DNA from: Tianweitania sediminis
GTDB taxonomy: Bacteria; Pseudomonadota; Alphaproteobacteria; Rhizobiales; Rhizobiaceae
Assembly (NCBI RefSeq): GCF_017813335.1
Contig: NZ_JAGIYY010000005.1
Span: forward strand, 124,001-188,000
DNA: 64,000 nt
Reading direction: 5' to 3'
Shown here: positions 1 to 64,000 of the stretch, one piece after another
Layout of the letters: each line of letters begins with the position of its first letter
Position numbering within the stretch: position 1 is the stretch's first letter
Made by a program: the position numbers and the translations under genes
Notes under the pieces: model-generated
The model's input: only the letters and a program-made list of their open reading frames with translations
What the model was told of the DNA's origin: nothing
The model's database searches: none

Positions 1-1
1 T

Positions 2-688
2 CTGATCGGCGCGCTTATCGGCATCCCGCTTGGGATGCTTGCGGCGCTGAACCGCGGCACCTGGATCGACGGCGCCGTGCGGGTGGTTACGCTTGCCGGC
101 TATTCGGCGCCCGTGTTTTGGAAAGGTCTGGTCCTCCTGATCGTGTTTTATGCCTGGCTTGGCTGGGCAGGCGGTCCGGGCAGGCTTTCGATTTTCTACG
201 AAGGACTGGTGCCGCAGGTCACGGGGCTGCTGCTGATCGACGCTGCTCTTGCAGGGGAGTGGGAGGTGTTTCGCGACGCGTTTGGCCATCTCGTTCTGCC
301 CGGCTTGAGCCTTGGCTATGGCGCCGCCGCCTATATCGGTCGAATGACCCGGTCCTTCATGCTGGACCAGTTGAAACAGGAATATGTTTCCGTTGCCCGG
401 GTGAAGGGAATGTCCGAACGCCAGGTCGTCCTGAATCACGTCCTTCCCAACTGTGCGGTTCAGTTGGTGACGACGGTGGCGCTGACCTACGGCCTCCTTC
501 TGGAAGGAGCTGTGCTGACGGAAACGGTGTTCGCGTGGCCTGGCTTGGGCCAGTACATGACCAAATCCATGTTCAATGCAGACATGAACGCCGTTTTGGG
601 CGGAACGCTCGTGATCGGCACGATCTTCATCTTGCTCAACCTGTTTTCCGATGTGCTTTACCGCATCCTCGATCCGAGGACACGATGA
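2..688 (+). CDS. ABC transporter permease, OppB/DppB type (5' end missing)
   Basis: This is the C-terminal part of an inner-membrane permease of the dipeptide/oligopeptide/nickel ABC importer family. The reading frame is open from base 2, so the gene begins before the window; about 228 codons are visible. Several hydrophobic segments are present, and the cytoplasmic EAA-type loop that docks the ATPase is visible (EYVSVARVKGMSERQVVLNH followed by VLPN). The product ends in DPRTR, as OppB/DppB proteins usually do. Its TGA stop overlaps the next start in an ATGA junction, so it is co-translated with the second permease. The binding protein is probably upstream, outside the window. The substrate cannot be told from sequence. 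Confidence 0.9.
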   Translation: MIGALIGIPLGMLAALNRGTWIDGAVRVVTLAGYSAPVFWKGLVLLIVFYAWLGWAGGPGRLSIFYEGLVPQVTGLLLIDAALAGEWEVFRDAFGHLVLPGLSLGYGAAAYIGRMTRSFMLDQLKQEYVSVARVKGMSERQVVLNHVLPNCAVQLVTTVALTYGLLLEGAVLTETVFAWPGLGQYMTKSMFNADMNAVLGGTLVIGTIFILLNLFSDVLYRILDPRTR

Positions 689-1599
689 GCGAGGCAACTG
701 CTACCACGCTGTGGGGACGGATCAGAAGCGATGTGCCTGCATCGTCACGCGAAGCGCGCCTGACTCGGCTTTATTTCGGATGGCGGCGCCTCGCACGCAG
801 CTCAGCGGCCTTGGCGGGCCTCGCGATCATCGCGCTCCTGCTTCTGCTGGCGATTTTCGCACCCTTTATTGCGCCGTTCGATCCTTATGCTCAGGAACTG
901 TCGGCACAGCTGCGACCGCCTTCGACGATCAATCTTTTCGGGACCGATGAATTCGGCCGCGACGTATTCAGTCGCGTCATCTACGGCTCGCGTTACACGC
1001 TCTACATCGTGGTGCTGGTGGCGGTGATCGCAGCGCCCATCGGCCTGATCATCGGTGCCGCTTCCGGCTTCCTGGGCGGCTGGGTCGATACCGTGTTCAT
1101 GCGCTTGACCGATATCGCGCTCGCCTTTCCCCGCTTGATCCTGGCACTGGCGTTCGTCACGGCCTTCGGTCCCGGGTTGAACAACGCCATCCTGGCGATC
1201 GCCGTGACAGGCTGGCCGCCTTATGTGCGGATTGCGAGAGCGGAAACCCTGTCGATCCGCAAGAGCGACTACATCGCTGCCATCCAGCTGATGGGCGCGT
1301 CTCGCCTGCGCATCATCCTGTTTCACATCATCCCGCTTTGCTTTCCCTCCCTGCTGGTTCGCGCAACGCTCGACATGGCAGGGGTTATCCTGATCGCGGC
1401 AGGTCTCGGCTTCCTCGGCCTGGGTGCCCAGCCGCCCTCCGCAGAATGGGGTGTCATGCTGTCAAACGGCAAGGATTATCTCCTCAGCGGTTGGTGGGTG
1501 GCGACATTCCCCGGGATCGCGATCTTCCTTGTGTCGATGGGCTTCAATCTGCTGGGCGATGGCCTCCGCGACGTGCTCGACCCGCGTCAGGAGGATTGA
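685..1599 (+). CDS. ABC transporter permease, OppC/DppC type
   Basis: This is the second inner-membrane permease of the Opp/Dpp-type importer, 304 residues, the normal length for the family. An N-terminal cytoplasmic stretch of about 35 residues leads into the first membrane segment. The typical periplasmic motif FGTDEFGRDVFSRVIYGSR follows, then further membrane helices with the EAA loop (YIAAIQLMGASRLRIILFH). The end, GDGLRDVLDPR, is characteristic of DppC/OppC. The start is the ATG of the ATGA overlap with the upstream permease. An ATPase gene follows after 2 bases. It would form the channel heterodimer with the upstream permease. Substrate unknown. Confidence 0.93.
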   Translation: MSEATATTLWGRIRSDVPASSREARLTRLYFGWRRLARSSAALAGLAIIALLLLLAIFAPFIAPFDPYAQELSAQLRPPSTINLFGTDEFGRDVFSRVIYGSRYTLYIVVLVAVIAAPIGLIIGAASGFLGGWVDTVFMRLTDIALAFPRLILALAFVTAFGPGLNNAILAIAVTGWPPYVRIARAETLSIRKSDYIAAIQLMGASRLRIILFHIIPLCFPSLLVRATLDMAGVILIAAGLGFLGLGAQPPSAEWGVMLSNGKDYLLSGWWVATFPGIAIFLVSMGFNLLGDGLRDVLDPRQED

Positions 1600-1601
1600 G
1601 G

Positions 1602-2444
1602 ATGCAAGACAGTCCGCTTGTTGAGATTGAGGATCTCCGGGTCACCTTCAAGGAGCGGTCCGGCAGCTTCGACGCGGTGCGCGGCGTTTCTTTCTCGATG
1701 GGCCGTGAAAAGCTTGGAATCGTTGGCGAGTCCGGCTCGGGCAAGTCGCTGACGGGCAAAGCGCTGCTTGGCCTGGTGCCGGGAAATGCTGTGGTCACAG
1801 CCAAGAAGTTAGCCTTCGATGGCCACGACATCCTTGCAGCAACGCCGCGGGAGATGCGCAAGCTTCGAGGCCGCCGCATCGGCCTGGTGATGCAGGACCC
1901 AAAATACTGTCTCAACCCAGTGAAGACAGTCGGTTACCAGATCGCAGAGTCGTGCAAGCTGGCATCCCGCGTGAGCAGCGCCGACGCAAAGGTCCGTGTG
2001 CTGGAAACGCTTCGGGCGGTGCAGATCAACGATCCTGAACGTGTCGCTCGCGCCTATCCGCACGAACTGTCCGGAGGCATGGCACAACGCGTCATGATGG
2101 CGATGATGGTGATTGGCGAGCCCGACCTTCTGATCGCCGATGAACCAACCTCCGCGCTGGATGTCACGGTCCAGCTTGAGGTGCTGGCGCTGCTTGATCG
2201 GCTGATTGCCGCGCGGGGCATGGGGCTGATCTTCATCAGTCACGACCTGCGCCTGGTTTCGCAATTCTGTGACCGGATCGTCGTGATGTATGCCGGCCGG
2301 ATCGTGGAAACGCTGCCGGCGAAGGACCTGTCTCAGGCCACGCACGCTTATACACGCGGGCTCCTCAACTGCCTTCCTTCTCTGGACCGAGCGGCGGGAA
2401 CGCGGCTGCCGACCTTACAACGCGAGGCAGGATGGCGGACATGA
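1602..2444 (+). CDS. ABC transporter ATPase, OppD/DppD type
   Basis: Cytoplasmic ATP-binding subunit, 280 residues. It shows Walker A (GESGSGKS), the ABC signature (LSGGMAQR), Walker B followed by the D-loop (LLIADEPTSALD) and the H-loop histidine (ISHDLRL). The C-terminal oligopeptide-transporter region is short but recognisable (HAYTRGLLNCLPSL); many OppD proteins are 40 or more residues longer, so this is a compact version. It starts at the ATG 2 bases after the preceding stop, with GGAGG in the overlapping end of that gene as ribosome site. It overlaps the next ATPase gene by 13 bases. It pairs with the next ATPase to energise the importer. Confidence 0.93.
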   Translation: MQDSPLVEIEDLRVTFKERSGSFDAVRGVSFSMGREKLGIVGESGSGKSLTGKALLGLVPGNAVVTAKKLAFDGHDILAATPREMRKLRGRRIGLVMQDPKYCLNPVKTVGYQIAESCKLASRVSSADAKVRVLETLRAVQINDPERVARAYPHELSGGMAQRVMMAMMVIGEPDLLIADEPTSALDVTVQLEVLALLDRLIAARGMGLIFISHDLRLVSQFCDRIVVMYAGRIVETLPAKDLSQATHAYTRGLLNCLPSLDRAAGTRLPTLQREAGWRT

Positions 2445-3211
2445 ATAAGGGCAGCCTCCTTTCTCTGGATCGCCTCGTCGTCACCTATGGCGCAGTAAGG
2501 GCTGTGCGTGACCTTTCCTTCGCGATTAGTCCTGGCGAGTGTTTCGGCCTCGTCGGCGAATCCGGTTCAGGGAAATCGACCGCCTTGCGAGCTATCGCCG
2601 GGTTAGCGCCGATCGCGTCGGGCAATGTGATGCTCGCTGGCCAAACCCTGATGGGACCGCGCGATCTCCATTTCCATCGTAGGGTTCAGATGGTGTTTCA
2701 GGATCCTTATGGATCGCTGCATCCGCGCCAAACGATAGAACGTCAGCTGATGGAGCCGCTGCGCATCCAGCGTTTTCCCGATCGCCCGGATCGGGTGCGA
2801 GGCGTCATCCGGCGTGTCGGACTGCCGGAATCCTTTCTCTACCGCTATCCGCATCAGCTTTCCGGCGGTCAGCGCCAGCGCGTGGCAATTGCGCGGGCTT
2901 TGTTGATGGAGCCCGATGTCCTCCTTCTGGACGAGCCGACCTCGGCGCTCGATGTTTCGGTCCAGGCGGAAATTCTCAACCTCCTGATGGACCTGCGGGA
3001 GGAGAGGGTGCTGACCTATCTCCTCGTCAGCCACGACTTCGGCGTGATTGGAACGATGTGTGATCGTCTTCTGGTGATGCGCCACGGCCTCGCGGTCGAG
3101 GAAATGTCGAATGCGGACCTGCGCGCCGGACGCGCCACGAGCGCCTATGCCCGCCAGTTGCTAGAAGCCAGCCGCGGTTATCATCCAGAAGCTTTGGCCG
3201 ACGTAGGCTGA
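2432..3211 (+). CDS. ABC transporter ATPase, OppF/DppF type
   Basis: Second ATP-binding subunit of the importer, 259 residues. Walker A (GESGSGKS), Q-loop (MVFQDPYGSL), signature (LSGGQRQR), Walker B (LLLDEPTSALD) and H-loop (VSHDFGV) are all intact. A second in-frame ATG at 2441 is an equally possible start; the 2432 start has GAGGCAGG just upstream. The gene ends the rightward operon, and the next gene is convergent. No Fe-S-type Cys cluster, seen in some OppD/F proteins, is obvious. Function as an importer ATPase is secure; the transported compound is not. Confidence 0.93.
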   Translation: MADMNKGSLLSLDRLVVTYGAVRAVRDLSFAISPGECFGLVGESGSGKSTALRAIAGLAPIASGNVMLAGQTLMGPRDLHFHRRVQMVFQDPYGSLHPRQTIERQLMEPLRIQRFPDRPDRVRGVIRRVGLPESFLYRYPHQLSGGQRQRVAIARALLMEPDVLLLDEPTSALDVSVQAEILNLLMDLREERVLTYLLVSHDFGVIGTMCDRLLVMRHGLAVEEMSNADLRAGRATSAYARQLLEASRGYHPEALADVG

Positions 3212-3256
3212 TAGTCTTAGATATCCTTGCGGCCATCCGCAGATCGCGGTGGAGAG

Positions 3257-3288
3257 ACGCATCAGCCCTTTTCTAGGACCGGATGCGT
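3257..3288. terminator. Inverted repeat between convergent genes, possible terminator
   Basis: ACGCATC and GATGCGT form a perfect 7-base inverted repeat with an 18-base loop, lying between the convergent ABC operon and pta. The loop contains CCCTTTTCTAGG. There is no clear T-run after either arm, so termination is only a guess from position. Confidence 0.3.
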
Positions 3289-3313
3289 TCGAGCGAAAGA
3301 GATCGCATCTGGG

Positions 3314-4309
3314 TCAGCTGCGCGCCTGCACAGACGTGACTGCGATCATATGGAAAATGTCGCTCACGCTGCAGCCGCGTGAAAGATCGTTGGCGGGTTT
3401 CGCCAGTCCCTGCAAAATCGGCCCGATTGCTTCCGCGCCCCCTATACGTTGAGCGATCTTGTAGCCGAGGTTGCCCGCGTTGAGATCTGGAAAAACAAAC
3501 ACATTGGCATCGCCGTGCAGCACCGAAGACGGCGCCTTGGATCTGCTGACAGCCTCAACAAAGGCGGCATCGAACTGAAGCTCGCCGTCGATGATCAGAT
3601 CGGGCGCCGCCGCTCGTGCGCGTTCTGTCGCCTCCGTCACCTTTGACACAAAAGGGTGTGCTGCGCTGCCCGCCGTGGAAAAAGACAGCATGGCTACTTT
3701 CGGCACATTCCCCGTCAGACCGCGAAAGGAGTTGGCAGACATCACGGCAATGGCTGCGAGTTCCGCAGCACTGGGTTCAACCACAAGGCCGCAGTCGGCA
3801 AAGACGAGGACGCCCTTCTTCACGTGGTGGGGCTCGCAAAGCAGCATCAGGAAGAAACTGGAAACGAGTTCCACGCCCGGCGCTCGCCCGATCGTTTGCA
3901 ACGCGGTTCGCACAGTTTCCGCGGTGGTGTTGGTGGCGCCGCCTACTGTTCCATCTGCAAAGGCCTCGCGCACCATCATGGCCGCGAATACAAGCGGTGA
4001 TCGCAGGGCAAGCGCGGCCGCGTCAGCATCGACGCCTTTGTTCCGGCGAAGCGCAAGATAGGCATCCGCCAGCCGCGGCGAAAGCGGGGAGGTGGAGGGA
4101 TCCTCGAGATGTAGCATATCGCTGCGCCCGCCCGCCGTCTCGATGAGACGATGAACGGCATCCGCCCGGCCGACCAGCGTGATCTCGGCGATGCCCTCGC
4201 GGACGGCGCGAACACCTGCTTCAACGACGCGCGGATCCTCACCTTCAGACAAGACGATGTGGCGAGGCTGCGCCTTGGCCGCCTCGATGAGGTGGACGAG
4301 CGGCTTCAT
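3314..4309 (-). CDS. pta: Phosphate acetyltransferase (Pta)
   Basis: Converts acetyl phosphate plus CoA to acetyl-CoA. The protein has 331 residues and is the short single-domain PTA_PTB type, without the long N-terminal extension of E. coli Pta. The body starts MKPLVHLIEAAKAQPRHIVL, followed by SEGEDPRVVEAGV. Later blocks such as GGATNTTAETVRTALQ and the C-terminal LNAGNLGYKIAQR match the family. The start is the ATG in a TGATG overlap with the upstream exporter gene, so it is translationally coupled. It is the last gene of the operon with xsc. In sulfonate degraders this enzyme takes the acetyl phosphate made by Xsc, and the position here says the same. Confidence 0.93.
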   Translation of the reverse strand: MKPLVHLIEAAKAQPRHIVLSEGEDPRVVEAGVRAVREGIAEITLVGRADAVHRLIETAGGRSDMLHLEDPSTSPLSPRLADAYLALRRNKGVDADAAALALRSPLVFAAMMVREAFADGTVGGATNTTAETVRTALQTIGRAPGVELVSSFFLMLLCEPHHVKKGVLVFADCGLVVEPSAAELAAIAVMSANSFRGLTGNVPKVAMLSFSTAGSAAHPFVSKVTEATERARAAAPDLIIDGELQFDAAFVEAVSRSKAPSSVLHGDANVFVFPDLNAGNLGYKIAQRIGGAEAIGPILQGLAKPANDLSRGCSVSDIFHMIAVTSVQARS

Positions 4310-5343
4310 CAGGCGTGCCCCAGATAATGGATTCCGGCGAGAATAAAGAGGCCGATGAACAGGGTTTCGGCGACGATCAGGATCACGGCGTCGCCGCCAA
4401 CGTCGAGCAAGCGGCGCAGCGACGCTTTCATGCCCACCGCAACGATGCCGATCAGTAGTGCCCACCGCGAAGCTTCCGAAGCTGCGGTCGCAACGGCCGC
4501 TGGCACCATCCCGGTGGAATTCAGCGCAGCAAGCACAAGAAAGGCGATCACAAAACCGGGCAACAGGGGCGGCCGCTTGCCCGAAGCTTCGGGCGAGGCG
4601 ACGTTGCGGGTTGCCAGCGAAAACACGATCACCACTGGCGCCAACATCGTGACGCGGATCAGCTTCACCAGCGTGGCTGTTTCGCCAGCTTCAGGAGAAA
4701 CGGAGAAGCCTGCTCCCACGACCTGCGCCACGTCGTGGATGGTGCCGCCAAAGAAGATACCGGCGGCCCGCGCATCCAGTCCCATGCCTTCAGCAAGCAT
4801 CGGGTAGAAGATCATGGCGATTGTGCTGAGAACGGTCACCGACAGCACGGTGAAGATCAGGTTGCGCTCTGAGAACTGGTTCTTGGGCAGAACGGCAGCG
4901 ATCGCCATGGCAGCAGACGCACCGCAGATCGCCACCGCGCCGCTGGTCAACAGCGCCAAGCGCCACCCCCGGCCAAGCAAGCGAGCCGCTGCCAGCCCGA
5001 ACAGGATCGTGGCGGCAATCGCGCAAACAAGAAGAAGAATGGTGGAAAGCCCGAGCCCGATCAGGAGGTCCACGCTGATGCGGATGCCGAGGAGGGCGAC
5101 ACCGAGGCGCAACACTTGGCGGGCGCAGAAGGCGATCCCGGCCACGCAGCGCCCTTCTTCGGCCAGGAAGTGAAAGGCGATGCCTAAAAGGAGTGCCATG
5201 AGCATGGCCGGCGCACCATAATGCTCCGACAGGAATTGGGCCGCCAGTGCAACTGCGCAGGTAACCGCTACCCCCGGCCATAGTGATGCGGCCGCGTCTG
5301 TTAGACCTTGAACGCTGGTGCGCGACTTAGATGGTGTGCTCAT
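4309..5343 (-). CDS. YeiH-family (COG2855) membrane protein, probable sulfite/sulfate exporter
   Basis: Inner-membrane protein of 344 residues with about ten hydrophobic segments. The family blocks GLAAARLLGRGWRLALL, TSGAVAICGASAAMA and FFGGTIHDVAQVVGAGF identify the YeiH/UPF0324 family. Members encoded next to xsc or sulfolyase genes have been proposed as exporters of the sulfite or sulfate released from sulfonates. I chose ATG 5343 because it precedes the first conserved part and has AGGA upstream; an in-frame start at 5403 would add a 20-residue tail. It lies between xsc (62-base gap) and pta (TGATG overlap), so export of the inorganic sulfur product is the most likely job. The ion carried is inferred only. 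Confidence 0.85.
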   Translation of the reverse strand: MSTPSKSRTSVQGLTDAAASLWPGVAVTCAVALAAQFLSEHYGAPAMLMALLLGIAFHFLAEEGRCVAGIAFCARQVLRLGVALLGIRISVDLLIGLGLSTILLLVCAIAATILFGLAAARLLGRGWRLALLTSGAVAICGASAAMAIAAVLPKNQFSERNLIFTVLSVTVLSTIAMIFYPMLAEGMGLDARAAGIFFGGTIHDVAQVVGAGFSVSPEAGETATLVKLIRVTMLAPVVIVFSLATRNVASPEASGKRPPLLPGFVIAFLVLAALNSTGMVPAAVATAASEASRWALLIGIVAVGMKASLRRLLDVGGDAVILIVAETLFIGLFILAGIHYLGHA

Positions 5344-5405
5344 GGCGATCCTAGAGGAAGCAGGGAGGCAAGCGCCCGATCCAACTGGACCAGGCGCCTG
5401 CAACG

Positions 5406-7181
5406 TCAGGCGCGCTGCTGCGGGCGCATGTCGGCGCGGTCGATGCCCGCAACGGGCACCGGCTTCTTCATGGCGTCGCGGCGGAAAGGTTCGCCGAGTT
5501 CCTGGTTCAGCACGACCTCGATAAAGGTGGTTTGACCGTTCATCTGGTCCTCGATCGCTTGGCTCAGGGCTGCAGTCAGCGCTTCGGTGGAATCCACCTG
5601 GACGCCTTTCAAACCGCAGCCTTCTGCAACCTTGGCGTAGCTGAGGTTGGGGTTGAGTTCAGTGCCAACGAAGTTGTTGGAGTACCACAGCGTCGTGTTC
5701 CGCTTTTCCGCACCCCACTGATAGTTGCGGAAGATCACCATGGTGATCGCTGGCCAGTCCTTGCGGCCAATGGAGCCCATCTCGTTCATGGAAATGCCGA
5801 AAGCGCCGTCGCCGGCAAAGCCGACCACTGGCACATCCGGGCAGCCGATCTTCGCGCCCACGATGGAGGGGAAACCGTAGCCGCAAGGCCCGAACATGCC
5901 GGGCGCCAGGTATTTGCGGCCTTGGTCAAAGCTTGGATACGCGTTGCCAATCGCGCAATTGTTGCCGATGTCGGTGGAGATGATGGCTTCGCGCGGCAAT
6001 GCGGCCTGGATGGCGCGCCAGGCCTGGCGCGGCGACATGCGGTTCGGTTCCCGGTTGCGGGCGCCTTCGTTCCATTCGGTGCCCGGATCGTCATCCTCGT
6101 GGTCGAGCGAGGACAGGAGCTGCAGCCAGGCCGAGCGCGTTTGGTGAATGGTGGCCTTGCGCTCCTCCCGGCCGGTGTCGCCGGCCTCTGGCGAAAGCTG
6201 CGCCAGGATCTGTTGTGCAACCTGCTTGGCGTCGCCGCAGATACCGACGCTGACCTTCTTTGTCAGGCCGATGCGGTCGGCGTTGATATCGACCTGGATG
6301 ATTGCGGCGTCCTTCGGCCAATAATCGATGCCATAGCCCGGCAAGGTCGAGAACGGGTTGAGGCGGGTACCGAGCGCCAACACGACGTCGGCCTTGGCAA
6401 TCAGCTCCATGGCGGCCTTGGAGCCGTTGTAGCCGAGCGGGCCGACGGCCAGGGGATGTGTTCCAGGAAAGGCGTCGTTGTGCTGGTAACCGCAGCAAAC
6501 CGGCGCGTCCAGGCGCTCGGCAAGCGCCATCGAGTCTTGAATGGCGTTGCCGATCACCACGCCGGCACCGTTCAGGATCACCGGGAACTTTGCCGATGAC
6601 AAAAGCCGGGCGGCTTCCGTGATCGCCTCCGGTCCACCCGCCGGACGTTCGAACCGCACGATCCTGGGCAGCTCGATGTCGACCACCTGTGTCCAGAAAT
6701 CGCGCGGGATGTTGATCTGAGCCGGCGCGCTGCCGCGCCAAGCCTTTTCGATCACCCGGTTGAGCACCTCGGCGATACGAGAGGGGTCGCGCACCTCTTC
6801 CTGGTAGCAGACCATGTCCTTGAACATGGCCATCTGCTCCACTTCCTGGAAACCGCCCTGGCCGATCGTCTTATTGGCCGCCTGGGGTGTGACCATGAGC
6901 AAGGGCGTGTGGTTCCAGTACGCAGTCTTCATCGCGGTGATAAAGCCGGTGACGCCCGGACCATTTTGCCCGATCGCCATCGACATGGTGCCGGTTGCGC
7001 GGCTGTAGCCGTCTGCCATCATGCCGGCATTGGTTTCATGGGCGCAGTCCCAGAAGCTGATCCCAGCCTTCGGGAACAGGTCGGAAACCGGCATCATCGC
7101 CGAGCCGATGATGCCAAAGGCATGTTCGATGCCATGCATCTGCAGGACTTTGACGAAGGCTTCTTCCGTGGTCATTTTCAT
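5406..7181 (-). CDS. xsc: Sulfoacetaldehyde acetyltransferase (Xsc)
   Basis: Thiamine-diphosphate enzyme that converts sulfoacetaldehyde and phosphate to acetyl phosphate and sulfite; it is cytoplasmic. The protein has 591 residues, the usual Xsc length. The N-terminal pyrimidine domain carries the conserved glutamate in CAHETNAGMMADGYSRATG. A central domain follows, then the pyrophosphate domain with GDGAFGISMNEMGS and the following asparagine (FRNYQWGAEKRNT). The block WYSNNFVGTELNPNLSYAKVA is typical of Xsc rather than acetolactate synthase. The start at 7181 (MKMTTEEAF) or the ATG two codons later is possible. It sits 16 bases after the transporter gene iseU and before the exporter and pta. 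It is the point where the isethionate and taurine routes meet. Confidence 0.96.
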   Translation of the reverse strand: MKMTTEEAFVKVLQMHGIEHAFGIIGSAMMPVSDLFPKAGISFWDCAHETNAGMMADGYSRATGTMSMAIGQNGPGVTGFITAMKTAYWNHTPLLMVTPQAANKTIGQGGFQEVEQMAMFKDMVCYQEEVRDPSRIAEVLNRVIEKAWRGSAPAQINIPRDFWTQVVDIELPRIVRFERPAGGPEAITEAARLLSSAKFPVILNGAGVVIGNAIQDSMALAERLDAPVCCGYQHNDAFPGTHPLAVGPLGYNGSKAAMELIAKADVVLALGTRLNPFSTLPGYGIDYWPKDAAIIQVDINADRIGLTKKVSVGICGDAKQVAQQILAQLSPEAGDTGREERKATIHQTRSAWLQLLSSLDHEDDDPGTEWNEGARNREPNRMSPRQAWRAIQAALPREAIISTDIGNNCAIGNAYPSFDQGRKYLAPGMFGPCGYGFPSIVGAKIGCPDVPVVGFAGDGAFGISMNEMGSIGRKDWPAITMVIFRNYQWGAEKRNTTLWYSNNFVGTELNPNLSYAKVAEGCGLKGVQVDSTEALTAALSQAIEDQMNGQTTFIEVVLNQELGEPFRRDAMKKPVPVAGIDRADMRPQQRA

Positions 7182-7197
7182 GGGTAGGGTCTCGTTC

Positions 7198-8535
7198 TCA
7201 GTTCAGAGGGACTGTTGAAGGGCGACGCCGGTCGTGGCGGGCAAGGCGAACTTGCTCGGTGGAGGGTTTGATCAGCATCGCGGACACCATCGAAACAACC
7301 GCGGCAAACACGACATAGCCGGCCAGCAGCCACGGTTCTCCGCCACCCCAGTCGAGAAGGTAGGTTGCGATGATTGGCGTGATGCCGCTCGCGAAGATCC
7401 CGGAGAACTGGTACACGAACGAGATGCCGGTGTAGCGAACCCGGGCGTGGAACAGGTCGGAGAACAGCGCTGCTTCCGGGCCATAGCACATGGCATAGAT
7501 GATGCCGAATGGTACGATCAGCCCAAGTGCTACCCAAACGAGGTTGCCGCTGTCCATCATCATGAAGGCCGGGTAGGTCGAAAGCGCCAGAAGCAGGCTA
7601 CCCACGGCGTAGGTCTTCGGCCGCCCCCAGCGATCAGACAGCGCACCGAAAAGCGGGATGGCCGCGATCATTACAAGCGCAGCGACGCAAACGAGAACCA
7701 GCGCCGTGGTACGCTCGATCTGGACATACTTCGACAGGTAAAGAATGGAAAAAACGGCGAAAACGTTGAAGAACACGCCGTCGATGTAGCGCGCGCCCAT
7801 GCCAAGAATGATGTTTTTCGGATAGGTGCGGATCAGTTCGACGAAGGGGATCTTCACCTCTTCGCGTTCCTGTTTAACCGCAACGAAGTCCGGCGTTTCG
7901 GCGACCTTCAGTCGGATGTAGAGGCCGACGATGATGAGCACGATGGAACCAATAAAGGCCGTGCGCCAGCCCCAGGCCATGAAGGCCTCGTCCGGCATCA
8001 GGCTGAGCAGAGCAACCACGCCCGAAGAAAGGCACAGGCCAATGGCGAGGCCGATCTGCGGAATGGAGGCATAAAAGCCGCGCTTGTGTTCCGGCGCGAA
8101 CTCATAAGCCATCAAGACCGCACCACCCCATTCGCCGCCAATCCCGATGCCTTGCGCGATACGTAGGATGAGCAGCAGGATGGGTGCGGCAACGCCGATC
8201 TGTTCATAGGTAGGCAGCAAGCCGATCAGAACAGTGGCAACACCCATGATGAGGATGGTGAGCACAAGCATCTGCTTGCGCCCGATCTTGTCTCCGAAGT
8301 GCCCGAACACGACGCCGCCGAGTGGACGCGCCACGAAGCCAACGGCAAAGGTCGCGTAAGCGAGGACGATCGACACCAGCGGGTCGCTTGCCGGGAAGTA
8401 AAGCTGATTGAAAACGATGCCGGCGATCACGCCGTAAAGGAAGAAGTCATACCACTCAATCGTCGCCCCGATCAGCGAGGCCATGACGACCCGCTTCACT
8501 TCCCGCTCTCTTTCCAGTTCTGCACTGTTCGACAT
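7198..8535 (-). CDS. iseU: MFS transporter, probable isethionate uptake permease (IseU-like)
   Basis: Inner-membrane carrier of 445 residues with 12 predicted membrane segments, of the metabolite:proton symporter branch of the major facilitator superfamily. The N-terminal IEWYDFFLYG block and the loop signature FGHFGDKIGRKQ are clear, and a second loop motif LSDRWGRPK lies after the central loop. The ATG at 8535 has a strong GGGAGGG ribosome site; an upstream in-frame codon would add only MGRET. It lies between iseJ (22-base gap) and xsc (16-base gap), the arrangement known for isethionate degradation clusters, where IseU is an MFS permease. Family assignment is sure; the isethionate substrate rests on context. 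Confidence 0.8.
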   Translation of the reverse strand: MSNSAELEREREVKRVVMASLIGATIEWYDFFLYGVIAGIVFNQLYFPASDPLVSIVLAYATFAVGFVARPLGGVVFGHFGDKIGRKQMLVLTILIMGVATVLIGLLPTYEQIGVAAPILLLILRIAQGIGIGGEWGGAVLMAYEFAPEHKRGFYASIPQIGLAIGLCLSSGVVALLSLMPDEAFMAWGWRTAFIGSIVLIIVGLYIRLKVAETPDFVAVKQEREEVKIPFVELIRTYPKNIILGMGARYIDGVFFNVFAVFSILYLSKYVQIERTTALVLVCVAALVMIAAIPLFGALSDRWGRPKTYAVGSLLLALSTYPAFMMMDSGNLVWVALGLIVPFGIIYAMCYGPEAALFSDLFHARVRYTGISFVYQFSGIFASGITPIIATYLLDWGGGEPWLLAGYVVFAAVVSMVSAMLIKPSTEQVRLARHDRRRPSTVPLN

Positions 8536-8557
8536 GGTTTCCCTCCCCAATGTCCGT

Positions 8558-10159
8558 TTACTTGCGAAGATGGTCTGCTAGTTTTTCCCCGATCATGATC
8601 GCCGGCAGGTTGGTGTTGCCCGAAACGATGCGCGGCATCACCGAGCAATCCGCGATCCAAAGTCCTTCAAGTCCGCGCACCTTCAGGTTGGGATCGACCA
8701 CAGCCCCTGCATCGTCTGCCGGTCCCATCCGGCAGGTGCTGGTCGGATGGAAGATGGTTGCGCCGTTTTGGCGGGCGAATTCGAGGATTGACGCGTCGTC
8801 CTGCGCCGCATCGCCTGGCAGGATCTCGGCATCAACGATGCCGCGCAGCGGCCCCGTTCGCGCAATGCGGCGCGCGAGCTTGATGCCCCCTATTGCCACC
8901 CGCCGGTCGAGTTCCGCTTCGAGATAGTTCGCGTTGATCAAGGGCTGCGCCGCAGGATCAGCCGAGGCCAACCGAATGGTGCCGGTGCTTTCCGGACGCA
9001 ACTGGCACACTGACATGGTGAAGCCGGAATATGTGTGGACCTTGCCGCCAGCCATGTCGGCCGAAAGCGTTGCGACATGGAACTGGACGTCCGGCCGATT
9101 GGCGCCAGGCATGACGGAAGCAAACATCCCGCCCTGGTTGATGCCCACGGCCAAGGGACCGGTTCGCGTCATCAGCCACTGCAGCCCGATCTTCATCTTG
9201 CCGAACAGGCTGTTGAGCTGGTCGTTGGTGCTGATCGGCCGGTTGCAGCGGAAGATCAGCCGGAATTGCAGGTGATCCTGTAGATTGGCGCCAACACCCG
9301 ATAGATCGTTCAGAACAGGGATCCCATGATCCTGGAGATGCCCAGCCGGCCCGACGCCGGAGAGCATCAGGAGCTGCGGCGTGTGAACCGCGCCCGCGCT
9401 CAGCACGACCCCGCGGCGGGCTGTCAGGCTGCGTGCCTGCCCGCCGCTGAGGTAATCAACCCCCGTCGCGCGCCGACCATCGAAGCGGATGCGGGTGACC
9501 CGTGCATCCGTCAGGATGTCTAGGTTCTTGCGTTTGCGCGCCGGGCGCAGATATCCAACGGCGGCGCTGCTGCGCAGGCCCTTGCGGGTGGTCAGGTGGT
9601 AATAACCTGCTCCCTCCTGTGACGGGCCATTGAAGTCGTCGTTGCGCGGAATGCCAACCGCGTTGGCCGATTGGATGAAGGCTTCGATCAGCGGATGCTT
9701 GTGGCGGATGGCATCCACGCTGATCGGTCCACTCTTGCCATGAAAGGCCGGGTTGGCATCCGAATTGAAGTGCTCCAGACGCTTGAAGTACGGCAGCACG
9801 GAGCGATAGTTCCATTGCTCGCCCCCGTAGTTTGCCCACTCGTCGTAATCGGCTGCTTGTCCGCGAATGGCGATCAAGCCGTTGATGGCGGACGATCCAC
9901 CAAGCACCTTGCCACGCGGCCAGTAGATGCGGCGGTTGCCCATATTTGCATCCGGCTCGGTGAAGAGCTTCCAGTTAACGCGCTCGTCCCACATCGTTTT
10001 TCCGTAGCCGAGCGGGAGATGGATCCAGGGGCTGGTGTCTTTCGGTCCCGCTTCCAGCAGGGCAACGCGATATTTGCCGCCTTCGCTCAAGCGGGCCGCA
10101 ACGGCACAGCCGGCAGAGCCGGCGCCAATGACGATGACGTCATACTGCGCTTCATTCAC
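8558..10159 (-). CDS. iseJ: GMC-family FAD dehydrogenase, probable isethionate dehydrogenase (IseJ)
   Basis: Oxidises an alcohol, here probably isethionate to sulfoacetaldehyde. The 533-residue protein has the N-terminal FAD motif VIVIGAGSAGCAVAARL (from residue 8). It also has GMC signature 1 (RGKVLGGSSAINGLI), signature 2 (SAGAVHTPQLLMLSGVGP), and the C-terminal HPTSTCRMG and SGNTNLPAIMIGEKLAD blocks with the catalytic His and Asn positions of choline dehydrogenase relatives. Start: a GTG at 10159, preceded by GGGAGGAACGACCA; no in-frame ATG fits. The frame stays open far upstream but that part overlaps iseR and is not coding. It heads the iseJ-iseU-xsc operon and is divergent from an IclR gene, as in described ise clusters. 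A choline or other alcohol substrate cannot be excluded from the sequence alone. Confidence 0.82.
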   Translation of the reverse strand: MNEAQYDVIVIGAGSAGCAVAARLSEGGKYRVALLEAGPKDTSPWIHLPLGYGKTMWDERVNWKLFTEPDANMGNRRIYWPRGKVLGGSSAINGLIAIRGQAADYDEWANYGGEQWNYRSVLPYFKRLEHFNSDANPAFHGKSGPISVDAIRHKHPLIEAFIQSANAVGIPRNDDFNGPSQEGAGYYHLTTRKGLRSSAAVGYLRPARKRKNLDILTDARVTRIRFDGRRATGVDYLSGGQARSLTARRGVVLSAGAVHTPQLLMLSGVGPAGHLQDHGIPVLNDLSGVGANLQDHLQFRLIFRCNRPISTNDQLNSLFGKMKIGLQWLMTRTGPLAVGINQGGMFASVMPGANRPDVQFHVATLSADMAGGKVHTYSGFTMSVCQLRPESTGTIRLASADPAAQPLINANYLEAELDRRVAIGGIKLARRIARTGPLRGIVDAEILPGDAAQDDASILEFARQNGATIFHPTSTCRMGPADDAGAVVDPNLKVRGLEGLWIADCSVMPRIVSGNTNLPAIMIGEKLADHLRK

Positions 10160-10227
10160 TGGTCGTTCCTCCCGAACAGCAGAAGGCAATTCGAAAGCAG
10201 GTCTCGTCAAAGGATCTGCAGAAGAAA

Positions 10228-10244
10228 GTCTCATTCTATGAGAC
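10228..10244. promoter_or_regulatory. IclR-type operator 1
   Basis: GTCTCATTCTATGAGAC is a palindrome with half-sites TCTCA and TGAGA, 5-base spacer, and one further matching base pair on each side. It lies 69 bases upstream of the iseJ GTG, where it can control the catabolic operon. The same half-sites and spacer recur at 10290-10306, centre to centre 62 bases. Confidence 0.7.
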
Positions 10245-10289
10245 ATCTTGAAAAACAGTCCGGTAAATGCCACTGGTCGCGGAAGATGC

Positions 10290-10306
10290 ATCTCAGCTGG
10301 TGAGAT
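10290..10306. promoter_or_regulatory. IclR-type operator 2
   Basis: ATCTCAGCTGGTGAGAT repeats the TCTCA-N5-TGAGA pattern of the site at 10228-10244. It ends 6 bases before the iseR start codon, overlapping its ribosome site, which fits self-control by the IclR protein. Confidence 0.7.
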
Positions 10307-10312
10307 TTTCTG

Positions 10313-11071
10313 ATGAAAGACGCTCCGGAGAATGCTTCGTCGGCTGTTACCCGCAGCCTGAATCTCATCGAAGCGATCGCTTTGGCCGCACGGCCCATGA
10401 AGCTCACTGAACTCGAAGCCACCAGCAATCTGCCTAAGGCTACGCTGCACCGGCTCTGCCACCGACTCGCAGCGGAGGGATTTCTGTTTCGCGAGCCTGG
10501 TCGCCGGCACTATTCGGCTGGTCCACGTCTTATTAAGATGGGGCTGAGCATCGTCGGCGAGGGTGTCAGCACCCAAAGACATGTCATCCTGAGGCAAGTG
10601 GTGGAGGCCACCGGCGAGACCTGCAACTTCGTGACCCGTAGCGGCTCGGAGGCGATCTATCTGGCGCGTGTTGAGTCGAAATGGCCGCTGCGGGTCCATC
10701 TGGAGCCCGGCTCCCATGTTCCGCTTCATTGCACGGCAAGCGGCAAGCTGCTGATGGCCCACATGGACGAGCAGGCGCGTGACAAGCTGTTCGCCACGCT
10801 GACGCTCGACGCGCAGACCCCTGCAACGCTCACCTCTCGCGAAGCGCTGGAAGCCGAGTTTGCCCAGATCCTGCGCGACGGCTACAGCACCGACCAAGAG
10901 GAATTCATGATCGGTCTGATTGCCATTGCGGTGCCGGTTCTCGACCGCAACGGTCGCGTGGTGGCATCGCTCGCCTGCCATGCGCCGGTAGCCCGATTGT
11001 CGCTCGACGCGGCAAAGCGCTATCTGCCAATGCTCCAGGCTGCATCGCGCAAGCTGGCGCAAACCTTCTAG
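10313..11071 (+). CDS. iseR: IclR-family transcriptional regulator, probable IseR
   Basis: DNA-binding regulator of 252 residues. A winged helix-turn-helix occupies about residues 10-70 (SLNLIEAIALAARPMKLTELE, then NLPKATLHRLCHRLAAEGFL), and an IclR effector-binding domain occupies about 80-250 (GETCNFVTR, HCTASGKLLMAHM, DQEEFMIGLIAIAVPV). ATG start with GGTGAG upstream. It is divergent from iseJ across a 153-base gap with two copies of TCTCA-N5-TGAGA, very likely its operators. In described isethionate clusters the regulator IseR is IclR-type. The inducer (isethionate or sulfoacetaldehyde) is not known from sequence. It converges with tauY at its 3' end. Confidence 0.83.
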   Translation: MKDAPENASSAVTRSLNLIEAIALAARPMKLTELEATSNLPKATLHRLCHRLAAEGFLFREPGRRHYSAGPRLIKMGLSIVGEGVSTQRHVILRQVVEATGETCNFVTRSGSEAIYLARVESKWPLRVHLEPGSHVPLHCTASGKLLMAHMDEQARDKLFATLTLDAQTPATLTSREALEAEFAQILRDGYSTDQEEFMIGLIAIAVPVLDRNGRVVASLACHAPVARLSLDAAKRYLPMLQAASRKLAQTF

Positions 11072-11134
11072 CCGCATCCGAGCCAAACGGGCCGGGGCGG
11101 TGCCCGGCTGCAAGGGCGCGGTGGAGGTCACGCC

Positions 11135-12532
11135 TCAGAGGACCTCGTCCTTGAGGTAGTACCAGCGGTACATTCCCCATTGGCCAAGCCGCCGGAACGG
11201 TGTCAACGGGCCATGACCTGGCAAGGCAGAGGTGAAGATCGGCAGATCGAGTTCGCCACCTTTGCCTGCAACCAGCTGCGCAAGCCGGCGTCCGGCCTGC
11301 GCCGAATACATGACGCCATTGCCACCATATCCCATAGCGTAGAACAGCTGTTGCGCGGGATCAGGCTGGAAGATGCGTGGCATCATATCGTGGCTGACAT
11401 CCACCCAGCCCCACCAGGAATAATCGACCTGGATATCCCGGAGGGCCGGGAACTTGCGGTGGAGTCCGGCCAGGAGAAGGTCGTAGTGTTTCCGATTGGC
11501 TGCGTCTCGGCCCGTGATGGCGCTGCGGCTGCCGATCTGGACGCGGTTGTCGGGCAGCAGCCGATAATAATGGCGCAACGTGCGCGTGTCGGTGAGCGGG
11601 ATCATGGTGCGGAAGTTCAATCCCTCGCGCTCCGAAGCGGTCAGCGGGCGCGTCACCAAGGAGTTCGAGAGGATCGGCATCAGCCGGTGGCGGGTGAGCG
11701 GATGGAGACCGGGCGAGGTGTAGCCGGCCGTCGCGAAGCATACGGCACGAGCCCGAACGATCCCGCCCGGCGTGACGAGGCGAAAGCCCTGCTTGTCCCG
11801 GATGCACTGCGTCACCGGGCTTGACGTGTGGACCTTTGCGCCAAGCTTGCGCGCAAGCTTGAGATAGCCGAAGGCGAGCTTGGCGGCATGGATGCTCATC
11901 CCGTCCGGCTCAAACATTGCACCCTGCGCTTCAGCATCGTGCACATAGTCGGCGTGAACTTCCGCACGGCTGACCAGCTTTGCCTTGTAGCCGAACACCC
12001 GGTTCAGGAGATCCACTTCCTTGGCGAGAACCGGCATCACCTTGTCACGGTGGGCGATGTAAAGGTGCCCGCCGTCCTGCGGATCACAGTCAATTTCTGG
12101 CGCGCGGATCAGGTCGCGAAACAAATCAAAGGCTTCGACGATCTCGACGTGCAGCTTCTTTGCGACATCGACGCCCCAGCGCTCGATCCACTGAGAACGC
12201 TTCAAGCGGCCGGACGAAAGCTGCGCCTGGCCGCCATTGCGGGTTGAGCAGCCCCATGCAACCCCGTTCGCCTCCAGAACGGTGGCTTTGATACCATGGT
12301 CACGAGCCAGATGAATGGCGCAGGACAGGCCGGTATAGCCGGAGCCGATCACCGCCACGTCGACATCCATGTCAGCGGACACCGGCCCGTCGTCTTCCGG
12401 AGGCGTTCCGGCCGTCGCGATCCAGTATGTCGGGGCGTATTCCTTCCCGTGGCCTGGGTGAGGCGCATGGAGGGGATCATAGGCAGGATCAAATGGGCGC
12501 CTTGCCTGGACTGCCGAAATGCTGCTGTTCAT
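11135..12532 (-). CDS. tauY: Taurine dehydrogenase large subunit (TauY), FAD-dependent DAO-type oxidoreductase
   Basis: Flavoprotein of 465 residues that would deaminate taurine oxidatively to sulfoacetaldehyde together with TauX. After a 55-residue N-terminal extension typical of this group, the FAD dinucleotide motif VAVIGSGYTGLSCAIHLA (glycines 63, 65, 68) begins the DAO domain. The downstream blocks STRNGGQAQLSSGRLK and FYAMGYGGNGVMYSAQAGR complete it. Start ATG 12532 has a strong GGGAGGAGG site. It follows tauX by 22 bases and ends the tauABC-tauXY operon. DAO proteins also include gamma-glutamylputrescine oxidases; the TauX partner and tauABC make the taurine role the best call. No separate taurine:pyruvate aminotransferase gene is seen. 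Confidence 0.87.
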   Translation of the reverse strand: MNSSISAVQARRPFDPAYDPLHAPHPGHGKEYAPTYWIATAGTPPEDDGPVSADMDVDVAVIGSGYTGLSCAIHLARDHGIKATVLEANGVAWGCSTRNGGQAQLSSGRLKRSQWIERWGVDVAKKLHVEIVEAFDLFRDLIRAPEIDCDPQDGGHLYIAHRDKVMPVLAKEVDLLNRVFGYKAKLVSRAEVHADYVHDAEAQGAMFEPDGMSIHAAKLAFGYLKLARKLGAKVHTSSPVTQCIRDKQGFRLVTPGGIVRARAVCFATAGYTSPGLHPLTRHRLMPILSNSLVTRPLTASEREGLNFRTMIPLTDTRTLRHYYRLLPDNRVQIGSRSAITGRDAANRKHYDLLLAGLHRKFPALRDIQVDYSWWGWVDVSHDMMPRIFQPDPAQQLFYAMGYGGNGVMYSAQAGRRLAQLVAGKGGELDLPIFTSALPGHGPLTPFRRLGQWGMYRWYYLKDEVL

Positions 12533-12554
12533 GATCCTCCTCCCGCAGACGGCG

Positions 12555-12947
12555 TTAGGCTGCAGCAGCCGGGATCACCGGCCGGTTCTTCCGGAACGCC
12601 TGTTTGCGCACGATCTTGCCGCCCTGCAGCGTGAACAGGTCGCAGCCTTGGGCTTCAACACGGCTGCCGTCCTTGGCAGTTCCCTTGAAGGTCCATTCTG
12701 AGACGCCGCGATCGCCGGCGAGGAAGTGCGTGTGATCGGCCCATTGCGCGTCAGGCATGGCCGTCCATACGCCCGTGAAAGCGGCGGCGATCGCGTCTTT
12801 CCCTTGGAACCGCGTGCCGTAAACTTCCGCTCCGCCGATGGCATCGAAGGTGCAGGCGTCATCGAAGAAGCGCATGATTCCCTCGATGTCGTGCCGGTTG
12901 AAGGCATCGAAAAGATCGGACAGATCCGTGGCGTTGCTAACGGTCAT
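12555..12947 (-). CDS. tauX: Taurine dehydrogenase small subunit (TauX), NTF2/SnoaL-like
   Basis: Small protein of 130 residues with the NTF2/SnoaL-like fold: LFDAFNRHDIEGIMRFFDDA near the N-terminus and a C-terminal FTLQGGKIVRKQAFRKNRP. In Paracoccus-type taurine clusters such a protein is the small subunit TauX paired with the flavoprotein TauY, and the same order is seen here. ATG 12947 is preceded by AAGGA; an in-frame start at 12995 would add a 16-residue proline-rich tail without similarity. There is a 142-base gap from tauC that contains a hairpin. How the small subunit takes part in electron transfer is not evident from its sequence; it has no Cys-rich or haem motif. Confidence 0.85.
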   Translation of the reverse strand: MTVSNATDLSDLFDAFNRHDIEGIMRFFDDACTFDAIGGAEVYGTRFQGKDAIAAAFTGVWTAMPDAQWADHTHFLAGDRGVSEWTFKGTAKDGSRVEAQGCDLFTLQGGKIVRKQAFRKNRPVIPAAAA

Positions 12948-13057
12948 GGCGTGGGTTCCTTGTTTTGAGGGAGCCGGACGCGCGCCTTCAGGCATGGCTC
13001 CGCAGGTGCTGCTGCAGCGCGCGTTTATGTTGAGGTGAAAAGACCGGATCAGCGAGG

Positions 13058-13086
13058 CGGGGCGTTGGCCTGGCGGATACGCCCCG
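13058..13086. other. Hairpin just after tauC
   Basis: CGGGGCGT and ACGCCCCG form a perfect 8-base stem with a 13-base loop, directly after the tauC stop and before tauX. No T-run follows on the minus strand. It could protect the transporter mRNA or reduce read-through into tauXY. Confidence 0.45.
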
Positions 13087-13089
13087 ACA

Positions 13090-13917
13090 TCAGACCTTGC
13101 CTTTCCACGGGATGAGCATCTTCTCGAGGTAGCGGATCAGGAGGTCAAAGGCGAAGGCGAACACACCGATCACGATGATGCCCATGATCACGGTTTCGCT
13201 TGCCAGAAACTCGGCCGCGTTCAGCACCATGAAGCCGAGCCCGCGGTGAGCGGCCACCATCTCGGCAGCAACCAGAGTGGTCCACCCGACGCCGATGCCG
13301 ATCCGCATGCCCGTGAAGATCTCAGGTAGCGCCGCTTTTAAGATCACATGCGTGATCACCTGGCTGCGTGTGGCACCCATCGCATAAGCGGCATGCACCT
13401 GTTCAGTGGACACGGAGCGCACGCCGGCACGCGCAGCGATCGCCAGGGGCGCGAAAATCGCGAGATAGATCAGAAAGACCTTTGGAAATTCGCCGATGCC
13501 GAGCCAGATGATGATCAGCGGGAGGTAGGCGAGCGGAGGCAGGGGGCGGTAGAACTCGATAATCGGATCGAACAGGCCGCGCACGACCCGATTGACGCCC
13601 ATCAGGATGCCGATGGGAACCGCGGTCACCAAAGCAAGAGCGAAAGCGCCAAGAACACGGCCGAGGCTTGCAAGCGTATGTTCAAGTAGTGTCGAGTTCG
13701 AAACGCCGTCCGTCATCGCCGCCAGGAATTTGTTCCAGACGGTGAAAGGGGAGGGCAGAAACAAAGGCTTTACCCAGCCCATCTCGGTGATCAGTACCCA
13801 ACACGACAGAAGCACCAGGGCTGTGACGAGACTGATGAGGCCGCTTTGTCCTTCACCCGGCGCGCCATAGACTTTGCCAGGCTTCGAGGCTTTCGCTCGC
13901 GTCAACTGGTCAAGCAT
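13090..13917 (-). CDS. tauC: Taurine ABC transporter permease TauC
   Basis: Inner-membrane permease of 275 residues with about six membrane segments, of the SsuC/TauC family. The first periplasmic block [15 protein letters not shown] and the EAA loop ([20 protein letters not shown]) are typical. The later [20 protein letters not shown] is also found in this family. The ATG at 13917 overlaps the end of tauB by 8 bases. It forms the membrane channel with two TauB ATPases and receives substrate from TauA. The taurine role is inferred from the neighbours tauXY, xsc and tauR. Confidence 0.9.
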
Positions 13918-14722
13918 GGATCAACTCCGGGTTGCCGGACTGCAGTTCGTCGCCATAGATGATGCCGAGTACCTGCTCTCGCATGGCGATGAAGTCGGGG
14001 CTGGACTTGATGGCGCGTGCATTGCCGTTTTCGAGAAAGCGTCGATTGAAGTCGAGCTCATAGGTGTGAGTGATGCGACCCGGCCGCGGCGACATGACGA
14101 TCAGGCGGGAGCCCAGAAACAAGGCTTCTTCCACACTGTGCGTAATAAAGAAGAACATCTTGTTCGTGACGCTCCAGACCTTGAGCAGAAGCTCCTGAAT
14201 GGTTTCGCGGGTGAGCGCGTCGAGGGCGGCCATCGGCTCGTCCATCAAAAGCATCGCCGGATCGCAGGTGAGGGCACGTGCAATGCCGACGCGCTGCTGC
14301 ATGCCGCCTGACAGGTGGTAGATCATGTGGCGGTGAAAATCCTGAAGGCCAACCAGCGCCAGATTGTCGGCGGCGCGCTTGCGCCGTTCCGCGCGATCAA
14401 CGCCGCGCAGCTTCAAACCAAATTCGGTGTTGTCGATCACATTGAGCCACGGCAGGAGCGCGTGCTTCTGGAAAACAACGCCGCGATCGGCGCCGGGACC
14501 GGTGACTTGGCGCCCGCCAAGCGTGATCTCACCCGTGGTGGGAGCCATGAAGCCGGCCATTAGGTTCAGCAGCGTGGTCTTGCCGCATCCGGATGCACCC
14601 AGCGCCACCACGAAGTCGCCTTTGGCTACTTCCAAGTCGACGCCTTTTAGCGCCACAACCGCCTGGTCGGAATAAAGCCCCGGATAGGTGAGGCTGACAT
14701 CGTTGACTTTGAGACTTTCCAT
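13910..14722 (-). CDS. tauB: Taurine ABC transporter ATPase TauB
   Basis: Cytoplasmic ATPase of 270 residues, SsuB/TauB family. Walker [10 protein letters not shown]-loop [10 protein letters not shown], signature LSGGMQQR, Walker [12 protein letters not shown] and H-loop ITHSVEE are all present. The phrase [12 protein letters not shown] is a family hallmark. ATG 14722 (MESLKV) starts the conserved part; the frame continues upstream to a TTG at 14752, which would add ten residues without family similarity. It lies 91 bases after tauA and overlaps tauC by 8 bases. Confidence 0.92.
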
Positions 14723-14813
14723 CGCTCGGGCCTTTCGCGGCAGCGTATCCAAGGGCGAGCCAGATCGCTGGCCGGTTGCCCGGCCAGGCAGGTCTGGATG
14801 CTCGCTTCAGAAC

Positions 14814-15830
14814 TTACTTCGCTGCTTCGGCGGCGTAGGTCGTGTTCACGAACGGCGCGTAATCGTCGAGCGCCGTGTCGATCTGCTTCTGTTCAACGAG
14901 GAACTTGGCGCTTTCACTCAGGGCGCGCTGCGCACCCCCGCCGAGCCACGCGTCGGAGGCCTGCTCGTCCGCATTGGGGAAGCTGAGTAGGTTGAGCGCC
15001 TCGACCGCACCTGCGCCGTCGCCGCCAATCATCTTGACGATGCCCTGAACCTGCGGCGAGTCCGCTGTCCATGCAGCCTTGTTGGCATTGTAGTCCGCGT
15101 AGGACTCGGCCAGCACCTTCGTGAAGGCTGCCATGAACTTCGGGTTTTCTTCCGCGAAGTCCTTCGACGCAACCAGGCCGTCGAAGGTTGGTACCGATGC
15201 AGCTCCGATCTGTTCAGAATCGGCGATAACCTTGCCGTTCTTCATGAGTTCGCTGAGCGCCGGAGGCCAGACATAAGCGGCGTCGATGTCGCCACGCTGC
15301 CAAGCGGCGACGATCTGCGGCGGCTTCATGTTAAGGATTTCCACTTCGCGCGGATCTATTTTCCAAACCTGGTCCAGACCAACAAGCAGATGGAAGTGCG
15401 ACGTCGAAACAAACGGAACGCCGACCTTCTTGCCCTTGATGTCCTCAGGCTTCTCGATCCCTGAACCTTCACGCGCCACAAGCGCTTCGGACTTGCCGAT
15501 GTTGTCGAGGATCCAGAACAATTCGAGGTCGACGCCGCGGCTTGCGGCAGAAGCCGTTCCCGTGGAGCCGAGCACGCCGATCGGAACATCGCCGGATGCA
15601 AGCGCGGTGGAGATGTCGCCGGCCGAGCTAAACTGGCGCCAGTCGATGGTGTAGCCAGCTTCCTTGGCGGCGGTATCAAACCGGCCGTCAGCGATTGCAG
15701 TGATGAACGGCCCCACGATCTGCTGGTAGCCCACCACCACGGTTTCTTGTGCATTCGCGCTGCCGGCGAATGTGCCCACGGCAATCGCCGCTGCATAGGA
15801 AAGTGCCTTCAGTCCCTTAAAAAGCATCAT
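14814..15830 (-). CDS. tauA: Taurine ABC transporter periplasmic binding protein TauA
   Basis: Periplasmic solute-binding protein of 338 residues of the nitrate/sulfonate/taurine family. A Sec signal peptide covers about residues 1-27 (hydrophobic core AAAIAVGTFAGS, cleavage after ANA). The mature protein has the family blocks VVVGYQQIVGPF, FSSAGDISTALASGDVPIG and WQRGDIDAAYVWPPALSEL. Two adjacent ATGs (15830, 15827) follow GGGGAAC; the second has the better spacing. It is the first gene of the tauABCXY operon and divergent from tauR across 159 bases that hold TauR-like repeats. Confidence 0.92.
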   Translation of the reverse strand: MMLFKGLKALSYAAAIAVGTFAGSANAQETVVVGYQQIVGPFITAIADGRFDTAAKEAGYTIDWRQFSSAGDISTALASGDVPIGVLGSTGTASAASRGVDLELFWILDNIGKSEALVAREGSGIEKPEDIKGKKVGVPFVSTSHFHLLVGLDQVWKIDPREVEILNMKPPQIVAAWQRGDIDAAYVWPPALSELMKNGKVIADSEQIGAASVPTFDGLVASKDFAEENPKFMAAFTKVLAESYADYNANKAAWTADSPQVQGIVKMIGGDGAGAVEALNLLSFPNADEQASDAWLGGGAQRALSESAKFLVEQKQIDTALDDYAPFVNTTYAAEAAK

Positions 15831-15931
15831 AGTTCCCCATTGTTTTGATGATCCTCCGACGTTGCGGATCTCGTGTCAGCTTCAGCTGATCTTTGCCCGA
15901 CCGGAAGATTAGCCGAGGCATCGATATTGCT

Positions 15932-15963
15932 TTATAGCCAGCTGCAGACTTGAATATATCCAG
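15932..15963. promoter_or_regulatory. TauR-like direct repeats in the tauA-tauR gap
   Basis: Read on the minus strand, CTGGATATAT and CTGGCTATAA are two similar 10-mers (7 of 10 identical) with start-to-start spacing of 22 bases, about two helix turns. Characterised TauR (MocR-type) proteins bind paired direct repeats beginning CTGG. The site is 102-133 bases upstream of tauA and 27-58 bases upstream of tauR. Confidence 0.5.
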
Positions 15964-15989
15964 TTTGGGATGGGAGGTACAAAGAACGA

Positions 15990-17486
15990 ATGGCGCGTTT
16001 GACTGCCTCGGAAACGATCTTTTTTCTAAAAAGAGGCGAAGGAGGAAGTCTCCAGTCGCAGATCCGCGAAATGATCGTTTCGGCCGTTCTGGAAGGGCGG
16101 CTGTTGCCCGGCATGCACTTGCCCTCGACTCGCCGGCTCGCAGAATACCTAAACATCTCCCGCATCACGGTGACGCTCGCCTACGGAGAACTCGTGGTTC
16201 AAGGCTACGTCGAAGCGGTTAGCCGCAGCGGGTTTCGCATTGCCAGCAATCCGCCGACCAGTCTTGCCGAGCCGGAAGCTGTTGCCTCGCCCACGCAGCC
16301 TATCGATTGGGGCAAGAAAATTACGCGTAGCTTCATCATGGCCAAGCAGATGCGCAAGCCGCTCGACTGGCGCCGCTACCCCTATCCGTTTCTTTACGGC
16401 CAAATGGACCCTTCGCTGTTTGATCTCGCGGCCTGGCGCGATTGCGCGCGCCGGGCGCTCGGCAGGGGTGACTTCGAGATGATGGCGGGGGATTTCGCTG
16501 CCGCAGACGACATGCAGCTGATCGACTATATCCGTTCGCGGACGCTGCCCGGCCGAGGCATTCGCGCCAGTCCCGATGAGATCCTGGTTACGGTGGGGGC
16601 GCAGAACGCGCTTTGGATTGTCACCCAACTGCTTTTGCGCACCGGCAGCCATGCAGCCTGCGAAAACCCTTGCCATCCCGACATCAGCGCAACGCTCCAT
16701 TTAAGCGGTGCGCGCGTGTCCGCCATCGACGTGGATGCGGACGGACTTTGTCCCAACGCGCTCCCCGCCGGCATCGACGCCGTTGTTGTTACGCCTAGCC
16801 ACCACTCCCCAACGGGCGTCACCATGCCGCTGGACCGTCGCACCCGGCTTTTGGAAGCCGCGGCACGCGACGACTTCGTGATCGTGGAAGATGACTACGA
16901 GTTCGAGATGAGCTACGTGGCGCCGCCTTCGCCGGCGTTGAAGGCGTTTGATCGAACAGGCCGGGTTTTCTATATCGGCAGCTTCTCCAAGTCGCTGTTT
17001 CCGGGCTTGCGTTTGGGTTACCTCGTGGCGCCGGCACCGGTGATCCGCGAAGCGCGCGCCTTGCGAGCCTTGATGCTGCGCCATCCGCCGGGTCATCTCC
17101 AGCGCACCGCGGCTTATTTCCTGGCGCTTGGTCACCATGATGCGGTCTTGCATCGCATGCGCCTCGAATACCATCAGCGGCACATAGCCATGACCCAAGC
17201 TCTACAACGGGAGGGGCTGACGATCGCAGGGTCCACAGCCTTCCGAGGCACGTCCTTCTGGATCGAAGGGCCGGAAGGCCTGGATGCCGACCGATTGATG
17301 GAAGAACTGCGGGAACAAGGTGTGCTGATCGAGTCAGGCTCCCCCTTCTTCCAGGGCGAGAAAATGCCCTGCCGCTATTTCCGAATGGGATTTTCCTCCA
17401 TCCTGCGCGAGCAGATTGCGGAAGGGGTTCGGCGAACGCGCGTGGGAGTAGAGGCCCTGCGCTGCGAACCCAGGGCAGACAGGTAG
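15990..17486 (+). CDS. tauR: MocR-type GntR/aminotransferase-like regulator TauR
   Basis: Transcription factor of 498 residues. The N-terminal GntR winged helix (about 25-95, with LPSTRRLAEYLNISRITVTL) is joined by a linker to a class I aminotransferase-like domain (about 135-490). The PLP lysine is in IGSFSKSLFPGLRLGYLV, and the conserved EDDYEFEM block and VTPSHHSPTG are present. In known taurine systems TauR of this architecture activates the tau genes in response to taurine. ATG 15990 has GGAGG 12 bases upstream. It is divergent from tauA, with candidate binding repeats between them. MocR proteins also include GabR and PdxR; the position makes TauR the best call. Confidence 0.88.
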   Translation: MARLTASETIFFLKRGEGGSLQSQIREMIVSAVLEGRLLPGMHLPSTRRLAEYLNISRITVTLAYGELVVQGYVEAVSRSGFRIASNPPTSLAEPEAVASPTQPIDWGKKITRSFIMAKQMRKPLDWRRYPYPFLYGQMDPSLFDLAAWRDCARRALGRGDFEMMAGDFAAADDMQLIDYIRSRTLPGRGIRASPDEILVTVGAQNALWIVTQLLLRTGSHAACENPCHPDISATLHLSGARVSAIDVDADGLCPNALPAGIDAVVVTPSHHSPTGVTMPLDRRTRLLEAAARDDFVIVEDDYEFEMSYVAPPSPALKAFDRTGRVFYIGSFSKSLFPGLRLGYLVAPAPVIREARALRALMLRHPPGHLQRTAAYFLALGHHDAVLHRMRLEYHQRHIAMTQALQREGLTIAGSTAFRGTSFWIEGPEGLDADRLMEELREQGVLIESGSPFFQGEKMPCRYFRMGFSSILREQIAEGVRRTRVGVEALRCEPRADR

Positions 17487-17785
17487 CGACACTGACGTAC
17501 GCCGTCCCCAGCCAGACACCTGCACTGCTTCGTCAGCGGCCTCAAGGCGACTTAGCGCGAAGGATGGTCTTCGACTGGGGAACAGATCCATCTCAATTCG
17601 TAAGCAGCTTGCCAAACGCACTATCCGATATATCATCGCTCACTAAGGCTTGAGGCGAGCTCACTTCCGGAACGCTTTCTCAACAAGCAGCAGCTCGATG
17701 CGAAAGCCGCAGCAAGACAAACGAAGAAGCGCTTTGAACAAGATGTCTTCTTCCAATCAAAAGATGATAAGAGGAGAACGCAAAC
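17487..17785 (+). promoter_or_regulatory. Gap upstream of second TauABC-like importer; promoter and palindrome
   Basis: This 299-base gap holds no gene. A sigma-70-like promoter is visible: TTGCCA (17609-17614), 16 bases, TATCAT (17631-17636). The 8-base palindrome GATATATC (17627-17634) overlaps the -10 element and could be the operator of the GntR protein encoded at the operon's end. The leader to the first ATG is about 140 bases. Confidence 0.4.
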
Positions 17786-18826
17786 ATGAAGAACGGCAGT
17801 ATCTCGCGACGCGATCTTCTGCGTGCGAGTGCAAATCTGGGGATCGCTAGCTTCGCGCTGTCGCTCGGCGCAACTTCCGTGGCGACCGCGCAGGAGAAGC
17901 GCGTCGTTCTCGGTCATTTCGCATCCGCAAACCAGCAGAACTATGCCAAAGCGACAGGCTCAATGCAGGCTGCTATGGGCTCCGACGTGGCGGTTGATTT
18001 CGTTGGTGTCAGTGCGGGTCCCCAGATCCTGACCGCCATGGCCGCTGACAGCATGGACTTGTGCAATATGGGCTCCAGCCCGATGCTGGTCGGCTTCGCG
18101 CAGGGGCTTCCGGTCTCGATGGTCTACGTCCACAAGATTGTGAAAGACGGCGAGGCGCTCGTCGTTCGTGAAGGATCAGGTATTTCCACTTTGGAAGACT
18201 TGAAGGGCCGCAAGATCGGCTGCCCCTTCAACACATCAGTTCATTTCGCGCTGATCGCCGCCCTTCAGAGCGTGAACCTGACCCCAGCTGATGTTGAGCT
18301 TATCAATCTTCGCCCAGACGCCACGCTGGCAGCCTGGCAGCAGAACGCGATCGATGCAGCCTACATCTGGCACCCTGTGTTGGGAACGCTGCAATCCGAG
18401 GGGGGCTCTGTCATCTTCGAGACTGGAGATCTTGCATCCCAGGGGATCCTCATCTTCGATGCCATCGTGTGTCGCAATGCGTTCAAGGAGGAGCATCCCG
18501 ACCTCGTTCTCGCCTACTTGAAGGAACTCGCCCGCATCAACGAGATCTACCGCAGTAAGCCTGAGGAGATCGCGGATACGATGGCGCCCTTCCTGCAGAT
18601 CCCGCGAGAAACGGCGCTCCTGGTCGCACGAACCACGCACACGATCACTCCGGAGGAGATGCTCACTTCTGAATGGTTGGGTCAGCCAGGCTCCGATGAA
18701 TCCGGCGTCATCACCGCATTGAAGAAGCAGGTTCAGTTCATGGTTGACACTGGACAGATGCCGAACCCGCCTTCGAATCTGGCCAAGTTCATCGACAGCT
18801 CCTTCGTTCAGAAGATGGTCAGCTAA
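17786..18826 (+). CDS. Sulfonate/nitrate-type ABC binding protein with twin-arginine signal
   Basis: Periplasmic binding protein of 346 residues, related to TauA/SsuA. The signal peptide carries a twin-arginine motif (SRRDLLRAS), a hydrophobic core (ANLGIASFALSLGAT) and a likely cut after ATA-Q near residue 35, so Tat export of a folded protein is likely. The family blocks GPQILTAMAADSMDLCNMGS and WQQNAIDAAYIWHPVL match TauA-like proteins. ATG start with GAGGAG upstream. It is first in an operon of binding protein, ATPase, permease and GntR regulator. It differs clearly from the TauA at 14814, so the substrate is probably another small sulfonate or a related acid; this is not determined. Confidence 0.85.
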   Translation: MKNGSISRRDLLRASANLGIASFALSLGATSVATAQEKRVVLGHFASANQQNYAKATGSMQAAMGSDVAVDFVGVSAGPQILTAMAADSMDLCNMGSSPMLVGFAQGLPVSMVYVHKIVKDGEALVVREGSGISTLEDLKGRKIGCPFNTSVHFALIAALQSVNLTPADVELINLRPDATLAAWQQNAIDAAYIWHPVLGTLQSEGGSVIFETGDLASQGILIFDAIVCRNAFKEEHPDLVLAYLKELARINEIYRSKPEEIADTMAPFLQIPRETALLVARTTHTITPEEMLTSEWLGQPGSDESGVITALKKQVQFMVDTGQMPNPPSNLAKFIDSSFVQKMVS

Positions 18827-18846
18827 GCTGTCTCCATCCTCTCGTC

Positions 18847-18867
18847 GGGGCTGCGAAAAGCGGCCCC
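18847..18867. other. Intercistronic hairpin after binding-protein gene
   Basis: GGGGCTGC and GCGGCCCC pair over 8 bases (one T-G pair) around the loop GAAAA. It lies 21 bases after the binding-protein stop. Such hairpins commonly stabilise the upstream message so that the binding protein is made in excess over ATPase and permease. Confidence 0.6.
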
Positions 18868-18903
18868 ACTACGCTTTCGAGGGACTGACCGAGGAGCCCT
18901 GTG

Positions 18904-19737
18904 ATGATGATTGAGCCGATCGACTTACGTCAGCCACGGCATGGGACACCACCCAAGCTACAGGTGGAACAACTCTCCAAGTCATTCGGCAGTTCATCGG
19001 GCTCCGTGCAAGCGCTGGCTCCTTTTGACCTCTCCGTTGAGGCTGGGGATTTCCTTTGCGTGGTTGGACCGTCGGGGTGTGGCAAGACAACCTTGCTCAA
19101 CATCGTGGCGGGTTTCGAGAGCCCAACATCCGGTTCCGTCTATGTTGATGGCAAACCTGTGACTGGTCCAGGCGCCGACCGCGGAGTCGTGTTCCAACAA
19201 GGCGCACTGTTCAACTGGATGACCATCCTAGACAATGTCGCTTTCGGACCTCGTTCAACTGGCTTCTCGCAATCTGTCGCGCGGCAGAAGGCAATGGAGC
19301 TCCTCGAACTTGTCGGACTATCCGCTTTCGCCAAGAAGTACCCGTACCAGCTTTCGGGTGGCATGCAGCAGCGGGTCGGTATTGCGCGTGCATTGGCAAA
19401 TAACCCGCAGATGCTGCTGATGGACGAACCATTCGCCGCCCTTGACCAGCAAACGAGGGAACTTCTTCAAGAGGAGATACGCTCGATCTGGCAGCGAACC
19501 AACAAGACGATTTTGTGGATCACGCATTCCATTGAGGAGGCTCTGCTCCTCGCAACGCACATCATCGTCATGACGGCTCGTCCTGGCAGAACAAAGGCAT
19601 CCTTTGTTTCGCCCTTCGCGAGGAGCAGCGATCCTCATGTGGCGTCCTCGATGGAGTTCGCTGCTGCCAAGCGAACCATCTTTCAGTTGCTTCGCGGAGA
19701 AGCGAAGCAGGCGCAGCAAATGGAGGAGGTGCCATGA
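18904..19737 (+). CDS. Sulfonate/nitrate-type ABC transporter ATPase
   Basis: Cytoplasmic ATPase of 277 residues, SsuB/TauB family. Walker A GPSGCGKT, Q-loop VFQQGALFNW, signature LSGGMQQR, Walker B LLMDEPFAALD and H-loop ITHSIEE are intact. Three possible start codons stand in a row (GTG 18901, ATG 18904, ATG 18907); GAGGAG six bases before 18904 favours that one. It overlaps the permease gene by 4 bases (ATGA). The C-terminal tail after the ABC domain (FARSSDPHVASSMEF) is ordinary for the family. Confidence 0.9.
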   Translation: MMIEPIDLRQPRHGTPPKLQVEQLSKSFGSSSGSVQALAPFDLSVEAGDFLCVVGPSGCGKTTLLNIVAGFESPTSGSVYVDGKPVTGPGADRGVVFQQGALFNWMTILDNVAFGPRSTGFSQSVARQKAMELLELVGLSAFAKKYPYQLSGGMQQRVGIARALANNPQMLLMDEPFAALDQQTRELLQEEIRSIWQRTNKTILWITHSIEEALLLATHIIVMTARPGRTKASFVSPFARSSDPHVASSMEFAAAKRTIFQLLRGEAKQAQQMEEVP

Positions 19738-20570
19738 CTGCGGCCACCCACAAGCTCGCCGAACTTGATGATGTAACGGTGCAGCACATCCTGGGTCGAC
19801 GAGATCGTCGCCTGACGTTCCTGACCTTCGCCGCGATACTTGGCGTTTGGACCGCTGTCACCGGGTCGGGTCTATGGGAGCCGCTGATCCGTCCAATGTT
19901 CCTGCCGTCCCCGGTCGCTGTGGCTGAAACGTTTTGGCAGCTCCTTCAAACCGGTTATCAGGGAAGATCTTTGGCACACCACGTTGCGGTGAGCCTCTAC
20001 AGATTCGCAACGGCTTTCCTCATCTGTATCTTGGTCGGAGTTCCTGTCGGGCTTCTGATGGGCACGAGCCGTCGCATCCGCGCCGTGGTGGAACCGCCGA
20101 TCCAAGCCATTCGTCCCATCCCGAAGCTCGCCTTGCTGCCGCTGTTCTTGATCTGGTTTGGCATCGGCAACCTGTCGAAGATCATCGTAATCGCCGCGCC
20201 AGTTTTCCCGCTTATCGCGATAAGCTCCATGCAGGCCGTGCGATCTGTGAGCGCCAAGAAGATCCAAGCGGCTCAGTCTCTTGGCGCCTCCCGCTTCACC
20301 ATCTTCAGGCGCATCTTGCTTCCGGCAAGTCTGCCTGGAATTTTCACTGGGATCAGAGTCTCGATCTCAATCGGTGTTACCATGCTCGTAGGAGCAGAGC
20401 TCACGGCGACGTCAGACGGGATCGCGTGGATGGCTCTCACCGCCGCCGAATATCTTATGACCAATGTGGTTCTCGTCGCGGTGTTGATCATGGCGCTGCT
20501 CGGCTATGGGCTGGATCGCTTATTTCTTCTGATCGAGACTTCGATCGTCCACTGGACTGGCAAGGATTGA
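19734..20570 (+). CDS. Sulfonate/nitrate-type ABC transporter permease
   Basis: Inner-membrane permease of 278 residues, SsuC/TauC family, with six predicted membrane segments. Family blocks include MFLPSPVAVAETFWQLL, RPIPKLALLPLFLIWFGIG and the EAA loop (IQAAQSLGASRFTIFRRILL). The start codon overlaps the ATPase stop (ATGA). It completes a three-gene importer parallel to tauABC but with separate control by the following GntR protein. Confidence 0.9.
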   Translation: MTAATHKLAELDDVTVQHILGRRDRRLTFLTFAAILGVWTAVTGSGLWEPLIRPMFLPSPVAVAETFWQLLQTGYQGRSLAHHVAVSLYRFATAFLICILVGVPVGLLMGTSRRIRAVVEPPIQAIRPIPKLALLPLFLIWFGIGNLSKIIVIAAPVFPLIAISSMQAVRSVSAKKIQAAQSLGASRFTIFRRILLPASLPGIFTGIRVSISIGVTMLVGAELTATSDGIAWMALTAAEYLMTNVVLVAVLIMALLGYGLDRLFLLIETSIVHWTGKD

Positions 20571-20661
20571 TCTGCGCAGGCCCGGATGAAGCACCAACAA
20601 GTTGCGTTTCGTGCGCCGTGGCAGCATACCCTGCGGCCAGAATCCTAGCGGCAGTGTCTTC

Positions 20662-21357
20662 ATGAGCGGACCCAAAGAGATACCTCCCGAAGGCGTTAGC
20701 CGTGGCGCAACGCTGACGGAGCAGGTCTATTTGCAACTCCGCAACGGGCTGCTGCGAGGCGATTGGAAGCCGGGGGACAAGATATCTGCGCGTTCCCTCA
20801 GCCGCTCGCTGGGGGTGAGCCTTACGCCCAGTCGGGAGGCCATTGCCTATCTGGCCAATGAAGGAGCGATCCATGTCTCGGACACGCGGATGTACTCCAT
20901 ACCCGAGCTGGATTGGCAGCAATATGAAGAGATTACGCGCATCAGGATCCAACTCGAGCCTATGGCGACCCAGATGGCCGTGGAAGCAGCGGCGAGTGAC
21001 TTCGTGGAGCAACTGGAACAGATCAACGAGGATCTGAAGCAGAGGATCAAGGCAGAAGATTTCGACGCGGGTTTAAGGCTCGACTCGGATTTCCACCTGA
21101 CCATCTACGATGCTGCTGGCTCTGCCGTGCTGCGGCGTTTAATCGACACCCTCTGGCTTCAAATTGGACCGACCAGAACACGGCTCTCGCACGAGTACCG
21201 TCGTCGTCTTGTCGGTTACGAAAACCATCGAGCCGTGATCGCAGCTTTCAAAAAGAACGACGCTTCTGCCGCAGCTGAAGCCATGCGGCGCGACCTACGA
21301 CAAGGTGCGGACGCCATCATCACGGTTTTGAAGAATACGCCACCGCAAAGCGACTGA
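20662..21357 (+). CDS. GntR-family regulator with FCD domain
   Basis: Regulator of 231 residues. The N-terminal winged helix (about 15-80) contains LTEQVYLQLRNGLLRGDWKP and RSLSRSLGVSLTPSREAIAY. The C-terminal FCD ligand domain (about 90-220) has the metal-binding pattern of the family, including DSDFHLTIYDAAG and an ENHRAVIAAFKKND block. I chose ATG 20662 because the conserved part starts soon after it; no strong ribosome site is visible. It follows the permease gene by 91 bases in the same direction and probably represses this importer. Its ligand is unknown. Confidence 0.85.
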   Translation: MSGPKEIPPEGVSRGATLTEQVYLQLRNGLLRGDWKPGDKISARSLSRSLGVSLTPSREAIAYLANEGAIHVSDTRMYSIPELDWQQYEEITRIRIQLEPMATQMAVEAAASDFVEQLEQINEDLKQRIKAEDFDAGLRLDSDFHLTIYDAAGSAVLRRLIDTLWLQIGPTRTRLSHEYRRRLVGYENHRAVIAAFKKNDASAAAEAMRRDLRQGADAIITVLKNTPPQSD

Positions 21358-21427
21358 GGCTCGATACGCCGGTCAGCAGATCCTGCAACTCATCGCCTCC
21401 TAGCACTTCAGGCGGCTTCGCCCAGCG

Positions 21428-23098
21428 CTACTGCAGGCCGAAATCCGCCAGTCGCTTGTAGAGATAGGATCTCGAGATATCGAGTTCGCGCGCAACCTGC
21501 TTCTTGTTGCCGTTGAACTTCTTCAACGCGGCCGCGATAGTGTTGCGTTCAAGCTGAGCGATCTGGTCGGCCAGCGTGTTCCCCTCTCCACTTGGCACGA
21601 ACGAAGACGAAATGTCCGCGGTAGGAAAATCGTCTTGATCCCGATGGTCGATCTTGAGGTCTGCTGGTGCAATAAACCCGGTGGAATTGAAGATCGCCGC
21701 TCGTTCCAGCTGATGTTTCAATTGGCGGATGTTGCCGGGCCAGGTCCCGGTCTGCAGATACTGGACTGATTCTGTTGGAAGCTTGCAGACGTCCCGATCG
21801 TGCCGCCTTGCGAAATCCGTCAGGAACTGTTCGCTCAAGAGGGGAATGTCATCAAGACGTTCGCGCAAGGGCGGGACGCGCAGAACCACCGGGCTGATGC
21901 GATAGAAAAGATCCAGCCTGAACTGGTTCTGGGGGATCATGTCCTCCAGGTCGCGGTTTGTGGCCGACACGAGCCGGAAATCCACCTTGATGGGCTTGGT
22001 CCCGCCAAGCTTTTCCACGGAACCGTCTTGAAGCACGCGCAGCAGTTTTGCCTGCACATCCAGGGGCATGTCGCCGATCTCATCGAGAAAGAGCGTGCCG
22101 CCATTCGCCTGCTCAAACTTGCCCAGATGCCCCTTCTGGTTTGCACCGGTAAACGCGCCGGCCGAATAGCCGAACAGCTCGCTTTCTACCAAGGTCGCAG
22201 GAAGGGCGGCTGCGTTGATCATCACCATGGTCTTCATGCGGCGAGCGCTCAGCCGGTGAATGGCCTGCGCGACGAGTTCCTTGCCCACGCCGCTTTCGCC
22301 GACAATGAGCACCGGCACGTCCAAAGGAGCGACGCGCACGATGTCCTTCTTGAGGTGGATCATCTGGCTGCTTTGACCGATGATGCTGTCGAGGCTGTAG
22401 TCTTGCCGACGCATCGCTTCGGCTTCCCGCTTGTAGAACGCGACCTCGTTCTCGAGCGAATTGATGCGCTGGTTGAGCTCATCCAATTGTCGAGGACCCT
22501 TGAACATCACGCGGCCAATGGCACCAACAACTCGTCCGTCGCGAAAGATCGGCGTCCGGCTGACCACCCGATCATTCCCCTGCATTTTCTGGATGTGTCC
22601 AACCTCCGCTTTCCCGCTTTGGACGATCGTGTGCAGCCTCGTGTTCTCGATCACCTTCTGAACGGGCAGGCCGAGCGCTTCGCCGCGTCGATGGTTGAAG
22701 AACTGCTCGTGGATGGGCGAGATGAAGCGCAGGATGGCTTCATGGTCGACAACGGTCATTCCATCAAAAGGATTGCTCAGAAGGTGCTCGAAGATGTCGA
22801 AGGCGAAGTCGACCGCCGCGATGAAATCGAAAACGACGTCACCGGCACCTTCATAAAGCAGGAGAAGTGCACCGTCCTCCACCTTCCGCCACAGGACGGT
22901 CAGCTTGCGATCCTTCAACGAAAGCACGCCTAGGCGCTTGCGTTCGATTTCAGCGATCCAGTCCCGATCCGTCGCGAGGCGGCGAACCACGGCGTCGTTA
23001 CCCGAACCCGTGGCGTAGACGATCTCGCCAGCCGAGTTCAGGACAAGAAGGGATGCCGGCAGCGTCGGCTGGCCAGCAGGTGTAGTCTTGGTGGACAT
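21428..23098 (-). CDS. Sigma-54-dependent activator, PAS-AAA+-Fis architecture
   Basis: Enhancer-binding activator of 556 residues. An N-terminal region (about 1-105) without clear relatives is followed by a PAS-like sensor domain (about 105-205) and a short coiled coil (about 205-233). Then come an AAA+ domain with Walker A GESGVGKE (267-274) and the sigma-54 contact loop GAFTGA (314-319), and a C-terminal Fis-type helix-turn-helix ([20 protein letters not shown]). There is no receiver domain, so it senses a ligand directly rather than through phosphorylation, like RocR- or PrpR-type activators. ATG 23098 has AAGG upstream. It is divergent from the CoA-ester catabolic operon, whose first gene has a good -24/-12 promoter at 23181, the likely target. 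Confidence 0.92.
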
Positions 23099-23180
23099 GG
23101 AAAGCCTTTCAGTGCAGCGGAGGGATACACCGAAAGCGGTCCTTCGCAAACTGTAGCACGGGAGGCAGCGGTATAGCCTG

Positions 23181-23197
23181 TTGGCATAGGACTTGCT
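23181..23197 (+). promoter_or_regulatory. Sigma-54 promoter of the CoA-ester catabolic operon
   Basis: TTGGCATAGGACTTGCT matches the -24/-12 consensus TGGCAY-N5-TTGCW exactly, with GG and GC 10 bases apart. Transcription would start near 23208, 24 bases before the ATG of the first gene. A small dyad ACCG-AAAG-CGGT at 23129-23140 is a possible activator site, but weakly supported. Confidence 0.85.
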
Positions 23198-23231
23198 GAG
23201 TGGTCTGTGTACTCGCAAGCAAGTGACCAGC

Positions 23232-24443
23232 ATGCCCCTTAGCAACCACTCTGCCGACCTCCATGATACAAGCCAGCTGCCTTTGGCTACCTTGCCGGTT
23301 GTCAAGCCGGCTGAAGGCGTCAAGCTGCTGAACGGCGTCAAGGTGGTTGACCTCACAACCTCCATTGCCGGTCCCTACGCATCGATGTTGCTGGCTGACT
23401 TCGGGGCCGAGGTCATCAAGGTCGAGCGGCCGGAAGGAGACGATGCCAGAGGCTGGGGGCCGCCGTTTTTAAACGGAGAATCTCTGTGGTTCGCAGCCGT
23501 GAACCGCAACAAGAAGAGCGTGGTGCTTGATCTCGGCCAGGACGGGGATCGCGCTCGTTTGAAAAAACTCGTCGCCTCCGCGGACGTGTTCATTACAAAC
23601 CAACCCCCCTCGGTTCAGAAGAAGCTGGGGCTTGATCACGCCTCCATCACCGCGATGCGAGAGGACATCATCTTTACCTCGATCACCGGCTTCGGACTGG
23701 ATGGGCCGCGTGCCGACCTGACCTGCTATGATCTGATTGCGGAAGGCTATTCCGGGATCATGGATCTGACGGGTGAAGCTGGTGGTACAGCACAAAAGAT
23801 CGGCGCACCGGCAGCCGACATGCTGGCGGGGCAGGATGCTGCAATGGCAACCATGGCCGCTCTTTATGATCGCGCGCGAACCGGAACGGGCCGCCGCATC
23901 GATGTTTCGCTTGTGGAAAGCATGACACGCTTCCTGTCGTGCCGGATTGTCCCTTATCTCGGCTCTGGCGAGGTTCCTACTCGATCCGGCGGTACCGACA
24001 GCGTTATTGCCATCTACCAGGTTTTCGAAACTGCGGACGAGCCGCTCACGCTTGGCCTGGGCAACAATGCGATCTGGCAGCGTTTTTGGAGCGCATTGGG
24101 CGAGCCAGACTATGCAGCGCGACCAGAGTTTGCGAGCAATGCGTTGCGGCGCCAGCATCGGGCGGCGATCGTTGAGCGCATACAATCGATCTTGAAAACC
24201 GCACCACGCGCGCATTGGCTCTCGCTTTTCGCCGAAGCACGTGTCCCTGCGGGGCCGATCAATGGCGCCGATGCAGTGGCTGCGGACGTCGAACTGCAGC
24301 AGCGCGGCCTCTTCTACGCGCTGGACGACAATGGTCGCCTGGTTCCACAGGTAGGGCTTGGTATCCACATCGATGGTGACCCTGGCAGGGCGCGGTCGGC
24401 TCCTCCCGGGTTGGGGCAACACTCCGCGGAACTGCTGCGGTAG
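23232..24443 (+). CDS. CaiB/BaiF-type (class III) CoA-transferase
   Basis: Cytoplasmic enzyme of 403 residues that moves CoA between acyl groups. Family blocks: VVDLTTSIAGPYASMLLADF, GAEVIKVERPEGDDARGWG, NRNKKSVVLDL, and the catalytic Asp in CYDLIAEGYSG. Start ATG 23232 lies just behind the sigma-54 promoter; an upstream in-frame start would sit inside the promoter. It is the first gene of the operon and would activate the incoming acid or move CoA from a pathway product to it. A CoA ligase is also encoded two genes on, so the two may act on different acids. Substrate unknown. Confidence 0.87.
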   Translation: MPLSNHSADLHDTSQLPLATLPVVKPAEGVKLLNGVKVVDLTTSIAGPYASMLLADFGAEVIKVERPEGDDARGWGPPFLNGESLWFAAVNRNKKSVVLDLGQDGDRARLKKLVASADVFITNQPPSVQKKLGLDHASITAMREDIIFTSITGFGLDGPRADLTCYDLIAEGYSGIMDLTGEAGGTAQKIGAPAADMLAGQDAAMATMAALYDRARTGTGRRIDVSLVESMTRFLSCRIVPYLGSGEVPTRSGGTDSVIAIYQVFETADEPLTLGLGNNAIWQRFWSALGEPDYAARPEFASNALRRQHRAAIVERIQSILKTAPRAHWLSLFAEARVPAGPINGADAVAADVELQQRGLFYALDDNGRLVPQVGLGIHIDGDPGRARSAPPGLGQHSAELLR

Positions 24444-24492
24444 ATTTGCACCGGCAGCACGCCGGGTCGGAAAAAGTATGGAGGAACAGATC

Positions 24493-25272
24493 ATGACATA
24501 CAGCGAGATATTGTACGTTGAAGACGGCCCGATCGGGACGCTGACGCTCAATCGACCCGACAACGGCAACATGTTCACGGAGACCATGTGCCATGAGATC
24601 CGCGATTGCATCGAGAAGGTGCGTCGCGAAACGCGAACCCGCGTGTTGGTACTGACCGGCGCCGGCGATCGCTTCTTCTGCATCGGCGGCCAAAAGGACG
24701 GCATGGAGAAGACCAAGCTTTATGCGGGGGTTCTGCCGACACTGGAGATGTATGAGGCGATCGACCGGCTACAGAAGCCTGTGATCGCCAGCGTCAATGG
24801 TTTTGCCGTGGGCGGCGGAAACGTCCTTCAGATGGTTTGCGACCTCACCATTGCAAAGCAGAGCGCCGTGTTTCGACAGGTGGGCCCGATGATGGGGTCA
24901 TTCGATGCCGGCTATGGCACCTGGTACCTGGAAGACCTCGTCGGAAAAAAGCGCGCCAAGGAAATGTGGTACGCGAACCCGAAGATCAGCGCGGCGGAAG
25001 CCAAAGAGATGGGCCTCATCAATCGGGTGGTTCCCGATGCGGAACTGGCAGAGCGGACTCGCGAGTTCGCCCTCGAAGTTGCTGATCGCGGCGCGTTTGC
25101 GCTCGCTTCCATCAAGGGCGCCTTCAATGCCCGTCACGGCGGCGTCAGCGGCCTGTCGCGCGTCACCCATGATCTCCTTTTGTCGCAATATCTCGGCACC
25201 GAAGAAGCAGAGGAACTGAAGGAAAGCTTTGCCGGAAAGCGTAAACCCGACGCTTCGAAGTTCGGCCACTGA
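24493..25272 (+). CDS. Crotonase-family ring hydrolase, BadI/MenB-like
   Basis: Cytoplasmic crotonase-fold enzyme of 259 residues. Unlike ordinary enoyl-CoA hydratases it carries the MenB/BadI block QVGPMMGSFDAGYGTWYL (129-146, Asp138). AKEMWYANPKISAAEAKEMG and a C-terminal KRKPDASKF tail follow. BadI opens 2-ketocyclohexanecarboxyl-CoA to pimelyl-CoA; MenB closes the naphthoate ring. The catabolic neighbours favour the ring-opening reaction on a cyclic beta-keto acyl-CoA. The canonical hydratase glutamates are not present in the usual places. ATG 24493 has GGAGG at 24480; an upstream ATG at 24478 is possible. The gap from the CoA-transferase gene is 49 bases. Confidence 0.82.
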   Translation: MTYSEILYVEDGPIGTLTLNRPDNGNMFTETMCHEIRDCIEKVRRETRTRVLVLTGAGDRFFCIGGQKDGMEKTKLYAGVLPTLEMYEAIDRLQKPVIASVNGFAVGGGNVLQMVCDLTIAKQSAVFRQVGPMMGSFDAGYGTWYLEDLVGKKRAKEMWYANPKISAAEAKEMGLINRVVPDAELAERTREFALEVADRGAFALASIKGAFNARHGGVSGLSRVTHDLLLSQYLGTEEAEELKESFAGKRKPDASKFGH

Positions 25273-25282
25273 CGGTAACGTA

Positions 25283-26905
25283 ATGCGGCCTTTTCTGACC
25301 CTCCACGATCCCGCGCGCGCGGCAGCCTGGTACGAAGCCGGCCTTTGGACGAGCGACACCTTCTATTCCCTCATGGCCGATCATGCCGCAAGGCGACCGG
25401 ATGCGATCGCCCTGCGGGACGGGCATGAAGCGCTCAGTTGGGCCGAGCTCAAGCAGCGCGTCGACGCGCTTGCTGCCGACTTCGAGGATCTCGGGCTGGT
25501 GGCAGGAGACCGGGTGTCATTATGGCTATCGAACCGCCTTCACGTGCACGTGGCTTTCCTCGCCTGTTCCCGCGTCGGTATTGCTTGCAATCCGTCGCTC
25601 CATCGCACGTATACCTGCGGTGAGATCGTCGAACTGGTGACACGGCTTGGCAGCGCCGCGCTGATCACCGAAGAAGGGTGGGGCGCCGATCGCGGGAACC
25701 ACGATCTCCAGGCGATGCTCAGTGCGCTTCCTTTCATGAAGCGGGTCTACGACATCGCGGACCTTCCGCGCACCGGGCGGGAACCGTCTGGTCCTCCGCA
25801 CGCCAATCCGGATACCGTCGGGTATCTGGCTTTCACATCCGGTACGACCGGCAAGCCGAAATGCGTCATGCATTCTGCCAACACCTTGCTGGCGAACGCG
25901 CGTGACCTGGTGCGTGACTGGTCTGTTGGTGAAGACGCGGTGATCCTGTCGCTGAGCCCGCTCTCGCATCACATCGCCTGGGTGGGGGTCGGTCAATGGC
26001 TGACCAGTGGCGGCCTGTTTGTCACGGATGATCCACGTCCGGGCATGAGTCGCCTCGACTGGATCCTGGAAACAGGGGCGACCTATGTGCTGGGCGTCCC
26101 AACACATGCCATGGACATCCTGGAGGAACAAAAGAAGCGGGGCATCACTAAGCTCGGCAAGGTCGAGATGTTCTACATGGCGGGCTCTCCGATCCCCTCC
26201 GTTGTCGCAGAAGCTTTCGTTCTTCAAGGCGTGACGCCGCAGAACATCTACGGGATGACTGAAAATTCCTCTCACCAATACACCCATCCCGATGATGCCC
26301 AGGATATCTGGGTTTCGACCTGCGGGCGTGGCGGCCCCGCCTACGAAGTTGCCATCTTCGATCCTGAAAACGAGGAGCGCCGGCTTGGCCCCGGTGAAAC
26401 AGGACAGATCGGAGGACGAGGCGCCGCGCTGATGCTCGGCTACTTCGACAACCAGTCTGCCACCGAAAAAAGCTTCAACCGTCAGGGCTGGTTCATGTCC
26501 GGCGATCTTGGATCGATGGACGACCGAGGCCACCTGAAAATCGAAGGGCGGCTGAAGGACCTCATCATCAGAGGCGGCCACAACATCTATCCGTCCCGAA
26601 TCGAAGCTTTGGCCGTGTCGCACGTCAAGGTGGCAAAGGCAGCGGCCTTTCCGGTTGCGGATGAACGACTGGGCGAAAAGGTGTGCCTCGCCATCCTGGG
26701 AACAGCGGAGGCTGACGAGGTGCTGGCGCATCTGGCAGCCGAGGGGCTGTCGAAGTTCGACATGCCGGAATGGTTCCTGCGTATGGATGCGCTTCCGCTG
26801 ACACCGAGTGGCAAGATCCTGAAGCGCGAGCTGATAGCGATGGTTCAGCGCAGTGAACTGACGCCGCAGCCGGTGCGGTATGTGGCTCGTAAGGAACATG
26901 CGTGA
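25283..26905 (+). CDS. Acyl-CoA ligase (AMP-forming)
   Basis: Adenylate-forming ligase of 540 residues that activates a carboxylate with ATP and CoA. The P-loop FTSGTTGKPK (184-193), the YGMTENSS core motif, GWFMSGDLG, the hinge LIIRGGHNIYPSRIE and the C-terminal catalytic lysine region LTPSGKILKREL are all in order. The length fits cyclohexanecarboxylate- and carnitine-type ligases. ATG 25283 starts soon after the preceding stop; a 54-base upstream extension would overlap that gene. It overlaps the next gene by one base (TGATG). In this operon it would play the part of AliA of the alicyclic acid route; the true substrate is unknown. Confidence 0.9.
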   Translation: MRPFLTLHDPARAAAWYEAGLWTSDTFYSLMADHAARRPDAIALRDGHEALSWAELKQRVDALAADFEDLGLVAGDRVSLWLSNRLHVHVAFLACSRVGIACNPSLHRTYTCGEIVELVTRLGSAALITEEGWGADRGNHDLQAMLSALPFMKRVYDIADLPRTGREPSGPPHANPDTVGYLAFTSGTTGKPKCVMHSANTLLANARDLVRDWSVGEDAVILSLSPLSHHIAWVGVGQWLTSGGLFVTDDPRPGMSRLDWILETGATYVLGVPTHAMDILEEQKKRGITKLGKVEMFYMAGSPIPSVVAEAFVLQGVTPQNIYGMTENSSHQYTHPDDAQDIWVSTCGRGGPAYEVAIFDPENEERRLGPGETGQIGGRGAALMLGYFDNQSATEKSFNRQGWFMSGDLGSMDDRGHLKIEGRLKDLIIRGGHNIYPSRIEALAVSHVKVAKAAAFPVADERLGEKVCLAILGTAEADEVLAHLAAEGLSKFDMPEWFLRMDALPLTPSGKILKRELIAMVQRSELTPQPVRYVARKEHA

Positions 26906-27675
26906 TGGCGGTGACCTTGAAACGCGACGGCGATTTTGCCGTCCTCACCCTTGATCGTCCGGAAGCACTCAACGCATTGTCGTTCGCCATCATCGGGCAG
27001 ATCGGCGAAGCGCTGGATGCCGTCGCCGAAGACAGAACAGCACGGGCCCTGCTGATTACGGGAGCGGGCGACAAAGCCTTCTGCGCCGGAGCGGATATCA
27101 AGGAGCTGCGCAGCCGTTCCCTGGTCGACCAGAAGCGCGGTGCCGAACTCGGTCAGCGCGTGTTTGCGAAGCTGGACGATCTGCCGATCGCTTCGGTCGC
27201 GCTTGTGAACGGCTATGCATTCGGCGGCGGAATGGAACTGGCGCTCGCTTGCACATTCCGGCTCGCGTCTGCGAATGCGAAATTCGGCTTGCCTGAGGTC
27301 AAGCTCGGCCTCATTCCGGGTTATGGCGGCACCCAACGCTTGCCGCGCCTCGTCGGCGAAGGACGGGCTCTGGAGATGATCCTGAGCGGCCGAACTGTCG
27401 ACGCAGGGGAGGCGGAGCGGATGAACCTCGTCAACAAGCTGATCGAGGATGATCTTCTGGAGGCCGGCAAGGCGTTCGCATCGACCTTCACGCGCTACAG
27501 TCTGCCGGTTTTGAACTTCGCGCGTCGAGCAGTGCAGCGGGCTCACGACTTGCCCTTGCATGAAGGCCTGCGGGTGGAAGCGGAACTCTCGACACTCGCC
27601 TACCGCACCGCGGATGCGGAGGAGGGCATGGAAGCCTTCGAACAGAAACGCAAGCCGGAGTTCCGTGATGCCTGA
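26905..27675 (+). CDS. Enoyl-CoA hydratase/isomerase
   Basis: Crotonase-family hydratase of 256 residues. It has GAGDKAFCAGADIKEL (oxyanion hole), YAFGGGMELALAC with the first catalytic-glutamate region, and FGLPEVKLGLIPGYGGTQRLPR with the second, so unlike the neighbour at 24493 it looks like a true hydratase (BadK/PaaF-like). A GTG directly upstream could also start it, but the ATG in the TGATG overlap with the ligase is preferred. It overlaps the SDR gene by 8 bases. It would add water to the alpha-beta-unsaturated acyl-CoA made by the acyl-CoA dehydrogenase in this operon. Confidence 0.9.
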   Translation: MAVTLKRDGDFAVLTLDRPEALNALSFAIIGQIGEALDAVAEDRTARALLITGAGDKAFCAGADIKELRSRSLVDQKRGAELGQRVFAKLDDLPIASVALVNGYAFGGGMELALACTFRLASANAKFGLPEVKLGLIPGYGGTQRLPRLVGEGRALEMILSGRTVDAGEAERMNLVNKLIEDDLLEAGKAFASTFTRYSLPVLNFARRAVQRAHDLPLHEGLRVEAELSTLAYRTADAEEGMEAFEQKRKPEFRDA

Positions 27676-28372
27676 AGGGACAATCATCGTCACAGGAGCG
27701 AGCAAGGGCATCGGCGCAGCAATCGCAGCCGACCTGGCAAAGCGCGGCTACGACCTCGCCTGCTTGTCCCGGTCGGGGTCCGCTTCCGTTGGAAGCGGAT
27801 ATGCCTGTGACATGACCGACGAAACCGCCGTCAAAGAAACCTTCGCGAAGATTGCGTCGGGGAGCAGGCTGGTTGGACTGGTCAACAACGCCGGCGTTCA
27901 TCTGGGTGGCTCGACCGCAACCCTTCAAACGGCTGAGTTCGAAAAGGTCATGGCGTTGAACGCCACGGCCGTGATGGTGGCGGCGCGGGAGGTCTATCCA
28001 CACCTGAAGGCGCACGGCGGCATGATCATCAACATCGGCTCGTTCTTCGACAAGCTGGGCGTGCCGGACAACCTGGCTTACTGCGCTTCAAAGGCAGCGG
28101 TTGCCGCGATGACCCGCTGCATGGCAGTGGAATGGGCAGACGACGGCATTTCGGTCGTCAATATTGCACCGGGCTACATCGAGACGGATCTTAATCGTGA
28201 CTTCCTCGCCCGCGAAAAAGTGCGCCGCTGGATGGAAACACGGATACCCGTGAAACGGCCGGGCAGTTCCGAGGAAGTTGCGCGCCTCGTAGGCGCGGTT
28301 TTCGCCGAGCGCATCGGCTTTCTGACCGGCGAAACCATCTACATCGACGGCGGACAGGGGATGAACCACTGA
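27668..28372 (+). CDS. Short-chain dehydrogenase/reductase
   Basis: NAD(P)-dependent classical SDR of 234 residues. Cofactor motif TGASKGIG (9-16), NNAG at 73-76, catalytic Ser125, Tyr138 and Lys142 (YCASK), and the PGYIETDLN block are all present. The C-terminal end FLTGETIYIDGGQGMNH is typical of FabG/BadH-like enzymes. Start ATG 27668 overlaps the hydratase gene by 8 bases; it ends in a TGATG junction with the next gene. In the alicyclic route BadH, also an SDR, oxidises 2-hydroxycyclohexanecarboxyl-CoA to the keto ester that BadI cleaves. This gene would fill that slot. Confidence 0.88.
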   Translation: MPEGTIIVTGASKGIGAAIAADLAKRGYDLACLSRSGSASVGSGYACDMTDETAVKETFAKIASGSRLVGLVNNAGVHLGGSTATLQTAEFEKVMALNATAVMVAAREVYPHLKAHGGMIINIGSFFDKLGVPDNLAYCASKAAVAAMTRCMAVEWADDGISVVNIAPGYIETDLNRDFLAREKVRRWMETRIPVKRPGSSEEVARLVGAVFAERIGFLTGETIYIDGGQGMNH

Positions 28373-29538
28373 TGAAATTGCTTGAGCAAATCGACCGTCG
28401 CCGCATGTGGAGCGATGACGAGCGCATGATTCTGGATGCGGTTCAGCGCGTGGTCGATACCGTCGTGGCGCCAAATGCAGCCCGTTATGATGAAAGCGGC
28501 GAGTTTCCCTGGGAAAACATCGAGGCGATCAATGAACTGGGCCTCAACGGCCTGTTCGTTCCGGCTGCATTTGGCGGCACGCCGATGCCGTTTCGGTTGT
28601 ATCTTGAGGTCGTGTCGCTGCTTTCCGAGGCTTGCGCTTCAACCGGCATCATTTACGCAACGAACTGCCACGGCATGAAGCCGCTGATCGACTTTGGCAG
28701 CCAAGATCAGCGCGAGCGCTTGCTGCCCCGGATCGCCGAGGGCGGCCTCGGCGCGCTGGCTATCACCGAGCTAACGGCGGGCTCGGACGCCACAGGGATG
28801 AAGACGCGCTTCACTCCAGATGGCGACGACATCGTGGTCAATGGAGGCAAGGTCTTCATTACCAACGGCGACGTCGCCGATCTAATGCTCGTGTTCGGCA
28901 AATGGTCTGAGATCGACGACCCAAAGAAATCCATCTCCGCTCTGGTTCTGGAAAAAGACACGCCGGGCTTCTCCGTCGTCAGCAAGGAACGGAAGATGGG
29001 GCACCGCGCTTCCTCCACTTGCGCACTTTCGTTCGAGAATATGCGCGTCCCGCGCGCCAACCTGCTGGGCGAACCGGGCGAGGGGCTGTCGATCTTGTTG
29101 GCTTCGCTGAACAAGTCGCGGCCCTCCGTGGCAGCGCATGCGCGGGGCATCGCCCGCGCGGCCCTAAAGGACATGGTCGCCTATTCCAATCAGCGCAGCC
29201 AATCCGGCAAGAGAATCATCGAGTTCCAGGCCAACCAATTCACGCTCGCCGACCTTGCATCCGAGCTGGCGTTGATCGAGCAGTGGATCGACTATGTCGC
29301 GGCCCTGGTAGACGACGACGTGGCGGACTTCGGCGTCGAGGCCTCGTTGGCCAAGCTGCGAGCGTCTGATCTCGCCATGCGGATGAGCACTGAATGCGTG
29401 CAGTTCCTGGGCGGCTACGGCTATTGCAGCGACTACCGAGCCGAGCGCCTCATGCGTGATGCCAAGATCACCCAGATCTGGGAAGGCACCAACCAGGTCC
29501 ATCGCCAGCTCATCGGACGGAGCTTCAGAACATCATGA
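28372..29538 (+). CDS. Acyl-CoA dehydrogenase
   Basis: FAD enzyme of 388 residues that introduces the alpha-beta double bond in an acyl-CoA. Signature blocks: ALAITELTAGSDATGMKTRF, KVFITNGDVADLMLVF, and the C-terminal RDAKITQIWEGTNQVHRQLI with the likely catalytic Glu371 of the IWEGT motif, as in short-chain and isovaleryl-type dehydrogenases. The start is in a TGATG overlap with the SDR gene, and the end overlaps the next gene (ATGA). It would correspond to AliB/BadJ-like steps if the substrate is a ring acid. Electron-transfer flavoprotein genes are not in the window. Confidence 0.91.
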   Translation: MKLLEQIDRRRMWSDDERMILDAVQRVVDTVVAPNAARYDESGEFPWENIEAINELGLNGLFVPAAFGGTPMPFRLYLEVVSLLSEACASTGIIYATNCHGMKPLIDFGSQDQRERLLPRIAEGGLGALAITELTAGSDATGMKTRFTPDGDDIVVNGGKVFITNGDVADLMLVFGKWSEIDDPKKSISALVLEKDTPGFSVVSKERKMGHRASSTCALSFENMRVPRANLLGEPGEGLSILLASLNKSRPSVAAHARGIARAALKDMVAYSNQRSQSGKRIIEFQANQFTLADLASELALIEQWIDYVAALVDDDVADFGVEASLAKLRASDLAMRMSTECVQFLGGYGYCSDYRAERLMRDAKITQIWEGTNQVHRQLIGRSFRTS

Positions 29539-30401
29539 CGACGTCGATCAAGGTTGTGGCGGTCTGCGGGGCAGGCGGCACGATGGGAGCTGGTATTGCC
29601 CTTGTGGCCGCCCGCGCCGGTTTCCGCACGTTGTGCTATGATACTCAGGACGCAAGCCTCGCGGGCGCTCGCAAGCGCGCCGAACGCTTTTTCAGCAAGT
29701 CGGTCGAGCGTGGCAAGATGACCGCGGAAGACCGCGAAAGCGCGCTGGCTAATCTCGTGGACACGACGGATCTTGGTGCGCTGGCCGAAGCGGACCTGGT
29801 GATCGAGGCGATCTTCGAAAGCCTTGAAGCCAAGCAAACGCTGTTTGCCAAGCTCGACGCCGTGTGTGCCCCCCAGGCGATCTTCGCTTCCAATACTTCG
29901 ACCCTGTCGATTACGGAAATCGCCTCCGGCTGCGGGCGTGAAGACCGTGTTGTCGGCATGCATTTCTGTTTGCCAGCCGAGATGATGAAGCTGATCGAGA
30001 TGTCGCGGGGGATCAACACATCCGATGCGACGTTCGAGACGGCTTGGGGGTTTACGCTTGCCGCTGGCCAGAAGCCCGTGGAAACACAGGACAAGCCTGG
30101 CTTCATCCTCAATGCTTTGCTTGTGCCCTTCAACAACGACGTCATCCGGGCCATCGAAGCAGGGTTGACCACTCCGGCCGAAATCGACACCGCCATCAAG
30201 GTGGGGCTTGGCTACAAGATGGGCCCCTGCGAACTGCTCGACCTGATCGGACTCGATACGCAGGTACGGCTTTGCGAAGCCTTCTACCCGGTCACGCTTG
30301 ATCCGAGAGCTTCCGCTCCGCCTTTGCTGCGCCGGATGGTGGCGGCGGGTCGCCTGGGCAAAAAATCCGGCGGCGGATTCTACAACTACGAACAGCAGTA
30401 G
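29535..30401 (+). CDS. 3-hydroxyacyl-CoA dehydrogenase (short, HbdA/PaaH-like)
   Basis: NAD-dependent enzyme of 288 residues. The N-terminal Rossmann domain has VAVCGAGGTMGAGIALVAA. The catalytic region includes ASNTSTLSITEIA and the histidine in VVGMHFCLPAEMMKLIE. Usual family members read HFFNPxxxMxLVE there, so the FFNP part is altered to FCLP. The C-terminal domain has GYKMGPCELLDLIGLD and ends LGKKSGGGFYNY. It starts in an ATGA overlap. It is one of two 3-hydroxyacyl-CoA dehydrogenases of this region; the longer one is at 39125. The changed motif suggests a substrate different from a straight chain. Confidence 0.88.
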   Translation: MTTSIKVVAVCGAGGTMGAGIALVAARAGFRTLCYDTQDASLAGARKRAERFFSKSVERGKMTAEDRESALANLVDTTDLGALAEADLVIEAIFESLEAKQTLFAKLDAVCAPQAIFASNTSTLSITEIASGCGREDRVVGMHFCLPAEMMKLIEMSRGINTSDATFETAWGFTLAAGQKPVETQDKPGFILNALLVPFNNDVIRAIEAGLTTPAEIDTAIKVGLGYKMGPCELLDLIGLDTQVRLCEAFYPVTLDPRASAPPLLRRMVAAGRLGKKSGGGFYNYEQQ

Positions 30402-30413
30402 GAGGCGGATGCG

Positions 30414-31055
30414 ATGCGCGACTACATGATCCTGCAGAACGGCCCCAGCCGCTCCTTCGCAGAAGGTGACGCTTTTCTCGCGGGTGCGAGTGATGCCGCT
30501 GACGTCCTTGTGCTTCTCGGCGGATCCGGCGAACAATTGCCGGAGGATGCTTCGAAGGCAGCAATCCTTGTCGAGTTGGATACTGAGTGCCTGGGTGTCC
30601 ACACGGGCGAAATGTCCGGACGCGAAGGGTCCCAAGTCTTGGGCTTCGCGCGCTATCGCAATGGCAACGATGCGCCCACCAACCTCATCGAACTCGTGCG
30701 CCAACCGGCTAGCGATCCGGAGGCGATTTCGGCCGCAACCCTGATGTTTGAAGCAGCCGGCTTCTCGGTCGTTGTCTGCGCAGATCAGCCGGGCCGCATC
30801 ATCGACCGGCTGGTTCGCCCCAAATACAACGCCGCCCTGCGCTTCCTTGATGAGGGACTGGCAACGGCCGAGGCAATGGATATGACCTGCCGCATGGGCC
30901 TTGGATATCCTGACGGCCCGATCGAGCGCGTTGAAAGGGGTGGTCTTGCACGGCACTGCGACATTTCAAGAGCAATCTTCGACATGACGGGTCTGCCCTC
31001 CTACATGCCGGCGCGGCGGGCGGTTGTTGCCCGGGCGCGGGAAGATCGGCAATGA
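30414..31055 (+). CDS. Stand-alone 3HCDH C-terminal-domain-like protein
   Basis: A protein of 213 residues whose C-terminal part (about 120-205) resembles the C-terminal domain of 3-hydroxyacyl-CoA dehydrogenases: DRLVRPKYNAALRFLDEGLA, GLGYPDGPIERVERGGLARH. The first 110 residues lack a dinucleotide-binding glycine motif and resemble the degenerate middle part of long PaaC-type dehydrogenases. Thus it looks like the second half of such an enzyme encoded as its own gene, downstream of a short dehydrogenase that supplies the first half. GGAGG at 30401 precedes the ATG. It overlaps the next gene (ATGA). It may be a subunit or a substrate-binding helper; it is unlikely to be active alone. Confidence 0.7.
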   Translation: MRDYMILQNGPSRSFAEGDAFLAGASDAADVLVLLGGSGEQLPEDASKAAILVELDTECLGVHTGEMSGREGSQVLGFARYRNGNDAPTNLIELVRQPASDPEAISAATLMFEAAGFSVVVCADQPGRIIDRLVRPKYNAALRFLDEGLATAEAMDMTCRMGLGYPDGPIERVERGGLARHCDISRAIFDMTGLPSYMPARRAVVARAREDRQ

Positions 31056-32188
31056 TGCCAGGGGCGCTATCGGGCGTGACCGTGCTTGACTTCAGCACGC
31101 TCTTGCCAGGACCGATGGCGACGCTGTTCCTGGCAGAGGCAGGCGCCGACGTCATCAAGGTTGAGCGGCCCGGGCGTGGCGAGGAGATGCGCAGCTACGA
31201 GCCCAAATGGGGGAGCGACAGCATCAATTTCGCGATGCTCAATCGCGGCAAGAAGAGCATAGCGGTGGACCTCAAGGACCCCGCGTCTCGGGAGCGGCTA
31301 CGCCCGCTTATCGAGAAGGCGGACATCGTTGTGGAACAGTTCCGACCAGGCGTGATGGCCCGTCTCGGGCTGGGCTATGACGACATACGGGAAGTTCGGC
31401 CGGATGTTATCTACTGCTCCATAACAGGCTACGGTCAGACAGGACCGCGCGCGGCTCAGGCCGGTCATGATCTCAACTATATCGGCGACACAGGGCTTCT
31501 GGCGTTGAGCTGCGGGACAACCGAGAGCCCCGTTGTGCCGCCGGCGCTGATCGCGGATATCGCAGGTGGCAGCTATCCTGCTGTTCTCAACATTCTGCTG
31601 GCTCTGCGCCAGCGCGATAAGACCGGCAGTGGCGCCTATCTCGACGTCGCCATGGCAGATAACCTGTTCCCCTTCATGTATTGGGCGTTTGGGCAGGGGC
31701 AGGCGACGGGTACGTGGCCGGGCAACAGCGATGCGCAGGTGTCGGGCGGTTCGCCGCGCTACCGGCTGTATGCCACCGCCGACGGGCACTTTGTGGCCGT
31801 AGCTCCCTTGGAACAGAAGTTCTGGTTGGCCTTCTGCGCGGCGATTGGCCTCGAACAGGAACTGGTTGATGACACGGTCTCGCCGGAGCGCACGACGCGG
31901 CGCATCAGCGAGATCATCGCTGCGCGCACGGCGCGCGAGCTGCAGCCGGTTCTGGCCGCAGCTGATTGCTGCTGCAGTATCGTGCGCTCCTTAAACGATG
32001 CGATGGCTGATCCTCACTTCGCCCAACGCGGGCTTTTCGCAAGGCCGCTGACGAACGATCATGGACAAGAGATGGCTGCACTGCCAACGCCGATCGCCGC
32101 TTCGGCACGAGGTGAGGGAACCGCGGCCAGCCGCGCGCCACGTTTGGGCGAACACACGCGGGAATTGCTGGGGCCCGAAGCGGAATGA
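31052..32188 (+). CDS. Class III CoA-transferase family, alpha-methylacyl-CoA racemase-like
   Basis: Protein of 378 residues in the CaiB/BaiF family. It carries AMACR-type features: the catalytic HD pair in AQAGHDLNYIG, PPALIADIAGGSYPAVLNIL and the block GGSPRYRLYATADGHFVAV. These resemble the racemases that invert the alpha-carbon of 2-methylacyl-CoA esters more than CoA-transferases. The first CoA-transferase gene at 23232 lacks this GHDLNY pattern. Start in an ATGA overlap. If it is a racemase, the pathway handles an alpha-branched or ring-substituted acyl-CoA with a stereocentre next to the thioester. A CoA-transferase role remains possible. Confidence 0.75.
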   Translation: MMPGALSGVTVLDFSTLLPGPMATLFLAEAGADVIKVERPGRGEEMRSYEPKWGSDSINFAMLNRGKKSIAVDLKDPASRERLRPLIEKADIVVEQFRPGVMARLGLGYDDIREVRPDVIYCSITGYGQTGPRAAQAGHDLNYIGDTGLLALSCGTTESPVVPPALIADIAGGSYPAVLNILLALRQRDKTGSGAYLDVAMADNLFPFMYWAFGQGQATGTWPGNSDAQVSGGSPRYRLYATADGHFVAVAPLEQKFWLAFCAAIGLEQELVDDTVSPERTTRRISEIIAARTARELQPVLAAADCCCSIVRSLNDAMADPHFAQRGLFARPLTNDHGQEMAALPTPIAASARGEGTAASRAPRLGEHTRELLGPEAE

Positions 32189-33183
32189 AGGCTGTTCTCG
32201 TCGAGAGATTTGCGCCGTTTCAGGAGGCCCGTTTGGTCGACGTGGCTGATCCCTCCCCGGGCCGGGGAGAGGTGCTCGTCGATGTTGCCGCGGCAGAAGC
32301 CAATTATCCAGACATCCTCGTGATGGAAGGGCGCTACCAGGTAAAGCCGCCGCTGCCTTTCTCACCGGGCAAGGCTGCTGCCGGCGTTGTTTCCGCGTTA
32401 GGCGAGGGCGTGACCCGTCTCGCTGTGGGCGACAAGGTTGCCGCGCAGGTGGAATATGGCGCTTACGCAGAGAAGCTCCTTGCACGGGACGAAAGCTGCT
32501 TTCGGATTCCGGACGGAATGACGTTCGAAACCGCGGCGGCGCTTGGGCTGGTTTACCAGACGTCCTACTTCGCGCTCCTCGAACGCTGTCAGTTCCAGCC
32601 CGGCGAAACCGTTCTCGTGCTCGGCGCTTCAGGCGGCGTCGGCTCCGCTGCCGTCCAGCTTGCAAAAGCAATGGGAGCATCGCTCGTGATCGCCTGCACG
32701 CGTGGTCCCGAAGGGGCGCAAGTGGCGCGGTCGATGGGCGCCGATCATGTCATCGACACCAACAGAAGCGACCTTCGCGAGGCGCTACGGACCGAAGTTT
32801 CTGCCGTTACCAACGGCCACGGGGCAGATGTCGTCGTGGATCCGGTTGGGGGTGAGGCCCATGCCGCTGCTATGCGCGCGATGGCATGGTGTGGGCGCAT
32901 GGTGATCGTGGGCTTTGCCGGTGGGGACATTCCGGCAATTCGCTCGAACTATCTTCTGGTGAAAAACATCACGGTTTCAGGCCTGCAGTGGTCAGACTAC
33001 CGCGACCGCAGCCCTGAGAAGGTGGCGCAGGCACAAGAAGCGATCTTCGCACTCTGGCAGGCGGGGAAACTCGACCCTCACATCTCAAAGGTCCTTCCCC
33101 TCGAGCAATTTGGCGAGGCCCTATCCGCATTGGCGGAAGGTCGGGCCAAAGGCAAGATCGTCCTTTCCACGACGGAAAGGTGA
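32185..33183 (+). CDS. Zinc-free NADPH:quinone oxidoreductase-like MDR enzyme
   Basis: Medium-chain reductase of 332 residues, quinone oxidoreductase branch. The GroES-like N-terminal domain (AAEANYPDILVMEGRYQ, PFSPGKAAAGVV) has no zinc ligands, and the nucleotide-binding motif VLVLGASGGVGSAAVQLAKA begins near residue 143. Members reduce quinones or double bonds of enones and enoyl thioesters. In this operon it may reduce a ring or side-chain double bond. Start in an ATGA overlap with the racemase-like gene; the next gene, the first Liv-type ATPase, starts 6 bases after the stop. Confidence 0.85.
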   Translation: MKAVLVERFAPFQEARLVDVADPSPGRGEVLVDVAAAEANYPDILVMEGRYQVKPPLPFSPGKAAAGVVSALGEGVTRLAVGDKVAAQVEYGAYAEKLLARDESCFRIPDGMTFETAAALGLVYQTSYFALLERCQFQPGETVLVLGASGGVGSAAVQLAKAMGASLVIACTRGPEGAQVARSMGADHVIDTNRSDLREALRTEVSAVTNGHGADVVVDPVGGEAHAAAMRAMAWCGRMVIVGFAGGDIPAIRSNYLLVKNITVSGLQWSDYRDRSPEKVAQAQEAIFALWQAGKLDPHISKVLPLEQFGEALSALAEGRAKGKIVLSTTER

Positions 33184-33189
33184 ACCGGG

Positions 33190-33957
33190 ATGGGAGGAAA
33201 ATCGGATCACGACATCATTCTAGCGGCCGAGAACCTGACCAAGGAGTTCAGGGGTTTTGTAGCGGTCGATGGCGTCAATCTTTCCGTGCGCCGGGGGCAG
33301 ATCCATGCCCTGATTGGGCCGAACGGGGCTGGCAAGACCACCTGCTTCAACCTTTTGACCAAGTTCCTGCAGCCCACCAGGGGCAAGATCACCTATGCCG
33401 GCAAGGACATCACCAACCTCTTGTCCGCGGATATTGCGCGGCTCGGGCTGGTGCGCTCGTTCCAGATCTCGGCGGTGTTTCCGCATCTGACGGCGCTGGA
33501 AAATGTCCGCATCGCCTTGCAGCGCAAGCGCGGCGACAGTTTTGACTTCTGGCGCTCGCAAAAGATCCTGTCGCGCTTCGACAACGAAGCGCTGGCGCTG
33601 CTTGAGGAAGTGGGCCTGGCCGAGTTCGCCCACCACGAGGCCACTGAACTGTCTTACGGCCGCAAGCGTGCGCTGGAGATCGCCACGACGCTCGCGCTGA
33701 ACCCCGACATGCTGCTTCTGGACGAACCGATGGCCGGCATGGCGCAAGCCGATGTCGAGCGCATCACCGCCTTGATCAAGCGCATTTCGGCCAACCGCAC
33801 CATCCTGATGGTGGAACACAACCTGTCGGTCGTGGCGACCTTGTCCGACACGATCACGGTTCTGGCACGCGGCAAGGTTCTGGCCGAAGGCGATTACGCC
33901 ACCGTGTCCCAGGATCCGCGCGTGGTTGAAGCTTATATTGGAGCCGGTCATGGCTGA
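33190..33957 (+). CDS. Liv-type (branched-chain amino acid family) ABC ATPase, LivG-like
   Basis: Cytoplasmic ATPase of 255 residues. Walker A GPNGAGKT, Q-loop SFQISAVFPHLT, signature LSYGRKRALEI in place of LSGGQ (typical of LivG), Walker B LLLDEPMAGMA and H-loop VEHNLSV. The Liv family carries not only amino acids but also many aromatic and alicyclic acids in catabolic operons, and its place inside this CoA-ester operon supports uptake of the pathway substrate. The following LivF-like gene overlaps by 8 bases. Confidence 0.91.
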   Translation: MGGKSDHDIILAAENLTKEFRGFVAVDGVNLSVRRGQIHALIGPNGAGKTTCFNLLTKFLQPTRGKITYAGKDITNLLSADIARLGLVRSFQISAVFPHLTALENVRIALQRKRGDSFDFWRSQKILSRFDNEALALLEEVGLAEFAHHEATELSYGRKRALEIATTLALNPDMLLLDEPMAGMAQADVERITALIKRISANRTILMVEHNLSVVATLSDTITVLARGKVLAEGDYATVSQDPRVVEAYIGAGHG

Positions 33958-34699
33958 AGCTGCACTCGCCACCGAACGTCCCGCCACCGCCGCTTCGGCA
34001 GCGCCGCTGCTCACCGTGCGCGGGCTTGAAGCCTGGTATGGCGAAAGTCACGTCTTGCATGGCATCGACCTTGATGTGCGCTCCGGCGAAGTTGTGACCC
34101 TGCTTGGCCGCAACGGCGCAGGCAAAACCACCACGCTGAAGTCGATCATGGGCATGCTGCCCAAGCGCAAGGGCTCGGTTGTGTTCGAGGGCAAGGAACT
34201 GATGCACCTGCCGGCGCGCCACATCGCCAAGGCAGGCATCGCGATCTGCCCGGAAGAACGCGGTGTTTTCGCCTCCTTGTCCGTGCAGGAAAACCTGATG
34301 CTGCCGCCGAAAGTGCGCGACGGCGGCCTTTCCGTCCCGCAGATCTTCGAGCTTTTCCCGAACCTCAAGGAGCGGCTGTCGAGCCAGGGCACCAAGCTTT
34401 CGGGCGGCGAACAACAGATGCTGGCGATCGGCCGCATCCTGCGCACGGGCGCCAACCTGTTGCTCCTGGACGAGCCCACGGAAGGGCTGGCACCGGTGAT
34501 CGTGCAGCAGATCGGCCACACGATCGCACGGCTGAAGAAAGAGGGCTTCACGATCGTGCTTGTGGAGCAGAATTTCCACTTCGCATCGTCGGTTGCTGAC
34601 CGGCACTACATCGTCGAACAAGGCCGCACGGTGGACATGATCGAAAACAGCGAACTCGATGCGAACATGGACAAATTGCACGCCTATCTGGGGGTTTGA
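33950..34699 (+). CDS. Liv-type ABC ATPase, LivF-like
   Basis: Second ATPase of the Liv-type importer, 249 residues. Walker A GRNGAGKT, the LivF phrase GIAICPEERGVFASLSVQEN, signature LSGGEQQMLAIGR, Walker B LLLDEPTEGLAPV and H-loop VEQNFHF. ATG 33950 is chosen over an earlier in-frame start at 33926 that overlaps the upstream gene more; the N-terminus is alanine-rich (AEAALATERPATAAS). It is followed after 3 bases by the first permease gene. Confidence 0.91.
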   Translation: MAEAALATERPATAASAAPLLTVRGLEAWYGESHVLHGIDLDVRSGEVVTLLGRNGAGKTTTLKSIMGMLPKRKGSVVFEGKELMHLPARHIAKAGIAICPEERGVFASLSVQENLMLPPKVRDGGLSVPQIFELFPNLKERLSSQGTKLSGGEQQMLAIGRILRTGANLLLLDEPTEGLAPVIVQQIGHTIARLKKEGFTIVLVEQNFHFASSVADRHYIVEQGRTVDMIENSELDANMDKLHAYLGV

Positions 34700-34702
34700 A
34701 GA

Positions 34703-35590
34703 ATGATCGACCTTCTCGGGATTCCGCCCCAAGCCTTGTTCGGGCAGTTGCTGCTCGGCCTTATCAACGGCGCCTTTTATGCGATCCTGTCGCTGGGGCT
34801 GGCCATCATCTTCGGTCTTCTCAACATCATCAATTTCGCCCATGGCGCGCAGTACATGCTGGGTGCGCTGGTGTCCTGGATGCTCTTGAACTACCTCGGC
34901 ATCAACTACTGGTGGGCGCTGTTGCTCGTGCCGATCATCGTGGGCTTCACCGGGGTGGTGCTTGAGCGCGTCCTGATCTCGCGGCTTTACCACCTCGATC
35001 ATCTTTACGGGCTGCTCCTGACCTTCGGCCTCGCGCTGATCATCCAGGGCTTTGCGCGCAACTATTACGGCATCTCGGGGCTGCCTTATACGATCCCCAG
35101 CCAGCTTGCAGGCGGCCAGAACCTCGGCTTCATGTTCCTGCCGAACTACCGCGGCTGGGTCGTCGTTGCCTCGCTGGCGGTTTGCATCACCACCTGGTTC
35201 GTGATCGAAAAAACCAAGCTCGGCGCTTACCTGCGCGCGGCAACGGAAAACCCGTCGCTTGTTGGCGCGTTCGGCATCAACGTGCCACGCATGATCACCC
35301 TGACCTACGGCTTCGGTGTTGCGCTTGCCGCCTTTGCCGGCGTGCTTGCCGCGCCGATCTATTCGGTCAATCCCAACATGGGCGCGGACCTGATCATCGT
35401 GGTGTTTGCCGTGGTGGTGATCGGCGGCATGGGGTCGATCCTGGGCTCTATTCTCACCGGCTTCGGGCTCGGCCTTGTTGAGGGGCTGACCCGCGTCTTT
35501 TACCCCGAAGGATCGGCCGTCGTGATCTTTGTGATCATGGCCCTCGTGCTGCTTGTGAAACCTGCGGGTCTGTTCGGGAGAACTGCTTGA
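34703..35590 (+). CDS. Liv-type ABC permease, LivH-like
   Basis: Inner-membrane permease of 295 residues with about eight hydrophobic segments. Family blocks: GLINGAFYAILSLGLAIIFG, LNIINFAHGAQYMLGA, LRAATENPSLVGAFGINV, and the C-terminal VIGGMGSILGSILTGFGLG. Its stop codon overlaps the start of the LivM-like gene (TGATG). Together with the LivM-like protein it forms the membrane channel; the matching binding protein is probably the one at 41773. Confidence 0.92.
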   Translation: MIDLLGIPPQALFGQLLLGLINGAFYAILSLGLAIIFGLLNIINFAHGAQYMLGALVSWMLLNYLGINYWWALLLVPIIVGFTGVVLERVLISRLYHLDHLYGLLLTFGLALIIQGFARNYYGISGLPYTIPSQLAGGQNLGFMFLPNYRGWVVVASLAVCITTWFVIEKTKLGAYLRAATENPSLVGAFGINVPRMITLTYGFGVALAAFAGVLAAPIYSVNPNMGADLIIVVFAVVVIGGMGSILGSILTGFGLGLVEGLTRVFYPEGSAVVIFVIMALVLLVKPAGLFGRTA

Positions 35591-36573
35591 TGTCCGTTGT
35601 TGCTGAACCCAACACGATGCGCCTTCCGGAAGAACGCACCACCGGTGCAATGCCCGGCTACCACATCGCCATCTTTGCCCTGCTGCTCGGGCTAGCCTTG
35701 ATCGCCCCCTTCTTCCTTTATCCGGTGTTCCTGATGAAGGTGATGTGCTTTGCGCTGTTTGCCTGCGCCTTGAACCTGCTGCTGGGCTTCGGCGGCCTTC
35801 TGTCGTTCGGGCATGCTGCCTTTTTCGGCGGTGCGGCCTATGTGTCGGCCCATGCCGCCAAGGTCTGGGGCCTGACGCCGGAGGTCGCGATCATCCTTGG
35901 CACCTTGAGCGGCGCGCTGCTTGGCCTGGTGATCGGCAGCTTTGCCATTCGGCGGCAGGGCATCTACTTCGCCATGGTGACGCTCGCCTTTGCGCAGATG
36001 GTCTATTTTGCGGCGCTGCAGATGCCCTTCACGGGCGGCGAAGACGGCATCCAGAACGTCCCGCGCGGCGACCTGTTCGGCGTGATCAGCCTGAACTCCG
36101 ACATGTCGCTCTACTTCATGGTGCTGGCCATTGTGTTTGGCGGTCTGCTTGCGATCTACCGGATCATCCATTCGCCGTTCGGGCAGGTGCTGAAGGCAAT
36201 CCGCGAAAACGAACCGCGCGCCATCTCGCTTGGCTACCGTGTCAACAACTACAAGCTGACCGTGTTCGTGTTGTCCGCCGCTCTCGCCGGTCTTGCCGGC
36301 GCCACCAAGGCGATCGTGTTCCAGCTGGCTTCACTCACCGACGTCCACTGGTCGATGTCGGGCGAGGCGGTGTTGATGACGCTGATCGGTGGCATGGGCA
36401 CGGTGTTCGGGCCGCTTGTGGGCGCCGCGATCATCGTCACCATGCAGAACTACCTCGCGAGCCTCGGCGCCTGGGTCACCATCATCCAGGGCTTCATCTT
36501 CGTGATCGCGGTGCTCCTGTTCCGCGAAGGCGTCGTGGGCCTGATCGCCAAAAGGCTGCGCCGGCCGCTTTGA
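35590..36573 (+). CDS. Liv-type ABC permease, LivM-like
   Basis: Second permease of the importer, 327 residues, about nine hydrophobic segments after a 25-residue cytoplasmic N-terminus. Blocks typical of LivM: NLLLGFGGLLSFGHAAFFGG, RRQGIYFAMVTLAFAQMVYF, KAIRENEPRAISLGYRVNNY and LIGGMGTVFGPLVGAAI. ATG 35590 lies in a TGATG overlap with the LivH-like gene. A 75-base gap follows before the PcaC-like gene; no good promoter is seen in it. Confidence 0.92.
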   Translation: MSVVAEPNTMRLPEERTTGAMPGYHIAIFALLLGLALIAPFFLYPVFLMKVMCFALFACALNLLLGFGGLLSFGHAAFFGGAAYVSAHAAKVWGLTPEVAIILGTLSGALLGLVIGSFAIRRQGIYFAMVTLAFAQMVYFAALQMPFTGGEDGIQNVPRGDLFGVISLNSDMSLYFMVLAIVFGGLLAIYRIIHSPFGQVLKAIRENEPRAISLGYRVNNYKLTVFVLSAALAGLAGATKAIVFQLASLTDVHWSMSGEAVLMTLIGGMGTVFGPLVGAAIIVTMQNYLASLGAWVTIIQGFIFVIAVLLFREGVVGLIAKRLRRPL

Positions 36574-36648
36574 CGGCTTCGGAACGAGGAAGGCGACGCA
36601 GATTGCGCGCCGCAACAGACACAACACCAGCAGATAAGGATCTCTACA

Positions 36649-37047
36649 ATGGCTTCCGAAAGACAGCGATCGGAAAAGTTCGAGAAGGGTTTGAAGACCA
36701 GGCGAGAGGTTCTGGGCACTGACTATGTCGACAAGAGCGTCGGCGCGGCCACTGACTTCAACTGGCCCATGCAGCAGCTGGTGACCGAATATTGTTGGGA
36801 TGAGATCTGGAACCGTCCGGGTCTAGACCGCCGCAGTCGCTCCATCCTCAACCTTGGCATGATTTCCGCGTTGAACCGGCCGCATGAGCTGAAGCTTCAT
36901 ATCCGGGGTGCGTTGAACAACGGCCTGAGCCGCGAGGAGATTCGGGAAATCCTGCTTCAAGTCGCCATTTACTGCGGTGTTCCGGCTGCCATTGACAGCT
37001 TCCGGGTCGCTCAATCCGTGTTCGACGAAATAGACGGTGGCGCCTGA
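36649..37047 (+). CDS. Carboxymuconolactone decarboxylase family protein, PcaC-like
   Basis: Small protein of 132 residues, close to PcaC in length and pattern: ILNLGMISALNRPHELKLH, IRGALNNGLSREEIREILLQ, AIYCGVPAAIDSF. True PcaC removes CO2 from gamma-carboxymuconolactone in protocatechuate breakdown. No other protocatechuate gene is present here, so a similar decarboxylation or lactone reaction on another compound is likely, or a peroxidase-like role as in AhpD relatives, although the AhpD CxxC motif is absent. ATG with AAGGA upstream. The next gene starts directly after its stop. Confidence 0.82.
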   Translation: MASERQRSEKFEKGLKTRREVLGTDYVDKSVGAATDFNWPMQQLVTEYCWDEIWNRPGLDRRSRSILNLGMISALNRPHELKLHIRGALNNGLSREEIREILLQVAIYCGVPAAIDSFRVAQSVFDEIDGGA

Positions 37048-37935
37048 ATGTTCAGCAAGATCGGGTTCATTGGGCTTGGGCGCATGGGACATCCTATGGC
37101 GCGCAACTTGACGAAGGCGCGCTTTGAGGTTGTCGGCTTCGACATGAGCGAAGCTGCCCGCCATTCATTCGCGCAGGCAGGCGGGCAGGTCGGCCAAACA
37201 GTGGCCGACGTGGCCGGCAACGCCGACCTTCTCATCACGATGCTGCCCACGGGCAAGATCGTGCGCCAGGCGCTGCTTGAAGAGCCTGGTTTTGCCGCTG
37301 CCCTGCGTCCGGGTACGCTCGTGATCGACATGAGCTCATCGGCTCCAACGGACACGACAAGCCTCGCCGGAACGCTGAACCGCCAAGGCGTGACGCTGCT
37401 CGATGCGCCAGTATCCGGTGGCGTTGCAAAGGCTGTCGATGGCACACTGGCGATCCTAGTTGGCGGTGAGGAAGCCGAAGTTGAACGCGTGCGGCCTGTC
37501 CTCACGGCTATGGGGGCGTCCATCATCCACACCGGGAAAACCGGTTCAGCGCACTGCATGAAAGCGCTCAACAACTATGTTTCAGCCGCCGGCCTCGTTG
37601 CCGTCAGCGAAGCGCTGCACGTCGGAACTCAGTTCGGCCTGAACCCTGAAACCATCGTGGAAGCGCTGAACGCCTCTACGGGGCGCAACAATACCACTGA
37701 GCGAAAGGCGCTGCCGTTCATGGTGTCGCAGGCTTTCAATTCCGGCTTCGCCATGAATCTTATGGCCAAGGACATCGGCATCGCCGCTGACCTTGCTGCC
37801 GACCTGGACCTCCAGGTGGCCGAACTGGCTCTGATGGCAAGGATGTGGCGCGAAGCCTCGGAAGCGCTGGGACCAGAAGCGGATCACACCGCAATGCACC
37901 AGTTTCTGGCGGACACGATCAGACGGAAGGGTTAG
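37048..37935 (+). CDS. 3-hydroxyisobutyrate dehydrogenase-like beta-hydroxyacid dehydrogenase
   Basis: NAD(P)-dependent enzyme of 295 residues of the HIBADH/tartronate semialdehyde reductase/GarR family. The N-terminal Rossmann motif IGFIGLGRMGHPMARNL, the substrate block LDAPVSGGVAKAVDGTLAIL and the region GSAHCMKALNNYVSA with the catalytic lysine are intact. It follows the PcaC-like gene without a gap and ends the long rightward run that began at 23232. The substrate is probably a 3-hydroxy acid formed late in the pathway; the methyl-branched 3-hydroxyisobutyrate itself is possible. Confidence 0.87.
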   Translation: MFSKIGFIGLGRMGHPMARNLTKARFEVVGFDMSEAARHSFAQAGGQVGQTVADVAGNADLLITMLPTGKIVRQALLEEPGFAAALRPGTLVIDMSSSAPTDTTSLAGTLNRQGVTLLDAPVSGGVAKAVDGTLAILVGGEEAEVERVRPVLTAMGASIIHTGKTGSAHCMKALNNYVSAAGLVAVSEALHVGTQFGLNPETIVEALNASTGRNNTTERKALPFMVSQAFNSGFAMNLMAKDIGIAADLAADLDLQVAELALMARMWREASEALGPEADHTAMHQFLADTIRRKG

Positions 37936-37970
37936 AACGGTTCACTATGGCTTTTGCACCGCTCCAGCAT

Positions 37971-38762
37971 CTAGCGCGAAGGCGGCAGGTGCAAGGCTGC
38001 CACGAAGCCATCGTCCTTTTCCCTTGGCGCGGGGTAGCGCAGAAGAACCTCAGGGTCGTGCCCCGGCACGATCCGAGACGCTTCGCCTCCGATCTCCCGC
38101 AGGCGCCTGAACCCCGTCACCATCGCGCCGAGGCTGTCAACAATGCCGAACAGCCGATCCTCTTCGAAGCTTTCATAATAATGGGCAGCGTCAGAGGCGA
38201 CCACGACCGGTCCACGGGCCGTTGCCACCCGAACGAACTGCAGCCCGCGTGAATGACCACCGACCTTGAACAGCTCGATCCCGGGCATCGGGCTGGCATC
38301 ACCGTTGTGGAAGATGACCCGTTCGCCATAGACCGCTCGAACCATCTCCACGACGTCTTCGACTTCGAACGGCGCGCGAAGGGCTGGATGGCCCATGTCG
38401 CGCCCCGTGGCGAACGCCATCTCGTCGTCCTGGATGTGAAAGCGCGCGTTGGGAAACAAGGAGAAGTTTCCGGCATGATCGTAATGCAGATGCGTGACGA
38501 TGACGTTTCGGACCTTGGTCGGATCGACGTCGATCCTCGCGAAGAGCTGGGTCGGATGTTCGAGGAAGACCCGTCCCCGCTTGGCGGCTGTCTCAGGCGT
38601 GAAGCCGGTATCGATCACAACCGCCTCGCCATCATCCCGAACGGCGACCCAGATGTAATAGGCCATGTCGATATGGCCGTCATGGGGATCGGCGGTGAGA
38701 AACACGTCGGACCGCTTCCGGCCCGTCAGTTCGGCATACTTCAAAGCGTAAAGGCGGAACAT
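37971..38762 (-). CDS. Metallo-beta-lactamase-fold hydrolase, N-acyl-homoserine-lactonase family
   Basis: Cytoplasmic hydrolase of 263 residues with the dinuclear-metal motif THLHYDHAG (His91, His93, Asp95, His96), a later VGGHSRGLQFV histidine, the aspartate block VVASDAAHYYESF and a final PGHD. It resembles AttM/AiiB-like lactonases, which open lactone rings. Located between the catabolic operon and the 3-hydroxyacyl-CoA dehydrogenase gene but on the opposite strand, it could open a lactone intermediate; together with the PcaC-like protein this is suggestive. Quenching of quorum signals is the other option. The start is ATG 38762. Confidence 0.82.
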   Translation of the reverse strand: MFRLYALKYAELTGRKRSDVFLTADPHDGHIDMAYYIWVAVRDDGEAVVIDTGFTPETAAKRGRVFLEHPTQLFARIDVDPTKVRNVIVTHLHYDHAGNFSLFPNARFHIQDDEMAFATGRDMGHPALRAPFEVEDVVEMVRAVYGERVIFHNGDASPMPGIELFKVGGHSRGLQFVRVATARGPVVVASDAAHYYESFEEDRLFGIVDSLGAMVTGFRRLREIGGEASRIVPGHDPEVLLRYPAPREKDDGFVAALHLPPSR

Positions 38763-39124
38763 GACCCTGCATCTGGAAGGGGTAGTGTTTGAAGGGACGG
38801 GGTTTAACCGTTCTGCGGAAGATGTTGTTTGCCTGAGCGTGAGCAGTCAAGCCCGAACCGCTGGCGGCAGTCCTTGTTTATCGAAGACGAGAAAAGCGTG
38901 CTCCTTGGCACCAGGCTTGCATCGCGTTTGGCCAAAGAAGTGGGTGCACTCCATTTTTTCGAAAGTCATGTCGCCCATGCGGCCATCCTGTACACGGCGG
39001 CAACATCCGTCTGACCAAGCACGGACATGGCTGCGGTGAATGACCCGTCAAATAGCCGAGCGGCCGCCTTCTTCTGAAGGAATCCGGTGGCTTCATCTTG
39101 TGCTCTTGAGGAGTTGGAAGAACA
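38763..39124 (+). promoter_or_regulatory. Divergent gap of 362 bases with a sigma-54 promoter
   Basis: No gene is seen here. The plus strand holds the -24/-12 promoter at 38906-38921 (separate entry), and a leader of about 190 bases follows before the dehydrogenase gene. Two partial ACCG-N4/5-CGG elements lie upstream of the promoter and may be activator sites, but they are weak. No equivalent promoter was found for the leftward lactonase-family gene. Confidence 0.4.
38906..38921 (+). promoter_or_regulatory. Sigma-54 promoter upstream of long 3-hydroxyacyl-CoA dehydrogenase gene
   Basis: TGGCACCAGGCTTGCA is a full match to the consensus TGGCAC-N5-TTGCA. It lies in the intergenic region 204 bases before the start codon at 39125, with the predicted transcript start near 38932. 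Confidence 0.82.
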
Positions 39125-40669
39125 ATGCCTGGCCTTAAAAAGAATGCTGTTGTCGCGGTCGTCGGGGCGGGCGCTATGGGCGCCGGTATCGCGCAAGTTG
39201 CCGCCCAGGCAGGGCATGAGGTGCTTTTGTTCGACGCCGCCGAAGGCGCGGCCACGAAGGGGCGGGCCTCGATACTGGCTGCGCTGGACCGGCTGGTCGA
39301 GAAGAGCCGCCTTTCATCCGTTGAGCGAGACGCGGTCGCATCCCGGCTGATCGTCGCGCAATCGGTCCACTCTCTTGCGCCCGCACAACTGGTGATCGAA
39401 GCCATCGTAGAGAAGCTCGATGTGAAGCGGCAGGTCTTCGCCGCCTTGGAGGAAATCGTCGGAGCTGACACCGTTCTCGCCACCAACACGTCGTCCCTTT
39501 CCGTAACCGCCATTGCGGCCGGTCTGCAGCATCCGAACCGAGTGGCGGGGCTGCACTTCTTCAACCCTGCGCCTGTGATGAAGCTGGTGGAGATCGTCGC
39601 CGGCCTCGCTTCGGACAAGGGGGTGCTGGAGGTGCTGGAAGCCACGGCCCGCGACTGGGGCAAGGCGCCTGTCCATGTAACGTCCACGCCGGGCTTCATC
39701 GTCAATCGCGTGGCACGGCCGTTTTACGCGGAGGCACTTCGGCTTCTCGAGGAAGGAGCGACTGGCTGCGCCACCATCGATGCCATCATACGCGACACGG
39801 GTGGCTTCCGGATGGGGCCTTTCGAGTTGATGGATCTGATCGGCCACGACGTGAACGCGGCGGTCACGCGCTCGGTGTTCGAGGCCTATTTCTATGATCC
39901 TCGATTCAGACCCTCCCTGGTTCAACAGGAACTCGTGTCGGCCGGCTGGCTTGGCCGAAAAAGCGGTCGCGGCTTTTATGACTACAGGGACCCTTCGTCC
40001 CGCGCGGAACCAGAGGACGCTTCCGCGTCGGCGTCCTGTGACAGCGTCACCGTCGAAGGAGATTTGGGCCCCGCAGAGCCGCTCGTGGACAGCTTGAAAG
40101 CGGCCGGTGTGAAGGTCACGCGCAAAGAAGGGTCGGCAGCTTCTATCACGAGCCAGGGTGTACGGCTTGCACTGACCGATGGACGCACGGCCACTGCTAG
40201 AGTTGCTGCAGGCGAGCCGGGCGACCTGGTTCTGTTCGATCTCGCTCTCGATTACCGGGTGTCCCCGCGCATGTGCATTGCGGTAGCGGACCAAGCATCG
40301 GGCGAATGCCTGCCTGCGGCAGTCGGATTGTTAAGGGCGGCCGGAAAAACAGTGAGCGTTGTGGACGACGTTCCCGGCTTGGTGGTTTTTCGGACCCTCG
40401 CGATGCTGGTCAACGAGGCGGCCGAGGCTGTTCTTCAGGGCGTGGCATCAGCTGATGACATCGACAAGGCGATGACATTGGGCGTGAACTACCCACGCGG
40501 ACCGCTTTCCTGGGGAGATGCTGTGGGTCCGAGCCGCATCCTCGCTGGCCTGGGCGCGCTGCAGTCCGCCTACGGAGACGATCGCTATCGCGCCTCCCAG
40601 TGGCTGCGCCGACGTGCGCAGTCTGGTCGTGCCCTTATTGAAGCGAAGCAGGATCGGTCTCGTTCATGA
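39125..40669 (+). CDS. 3-hydroxyacyl-CoA dehydrogenase, long PaaC/PaaH type
   Basis: NAD-dependent enzyme of 514 residues with two 3HCDH C-terminal domains. The Rossmann motif is VAVVGAGAMGAGIAQVAAQA, the catalytic region is TNTSSLSVTAIA, and the histidine lies in AGLHFFNPAPVMKLVE, the canonical form. The first C-terminal domain ends SGRGFYDYRD (about 290); a degenerate linking domain (about 300-400) and a second C-terminal domain (AMTLGVNYPRGPLSWGD) follow, as in PaaC of phenylacetate breakdown. It has its own sigma-54 promoter. The lone protein at 30414 resembles the second half of this enzyme. It would oxidise a 3-hydroxyacyl-CoA of the opened chain. Confidence 0.9.
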   Translation: MPGLKKNAVVAVVGAGAMGAGIAQVAAQAGHEVLLFDAAEGAATKGRASILAALDRLVEKSRLSSVERDAVASRLIVAQSVHSLAPAQLVIEAIVEKLDVKRQVFAALEEIVGADTVLATNTSSLSVTAIAAGLQHPNRVAGLHFFNPAPVMKLVEIVAGLASDKGVLEVLEATARDWGKAPVHVTSTPGFIVNRVARPFYAEALRLLEEGATGCATIDAIIRDTGGFRMGPFELMDLIGHDVNAAVTRSVFEAYFYDPRFRPSLVQQELVSAGWLGRKSGRGFYDYRDPSSRAEPEDASASASCDSVTVEGDLGPAEPLVDSLKAAGVKVTRKEGSAASITSQGVRLALTDGRTATARVAAGEPGDLVLFDLALDYRVSPRMCIAVADQASGECLPAAVGLLRAAGKTVSVVDDVPGLVVFRTLAMLVNEAAEAVLQGVASADDIDKAMTLGVNYPRGPLSWGDAVGPSRILAGLGALQSAYGDDRYRASQWLRRRAQSGRALIEAKQDRSRS

Positions 40670-40706
40670 GATCGGGCGCCTTGCACGCCCTGCTATCGCG
40701 TCATCC

Positions 40707-41597
40707 ATGGTCATGAACAGCAGGCTCTCATCGCTCCTCTCGCTGACGCTGCCGGTCGTCGTGATCTGGGGACTGAATTTCGCAGTTATCCGTGTCGGGG
40801 TGGCCCATGTTGGGCCGTTCACGCTGGCTGCGCTGCGATTTGCGACAGCGTCGTTGCCGTTGCTTTGGTTCGTTGAGCGGCCCCCGGTGCCGCTCCCATT
40901 CCTGCTCAGCTACGGCCTTCTGTTCGGCGTCGCCCAATTCACCTTTCTGTTTATCGGGATGACGTGGGGCTTAGCGTCCGGCATCGCATCTCTGTTGCTC
41001 CAGTTGCAGGCCGTCTTCACGCCGTTGCTCGCTTTGCTTCTGCTTAAAGAGAACTTCACGCGTTACACAGCCAGCGCCTTGGGGCTGAGCCTCGCTGGGC
41101 TTGCGGTCATCATCTCCAGTGCCGAAGGCGATCACGGTGGTATCGCGGCGGTTCTTCTGGGCGTCAGCGCCGCCCTGTGCTGGGCTATGTCCAACGTGGT
41201 TGTTCGCTTCGGTGTGCGGAAAGGCTATTCTTACAAGCCGCTTTCGCTGGTGGTGTGGGCGAGCTTTGTTGCTGTTGGCCCTTTTGTTGTTCTTGCTTGG
41301 GCGTCGGGGGAGGATCCCGGCCTATCGTGGGAAGCCAGCGGTTCGGCTGTTCTGGCAGGGCTCTATCTCGGTATTCTGGGCACCATCGTTGCCTATGTCT
41401 TGTGGGTGCGAGCCTTGTCCTTGTTCGACGCCGGAACTGTTGCGCCATTCTCATTGCTGATCCCGATCCTGGGCTTGGCCGCGGGGGCTCTCATCTTTGG
41501 CGAAAGGCTTACAACATCTGAAATCGCTGGCAGCCTGATGATCGTTGCGGGCGTGATCATTCACATTGCTGGCACGACACGATCTCGATCACTCTGA
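40707..41597 (+). CDS. EamA-family membrane transporter
   Basis: Inner-membrane protein of 296 residues with about ten hydrophobic segments in two EamA repeats (first repeat begins VVIWGLNFAVIRVGV, second around VLLGVSAALCWAMSNVVV). It belongs to the drug/metabolite transporter superfamily, which mostly exports amino acids or metabolites. The conserved end is SLLIPILGLAAGALIFGERL. ATG 40707 or 40713 are possible starts; the frame is open far upstream but overlaps the dehydrogenase gene. It probably shares the transcript of the long dehydrogenase. Its substrate is unknown; export of a pathway by-product would fit the place. Confidence 0.8.
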   Translation: MVMNSRLSSLLSLTLPVVVIWGLNFAVIRVGVAHVGPFTLAALRFATASLPLLWFVERPPVPLPFLLSYGLLFGVAQFTFLFIGMTWGLASGIASLLLQLQAVFTPLLALLLLKENFTRYTASALGLSLAGLAVIISSAEGDHGGIAAVLLGVSAALCWAMSNVVVRFGVRKGYSYKPLSLVVWASFVAVGPFVVLAWASGEDPGLSWEASGSAVLAGLYLGILGTIVAYVLWVRALSLFDAGTVAPFSLLIPILGLAAGALIFGERLTTSEIAGSLMIVAGVIIHIAGTTRSRSL

Positions 41598-41713
41598 ATG
41601 GGCTGACCGTGCGCCAGACAGCTCAACGCGATTGTGTCGGTATTGAGGACAGGCTGAAGGCGAGCAAATGCTTGCATTGGCCAAGTTTCTGGGCCTCGTT
41701 GCGCTCCAAGAAG

Positions 41714-41729
41714 TGGCACGAGGCTTGCA
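41714..41729 (+). promoter_or_regulatory. Sigma-54 promoter of the Liv-type binding protein gene
   Basis: TGGCACGAGGCTTGCA is a full match to the -24/-12 consensus. It lies between the EamA gene and the binding-protein gene. The predicted transcript start is near 41740, about 33 bases before the ATG at 41773. It shares the last nine bases (AGGCTTGCA) with the promoter at 38906. Confidence 0.87.
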
Positions 41730-41772
41730 GAGCGTCACATGTTGCGACGACCGCATCAAACGGGAGGTTATC

Positions 41773-42993
41773 ATGATGAAAAAAACTCTAACAACGATGG
41801 CGCTGGCGGCCTGCGTGAGCCTTTCCGCTCTCACCGCATCAAGTGCTCAGACCGTGTCAGGCGATGAGGTCACGATCGGTGCGATCGTCGATATGTCTGG
41901 CGTCTACTCGGCAAATGGCGGCCAGGGAGCCGTGGTCGGCGCGCAGATGGCGATCGATGACTTCGGCGGCACGGTGCTTGGCAAGCCGATCCGGCTCCTG
42001 TCTTCCAACTACCAGAACAAGGTGGACGTCACGAACACCATCGTGCGCAGTTGGATCGACAACGACAATGTCGACATGGTGATCGAGTCGACCGACTCTG
42101 CGTCGGCGCTCGCCATCCAGGCGCTCGGAAAGGATCGCAATCGTCTCACCATCGCGGCAGGTTCTGCCACCACGGCCTTGACCAACGACGCCTGTACGCC
42201 GCTTGGCATCCACTACGTGTATGATACCTATGCCTTGGCAAATGGCACCGGCAACGCGATCCTGCGTGAAGGTGGCGACAGCTGGTACTTCGTCACGGCA
42301 GATTACGCCTTCGGTCACTCGCTGGAGCGTGACACAGGCAACGCGGTCACCCAAGGAGGTGGGACCATCCTTGGTGCTGCGCGGCATCCGCTCGGGACTG
42401 CTGACTTTTCGTCCTTCCTGCTTCAGGCACAGTCTTCCGGTTCGAAAGTCGTTGGTCTGGCCAACGCAGGCGCCGATTTCTCCAACGCCGTAAAACAGGC
42501 CGCCGAGTTCGGTATTGTTCAAGCCGGTCAGCAAATCGCCGGCATGCTCGTCTTCCTGACGGATATCAAAGCGCTGGGTCTTGAAACCGCGCAGGGGCTG
42601 ACGTTCACGACCGGTTTTTACTGGGATCTTAACGACGAAACGCGGGCATTCGCCGAGCGCTTCTTTGAACGTCACAATGCGATGCCCACGATGATTCAGG
42701 CGGGCTTCTATTCGGCCGTAACGCACTATCTCAAGGGCGTCGAGGCAACCGGCACGGACGATTCTGCAACCGTCCGCAAGTGGATGGGCGAAAACAAGAT
42801 CAACGACTTCTTCGCTAAGGATGGCTACATCCGCGAGGATGGCCGCATGATTCACACCATGTATCTTGCAAAGGTGAAAGCGCCCGAGGAATCCAAGCGT
42901 GATTGGGACTTCGCCACCATTCTTTCCGAGATTCCGGGTGAGGACGCCTATTTGAAGCCGGAAAACAGCACCTGCAGCTTGTTGAAGAAGTAA
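41773..42993 (+). CDS. Liv-type ABC periplasmic binding protein
   Basis: Periplasmic binding protein of 406 residues, family of LivK-like ligand-binding proteins. A Sec signal peptide covers about 1-30 (core MALAACVSLSALT, cut near SSA-QT). The mature start VTIGAIVDMSGVYSANGGQG, and the block VDMVIESTDSASALAIQALG, fit the subgroup that binds aromatic or other small organic acids rather than amino acids. Two ATGs in tandem (41773, 41776) follow GGGAGG. Its own sigma-54 promoter allows higher output than the membrane parts encoded at 33190-36573, which lack a binding protein and are the natural partners. Confidence 0.88.
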   Translation: MMKKTLTTMALAACVSLSALTASSAQTVSGDEVTIGAIVDMSGVYSANGGQGAVVGAQMAIDDFGGTVLGKPIRLLSSNYQNKVDVTNTIVRSWIDNDNVDMVIESTDSASALAIQALGKDRNRLTIAAGSATTALTNDACTPLGIHYVYDTYALANGTGNAILREGGDSWYFVTADYAFGHSLERDTGNAVTQGGGTILGAARHPLGTADFSSFLLQAQSSGSKVVGLANAGADFSNAVKQAAEFGIVQAGQQIAGMLVFLTDIKALGLETAQGLTFTTGFYWDLNDETRAFAERFFERHNAMPTMIQAGFYSAVTHYLKGVEATGTDDSATVRKWMGENKINDFFAKDGYIREDGRMIHTMYLAKVKAPEESKRDWDFATILSEIPGEDAYLKPENSTCSLLKK

Positions 42994-43198
42994 GGGATTG
43001 GGCGAGGTCGCGCTCTGTGGGGTGCGACTTCGCTGTTCCCGGTGCGTGTCGGCGCTCGGGCTTCTCAAAACTGCGTTGACGAACGGGGCGCTGCAACCTT
43101 TTGGAGCCGGCAAGGCTCGCCACCGCCAAGCCGGCTAGGTCACAAACGAATCGTGTGACTGCGGCTGCCGGCCAGAGGCTGGCTGCAAGCCGATGCAG

Positions 43199-44524
43199 TC
43201 AGGCGACGTTGTACAAGGCGTTCCGGCTGTCCAGGGCGGGGATCCACAGCCGGACCTGGTTGCGACCGGTTCGCTTCGCGTCATAAAGCGCAACGTCGGC
43301 CCGCTTCTGGAGGACGTTGTCGGGAAGCGTGGTCGATCCGACGGCAACTCCGATGCTGATCGTGACCACTGGCGTCACGCGAGACAGGGGATTGGGATGC
43401 GCGGCCGCTGCTACGGCGGCTCGTATTCTTTCCGCAACCGCCATCGCGTCGGCTTCTGTGACCCCGGGCAGAAGGACCAGAAACTCTTCGCCGCCAAAGC
43501 GGGCAACGCAGTCCAATTCGGAGCGGGTGAAATTTGTCAGGATGCGCGCAACATCGACGAGGCATCTGTCGCCATCCAGATGTCCCAGATGATCGTTCAA
43601 CGCCTTGAAATCATCGATGTCGCACATGAGGATCGCGACTGTGCCGCCCGCTTGGCGCAGGTCTTCCAAGCGTTCCCGTAAAAGGTGGCGGTTTGCCACG
43701 CCCGTCAACCCGTCGATCTTGGACAGCTGCTCCAGACGGCGATTGGAACGCGCGAGGTCGGACAGACGCTGCCGATCGCGCAATTCTAGGAGAAAGGCCT
43801 TATAGGCGAGCTTGTTCATGGTCCTTCGGCCAAGCACGGTCGCTGCCATGCCGCTGCCGAAGAAAAGCACGCCGAACAAGATCATTCCGACGCTCTCGGT
43901 GCTGAAGGCGATCTGGGTTGCAAAGAAGAGCGAAACGGCGAATGCGGCGATGGCCACCGTCTGCCGGAACGGGATGCTGAAGATGACAACGCCGGTGATC
44001 GCAACCGACAACATTACGTGGAGGTAGCGGTTGAGCAGCGGTCCGCCCGCCGCCACGCCCATCCAGCAGACGCAAAGGAGTATAACGGCCATTCCACCCA
44101 GCAGGGCTGAGCCTAGGGCGCGGTCCGGACGCCTCTTTTTCCAGATTTGCCGCACGCCCAGAGCGGCAGGGATGATCACGAGGCTTGGTGCCGTGATCGC
44201 AAGTGCGGTGTCGCGCGACAGCAGGAAAAAGCTGAGAGCCAGCAGAAGGAGATCAAGGAGGATCACGAAAACCATCCACGACCGGATGATGCTCGCTGCG
44301 CTTCGCCAACTGCGCTGCTCGAACGCTCTTCTTATCTCGCCCTTCAAGTGGATGTCGCGCGTGCGGCCGGACAGAAGCTGCTCCACCTGCGCCATGACAA
44401 CCGGATTGCTGAGGAAGCGCTCCAGCAACTGCTGGCTGGAAGAGGTCACGGACGTCTTCTGTCCGTCATGCGATGGTGAAGACTGCGGCTTCCTGCCGAT
44501 CTGCGCATCAACAAACCGCCACAT
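43199..44524 (-). CDS. Membrane-bound diguanylate cyclase (GGDEF)
   Basis: Protein of 441 residues that makes cyclic di-GMP. The N-terminal cytoplasmic stretch (about 1-80) is followed by about six membrane segments (80-245), a short coiled coil and a GGDEF domain (about 275-430). The active site RFGGEEFLVLLP and the preceding DIDDFKALNDHLGH are intact, so it should be active. The product-inhibition site is altered: the usual RxxD five residues before GGEEF reads SELD, with an arginine one place off. ATG 44524 has GGAGCGAG upstream. It stands alone, convergent with the binding protein gene. The input signal is unknown; the membrane part resembles no sensor I can name. Confidence 0.9.
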   Translation of the reverse strand: MWRFVDAQIGRKPQSSPSHDGQKTSVTSSSQQLLERFLSNPVVMAQVEQLLSGRTRDIHLKGEIRRAFEQRSWRSAASIIRSWMVFVILLDLLLLALSFFLLSRDTALAITAPSLVIIPAALGVRQIWKKRRPDRALGSALLGGMAVILLCVCWMGVAAGGPLLNRYLHVMLSVAITGVVIFSIPFRQTVAIAAFAVSLFFATQIAFSTESVGMILFGVLFFGSGMAATVLGRRTMNKLAYKAFLLELRDRQRLSDLARSNRRLEQLSKIDGLTGVANRHLLRERLEDLRQAGGTVAILMCDIDDFKALNDHLGHLDGDRCLVDVARILTNFTRSELDCVARFGGEEFLVLLPGVTEADAMAVAERIRAAVAAAAHPNPLSRVTPVVTISIGVAVGSTTLPDNVLQKRADVALYDAKRTGRNQVRLWIPALDSRNALYNVA

Positions 44525-44740
44525 GGTCTCGCTCCGCTAAACGCTGCCATCACAACGGCAGGGTCGAGGCGCCTTTGCCCGTCCTTTTCCGGGCGGAGGT
44601 TAAAGCGTGAATCCTACCGATCGCTAAAGAACTGATTACCCCGCATGGGGAGCCGCTCGTCAGCTGCCAGCACATCGAACCCGCGGGCAGGGCGCCTTGG
44701 CCGTCTTGTCGACCAGCCGTGGCGAAGATGAGGCAGAAGA

Positions 44741-44764
44741 AACCGGCACCCTCAGGTGCCGGTT
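44741..44764 (-). terminator. Rho-independent terminator of the OFA-type transporter gene
   Basis: AACCGGCACC and GGTGCCGGTT form a perfect 10-base stem with a 4-base loop, 17 bases beyond the MFS stop codon. On the minus strand it is followed by TCTTCT. A further GAAG/CTTC pairing outside the core with one bulge could extend the stem. The tract 44525-44740 otherwise holds only the upstream region of the cyclase gene. Confidence 0.7.
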
Positions 44765-44780
44765 CTTCGTGGCGACGGCG

Positions 44781-46430
44781 CTAGAACAATGCGGCCGTGC
44801 TTTTCAGAGTCACCCACACGCCCCAAAGGATCGGGATGCCTACGGCAAGCCAGGCCAGAAGGGCCCGGCCATCGAAGCTTCCCCGGCCGATGCCGAACGA
44901 GCCATGCGAACCCTGGTAGCCGGTAGCCGCTGTTTTCGCCTGAAGCGATGCGACTTCCTCGTCCGACATGAACCACTTCTGGTCGAGCGGCTTCACCAGC
45001 ATGTTGGCTATCAGGCCGATCACCAGCATTCCAGCCAAGATGTACATGGTGAAGTCATAGACCTGTTCGCGCGGTACGCCCGCCTGGAGCTGGAACTCGC
45101 GAATATAGTTCACCACAACCGGACCAAGGATGCCGGCGGTTGCCCAGGCCGTCAGCAGGCGACCGTGGATTGCGCCAACGAACTGCGTCCCGAAGATGTC
45201 CGCCAGGTAAGCCGGAATGGTCGCGAAGCCGCCGCCATACATCGACAGGATGATGCCGAAGATCAGGACGAACAGCACCTGATTGCCCATGCCTGCTGCG
45301 GTTGGCGCCAGCGCATAAAGAACAATGCCCAGGACAAAGAAGGTGAAGTAGGTATTCTTTCGTCCGATCTTGTCGGACAAGGACGCCCAGAAGAAGCGGC
45401 CGCCGATGTTGAACAACGAAAGCAGGCCGGCGAAGCCTGCTGCGATCGCCGCAATCCCGGCCTTCTGCTCGACGGACAACTCATTGAAGGTGAGGTCCGG
45501 CAAACCGATAAGGCGGCCGCCGAAGATCTCCTGCAGCATCGGCGAAGCCATGCCGATGACGCCGATGCCCGCCGACACATTCATGCAAAGCACGATCCAG
45601 ATCATCCAGAACTGCTTGGTCTTGTGGGCGTCACGCAGATGGACATGGCGCGTGGTGATCATGCTGGTGCTGGAGCCTGCAGGCGGACTCCATCCTTCCG
45701 GGCGCCAGCCCGCCGGGGGAATGCGATACCCGAACGCGCCGGACATCATGAACGCGAAGTAGATGATCGCCATTACGACGAAGGTCTGCCAGACACCGAC
45801 GGAATCCGGTGTCCGGAAGTAGCCCATCAGGAGATTGGCAAGTGGAGCGCCGATCATGGCGCCGCCGCCAAAGCCCATGATGGCCATGCCGGTCGCCATG
45901 CCGCGCCGGTCCGGGAACCACTTGATGAGGGTGGACACGGGCGAAATGTAGCCGAGGCCCAGACCGATGCCGCCAATCACGCCAGCACCCAGCCACATCA
46001 CCCAGAGCTGATGCGTGTAGATGCCGAGCGCGGCGATCAGCATGCCGCCGCACCAGCAGACCGCCGATACAACGCCTGCCTTTCGTGGGCCGGATCGTTC
46101 CAGCCACCCGCCCCAGATTGCTGCCGAACAGCCGAGAAGCACGAAAAACAGCGTGTAGATCCAGCCAAGATCGGCAACGCGCCAGTTGCAGTTCGTGGAA
46201 AACAGAGCCGCTCCCAAACTTCCGCAGGCTTCGGCGCCGGTTGTGCCCAGCGCCTGGGATAGCGGCAGCCAGAACACGCTGAAGCCGTAGGCCATGCCGA
46301 TGCAAAGATGAATGGCGAGAGCCGCCGGAGGCACGAGCCACCGGTTGAAGCCAGGTTTGGCGACGATGCGTTCGCGGTCGAGAAGCCCGACCTGTCCCAC
46401 GCCGCCTATGACGTCCGTTGCTGCTGACAT
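44781..46430 (-). CDS. OFA-family MFS transporter (oxalate/formate antiporter-like)
   Basis: Inner-membrane carrier of 549 residues with 12 predicted membrane segments, longer than most OFA proteins because of an extended central loop and a C-terminal tail with an extra hydrophobic segment (ALLAWLAVGIPILWGVWVTL). Blocks typical of the family: LCIGMAYGFSVFWLPLS, YISPVSTLIKWFPDRRGMA, NIGGRFFWASLSDKIGRK and YLADIFGTQFVGAIHGRLLT. ATG 46430 has a strong GGGAGGAA site. It is transcribed from a sigma-54 promoter at 46506 with two activator sites upstream, next to the genes for a DctB/DctD-like pair. A small carboxylate is the likely substrate; oxalate is not proven. Confidence 0.88.
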   Translation of the reverse strand: MSAATDVIGGVGQVGLLDRERIVAKPGFNRWLVPPAALAIHLCIGMAYGFSVFWLPLSQALGTTGAEACGSLGAALFSTNCNWRVADLGWIYTLFFVLLGCSAAIWGGWLERSGPRKAGVVSAVCWCGGMLIAALGIYTHQLWVMWLGAGVIGGIGLGLGYISPVSTLIKWFPDRRGMATGMAIMGFGGGAMIGAPLANLLMGYFRTPDSVGVWQTFVVMAIIYFAFMMSGAFGYRIPPAGWRPEGWSPPAGSSTSMITTRHVHLRDAHKTKQFWMIWIVLCMNVSAGIGVIGMASPMLQEIFGGRLIGLPDLTFNELSVEQKAGIAAIAAGFAGLLSLFNIGGRFFWASLSDKIGRKNTYFTFFVLGIVLYALAPTAAGMGNQVLFVLIFGIILSMYGGGFATIPAYLADIFGTQFVGAIHGRLLTAWATAGILGPVVVNYIREFQLQAGVPREQVYDFTMYILAGMLVIGLIANMLVKPLDQKWFMSDEEVASLQAKTAATGYQGSHGSFGIGRGSFDGRALLAWLAVGIPILWGVWVTLKSTAALF

Positions 46431-46490
46431 TAGTTCCTCCCAAAACCCGGCGCGAGGCCGGGTGATCTCCTCCAGATGCACGGTCTGTTA

Positions 46491-46507
46491 AGCAACCGGC
46501 ATGCCAA
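46491..46507 (-). promoter_or_regulatory. Sigma-54 promoter of the OFA-type transporter gene
   Basis: Read on the minus strand, TTGGCATGCCGGTTGCT matches TGGCAY-N5-TTGCW with correct GG-N10-GC spacing. The predicted start is near 46480, giving a leader of about 50 bases to ATG 46430. Confidence 0.85.
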
Positions 46508-46558
46508 GCAAAGGAACTGCGGGATCGCTGGTTTCGATCAGCTGATAGAGGTTCTGGA

Positions 46559-46595
46559 TGGACAGTTTGTCCAACGGCGGCAGACAGATTGTCCG
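46559..46595. promoter_or_regulatory. Tandem upstream activator sites for the DctD-like regulator
   Basis: On the minus strand two related 15-base dyads occur: TGGACAAACTGTCCA (46573-46559, perfect) and CGGACAATCTGTCTG (46595-46581, near perfect). They share GGACA-N3-TGTC and are 22 bases apart centre to centre, two helix turns. They lie about 55-90 bases upstream of the -24 element at 46506, the standard position for a dimeric enhancer-binding protein. Confidence 0.72.
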
Positions 46596-46609
46596 CCTTT
46601 TCGGGAGCG

Positions 46610-48607
46610 TTAGCTTACTTCCGGCAGCCAGATCTCGAAGGTGGTACCCTTGCCCAGCTCGCTGCGAACCGTGATCCGTCCGCCCTGACGCGTGATCAAG
46701 GTCTGGCTGATCGACAAACCAAGACCGGTGCCCTCGCTTTTTTTGGTCGAAAAGAACGGATCGAACACTTTTTCAAGCACATCCGCCGCCATGCCAGTGC
46801 CGGTGTCCTCGACCTCGACTGTCACGCCCGCCCTCCCTTCATGCTCGGTATCGCGCGTTCGCAGATGAAGGCCGCCGCCGCGCGGCATGGCATGCACGGC
46901 ATTGACGATCAGGTTGACCAGCACCTGCTGGAGTTCCGTTCGGTTCATCAGCACGAGGCGCGTTGCCTGATCATCGCGCCCGATGGTGATGGCGGCCTTG
47001 TGCAGGAGGTGCTGCACGAGGGGAAGTGTATCGGTGACCACGTCCGGCAGGGCGTGACGTTCGACATAGCCGGCATATTCTTCCGGCTTCGCGAACTGCA
47101 GCAGCTTGGTTACGATCTGGTGGATGCGATGAACCTGCTCATCCAGCAGGCGAAACTCTGTGTCGGCCTTGATCGCGTCGGTCCCCATCACGGCACGCAC
47201 GACCTCAAGGTTGCCTTGCATGACGGCGATGGGATTGTTGATCTCATGTGCCACGCCGGCGGTGATTTCCCCGATGGTCGCGAGCTTCTCCGACATGATG
47301 AGCTGACGCGTCGTGGCTTCGAGCTGGCGGTTGGCCATCTGGAGTTCCCGCGTGCGTTCCTCCACCCGATCGTTGAGTTCCTCGTTCCAGGCCCGCAACT
47401 CCCGGTCACGCGCTTGCAGTTGGTCCAGCAGGTGGTCGAGATGGAGCGCAACCAGACCGATCTCGTCCTTGGCTTCGCGCGCGCCGGTGCGGGCGCCGAG
47501 ATCACCGCCTTCAACCTGGCCGATGGTGCCAGCCATCTGTTCCAAAGGCCGAAAGATGCCGCGCGCCCACCGAAGGAAAAGCGGCACGCTGGCTGCCGCC
47601 ACGACGAAGAAGGCTGCCACAATCAGGAGAAACGTTTCGTATTTCGCTTGTGTGAACGGCCGCTCCAGGAACCCGACGTAAAGCATTCCGACGCGGTTGC
47701 CGAAACTGTCTACGATCGGCTCATAGGCGGAGATGTACCAGTCGTTGACGACAAACGCGCTGTCGAGCCAGGTTTGCCCACCCCCGAGAACAGCCTGGCG
47801 CACGGCGGCCGAAACACGCGTGCCGAGTGCGCGCCGCCCTTCGAACAGGCGCACATTGGTGCTGATGCGGACATCCTCGAGAAAAAGCGTGGCGGTGCCT
47901 TGGCTGCCTTCCGGCAGGCTTGCTTCGCGATAAACGAGATCGTTGATCGTATCGATGAAAACCAGGTTCTGGTTCAGGAGCACGCCACCCACGAGCGCGC
48001 CTCGAGTGCCATCTGGAAGAAGCACCGGGCTCGCCGAATGCACCACCATGCCGCGCGTTTCATGGGACCGATCGGTGGGCACGGCGTTGGGCGTTTCCAC
48101 GAGCGGAAGGCGGGCGCGCTCGGCAAGGTCCGGTGATATGCCGGCGAGTTCAGCCGGTTCGAAGATGTCGATGCCGGTTCGGGCCTGACCAGCCAGGGCT
48201 GCGGTGACCACCGGCCAGTCAAACCTTTGCTGCGGCGAAAGCGTCGGCCGCGAGGACGCCAGCACTTTGCCGCTCGCATCGATCACATACAGGAAGTCGA
48301 GCTCCAGATCGGGCCCGCTGAGCGCAAGCAGGTCGGTGAGGCCCGTTTGATCGATCAGCAGTGACGCATCGCGGAACCGCACGGAACCACCCAGGGCGCT
48401 TACCTGATCCTGGGTGTTTTCCAGGATGCGAGCGAGATACTGGTGGGCGATGGTCAGGTCGCCGTTGACCTTTGAGATCAGCGTCGCATCGAACTTGTCG
48501 TTCCACCGGTAGATGGTGACACCAAGCAACAGCGGCAGGATAACGAGCGTCGGCAACAGCGCGATCGCCAGAAGACGGTAGCGCACCGAATGGGGGTTGA
48601 AGGCCAC
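46610..48607 (-). CDS. DctB-like sensor histidine kinase
   Basis: Membrane sensor kinase of 665 residues. Membrane segments near 13-33 and 326-345 enclose a large periplasmic double-Cache-like sensor region (about 35-320). HAMP (345-398), a coiled coil (398-440), the phospho-acceptor His454 (GVAHEINNPIAVM) and an HATPase domain with NLIVNAVHAM, DTGTGM and GTGLGLSIS follow. Start: the GTG at 48607, two bases after the regulator stop; an in-frame frame extends further upstream but overlaps the regulator gene. It forms a pair with the regulator gene just upstream. It would sense an outside carboxylate and control the MFS gene downstream through the sigma-54 promoter at 46506. Confidence 0.88.
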   Translation of the reverse strand: MAFNPHSVRYRLLAIALLPTLVILPLLLGVTIYRWNDKFDATLISKVNGDLTIAHQYLARILENTQDQVSALGGSVRFRDASLLIDQTGLTDLLALSGPDLELDFLYVIDASGKVLASSRPTLSPQQRFDWPVVTAALAGQARTGIDIFEPAELAGISPDLAERARLPLVETPNAVPTDRSHETRGMVVHSASPVLLPDGTRGALVGGVLLNQNLVFIDTINDLVYREASLPEGSQGTATLFLEDVRISTNVRLFEGRRALGTRVSAAVRQAVLGGGQTWLDSAFVVNDWYISAYEPIVDSFGNRVGMLYVGFLERPFTQAKYETFLLIVAAFFVVAAASVPLFLRWARGIFRPLEQMAGTIGQVEGGDLGARTGAREAKDEIGLVALHLDHLLDQLQARDRELRAWNEELNDRVEERTRELQMANRQLEATTRQLIMSEKLATIGEITAGVAHEINNPIAVMQGNLEVVRAVMGTDAIKADTEFRLLDEQVHRIHQIVTKLLQFAKPEEYAGYVERHALPDVVTDTLPLVQHLLHKAAITIGRDDQATRLVLMNRTELQQVLVNLIVNAVHAMPRGGGLHLRTRDTEHEGRAGVTVEVEDTGTGMAADVLEKVFDPFFSTKKSEGTGLGLSISQTLITRQGGRITVRSELGKGTTFEIWLPEVS

Positions 48608-48608
48608 G

Positions 48609-50024
<1,416 letters not shown>

Positions 50025-50090
50025 CTTGTCGTGGCATCCGCCCGATGATGACCGAAGCCGCGGCAGAAGGCAAAGCGGGGGGAAGGGTGC

Positions 50091-51215
50091 CTACACGAAA
50101 ACGCGCAGATGATTGTCCCAGGCTGGCTTGCTTTGATCTGGCTCGACCAACATCACTTCGGCCGCGGGCGACATGCTGGCCACCGCCCCGCGGCCGCTGG
50201 TCGCAAGCACCTTACCGGATCCGAGCGGCGCCACGCCACAACCGTCGGGAATCGCCTGCTGGCCAAGAAAGCGGCCCGTTGCGCAGTCCCAGAAGGCCAC
50301 CAGACCGCCCCGCGGAGAAGAGGTCGCTACGATGTCTCCCGAGGCATCTACCGACATGGAGCCGACGTAATTGTCAAAAGCCCGAAGGGCGTCGCTCGGG
50401 CCGGGGAAGAGTTCAGGTTCGCGGCCCCGCCGATGCCTGCCCACCAAAGGCGGCCGTTCCGTTGCCTGGCCCTGGTGCTGGCAGCCGAACCACACAGTTC
50501 CCGTTCTGTCGGTTGCAAGATGGCGAATCGAGAGCTGGTGCAGTTCGGGGGCAAGCGACACCTGTTCCACGATCTCGCCTGTGGCAATGTCGATGTAAGC
50601 CAGCGTCGGCTTCATCGTATCCAAGTTGAGCTTTAGCCGCTCATAGTCAGGATGTGTGAGGATGCCCCCATTGGCGATGCATAAAGTGCGCCCGTCCCTG
50701 GACAACACCGCTTCATGCGGCTCGACGCCGCCGCTCGCAAATTCGCCGATCCTTTCAAAGCCGGCCTGTACGTCATAGATACCGATGACGCCTCGCGCTC
50801 CGTTGAAATCGTTTTCCGTGGACAGCATCAGACGACCATCCGGGGTGAATACCCCGTGGCCGAAGAAGTGCCTGTTTCCGGGAGGAGCAATGGCGAGGGG
50901 GTCGCCACACCCATCGACATTGAAGGTCACCGCATAACGGCCAGGCGAGCGTCCGAAGGCGACGGCCCGACGGCGTGGCGCGTCAATGGCGAAGGAATGG
51001 CCGCGGGCTTCCACCGGAAGCACAAGCCGATCGCGACCGCGTTCGTCGACGACGACCACCTCGAAGCCACCCTTGTTGAGCCGGGCACCGAGGAAAAGGA
51101 GCGTGTCCTTCTCCGCCGCAGCAGAGGGCGGAGCAAGCGACGCCGCTCCTGCCAAAGCCAAGAAGGTGCGTCGATCGATGAGGGCGCCTCTGCTTCTCAC
51201 GGGATCAGTCACCAT
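50091..51215 (-). CDS. DUF1513 family protein of the imelysin iron cluster
   Basis: Protein of 374 residues. It has a twin-arginine-like leader (IDRRTFLALAGAASLAPPSA) for export, then a beta-propeller-like body with repeats such as HFFGHGVFTPDGRLMLSTEN and VEPHEAVLSRDGRTLCIANG. DUF1513 proteins are regularly the last gene of clusters with imelysin, di-haem peroxidase-like and IrpA genes, as here; the exact role is not known. The start ATG 51215 overlaps the imelysin gene by 11 bases. It may help in periplasmic iron handling. Confidence 0.85.
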   Translation of the reverse strand: MVTDPVRSRGALIDRRTFLALAGAASLAPPSAAAEKDTLLFLGARLNKGGFEVVVVDERGRDRLVLPVEARGHSFAIDAPRRRAVAFGRSPGRYAVTFNVDGCGDPLAIAPPGNRHFFGHGVFTPDGRLMLSTENDFNGARGVIGIYDVQAGFERIGEFASGGVEPHEAVLSRDGRTLCIANGGILTHPDYERLKLNLDTMKPTLAYIDIATGEIVEQVSLAPELHQLSIRHLATDRTGTVWFGCQHQGQATERPPLVGRHRRGREPELFPGPSDALRAFDNYVGSMSVDASGDIVATSSPRGGLVAFWDCATGRFLGQQAIPDGCGVAPLGSGKVLATSGRGAVASMSPAAEVMLVEPDQSKPAWDNHLRVFV

Positions 51216-52263
51216 CCAGGGCGTTGAATCCCATCGAGAGCCCCAGCGCACCTGCGAGTTGTTCCGACACCTGTTGCCCGGCGTGCTCGACCGCGAGATC
51301 CGCGAGATTGATCTTCCCGCGCGCGTTCTGGTCCTCGAACGCGTGCTCCGGCGGGATGTCTATGCTTCGCAGCGCTCCCAGCGCCGTGTTCAGCTCGAAA
51401 AGGATCGAGTCCGCGATCCAGCGATGATCCTTCGGCAAGGCCTCCGTGAAGCCCGCTTGCTCCAGAAGATCGCGCGCCCCCTGCAGTTGCGCGACCACAA
51501 GCTCGAAAGTCAGATCGGAACGCCAGAACGGCGCGCGCTTGCCCCGCGCCTTATCCGGCTTTTCGCCCAGTGCCGGACGAAGTTCGGCGGCATGGACGAA
51601 CTGGAAAACGGTTGTAAGCGCCTTGATGATCTCGCCTTTGACCTCGGATGCCGAGCGGTAGGGAGCGCTGCTGCCGTCCGGTGCAATAAAGGATTGCGCA
51701 AAGGGTTGGCTCGGCGCCCAGCCCGCCAAAACATCTTGCGCCACGTCTTCGATGGTGGCGGCAATCGCGTGACCAAGGCGGCAGCGGAAGCCGCCTCCAG
51801 TCGCCGTAAGCTCCTCCGCGCCCGCGCCAAACAGCACCACTTCGAGCGCGGGAAGGCCTTGGCGGGCGACGCTTCCGTCGGCGAGGCTTGCGGCCGTTGT
51901 TGCGGCCTCGTTCTCCTCGACCAACAAACCCTGCACCTGCTTCAGCGTTGTGCCGCGCGGATCAGGCCAAAAGAACAAGCGTTCGAAGCGGTTGTTCGCC
52001 GCCAGAGGACCGAAGCGCAGCACCGAAGCGCGGCCCCAGGTCGTCACAAGACCTCCGAAAGCGTCGCGCGCGGCGTCGAGCGCGGGTTGGGAGGGCGCTT
52101 CGCACAAGCTCCCAATCGTGGTCTCGGCGTGGTCGGCAGCCTCCACCAAAGCGTCGAAAGCCGGCCGGGCAAATGCCAGCGAGATTTGAGCGCCGGGTCC
52201 TTCCTGCGCAACAGCCGGACACGAAAGAAGCGCCGGGATCAACAAGAGAAGGAATTTTCTCAT
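51205..52263 (-). CDS. Imelysin-family protein (peptidase M75-like)
   Basis: Secreted or periplasmic protein of 352 residues with a Sec signal peptide (RKFLLLLIPALLSCPAVAQ). Imelysin-domain blocks: FFWPDPRGTTLKQVQGLL, LPALEVVLFGAGAEEL, SILFELNTALGALRSI. The GxHxxE motif of the family is not conserved here, where the equivalent reads GLPALEVVLFG, so this copy differs from the IrpA-type gene at 53804. The start ATG 52263 is in a TGATG overlap with the di-haem oxidoreductase gene. Such proteins are linked to iron uptake; peptidase activity is doubtful. Confidence 0.85.
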   Translation of the reverse strand: MRKFLLLLIPALLSCPAVAQEGPGAQISLAFARPAFDALVEAADHAETTIGSLCEAPSQPALDAARDAFGGLVTTWGRASVLRFGPLAANNRFERLFFWPDPRGTTLKQVQGLLVEENEAATTAASLADGSVARQGLPALEVVLFGAGAEELTATGGGFRCRLGHAIAATIEDVAQDVLAGWAPSQPFAQSFIAPDGSSAPYRSASEVKGEIIKALTTVFQFVHAAELRPALGEKPDKARGKRAPFWRSDLTFELVVAQLQGARDLLEQAGFTEALPKDHRWIADSILFELNTALGALRSIDIPPEHAFEDQNARGKINLADLAVEHAGQQVSEQLAGALGLSMGFNALDGD

Positions 52264-53762
52264 CAAAGCGACTCCAGAAAGCGGATCAGCGCGTCCCGTT
52301 CATCTCGTTGCATGGCCGCGAACGAGTCCCGCGCCGCCTGCGCTTCGCCGCCGTGCCAAAGAATGGCCTCCTTGAGCGTTCGAGCACGCCCATCATGCAG
52401 GAAACCCGCTTCCCCGCTGATCGTGGTGGCTGTGCCGATGCCCCAAAGAGGCGGCGTGCGCCATTCGCGGCCTGTCGCTTGACCTTCCGGCCGATTGTCC
52501 GCCAGTTCGGCCCCCATGTCATGCAGCAGCAGATCGGTATACGGCCAGATCAGCTGGAAGCGGTGCGCCTCATGGGCAGCGTTTCGGCTCGTCACATATT
52601 TGGGCACGTGGCAGGATGGACAGCCTGCCTGGTAGAAGGCCTTCTTTCCGTTCAGGACTGTGGTGTTGCCGCTGTTGGGTCTTGCGGGGAGGGCCAGGTT
52701 CTCGGAATAGAATGTAACGAAATCCAGCAGGTCGCGCGGCACTTCTTCTGGCCCGAAGTCCGCCTGTGCGCCGTGCGGCATCGACCGGCACGCTGCTTCA
52801 GCTTCGCCGCAGTCCCCCCAATGATCCGCAAGGATCGGCGTTGACAAGCCCATGTCGCCCGCAAAGGCATGCGCGGTCTGCTGTTCCACCGTTGGCTGTA
52901 CGGCCTTCCAGCCAAAGCGGCCGATGGTGAGACCGCCTCGTCCATCGCCCACCATGTTTGGACGTCCGGAAATGCCGTCGCCATTGGCGTCATCGGGATC
53001 GGCTTTCGCCAGGATATCGGCCGGATGGATTGCGTCCAGCAGTCCCATGCCGCCCATCGGCGGCGCAATGCGCGCCGAAAGCATGAAATCAGGCGCCAGG
53101 GGTCCGAAGCCGAGATTGCCGATCGTCACGGCAGGCTTGCGCAAGATCACGGTTTCACCGCCAGATAGGCTGGCCGGGAACTCTTCATAAGCGATCCGGA
53201 CTTGGCCTTCCGCAGCAAGCCCGGCGACGGCAAAATCCTGAAGCTGCGAGCCATATGTCGGCTCGGGCACCGCCGTGAGCAGCCCCGCGTCAATTGCGCT
53301 TTGCTGTTTCCCGTTTGGAGGAATCGAGATCCGCAGCAGCAAAGAAACCGCATCGTCGCCCGCATTTGCTGGCGCGTGCCCGCGTCCATCCTTGATATGG
53401 CAGGACTGGCAGGCACGGGCATTGAACAAGGGGCCTAGTCCGTCCGAGGCCTGGGTCGAGGACGGCGCGCTGATCCATTCCTTGCGGAACAAGCCGTTCC
53501 CCACCACGAAGCGCTGCTGGTCGTCCAAGGAAAGGTTCGCCGACGGATGCGACAACGCGTTGGCATCCCGGGGCTTGAGCACCGTGGCCGCGCCGGCGGG
53601 CATAGCCTCGAAAGCTTCAGGCCGTGAGAAATCGGTCGCTGGCCGCGTCACGGACGCGACCTTCGCCTGGTCCTTTGCGCTGAGATCGTCCCGCAGAATG
53701 GCCGTTGCCGCTGCGGACGTAGCGGCGAGCAAAACCAGTGCGAGCGCGAGCTTGAGTTGCAT
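52263..53762 (-). CDS. Di-haem oxidoreductase-like protein (COG3488), periplasmic
   Basis: Periplasmic c-type cytochrome of 499 residues with a Sec signal (MQLKLALALVLLAATSAAAT). Two CxxCH haem sites are visible: ACQSCHIKDGRG in the N-terminal half and GCPSCHVPKY in the C-terminal half. The end HDGRARTLKEAILWHGGEA is typical of the thiol-oxidoreductase/DHOR family. It lies between two imelysin genes, as in known iron-regulated clusters, and could change the redox state of iron outside the cytoplasm. The gap to the IrpA-like gene is 41 bases. Confidence 0.9.
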   Translation of the reverse strand: MQLKLALALVLLAATSAAATAILRDDLSAKDQAKVASVTRPATDFSRPEAFEAMPAGAATVLKPRDANALSHPSANLSLDDQQRFVVGNGLFRKEWISAPSSTQASDGLGPLFNARACQSCHIKDGRGHAPANAGDDAVSLLLRISIPPNGKQQSAIDAGLLTAVPEPTYGSQLQDFAVAGLAAEGQVRIAYEEFPASLSGGETVILRKPAVTIGNLGFGPLAPDFMLSARIAPPMGGMGLLDAIHPADILAKADPDDANGDGISGRPNMVGDGRGGLTIGRFGWKAVQPTVEQQTAHAFAGDMGLSTPILADHWGDCGEAEAACRSMPHGAQADFGPEEVPRDLLDFVTFYSENLALPARPNSGNTTVLNGKKAFYQAGCPSCHVPKYVTSRNAAHEAHRFQLIWPYTDLLLHDMGAELADNRPEGQATGREWRTPPLWGIGTATTISGEAGFLHDGRARTLKEAILWHGGEAQAARDSFAAMQRDERDALIRFLESL

Positions 53763-53803
53763 TCCGCTTTTGTCCGCGCCGATCCGTGGTTCCGAGTTGA
53801 CGG

Positions 53804-55066
53804 CTATTCGAACACTGCCCCGGGATTGTCCAGGCTATCGGATCCTTCGATGGTCACGCCGCCGAGGTCGAGTGCTGTGATCACCCGCTCCAAAGATCGG
53901 GTTTGCGCCATCAGGCCGTCAATCACCGCCTGCACGACGGCGTTGCCTTCCGAGTTGCCTTCGCCGATCATCTGGTCATAGACTTCGCCGCCTTCCGCGC
54001 GCGCCTTCAGCGTCTTCGCCGCTTCCATGGTTTCTTTCAAACGGGTTTCCACCTCGTCTGCCAAACCCGGATCGGTTTCCCTTACCAGCTCCGCGAGGCT
54101 CGCTCCTTCGACCATGGAGCCGTCCACCCGCTGGTATCGGCCGTGATAGACATTGTTGATACCCACCACGTCATAGAAATGCGAGTTGTGGGTGTTGTCG
54201 GAGAAGCAGTCATGCTCCTCCTCGGGGTCGTGGAGCATGAGGCCGAGCTTCATGCGCTCACCGGCGAGCTCGCCATAGGACAGGGAGCCAAGCCCTGTGA
54301 GGATCTTGGTCAAGCCGTTTGCAGGATCTCCTTCGGCTACGGCAAGGCGAGCGGCGCCGCCGTCTTCCCAGTTGGCAGCCATCTCCTGGAGATCGGTCAC
54401 CAGCAGGTCGCTGGCCGCGGTCAGGTACTGAACGCGCCGTTCGCAATGTCCGCCTGTGCAGTTGGCGGGATCGAATTCGGTCGCCGGACGCGCGCCTGCG
54501 CCTGCGTCGCTTCCGTTTAGATCCTGTCCCCACAACAGGAACTCGATCGCATGGTAGCCCCGCGAAACATTGGCTTCGATGCCGCCGATTTCCTGCAGCG
54601 ACTCCAGAACCTCGGCGTTGATGGTGGAGGCGTCAACGTCCGTCCCGCCCACGCTGATCTTTGGATTGGCGATTACGTTGACCGAGTAGAACGCGTTGGC
54701 GTCGCTTTCGGCCCCGTAGCTGCCATCCACGTAATCAATCAAACCTTCATCCAGCGGCCAAGCGTTTACGCGACCTTCCCACTCGTCCACGATTGGATTA
54801 CCGAAACGGAAGGCTTCCGTTTGTTGGTAGGGCACCCGCGCTTGGAGCCAGGCCTGCCGCGCGGCGCGGAGCGTTTCCTGCGTGGGATCTGCGGCGAGCT
54901 CATCGATGGCAGCGTCGAGTTTTTTGGCTGTTTCCAAACTGTCCTGATAGCCTGCCAAAGCGATGTTGGAATAGGTTTCCAGCACAGCCGAGGCTTCAAC
55001 TGCCGACGCTGAAGAGGGAACGGCGAAGGCCAACACCAAAGCCGCAGTTCCGAAAGCATGTTTCAT
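53804..55066 (-). CDS. IrpA-like imelysin family protein
   Basis: Periplasmic or secreted protein of 420 residues. A Sec signal covers about 1-22 (GTAALVLAFAVPSSASA). The imelysin domain contains the conserved GYHAIEFLLWGQD (GxHxxE motif) and the IrpA-type block HDCFSDNTHNSHFYDVVGI; a Cys pair lies in NCTGGHCERR. It is the first gene of a four-gene leftward cluster with a di-haem protein, a second imelysin and a DUF1513 protein, known as an iron-regulated uptake unit in proteobacteria. The promoter region has an Irr-like half-site. Confidence 0.9.
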   Translation of the reverse strand: MKHAFGTAALVLAFAVPSSASAVEASAVLETYSNIALAGYQDSLETAKKLDAAIDELAADPTQETLRAARQAWLQARVPYQQTEAFRFGNPIVDEWEGRVNAWPLDEGLIDYVDGSYGAESDANAFYSVNVIANPKISVGGTDVDASTINAEVLESLQEIGGIEANVSRGYHAIEFLLWGQDLNGSDAGAGARPATEFDPANCTGGHCERRVQYLTAASDLLVTDLQEMAANWEDGGAARLAVAEGDPANGLTKILTGLGSLSYGELAGERMKLGLMLHDPEEEHDCFSDNTHNSHFYDVVGINNVYHGRYQRVDGSMVEGASLAELVRETDPGLADEVETRLKETMEAAKTLKARAEGGEVYDQMIGEGNSEGNAVVQAVIDGLMAQTRSLERVITALDLGGVTIEGSDSLDNPGAVFE

Positions 55067-55609
55067 ATGGCTGCTCCGCTCGTCCCCAAAGCCGCGCCGA
55101 AGCGCGTACCGGACGACAACAATCGGCCGGCAACCCGTCCATCAAGACCTGATCACGAGTTTCTGGAGTTTAGAAGTCAGCTTTAGGCAGTGCAAGAGAC
55201 ATTCATGGCCACCAGCACGTTTCGTGGGAACTCAGTTGTCAGTCAACATGGGAAAGCTTGTGAGAACAACGGTGGGGAGAAGACACTGGCGAGGGAGTGG
55301 GATACACACGAACGCAGCAAACCACAGAAAACCTGCGTTTCTCACCTGATCTTTGCCCAATAGGTAGGACAAGTTCGGGAAGTAATTAGCGCCTCATAGA
55401 AACGAAGCTGCCCGGCTGTTCACAAGCAGCAGGGTCAGTCAACTCGACCACCGTTGACCGAAGCTGAAGATCCTCACGAGCCGCGATCCCCACGGCTGCT
55501 CGGCTGCGAAAGATTATCGCGGGATCGCACGACACCCCTCATGCTCAGACTGCAACGCTTGCATATTCCCCCCAAACAGGAGCTTTCTCCTCATGCCTAG
55601 GAGGAGCCC
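55067..55609. promoter_or_regulatory. Divergent gap of 543 bases between iron cluster and FGE gene
   Basis: No gene is seen. On the minus strand a promoter-like pair TTGCAC (55195-55190), 17 bases, TAAACT (55172-55167) lies 101 bases before the IrpA-like start. The motif TTCTAAA (55175-55169), equal to one half of the rhizobial Irr box, overlaps its -10; the other half is poorly kept. This fits iron control but is weak. On the plus strand the only clear element is AGGAGGAG before the FGE start. Confidence 0.4.
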
Positions 55610-56551
55610 ATGACGAACCGAGACCTACCATCTTGCTGCGTCCCCTCCAGCGGAGCCGATGAACCTACTCGCTCGCCTGAGGTGCGACAGTCCATTCAAG
55701 CTGATGTGGTACATGAAGAGTGCGTCCTGAGCGGCATCTTCCAGATGGGCGACGCCTTTCGAGAAGGCCGGAAGGACGACGGCGAGGGGCCTCTTCATCG
55801 AGTAAATATTAGTTCCTTCGCGATCGATCTGGTCTGCGTCACCGTCCAGCAGTTCGCCGCATTCGTCGAGGACACCGGCTTTGTCACTACGGCTGAACGG
55901 CGCGGGTCTTCGGCCGTATTCCATCTGGCTGTGGCCGCCCGCTCGGACGACGTGCTGGGGGACCTTGGCATGCCGTGGTGGCTTGATGTGTGCGGGGCGG
56001 ACTGGCGCCACCCCTTTGGACCGCTGTCAGATAGCGAAGCGCTACTGGACCACCCGGTCGTGCACGTCAGTCATGATGATGCGCGCGCTTATTGTTTCTG
56101 GGCTGGCCGCGCCCTTCCAACCGAAGCTGAATGGGAATTTGCTGCGCGCGGCGGGCTGGACGGGCGGCGCTACGCCTGGGGGGATGAGTTGCATCCCAGC
56201 GGGGAACATCGCGCCAACATCTGGCAAGGTGTTTTCCCGACATTCAATTCTGGCGAAGACGGTTTCCGTGCCACCGCACCAGTGAAAGCTTTTCCGCCGA
56301 ACGGGCACGGCATTTATCAGACGGCGGGGAACGTCTGGGAGTGGTGCGCGGACTGGTTCGATCCCGGGTATTACACGGTCTCGCCAACCCAGGATCCTGC
56401 CGGTCCGGCTGATGGTGCGGAACGCGTTCTGCGCGGCGGCTCTTACCTTTGCCATGCCTCCTATTGCGACCGTTACCGTGTATCCGCGCGTAGCCGCAAC
56501 ACGCCAGACGCGACGGCCGGGAATATCGGTTTTCGAACCGTGCGTCGTTAG
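55610..56551 (+). CDS. Formylglycine-generating enzyme (sulfatase-activating)
   Basis: Cytoplasmic enzyme of 313 residues that oxidises the active-site cysteine of sulfatases to formylglycine. The FGE-sulfatase domain begins near residue 38 (GIFQMGD), with LPTEAEWEFAARGG, TAGNVWEWCADWFDPGYY and the catalytic region RGGSYLCHASYCDRYR. There Cys281 and Cys286 match the essential pair of human SUMF1 and actinobacterial FGE, and NTPDATAGNIGFR follows. So this is a true FGE, not merely a fold relative. AGGAGGAG precedes the ATG. Its client is very probably the Cys-type sulfatase at 61652. Confidence 0.93.
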   Translation: MTNRDLPSCCVPSSGADEPTRSPEVRQSIQADVVHEECVLSGIFQMGDAFREGRKDDGEGPLHRVNISSFAIDLVCVTVQQFAAFVEDTGFVTTAERRGSSAVFHLAVAARSDDVLGDLGMPWWLDVCGADWRHPFGPLSDSEALLDHPVVHVSHDDARAYCFWAGRALPTEAEWEFAARGGLDGRRYAWGDELHPSGEHRANIWQGVFPTFNSGEDGFRATAPVKAFPPNGHGIYQTAGNVWEWCADWFDPGYYTVSPTQDPAGPADGAERVLRGGSYLCHASYCDRYRVSARSRNTPDATAGNIGFRTVRR

Positions 56552-56578
56552 GAGCCCGCAGTCCGGTCCCTCAAAATA

Positions 56579-56615
56579 CAAATGTCATAACATGATTGAC
56601 ATGTCAGAACATTTG
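56579..56615. promoter_or_regulatory. Nested palindromes before the CUT1 importer operon, likely GntR operator
   Basis: An outer inverted repeat CAAATGT/ACATTTG (56579-56585 and 56609-56615) encloses the perfect palindrome TGACATGTCA (56597-56606). TTGACA within it is a perfect -35 hexamer, but no good -10 follows. The GntR/UTRA protein encoded at 60873 is the obvious candidate to bind here. Confidence 0.55.
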
Positions 56616-56655
56616 CGCGAGCGTGTGGCATCCGAATTTGAGAAGGGAGGCTCAA

Positions 56656-58047
56656 ATGGAATTGTCAAACTGGAATCGTCGTCTCGTTCTTAAGGGGCTT
56701 GCAGCATCAACTGCTGTAGGACTCGCGTCACCGCTGGTGGTCCGGCATGCGCAAGCCCAAGCCAGCGATCTTTCCGCCTACCAGTCCGCCAAGATCGACT
56801 GGCGGCAGGCCGAGGGTGAAAACATCACCGTTGCGGTCATCCCGGCGGGCTACTTTGAAAACCTCATCACACTTGCACCACAGTTCCAGGAGCTGACCGG
56901 GATCAATGTGCGCTTTGAAAAAGTGCCGCCTGCGCAGATCCGCCAGAAGGCGGTGCTAGACCTGACCTCGGGCACCGGAACTTACGCGACGCATGCCGCG
57001 GATCCCATGTATTACCCGCTTTACCAGGCCAATGGCTGGGTAGAGGATCTGACGCCTTACCTTGATGACGCCTCGCTTACCGACAAAGCCTGGTTCAGGC
57101 CAGAAGACATCGTTCCTTCCTGGCTAGCTGCCAACAGCATCGAAGGAAAGGTCTACGGTATCCCCTATGACGGGGAAGTCACCCTCCAGGTGCTGCGCAA
57201 GGATCTGCATGAAGCCAAAGGGCTGAAGCCCGCTGACGACTTCGAGGGCTTCCTTGCCAATGCCAAGGAGCTTCATGCGCCCCAGGATCGCGTTTGGGCC
57301 ACCGCCCTGCGCGGGCTCGCAGGAGCCGGGCAGAACGTTTACATCTACTCCTCGATCTTCCGCGCGTTCGGCGGCGAGTGGCTCCCGGGTGGCACCTTGA
57401 CCGTGAACGGTCCGGAAGCGGAAGCTGCCCTTGCCTGGTACGTCGACACGATGAAAACCTACGCACCGGCTGCAGCCCAGAACTGGAACTGGCCTGACAT
57501 CGCTGACGCGTTTTCCCAGGGCACGCTCGCCAGCTATATCGATGCACATTCCTCTGCATCAGTGATCAACAACCCCGAGAAGTCGCAGGTCATCGGCAAG
57601 ATCTCCTACGCACGTTGGCCGAAGGGACCTTCGGGTAAGCGTGTCAGCTCCATCTGGAACTGGGGCTTCCCCATCAACACCCAGCTGTCCGATGAGCAGA
57701 AGAAGGCGACCTGGCTCTTCATCCAGTGGGCTGCCAGCCCGGAAACACAGATCCGCACGTCCTACAAGTTCGAAGGCGCGACCCGCAGGTCCGGCGTCAA
57801 CCGCTTGTCGATGTGGGAAGACCCCGGCTACATCGAGACGGTGTCGAAGTTCGGCGACAACTTTGTCGAAGCGACGCTGACGGCATTGCGGGAAGACACG
57901 GATGTCGAGTGGCGGCCGCGCGTTCCGCAGTGGCCCGGCATCGGCGACGTTGTTGCCACAGCTGTTGCTTCGGCCCTGGCCGGCCAGGCAACGCCGAAAG
58001 CCGCGCTTGATGCCGCCCAGGAACGCGTTTCATCGATGATGCGATAA
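56656..58047 (+). CDS. CUT1-type ABC importer binding protein with twin-arginine-like signal
   Basis: Periplasmic binding protein of 463 residues, family 1 (sugar type). The leader WNRRLVLKGLAASTAVGLAS has an RR pair and points to Tat export, with a cut near AQA-QA. Sugar-binding features: VAVIPAGYFENLITLAPQFQ and LTGINVRFEKVPPAQIRQK at the N-terminus, and GIPYDGEVTLQVLRKDL. GGGAGG lies 8 bases before ATG 56656. It is the first gene of an operon with two permeases, an ATPase, a GntR regulator and a sulfatase. The ligand may thus be a sulfated sugar or other sulfate ester; that is inferred only from the operon. Confidence 0.9.
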   Translation: MELSNWNRRLVLKGLAASTAVGLASPLVVRHAQAQASDLSAYQSAKIDWRQAEGENITVAVIPAGYFENLITLAPQFQELTGINVRFEKVPPAQIRQKAVLDLTSGTGTYATHAADPMYYPLYQANGWVEDLTPYLDDASLTDKAWFRPEDIVPSWLAANSIEGKVYGIPYDGEVTLQVLRKDLHEAKGLKPADDFEGFLANAKELHAPQDRVWATALRGLAGAGQNVYIYSSIFRAFGGEWLPGGTLTVNGPEAEAALAWYVDTMKTYAPAAAQNWNWPDIADAFSQGTLASYIDAHSSASVINNPEKSQVIGKISYARWPKGPSGKRVSSIWNWGFPINTQLSDEQKKATWLFIQWAASPETQIRTSYKFEGATRRSGVNRLSMWEDPGYIETVSKFGDNFVEATLTALREDTDVEWRPRVPQWPGIGDVVATAVASALAGQATPKAALDAAQERVSSMMR

Positions 58048-58991
58048 TGCCCGTTGCAGGTCCAAATATCGCCGGGGAGCCTGACGCGCTCCCCGGTCTG
58101 ACTGGTCACGACCGGATTTCGGCGCGTCGGGAAAAGCGCTTCGCCACAGCGCTGCTTGCGCCCGCTTTCCTTGCGTTGATCGCCACGACGACCTTTCCGC
58201 TGTTGTTCCTCATTTGGATTTCCACCCAGCGCATGGACCTCGCGATGCCGTTCATGGACGGCTTTGCGGGCGTGGACAACTACCGCCAGCTTCTCGCTGA
58301 TCCGCGGTTCTGGCGGTCGCTCGTGCTCAGCCTTGTTTACACGGTTTCGACTGTTGTGCTGCAGGTCGTGATCGGCTTGGCCTTGGCGCTGCTGCTCATG
58401 AAGATGAAGCGCGGTCAGACGTTGTTTCGGATCATCGCCATCCTGCCGGTGGTTCTGTCGCCGGCGATCGTCGGCATGGTGTGGCGGTCATTCATGCTAA
58501 CGCCCGAATTCGGCGTCATCGATTACCTCGCCATCAGCGCCGGTCTCGGCAGTCAGAATTGGCTCGGTGATCCAACCATGGCGATGATCTCAGTAATCGT
58601 GATCCACACCTGGCAGTGGACTCCGTTCGCCTTCATGGTGCTCCTTGCGAGCCTCGCAGCGCTGCCAGACGAAATCTACGAAGCCGCGCGCATTGATCGC
58701 GCCGGTGCCTGGCAGCGGTTCATCCGCATCACTCTGCCGCTTCTGCGCCCTGCGATCGTGATGGTGATCATCATGCGCACCATGGTGGCACTGACCGCCT
58801 TTGCGGCGATCTATGTGGTGACGGCAGGTGGGCCCGGCACGGCCACCGAAATCCTCAACCTCTACGCCTACAGAAAGTCGTTCACGGAACTTTCGCTGGG
58901 TTATGGTTCGGCGCTCGCTGTTGCGCTGCTGATTGTCACTCTTCTCATTTCAGCAGTGTTGTTCCTGATGCGCCGGGAGCGCGCAGCATGA
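58047..58991 (+). CDS. CUT1-type ABC permease, MalF/UgpA-like
   Basis: Inner-membrane permease of 314 residues with six predicted membrane segments after a 30-residue cytoplasmic start. The EAA loop (IYEAARIDRAGAWQRFIRIT) and the following LPLLRPAIVMVIIMRT are typical. TAGGPGTATEILNLYAYRKSF, the conserved periplasmic region, is also present. Start in a TAATG overlap with the binding protein gene; the end overlaps the next permease gene (ATGA). Confidence 0.92.
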   Translation: MPVAGPNIAGEPDALPGLTGHDRISARREKRFATALLAPAFLALIATTTFPLLFLIWISTQRMDLAMPFMDGFAGVDNYRQLLADPRFWRSLVLSLVYTVSTVVLQVVIGLALALLLMKMKRGQTLFRIIAILPVVLSPAIVGMVWRSFMLTPEFGVIDYLAISAGLGSQNWLGDPTMAMISVIVIHTWQWTPFAFMVLLASLAALPDEIYEAARIDRAGAWQRFIRITLPLLRPAIVMVIIMRTMVALTAFAAIYVVTAGGPGTATEILNLYAYRKSFTELSLGYGSALAVALLIVTLLISAVLFLMRRERAA

Positions 58992-59821
58992 AAACCTTGC
59001 GCTCACTCGCCATCAGCCTGGCGGTTCTCGTGTTCATCATCGCATGGGTCTTTCCCATTCTTTGGAGCGTTCTGAACTCGTTCAAGACGGAACAGGACAT
59101 CCTCGCCTATCCCCCGAAGTTCTTCTTCGAGCCGACCTTGGCGGCCTATCGCGAAGTGCTGTTTGGATCGCAGTCGATCCTGCCCAACGTTTGGAGCAGC
59201 TTCGTAATCTCGATCGGCACAACCGTGCTGACGATGATCCTCGCCATTCCCGCAGCTTATGCGCTGGCGCGGCTCCGCGTGCCCGGTAAGCGAGGCGCAG
59301 GCTTCTACATTCTGGCTACCCAGATGCTGCCGCCGGTCGGCATCATCATCCCGTACTTCCTGGTTCTGCGGAATATTGGCTGGATGGACACCTACCAGGG
59401 CATCATCATCATTTATCTATCGTTTTCGCTGCCGTTCGCGATCTGGCTGATGGTTTCCTACTTCGAAGACATCCCGTTCGAGATGGAGGAAGCGGCCGCC
59501 GTGGACGGCGCCGGACGCTTGACCACGTTGTGGCGCATCATCATTCCGCAGGTGAAGGGCGGCATCGCCGTCACCGTTGTGTTCGTCTTCCTGAACGCCT
59601 GGAACGAGTTCCTGTTTGCGGTGGTCCTTAGTGGAAACACGGTTCGGCCCGTGACGATCGCAATGTTCAATTTCGTTTCGGTCGAGCAGACGCTTTGGGC
59701 TCAGCTCGCCGCGGTTTCGGTGATCGCCATGCTGCCGGTCGTTGTCCTCGGCGTCATCGCACAACAACACATCGTCAAGGGCCTAACCGTCGGCGCAGTC
59801 AAAGGGGGAGGCCGGCGATGA
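58988..59821 (+). CDS. CUT1-type ABC permease, MalG/UgpE-like
   Basis: Second permease, 277 residues, six membrane segments. Blocks: WVFPILWSVLNSFKTEQDIL, AIPAAYALARLRVPGKRG, ATQMLPPVGIIIPYFLVLRN and the EAA loop (EMEEAAAVDGAGRLTTLWRI). Its ATG overlaps the upstream stop, and its stop overlaps the ATPase start (ATGA), so all the importer parts are translationally coupled. Confidence 0.92.
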   Translation: MKTLRSLAISLAVLVFIIAWVFPILWSVLNSFKTEQDILAYPPKFFFEPTLAAYREVLFGSQSILPNVWSSFVISIGTTVLTMILAIPAAYALARLRVPGKRGAGFYILATQMLPPVGIIIPYFLVLRNIGWMDTYQGIIIIYLSFSLPFAIWLMVSYFEDIPFEMEEAAAVDGAGRLTTLWRIIIPQVKGGIAVTVVFVFLNAWNEFLFAVVLSGNTVRPVTIAMFNFVSVEQTLWAQLAAVSVIAMLPVVVLGVIAQQHIVKGLTVGAVKGGGRR

Positions 59822-60876
59822 CGGCACGTGGTCACGTCAAGGTAGAAAAGGTCGCGAAGCTGCATGGCCAGGTCGCAGCTCTGAAAGGGGTGGATTTCGA
59901 CATTCGTCCGGGCGAGTTCTTCGCGCTGCTTGGTCCTTCCGGCTCAGGCAAATCGACCACGCTTCGCCTGTTGGCCGGGCTCGACAAGCCGACACGGGGT
60001 CGGATCCTGTTCGATGGCAAGGATGTCACTGCGCTCGACGCGCAACATCGCGACGTTGCCATGGTGTTTCAAAGTTATGCGCTTTATCCGCACATGACTG
60101 TGCGCCAGAACATCGCCTTTCCCCTGGAGATGGCCAAGACGCCGAAAACGGAAATGGCGGAGCGTGTGGAAGACGCGGCCCGTAAGGTCAGCATCCAGCA
60201 CCTTCTCGATCGCCGCCCTGGCCAGCTTTCTGGCGGGCAGCAGCAACGTTGCGCGCTTGCGCGCGCCATCGTGCGCCGAAGTGGTTTGTTTCTGCTTGAT
60301 GAGCCGCTGTCGAACCTCGACGCCAAGCTGCGGCTGGAAACGCGAGCGGAACTCAAGAAGCTGCAGCGCTCGCTCGGCGTGACGGCAGTTTACGTCACGC
60401 ATGACCAGGAAGAAGCCCTGACCTTGGCGGACCGCATGGCGGTTTTCATGGAAGGAGAAATTCGTCAGATCGGGAGCCCCGCCGAAGTCTTTGCGCGGCC
60501 GAACTCGATTGACATCGCAGGCTTCATCGGCAGCCCACCCATGAACCTGATGAAGGCTCGCCTCGACAATGGAACGCCGGTCTTGGCCGGTCGTCCCTTG
60601 CCGCTGCGGGTCAAGCAGCAAGCCGGTGAGATCGTGGTCGGTGTGCGGCCATCGGCCATCACGATCGGGGAAGAAGGCATGCCAGCCCGGGTCGACCTCG
60701 TGGAGAACCTCGGCGACAACGCCATCTTCGACCTCAGTTTCGATGGCGGATTGGTTCGCGCTCGCGGGCCGGATCCGCTGGCCTTTGCGGAAGGACAACA
60801 GGTTGCCATCTCGTTTGATGCCAAGGACATCCATCTCTTTGATGCAGCCTCGGGCCATCGGCTGGAGGCAGCATGA
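59818..60876 (+). CDS. CUT1-type ABC ATPase, UgpC/MsmK-like
   Basis: Cytoplasmic ATPase of 352 residues. Walker A GPSGSGKS, Q-loop VFQSYALYPHMT, signature LSGGQQQRCALARA, Walker B LLDEPLSNLDAKL, H-loop VTHDQEE; the C-terminal TOBE/MalK-like domain (about 235-350, FIGSPPMNLMKARL) is present. ATG 59818 (MTARGHVKVEKV) has AAAGGGGGAGG upstream; the longer frame to 59695 overlaps the permease gene. It ends in an ATGA overlap with the regulator gene. Confidence 0.93.
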   Translation: MTARGHVKVEKVAKLHGQVAALKGVDFDIRPGEFFALLGPSGSGKSTTLRLLAGLDKPTRGRILFDGKDVTALDAQHRDVAMVFQSYALYPHMTVRQNIAFPLEMAKTPKTEMAERVEDAARKVSIQHLLDRRPGQLSGGQQQRCALARAIVRRSGLFLLDEPLSNLDAKLRLETRAELKKLQRSLGVTAVYVTHDQEEALTLADRMAVFMEGEIRQIGSPAEVFARPNSIDIAGFIGSPPMNLMKARLDNGTPVLAGRPLPLRVKQQAGEIVVGVRPSAITIGEEGMPARVDLVENLGDNAIFDLSFDGGLVRARGPDPLAFAEGQQVAISFDAKDIHLFDAASGHRLEAA

Positions 60877-61655
60877 ACCTTGCGCGTGCTAAAGCCCAGA
60901 GCCTTGCATCATCGGTGGACACGCAGAGCCGTGTGCCGCTGCACGTGCAGGTGCGAAAGCTGATCCGAGAAAAAGCCCGCGTGGGAGCTTTGGTGGACGG
61001 CGAGGGCCGCCTAAAAACGGAAGCCGAACTCGGTCAGATCTTCGGGGTCAGCCGCATCACCATCCGCAATGCGCTTCAGCCACTTGTGGACGAGGGTATG
61101 TTTGAACGCACCCGAGGCAAGGGCACTTTCCTGCGTTCCTCGGAACTCGAGGATTGGGGCGGTGCGCTGATCGGGTTCGTCGAGAGCGGGCGTGAGGCTG
61201 GCTTCGAGCCGACGGGAGCCATCCTTCATCAGGGAATGACCAATCAGCAGGACGCAGACATCGCCAAGATGTTGAACGAGCGCGCCGTTTTCGAGCTCAA
61301 GCGGCTGCGCTTTGCCGATGGCGACGCGGTTGCAATCGAGCAGGCCTTCTACCCACCCGACATCGGCCTGGAGCTTGAAAAGAGGGATCTCGCGGATGCG
61401 GCGATCTACGCAGTCTTCGAGCAGGAACTCAACTTCGAGATCAAGGATGCCGTGCAAACAATCAGCGCGACCTTGGCCGACAAAGAAGCTGCTCGGCTTC
61501 TGGACGTGGCGGTGGGAAGTCCGCTCACATTCACCGAGCGCCTGACGCGCGATCGCGACGATCGCCCACTCGAGCTTCTGCGCACGGTTTACGTGCCCGA
61601 GCGACATCGCTTTGCAATACGGCTGACGCGCCGAGCCTCGTCGCCTACCGAATGA
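60873..61655 (+). CDS. GntR-family regulator with UTRA domain (HutC type)
   Basis: Regulator of 260 residues. The winged helix (about 20-90) has PLHVQVRKLIREKARVG and EAELGQIFGVSRITIRNALQPLVDEGMFERTRGKGTF (the latter in two parts: EAELGQIFGVSRITIRNALQ and PLVDEGMFERTRGKGTF). The UTRA ligand domain (about 105-250) has FELKRLRFADGDAVAIEQAF. It lies between the ATPase and sulfatase genes with 4-base overlaps on both sides, so it is made in the same operon and likely represses it until the substrate or the desulfated product binds. The palindromes at 56579-56615 are candidate operators. Confidence 0.9.
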   Translation: MNLARAKAQSLASSVDTQSRVPLHVQVRKLIREKARVGALVDGEGRLKTEAELGQIFGVSRITIRNALQPLVDEGMFERTRGKGTFLRSSELEDWGGALIGFVESGREAGFEPTGAILHQGMTNQQDADIAKMLNERAVFELKRLRFADGDAVAIEQAFYPPDIGLELEKRDLADAAIYAVFEQELNFEIKDAVQTISATLADKEAARLLDVAVGSPLTFTERLTRDRDDRPLELLRTVYVPERHRFAIRLTRRASSPTE

Positions 61656-63301
61656 CCGGAGAGAACATCATGGCTGCTTCCAAGCCCGACATCCTCATCA
61701 TCCTCAATGACGACATGGGTTTCTCCGACATCGGTTGTTACGGCGGTGAAGTGGAAACCCCCAACCTCGACGGGCTCGCAACCGGGGGGCTCCGCTACTC
61801 GCAGTTCTACAACACGGCACGCTGCTCTCCCTCGCGCGCGTCTTTGATGACAGGCCTGCACCCGCATCAGACAGGCATCGGCATTCTCACCTATGACACG
61901 GGCCCGGAAGGCTATGCAGGCGATCTTAATCGCCGCTGCGTCACCATGGCGGAAGTTCTGAGGGAGGCCGGCTACGGCACCTATCTGAGTGGCAAGTGGC
62001 ACGTGGCGAAGAACCTGAGGGAGCCAACCGACTCCTGGCCGATGCAGCGCGGCTTTGACAAGTTCTACGGTACGATCATCGGCGCCGGCAGCTTCTTTTA
62101 TCCAAATACTCTGACGCGCGGCAACGAGAACATAGAGCATGAGGCGAGGGACGACGCGGAGTTCTTCTATACCGATGCAATCAGCGACCAAGCGGCCGCT
62201 TTCATCCATGAGCACCACGCTGCTAGCCCCGACAAGCCGCTGTTCCAGTATGTGACCTACACGGCGCCCCATTGGCCGCTTCACGCGCATGACGAAGACA
62301 TCGCCAAGTACAAAGGGCGTTTCGACGCGGGGTGGGACAGGTTGCGTGAGCAGCGGCTCGAACGCCTGGTTCGCGCAGGCATCATCGACCAGTCGTGGAT
62401 GCTCACCGATCGGGATCCGTCACAGCCCGCGTGGGAAAATGCCGAGCAGAAGGAATGGCTGCTGCGTTGCATGGAGGTTTATGCCGCGCAGATCGACCGC
62501 ATGGACCAAGGCATTGGCAGGATCCTTCAAGCGCTTGAGGAAACAGGCCGTTTCGAAAACACGCTGATCATCTTCCTTTCCGACAATGGCGCTTGTGCCG
62601 AAGACATCCCGGAAGGCGTGGACGAGAAGTCCCTCGTCGAAGACCTGATGATAGCCCGCGCGCAAACCCGCGATGGTCGACCGGTGCGCCTCGGCAACGA
62701 CCCAACCATCATGCCCGGCGCTGAGGACACCTACCAAAGCTATGGTGTGGCCTGGGCCAACATGTCGAACACGCCCTTCCGCCTTTACAAACACTGGATC
62801 CACGAAGGCGGCATTGCGACGCCGTTGATCGCGCATTGGCCGAAAGGCATTGCGGAGCGTGGCGCGCTCCGCCATGTGCCGGGCCAACTGCCCGACCTGA
62901 TGGCTACTGTTCTTGAAGTAAGCGGAGCGCGCTATCCGGAAACCTTCAAAGGCAACGTCATCCTTCCACTCGAGGGCGTGAGCCTCGTAAAGTCCTTTGC
63001 CGAAGATCACCAGCGCACCGAGCCCTTGTTTTGGGAGCATGAGGGCAATGCCGCCGTGCGCGTGGGCAACTGGAAGCTGGTGCGCAACTATCCTGGCGCC
63101 TGGGAACTCTACGACATGCAAAGCGACCGCACCGAGATGCGCGACCTTGCGGCGGATAATTCCGAGCGGGTCAAGGACATGCTTGCGCTCTACGAGGCGT
63201 GGGCGAAGCGCTGTGGCGTGATTCCGCGCGAAAAGATCCTGGAGGAAATGAAGAAGCTGGGCGGAAATGCGTTCTGGGAGAAGGAGGAGGAACAAGGCTA
63301 G
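61652..63301 (+). CDS. Cytosolic Cys-type (formylglycine) sulfatase
   Basis: Sulfate-ester hydrolase of 549 residues of the type I (S1) sulfatase family. Metal ligands are in ILNDDMGFSDIGCYGG (Asp20, Asp21). The formylglycine cysteine is Cys58 in ARCSPSRASLMTG (C-x-P-S-R). The later blocks LSGKWHVA, APHWPLHA and FLSDNGACAED carry the other catalytic and metal residues. No signal peptide, so it acts in the cytoplasm, unlike many polysaccharide sulfatases. ATG 61652 overlaps the GntR gene; ATG 61670 has a better GGAG site and may be the real start. With the FGE gene and the importer it forms one system. Confidence 0.93.
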   Translation: MTGENIMAASKPDILIILNDDMGFSDIGCYGGEVETPNLDGLATGGLRYSQFYNTARCSPSRASLMTGLHPHQTGIGILTYDTGPEGYAGDLNRRCVTMAEVLREAGYGTYLSGKWHVAKNLREPTDSWPMQRGFDKFYGTIIGAGSFFYPNTLTRGNENIEHEARDDAEFFYTDAISDQAAAFIHEHHAASPDKPLFQYVTYTAPHWPLHAHDEDIAKYKGRFDAGWDRLREQRLERLVRAGIIDQSWMLTDRDPSQPAWENAEQKEWLLRCMEVYAAQIDRMDQGIGRILQALEETGRFENTLIIFLSDNGACAEDIPEGVDEKSLVEDLMIARAQTRDGRPVRLGNDPTIMPGAEDTYQSYGVAWANMSNTPFRLYKHWIHEGGIATPLIAHWPKGIAERGALRHVPGQLPDLMATVLEVSGARYPETFKGNVILPLEGVSLVKSFAEDHQRTEPLFWEHEGNAAVRVGNWKLVRNYPGAWELYDMQSDRTEMRDLAADNSERVKDMLALYEAWAKRCGVIPREKILEEMKKLGGNAFWEKEEEQG

Positions 63302-63730
63302 GGGTGATAGCCGAAAAACTCGAAAGCCGAAGCTTTAGCTGTTGGCCGCCTACCGGAGCACGCGTCTTAAGCCAGTCTCTGCGGGAATGTGGCTACGGCC
63401 ACTAGGCATCGGGTTTGAAGACCTCCGGGACGAGACGCTATTAAGCCGCCCCCATTTTTGAGCCGTTCCGGCTAACATAAGCTGCATCAACTCCGATGCG
63501 CTATTGCATTAGGTGCAACCTTCCAGCGGGTGCTGCTCTAAGCACCGCCGCCTGCGCAGCACAGTTGCGAATGACGTTCAGCAAGCGGTTTCGTAACCCC
63601 CCTCCTGCCTGGCAAAGTCGCTTAGAAAATACTTCAGGTCCTATAGGCCCAGCCTGCCTCTTGACTTGATGAACCTTATTCATTCGAATGCTGATGAGCT
63701 TGGCGCCGCTTGCGGCCAGGGAGGAGGCTC
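63302..63730. promoter_or_regulatory. Gap of 429 bases before a Liv-type ATPase gene
   Basis: No gene is seen. At 63661 the plus strand has TTGACT, a good -35 match, but the base run 16-17 bases on (TTCGAA/TCGAAT) is a poor -10. A perfect 10-base palindrome CATTCGAATG is at 63681-63690, which may be an operator for the gene starting at 63731. A small stem AAAGC-CGAA-GCTTT occurs shortly after the sulfatase stop but has no T-run. Confidence 0.35.
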
Positions 63731-64000
63731 ATGAGCGAACGCCCGACTAGGACGTCGTGGGACAAACAAGAGGCATTGGCCCGGCCTGTGGGCTTGTCGA
63801 AGGGTGGTCGCGAAGCGCCCGTTCTAGTCTGCGCGGACATTGAACGTCGTTTCGGTGGTCTCCGCGCCCTGAAGGGTGTCAGCCTCTCTGTCGAGAAGGG
63901 CGAAATCTTCGGACTTGTGGGACCCAATGGGTCTGGCAAGACCACGATGGTCAATGTCATGACAGGCTTTTATCCGCCCAGCAGCGGCACCGTGACCCTG
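63731..64000 (+). CDS. Liv-type ABC transporter ATPase, LivG-like (3' end missing)
   Basis: The first 90 codons of an ATPase gene that runs off the window. After a 30-residue N-terminal extension (MSERPTRTSWDKQEALARP) comes LVCADIERRFGGLRALKGVS and Walker A GPNGSGKT, then MVNVMTGFYPPSSGTVTL. The pattern fits LivG/urea-branch ATPases. GGGAGGAGG lies just before the ATG. It probably opens another importer operon that lies outside the window, with the gap at 63302-63730 as its control region. Confidence 0.88.
   Translation, partial: MSERPTRTSWDKQEALARPVGLSKGGREAPVLVCADIERRFGGLRALKGVSLSVEKGEIFGLVGPNGSGKTTMVNVMTGFYPPSSGTVTL

Follow-up and report, generated by a model that had tools for sequence, protein, structure and literature searches.

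The window, by which we mean the whole 64,000-nucleotide stretch of Tianweitania sediminis DNA analysed here, contains an operon that on balance, and with guarded confidence, we read as catabolic, horizontally spread and controlled by sigma-54. Its substrate would be an alicyclic carboxylic acid, most likely with substituents on the ring. That the pathway runs through CoA esters is near certain, hydrolytic ring opening is likely from the enzyme families and residues described below, and we infer a ring-containing substrate. The operon looks like an undescribed route for the import and breakdown of ring carboxylic acids; no description of it was found in the literature searched, which covered titles and the starts of abstracts, with most subscription papers outside that scope. 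Ring-containing acids are widespread, among them the naphthenic acids of oil sands and various terpenoid and plant acids, and a 2021 paper describes naphthenic acid breakdown as a process whose proteins and mechanisms are not known (PMC8289671). Here about ten enzymes are encoded in one conserved operon, which has a clear promoter and occurs in named strains, and this makes it a candidate that can be tested directly.

Profile scans with NCBIfam and Pfam confirm the gene and family content of positions 21428-42993, mostly as first described (Table 1). The operon occupies 23232-36573 on the plus strand and is faced by the divergent gene of a sigma-54-dependent activator. Downstream of it lie a PaaH gene and then the gene of the importer's binding protein, each preceded by a perfect sigma-54 site. 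Because other genomes show the same order of genes, the locus is more than a chance assembly.

Table 1. Genes and promoter sites of the locus, in window coordinates, with the evidence for each assignment
Feature	Position	Strand	Basis
Sigma-54-dependent activator, AAA+ domain with GAFTGA loop, Fis-type HTH	21428-23365	-	Pfam PF00158, 224.5 bits; HTH_8
Sigma-54 promoter of main operon, TGGCATAGGACTTGCT, 1 mismatch	23182-23197	+	Pattern search
CaiB1, class III CoA-transferase type	23232-24443	+	Pfam PF02515, 382 bits
MenB/BadI-type crotonase, third clade; proposed ring-opening beta-ketoacyl-CoA hydrolase	24493-25272	+	Profile scores, tree, residues
Acyl-CoA ligase, class I adenylate-forming	25283-26905	+	PF00501, 213 bits; AliA model, 232.9 of 792.3
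Enoyl-CoA hydratase, ordinary crotonase	26902-27675	+	NF004475, 245.7 of 394 bits; 39% identical to E. coli PaaF
SDR, proposed 3-hydroxyacyl-CoA dehydrogenase (BadH-like role)	27668-28372	+	PF13561, 157.6 bits; YxxxK present as YCASK
Acyl-CoA dehydrogenase	28372-29538	+	PF00441/02770/02771
3-Hydroxyacyl-CoA dehydrogenase, first half of split PaaH	29535-30401	+	PF02737, 192 bits; PF00725, 96 bits
Probable second half of split PaaH, C-terminal 3HCDH domain	30414-31055	+	PF00725, 34.7 bits; best solved match 3mog (presumably E. coli PaaH), 72.4 bits
CaiB2, alpha-methylacyl-CoA-racemase type	31052-32188	+	Solved matches and residue counts
PIG3-type quinone-oxidoreductase-like enzyme, MDR family	32185-33183	+	TIGR02824, 234.3 of 296.8 bits
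Liv-type ABC importer	33190-36573	+	ATPases 33190-33957, 33980-34699; permeases 34703-35590, 35587-36573
PcaC-like	36649-37047	+	150.9 bits, cut-off 155.7
HIBADH-like	37048-37935	+	Profile scan
Metallo-beta-lactamase-fold protein, lactonase-like; passenger	37971-38762	-	Profile scan
Perfect sigma-54 site before PaaH gene	38906-38921	+	Pattern search
Full-length PaaH-type 3-hydroxyacyl-CoA dehydrogenase	39125-40669	+	TIGR02279, 698.5 bits, over cut-off 669.4
EamA-family transporter; passenger	40680-41597	+	Profile scan
Perfect sigma-54 site before binding-protein gene	41714-41729	+	Pattern search
Periplasmic binding protein of Liv-type importer	about 41773-42993	+	PF13458, 335.7 bits

Sigma-54 control, which the initial annotation asserted without demonstration, is borne out by the promoter sites, by the GAFTGA loop in the activator's translation and by the Pfam Sigma54_activat domain. 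The locus has both marks of a sigma-54-dependent operon: its promoter is of the GG-N10-GC form, and its activator carries a sigma-54 interaction domain. Activator orthologues at other loci are 43-61% identical. Since the open reading frame as drawn overlaps the operon promoter, the activator's true start is probably downstream of the first ATG. Across the 64 kb, TGGCAC-N5-TTGCW is matched perfectly just twice, ahead of 39125 and ahead of the binding-protein gene, and with one mismatch four times, once upstream of 23232. With at most one mismatch, the main-operon site is found in 33 of the 35 loci that have a placeable activator hit and a following first gene (window included), against 0.4 expected from simple base shuffles; for the binding-protein gene the count is 16 of 19 loci, again with the window, against 0.2 expected. 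The site before the PaaH gene is not conserved (1 of 25 loci, that one being the window itself). A wider sigma-54 regulon in this genome is unsupported: there are five strict sites genome-wide, two of them in the window, versus four for a reversed control pattern. One of the other three precedes what we take, from its translation, to be a glutamine synthetase-like gene, and the genes behind the remaining two were not tied to the pathway. A GTGTC-N9-GACAC-like dyad recurs upstream (TGTC-N9-GACA in 12 of 31 regions, several being close kin); it was rejected as an upstream activator site, as only the binding-protein promoter among the three in the window has a copy with at most three mismatches.

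The initial annotation matched a candidate to every AliA/AliB/BadK/BadH/BadI-type step of a CoA-ester pathway, and the NCBIfam and Pfam families agree with this. For the SDR, no BadH model is among the best 25 of 224 families. Family scans likewise uphold the quinone-oxidoreductase-like enzyme, whose solved relatives are general MDR proteins, and the Liv-type importer; matching the binding protein by sequence to its solved relatives, 3i09 and 3n0w, yielded no ligand that would name a substrate. The two 3-hydroxyacyl-CoA dehydrogenases first reported (at 29535 and 39125) stand, with the correction that the gene at 30414 probably encodes the remaining half of a PaaH split over two genes. The PcaC-like, HIBADH-like and lactonase genes had been listed as added pathway parts. 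Together with the EamA gene, they have orthologues in 2, 0, 0 and 0 of 47 loci (at least 40% identity, E up to 1e-20, which is strict for the short PcaC protein) and so drop out of the conserved set, and the "lactonase", being on the minus strand, is no member of the operon. More distant HIBADH relatives (33-36% identity) occur at two loci, L034 and L046, and one neighbouring gene at L023 matches the metallo-beta-lactamase-fold protein at 44%.

The racemase-like protein of the earlier description is upheld for the product of 31052 (CaiB2), but there are two CaiB-type proteins, and that of 23232 (CaiB1) is of the CoA-transferase type. Class III CoA-transferases have a nucleophilic Asp and no racemase His, and alpha-methylacyl-CoA racemases have a catalytic His and Asp 30 residues apart. 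In CaiB1, Asp196 is present in 56 of 56 orthologues, there is no such His, and Tyr-Asp stands where a racemase has His-Asp; its best solved matches are 4ed9, a CaiB/BaiF protein (237 bits), and succinate-HMG CoA-transferase (218), with racemases at 80. In CaiB2, His139 and Asp169, aligned with the solved racemase 8rmw, are kept in all 51 orthologues. Its best NCBIfam scores are to CoA-transferases, all below cut-off. Judged by its catalytic residues, CaiB2 is of the racemase rather than the transferase type.

The case for ring opening turns on the crotonase encoded at 24493. It scores 206.1 bits against the BadI model TIGR03210, under the curated cut-off of 467.6 (three orthologues, 216-228), and 211.1 and 235.9 bits against the MenB models TIGR01929 and NF005637, under cut-offs of 342.7 and 380. 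Six comparison proteins score higher with BadI, two of them over its cut-off (L026, 514.0; L028, 477.8) and four at 378-459. We built a tree from the query and 29 hand-picked orthologue loci (quick search, branch support by SH-aLRT and not by bootstrap, with a long-branch warning). The 24493 clade (30 rows) and MenB are each supported at 99, apart from 34 BadI-type rows, of which two (L026 and L028) are over the BadI cut-off, four under it and 28 labelled by hit range alone; these hold together at 77 only. Among the rows labelled BadI-type, L165 has a long branch, while L142 and L144 fall beside MenB and the 24493 clade. Identity between the 24493 protein and the BadI-type rows is 39-47% for 33 of them and 33% for the remaining one. 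All MenB/BadI-type rows split at 100 from three ordinary hydratases (PaaF, PaaG and the window hydratase), so the phylogeny that the initial annotation named as a check agrees with its MenB/BadI-type assignment.

Both a Ser/Asp pair and a Tyr are catalytic in MenB and BadI. The clade keeps Ser136 and Asp138 in 30 of 30 rows, aligned with Ser161 and Asp163 of E. coli MenB, versus none of the three ordinary hydratases. The MenB Tyr258 column holds Leu in 28 of 30 rows, with a Tyr (Tyr233) one column earlier in 27, and gap placement could align the two. Near the catalytic motif the clade has its own fixed residues (Arg128, Trp144, Lys156 and Asn162, each in 30 of 30), so its reaction may differ. 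We rejected the protein as an ordinary enoyl-CoA hydratase on the split at 100 and the Ser/Asp pair, and as MenB on both model scores and the separate branch. By these comparisons, the 24493 clade is a separate, supported branch beside MenB and BadI.

How far the remaining genes accompany this crotonase was counted at the 47 loci, among the best 80 of 220 relatives, whose flanks reach 9 kb or more on either side. The split PaaH halves are found at 46 and 46 loci, the acyl-CoA dehydrogenase at 45, the ligase at 44, the hydratase at 43, the SDR at 41, CaiB2 at 35 (absent from 12) and CaiB1 at 34 (absent from 13); identity thresholds differ between this count and a separate neighbourhood comparison. 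Importer orthologues lie near the operon at several loci, the first ATPase at 5 of 47. Two relatives, G035 and G056, keep the operon order, both without CaiB2 there. Orthologous operons occur in many Pseudomonadota, including named strains of Cupriavidus, Roseovarius, Achromobacter and Paraburkholderia. Of 60 relatives, 3 have an orthologue, and 12 plasmid records of Pseudomonadota carry one, which argues for horizontal spread. In the stretches examined from P. xenovorans LB400 and R. opacus, the core lacks the ligase, acyl-CoA dehydrogenase and SDR, so a simple five-step mapping is not universal. The Aminobacter copy has a thiolase gene after PaaH and the P. fungorum copy a 3-oxoadipyl-CoA thiolase gene nearby, as expected for a dicarboxylic product.

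We propose the following route. The Liv-type importer would take up the acid and the ligase would form its CoA ester, whose alpha carbon CaiB2 would epimerise, making both stereoisomers usable by the dehydrogenase. Acyl-CoA dehydrogenase, hydratase and SDR would then produce a cyclic 3-oxoacyl-CoA, and the 24493 enzyme would open the ring by retro-Dieckmann hydrolysis to give a dicarboxylic mono-CoA ester. CaiB1 may shift CoA onto the carboxylate from which oxidation can proceed, or recharge the product from succinyl-CoA; the split and full-length PaaH would continue beta-oxidation with a thiolase encoded elsewhere. A possible role for the quinone-oxidoreductase-like enzyme is to reduce a C=C bond along this route. 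Going one step further, we tentatively suggest that the 24493 clade is a third functional MenB/BadI-type family, whose hydrolases would be dedicated to ring acyl-CoAs that are substituted or dicarboxylic. The pathway that it would define has gone unrecognised; controlled by sigma-54 and carried in part on plasmids, it would be common among Pseudomonadota of soil and sea, with core relatives in Actinomycetota, and in it the racemase would clean up stereochemistry and the transferase relocate CoA. The clade-only Arg128 could hold a second carboxylate. If true, such a family would widen the known crotonase chemistry.

The same genes might instead serve a linear, methyl-branched or isoprenoid acid, with CaiB2 acting as a racemase of the classical alpha-methylacyl-CoA kind and an acyclic 3-oxoacyl-CoA being hydrolysed by the 24493 enzyme in place of thiolysis. 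This would suit the racemase type of CaiB2, the lack of a thiolase among the operon genes scanned, and the scores of the acyl-CoA dehydrogenase (AcrC, 317 of 640 bits; cyclohexane-1-carbonyl-CoA dehydrogenase, 274 of 650; AliB, 136.7 of 575.4), the top curated one being that of acryloyl-CoA reductase, with a short linear substrate, and not of a ring enzyme. We nevertheless think it unlikely, as the 24493 protein groups in the tree with ring-making and ring-opening enzymes, and the rest of the genome has eight Thiolase_C matches that could provide for thiolysis, which would make a dedicated hydrolase odd.

Hydroaromatic acids, that is, partly hydroxylated rings such as quinate relatives, could feed the core enzymes after dehydration and oxidation of ring hydroxyls. 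At L114 a type II dehydroquinase-like gene adjoins a DUF4286 gene, with relatives of both at L075, L091 and L049 (the DUF4286 protein has relatives at 8 further loci in all), and a CMD-family (PcaC-type) protein, different from that of the window, lies near the operon in the Celeribacter copy (L113), with relatives (55-75%) at 6 further loci. The dehydroquinase-like gene is, however, found at only 4 of 91 loci searched, and the near-constant acyl-CoA dehydrogenase points to a substrate whose alpha-beta bond is saturated, so that we regard this reading as quite improbable.

Although enzyme types match at every step, it is very improbable that the operon is an ordinary bad-ali cyclohexanecarboxylate pathway with another regulator. 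The R. palustris route proper is not supported by the scores with AliA, AliB and BadI (233 of 792, 137 of 575 and 206 of 468 bits) or by the position of the crotonase on a third branch. At least three genomes (G056, G140 and G255) carry a 24493-clade protein together with one in the BadI range, possibly an undercount with up to six candidates scored per genome; the BadI-range protein of G056 passes the BadI cut-off, and in the other two the second protein is placed by BadI hit range. Regulators at 20602-23365 are of GntR/FCD and sigma-54 types, and no MarR family is named among the genes scanned in 21428-42993, whereas bad-ali clusters are under the MarR-type BadR in the published account (PMC9795900). 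The same account reports that strain LB400, which holds our core, acquired growth on cyclohexanecarboxylate with a bad-ali-aab cassette (PMC9795900), a weak argument given the three enzymes missing from the LB400 copy. Least credible of all is a 24493 enzyme working in the synthetic (Dieckmann, MenB-like) direction in an operon that builds a ring compound: its place beside MenB in the tree and its MenB-model scores slightly above that for BadI would fit, but the CoA ligase, the dehydrogenase, PaaH and a binding-protein gene whose promoter is of the same type point to breakdown.

The favoured reading, breakdown of a ring acid by hydrolytic opening, can be set beside four known systems. MenB provides the nearest solved structures of the 24493 protein (2iex), and the Ser/Asp pair is kept; the two differ in that identity to E. 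coli MenB is 38%, scores are below the MenB cut-offs and the setting is catabolic. EchA20, the HIEC-CoA hydrolase of steroid C/D ring breakdown, is also a MenB-like crotonase performing retro-Dieckmann ring opening; its published identities are about 28% with MenB and 24% with BadI (PMC5380842). Identity with this steroid enzyme was considered and not upheld. No IpdAB- or IpdC-type family is named among the window genes scanned; IpdF is an SDR. With the mrc genes of Castellaniella defragrans, which act on perillyl-CoA, the operon would share the opening of a substituted ring by a BadI-type hydrolase. MrcE, the hydrolase that acts on the perillate ring, shares 88% identity with a BadI (PMC4109377), far closer than the 33-47% of our protein, which makes perillate, named initially among the acids for growth tests, a weak candidate. 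The bad-ali systems of R. palustris and Aromatoleum sp. CIB likewise combine a ligase, an acyl-CoA dehydrogenase, a hydratase, an SDR and a MenB/BadI-type hydrolase, with a common beta-oxidation-like route to a ring beta-ketoacyl-CoA. To this set the window operon adds a CoA-transferase, a racemase-type protein, a split PaaH, a quinone-oxidoreductase-like enzyme and a Liv importer, and it replaces BadR by a sigma-54 activator.

The enzyme encoded at 24493 is, from scores, phylogeny and residues, a crotonase of the MenB/BadI type that lies outside both families as curated, and this third family is the most interesting part of the find. The protein scores 235.9 and 211.1 bits against the MenB models (cut-offs 380 and 342.7) and 206.1 bits against the BadI model (cut-off 467.6). 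Three of its orthologues score alike, and two of six comparison proteins in the same scan exceed the BadI cut-off. In a maximum-likelihood tree of 73 sequences (30 of what is here called the clade, the 24493 protein and its orthologues; 6 MenB; 34 BadI-type; 3 ordinary hydratases), the clade and MenB each form one branch with a support of 99, the BadI-type sequences cohere at 77 only, and all MenB/BadI-type sequences separate from the three hydratases at 100. The clade is placed closer to MenB than to BadI, by a quick search and with long branches meeting. All 30 clade sequences have Ser136 and Asp138, which match the catalytic residues Ser161 and Asp163 in E. coli MenB. Two features speak against a straightforward assignment: the column of MenB Tyr258 holds Leu in 28 of the 30 sequences, 27 of which or of the rest carry a Tyr in the preceding column, and eight clade-fixed positions, including Arg128, Lys156 and Asn162, differ from the consensus shared by MenB and BadI.

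Orthologues at 81-83% identity occur in three of 60 relatives of the window genome, and more distant relatives (41-43% identical) in six of these genomes, one of which (G056) has both kinds. Around two of the three orthologues the operon is present except for CaiB2, whereas the G012 orthologue is found outside such an operon. At that locus (L023, 17809-19388) the 82% identical orthologue adjoins a lactonase-like gene, and the rest of the operon is absent from the fetched stretch. Named genomes yielded 220 relatives in a further scan. Among the best 80 (78-89% identity) one gene order is seen again and again, though not without variation: CaiB1, 24493, ligase, hydratase, SDR, acyl-CoA dehydrogenase, split PaaH, CaiB2, quinone-oxidoreductase-like. 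Several genes that the initial annotation had counted with the operon fall outside the conserved set (PcaC, HIBADH and lactonase; see table), and so does the transporter gene EamA. In a class sample of 385 genomes, the clade is found in 8 (the window genome included), a BadI-range relative in 47, and both in 2. Relatives are also carried by 17 plasmid records, 12 from Pseudomonadota (69-82% identical) and 5 from Actinomycetota (53-55%); by mobility typing, 4 plasmids are conjugative, 1 is mobilizable and 12 are non-mobilizable.

Features of the window, with their occurrence at 47 loci having at least 9 kb on each side (from the best 80 of 220 relatives)
Feature	Position	Strand	Loci of 47
Sigma-54 activator	21428-23365	-	25
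Operon	23232-36573	+	
CaiB1	from 23232	+	34
Crotonase	24493-25272	+	
Ligase		+	44
Hydratase		+	43
SDR		+	41
Acyl-CoA dehydrogenase		+	45
Split PaaH, two halves	second half 30414-31055	+	46 and 46
CaiB2	from 31052	+	35
Quinone-oxidoreductase-like			25
Liv ATPases			5 and 5
Liv permeases			4 and 2
PcaC			2
HIBADH			0
Lactonase-like	37971-38762	-	0
PaaH, full length	from 39125		16
EamA	40680-41597		0
Dyad	41633-41653		
Binding protein	near 41773		12
MFS transporter, second sigma-54 system	44781-46481	-	
One-mismatch sigma-54 site before the MFS gene	46491-46506	-	
Cache-domain histidine kinase, second sigma-54 system	46610-48763	-	
Response regulator with sigma-54 domain, second system	48609-50024	-	
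Imelysin/DHOR/DUF1513 cluster	50091-55066	-	

NCBIfam and Pfam scans find the genes that had been named in this locus, with some changes of reading. The lactonase-like gene, on the opposite strand, is not part of the operon, and one PaaH is probably split over two genes, with the small gene before CaiB2 as its second half (best solved match 3mog, E. coli PaaH). In place of one "racemase-like protein" there are two CaiB-type genes, and the description holds for one of them. CaiB2 is nearest, among solved structures, to alpha-methylacyl-CoA racemases (192 bits; CoA-transferase 175), and 51 of 51 orthologues keep the residues that match the racemase pair, His139 and Asp169; its best NCBIfam scores are to CoA-transferases, every one below cut-off. 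CaiB1 is of the CoA-transferase type: its nearest match is the CaiB/BaiF protein 4ed9 (237 bits), followed by a CoA-transferase (218), with racemases at 80, and 56 of 56 orthologues keep Asp196 and lack the racemase His. CaiB2 probably inverts an alpha carbon, and CaiB1 probably moves CoA. The window also has a second sigma-54 system and, further on, clustered genes for two proteins of the imelysin family, a di-haem oxidoreductase (DHOR) and a protein with DUF1513, which together resemble an iron-related set.

Control by sigma-54 rests on the conservation of sites across loci, not on single sites. With the consensus TGGCAC-N5-TTGCW, the 64-kb window has two perfect sites, one before 39125 and one before the binding-protein gene, which has its own promoter in front. 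Of its four sites with one mismatch, one lies upstream of 23232. If two mismatches are tolerated, its 44 sites are no excess over the chance mean of 36.6. The whole genome has 5 perfect sites, and the reversed control pattern gives 4, so one site by itself is little proof; the perfect site at G000:C19:96660-96675 (L120, L167), about 300 bases before a gene for a 334-aa protein without NCBIfam match, may be chance. Allowing at most one mismatch, the operon-upstream site is found at 33 of the 35 loci, the window among them, where an activator could be placed (base shuffles give 0.4), and the binding-protein site at 16 of 19 (0.2 expected); loci of one lineage are not independent in these counts, and by their titles both alpha- and betaproteobacteria are represented. 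Of 25 loci, only the window itself has the PaaH site (0.3 expected), so this one is not conserved. The activator has a sigma-54 interaction domain and a GAFTGA loop. A dyad like GTGTC-N9-GACAC, which recurs upstream of orthologous operons, is a possible binding site for it.

The families of the operon genes are established, and from them we infer every individual reaction. The Liv-type importer would take up an acid and the ligase form its CoA ester; CaiB2 would epimerise the alpha carbon, and dehydrogenation, hydration and oxidation would give a ring 3-oxoacyl-CoA. The 24493 enzyme would then open the ring hydrolytically to a dicarboxylic mono-CoA ester, on which CaiB1 would relocate the CoA, and split PaaH and PaaH would serve beta-oxidation thereafter. 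Intramolecular activity is known in the family III CoA-transferases IaaL and Mct (excerpt of PMC11659651); CaiB1 may act in this way. The scans find no thiolase among the operon genes; the window genome (4.70 Mb, 22 contigs) has 8 Thiolase_C matches elsewhere. The Aminobacter copy has a thiolase gene after PaaH, and the P. fungorum copy a 3-oxoadipyl-CoA thiolase gene nearby, with a transposase gene in between.

The main rival is a linear branched acid as substrate. A racemase acting on the alpha carbon would suit a branched acyl-CoA, among them a substituted ring with cis and trans forms, but it would suit methyl-branched chains too; ring opening is the step for which the MenB/BadI-type enzyme would be the candidate. 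Ring opening is the reading we follow here, and, to judge from its variants and neighbours, the core may handle several substrates, ringed or branched. In the fetched stretches of P. xenovorans LB400 (L062) and R. opacus B4 pROB02 (L111), the ligase, acyl-CoA dehydrogenase and SDR are replaced by genes for CoA-transferase and for a DgcA-type racemase; this related cross-phylum module combines the crotonase, hydratase, CaiB and split PaaH of the core with DgcA-type racemase, two CoA-transferase subunit, MFS and IclR genes. Type II dehydroquinase-like and DUF4286 genes lie near the operon at four loci (L114, 9907-10982; relatives in L075, L091 and L049) and suggest a hydroaromatic feed. A protein annotated as CMD family also occurs near the operon (L113, 25469-26023), with 55-75% identical relatives in L048, L046, L085, L066, L073 and L032; the L073 copy has no Pfam match at 1e-6.

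Cyclohexanecarboxylate is an unlikely substrate, as its bad-ali genes use BadI and BadR (excerpt of PMC9795900). In the same excerpt LB400, a holder of the core, gained growth on this acid with a bad-ali-aab cassette, a weak argument because the LB400 copy is without the three enzymes. The ring hydrolase proposed for perillate is almost a copy of BadI (excerpt of PMC4109377), which makes that acid unlikely as well. The initial interpretation stands in outline, as a sigma-54-controlled CoA pathway with probable ring opening, and not as the R. palustris route itself: that route uses BadI and the regulator BadR, whereas the operon here has an enzyme of the 24493 clade and a sigma-54 activator.
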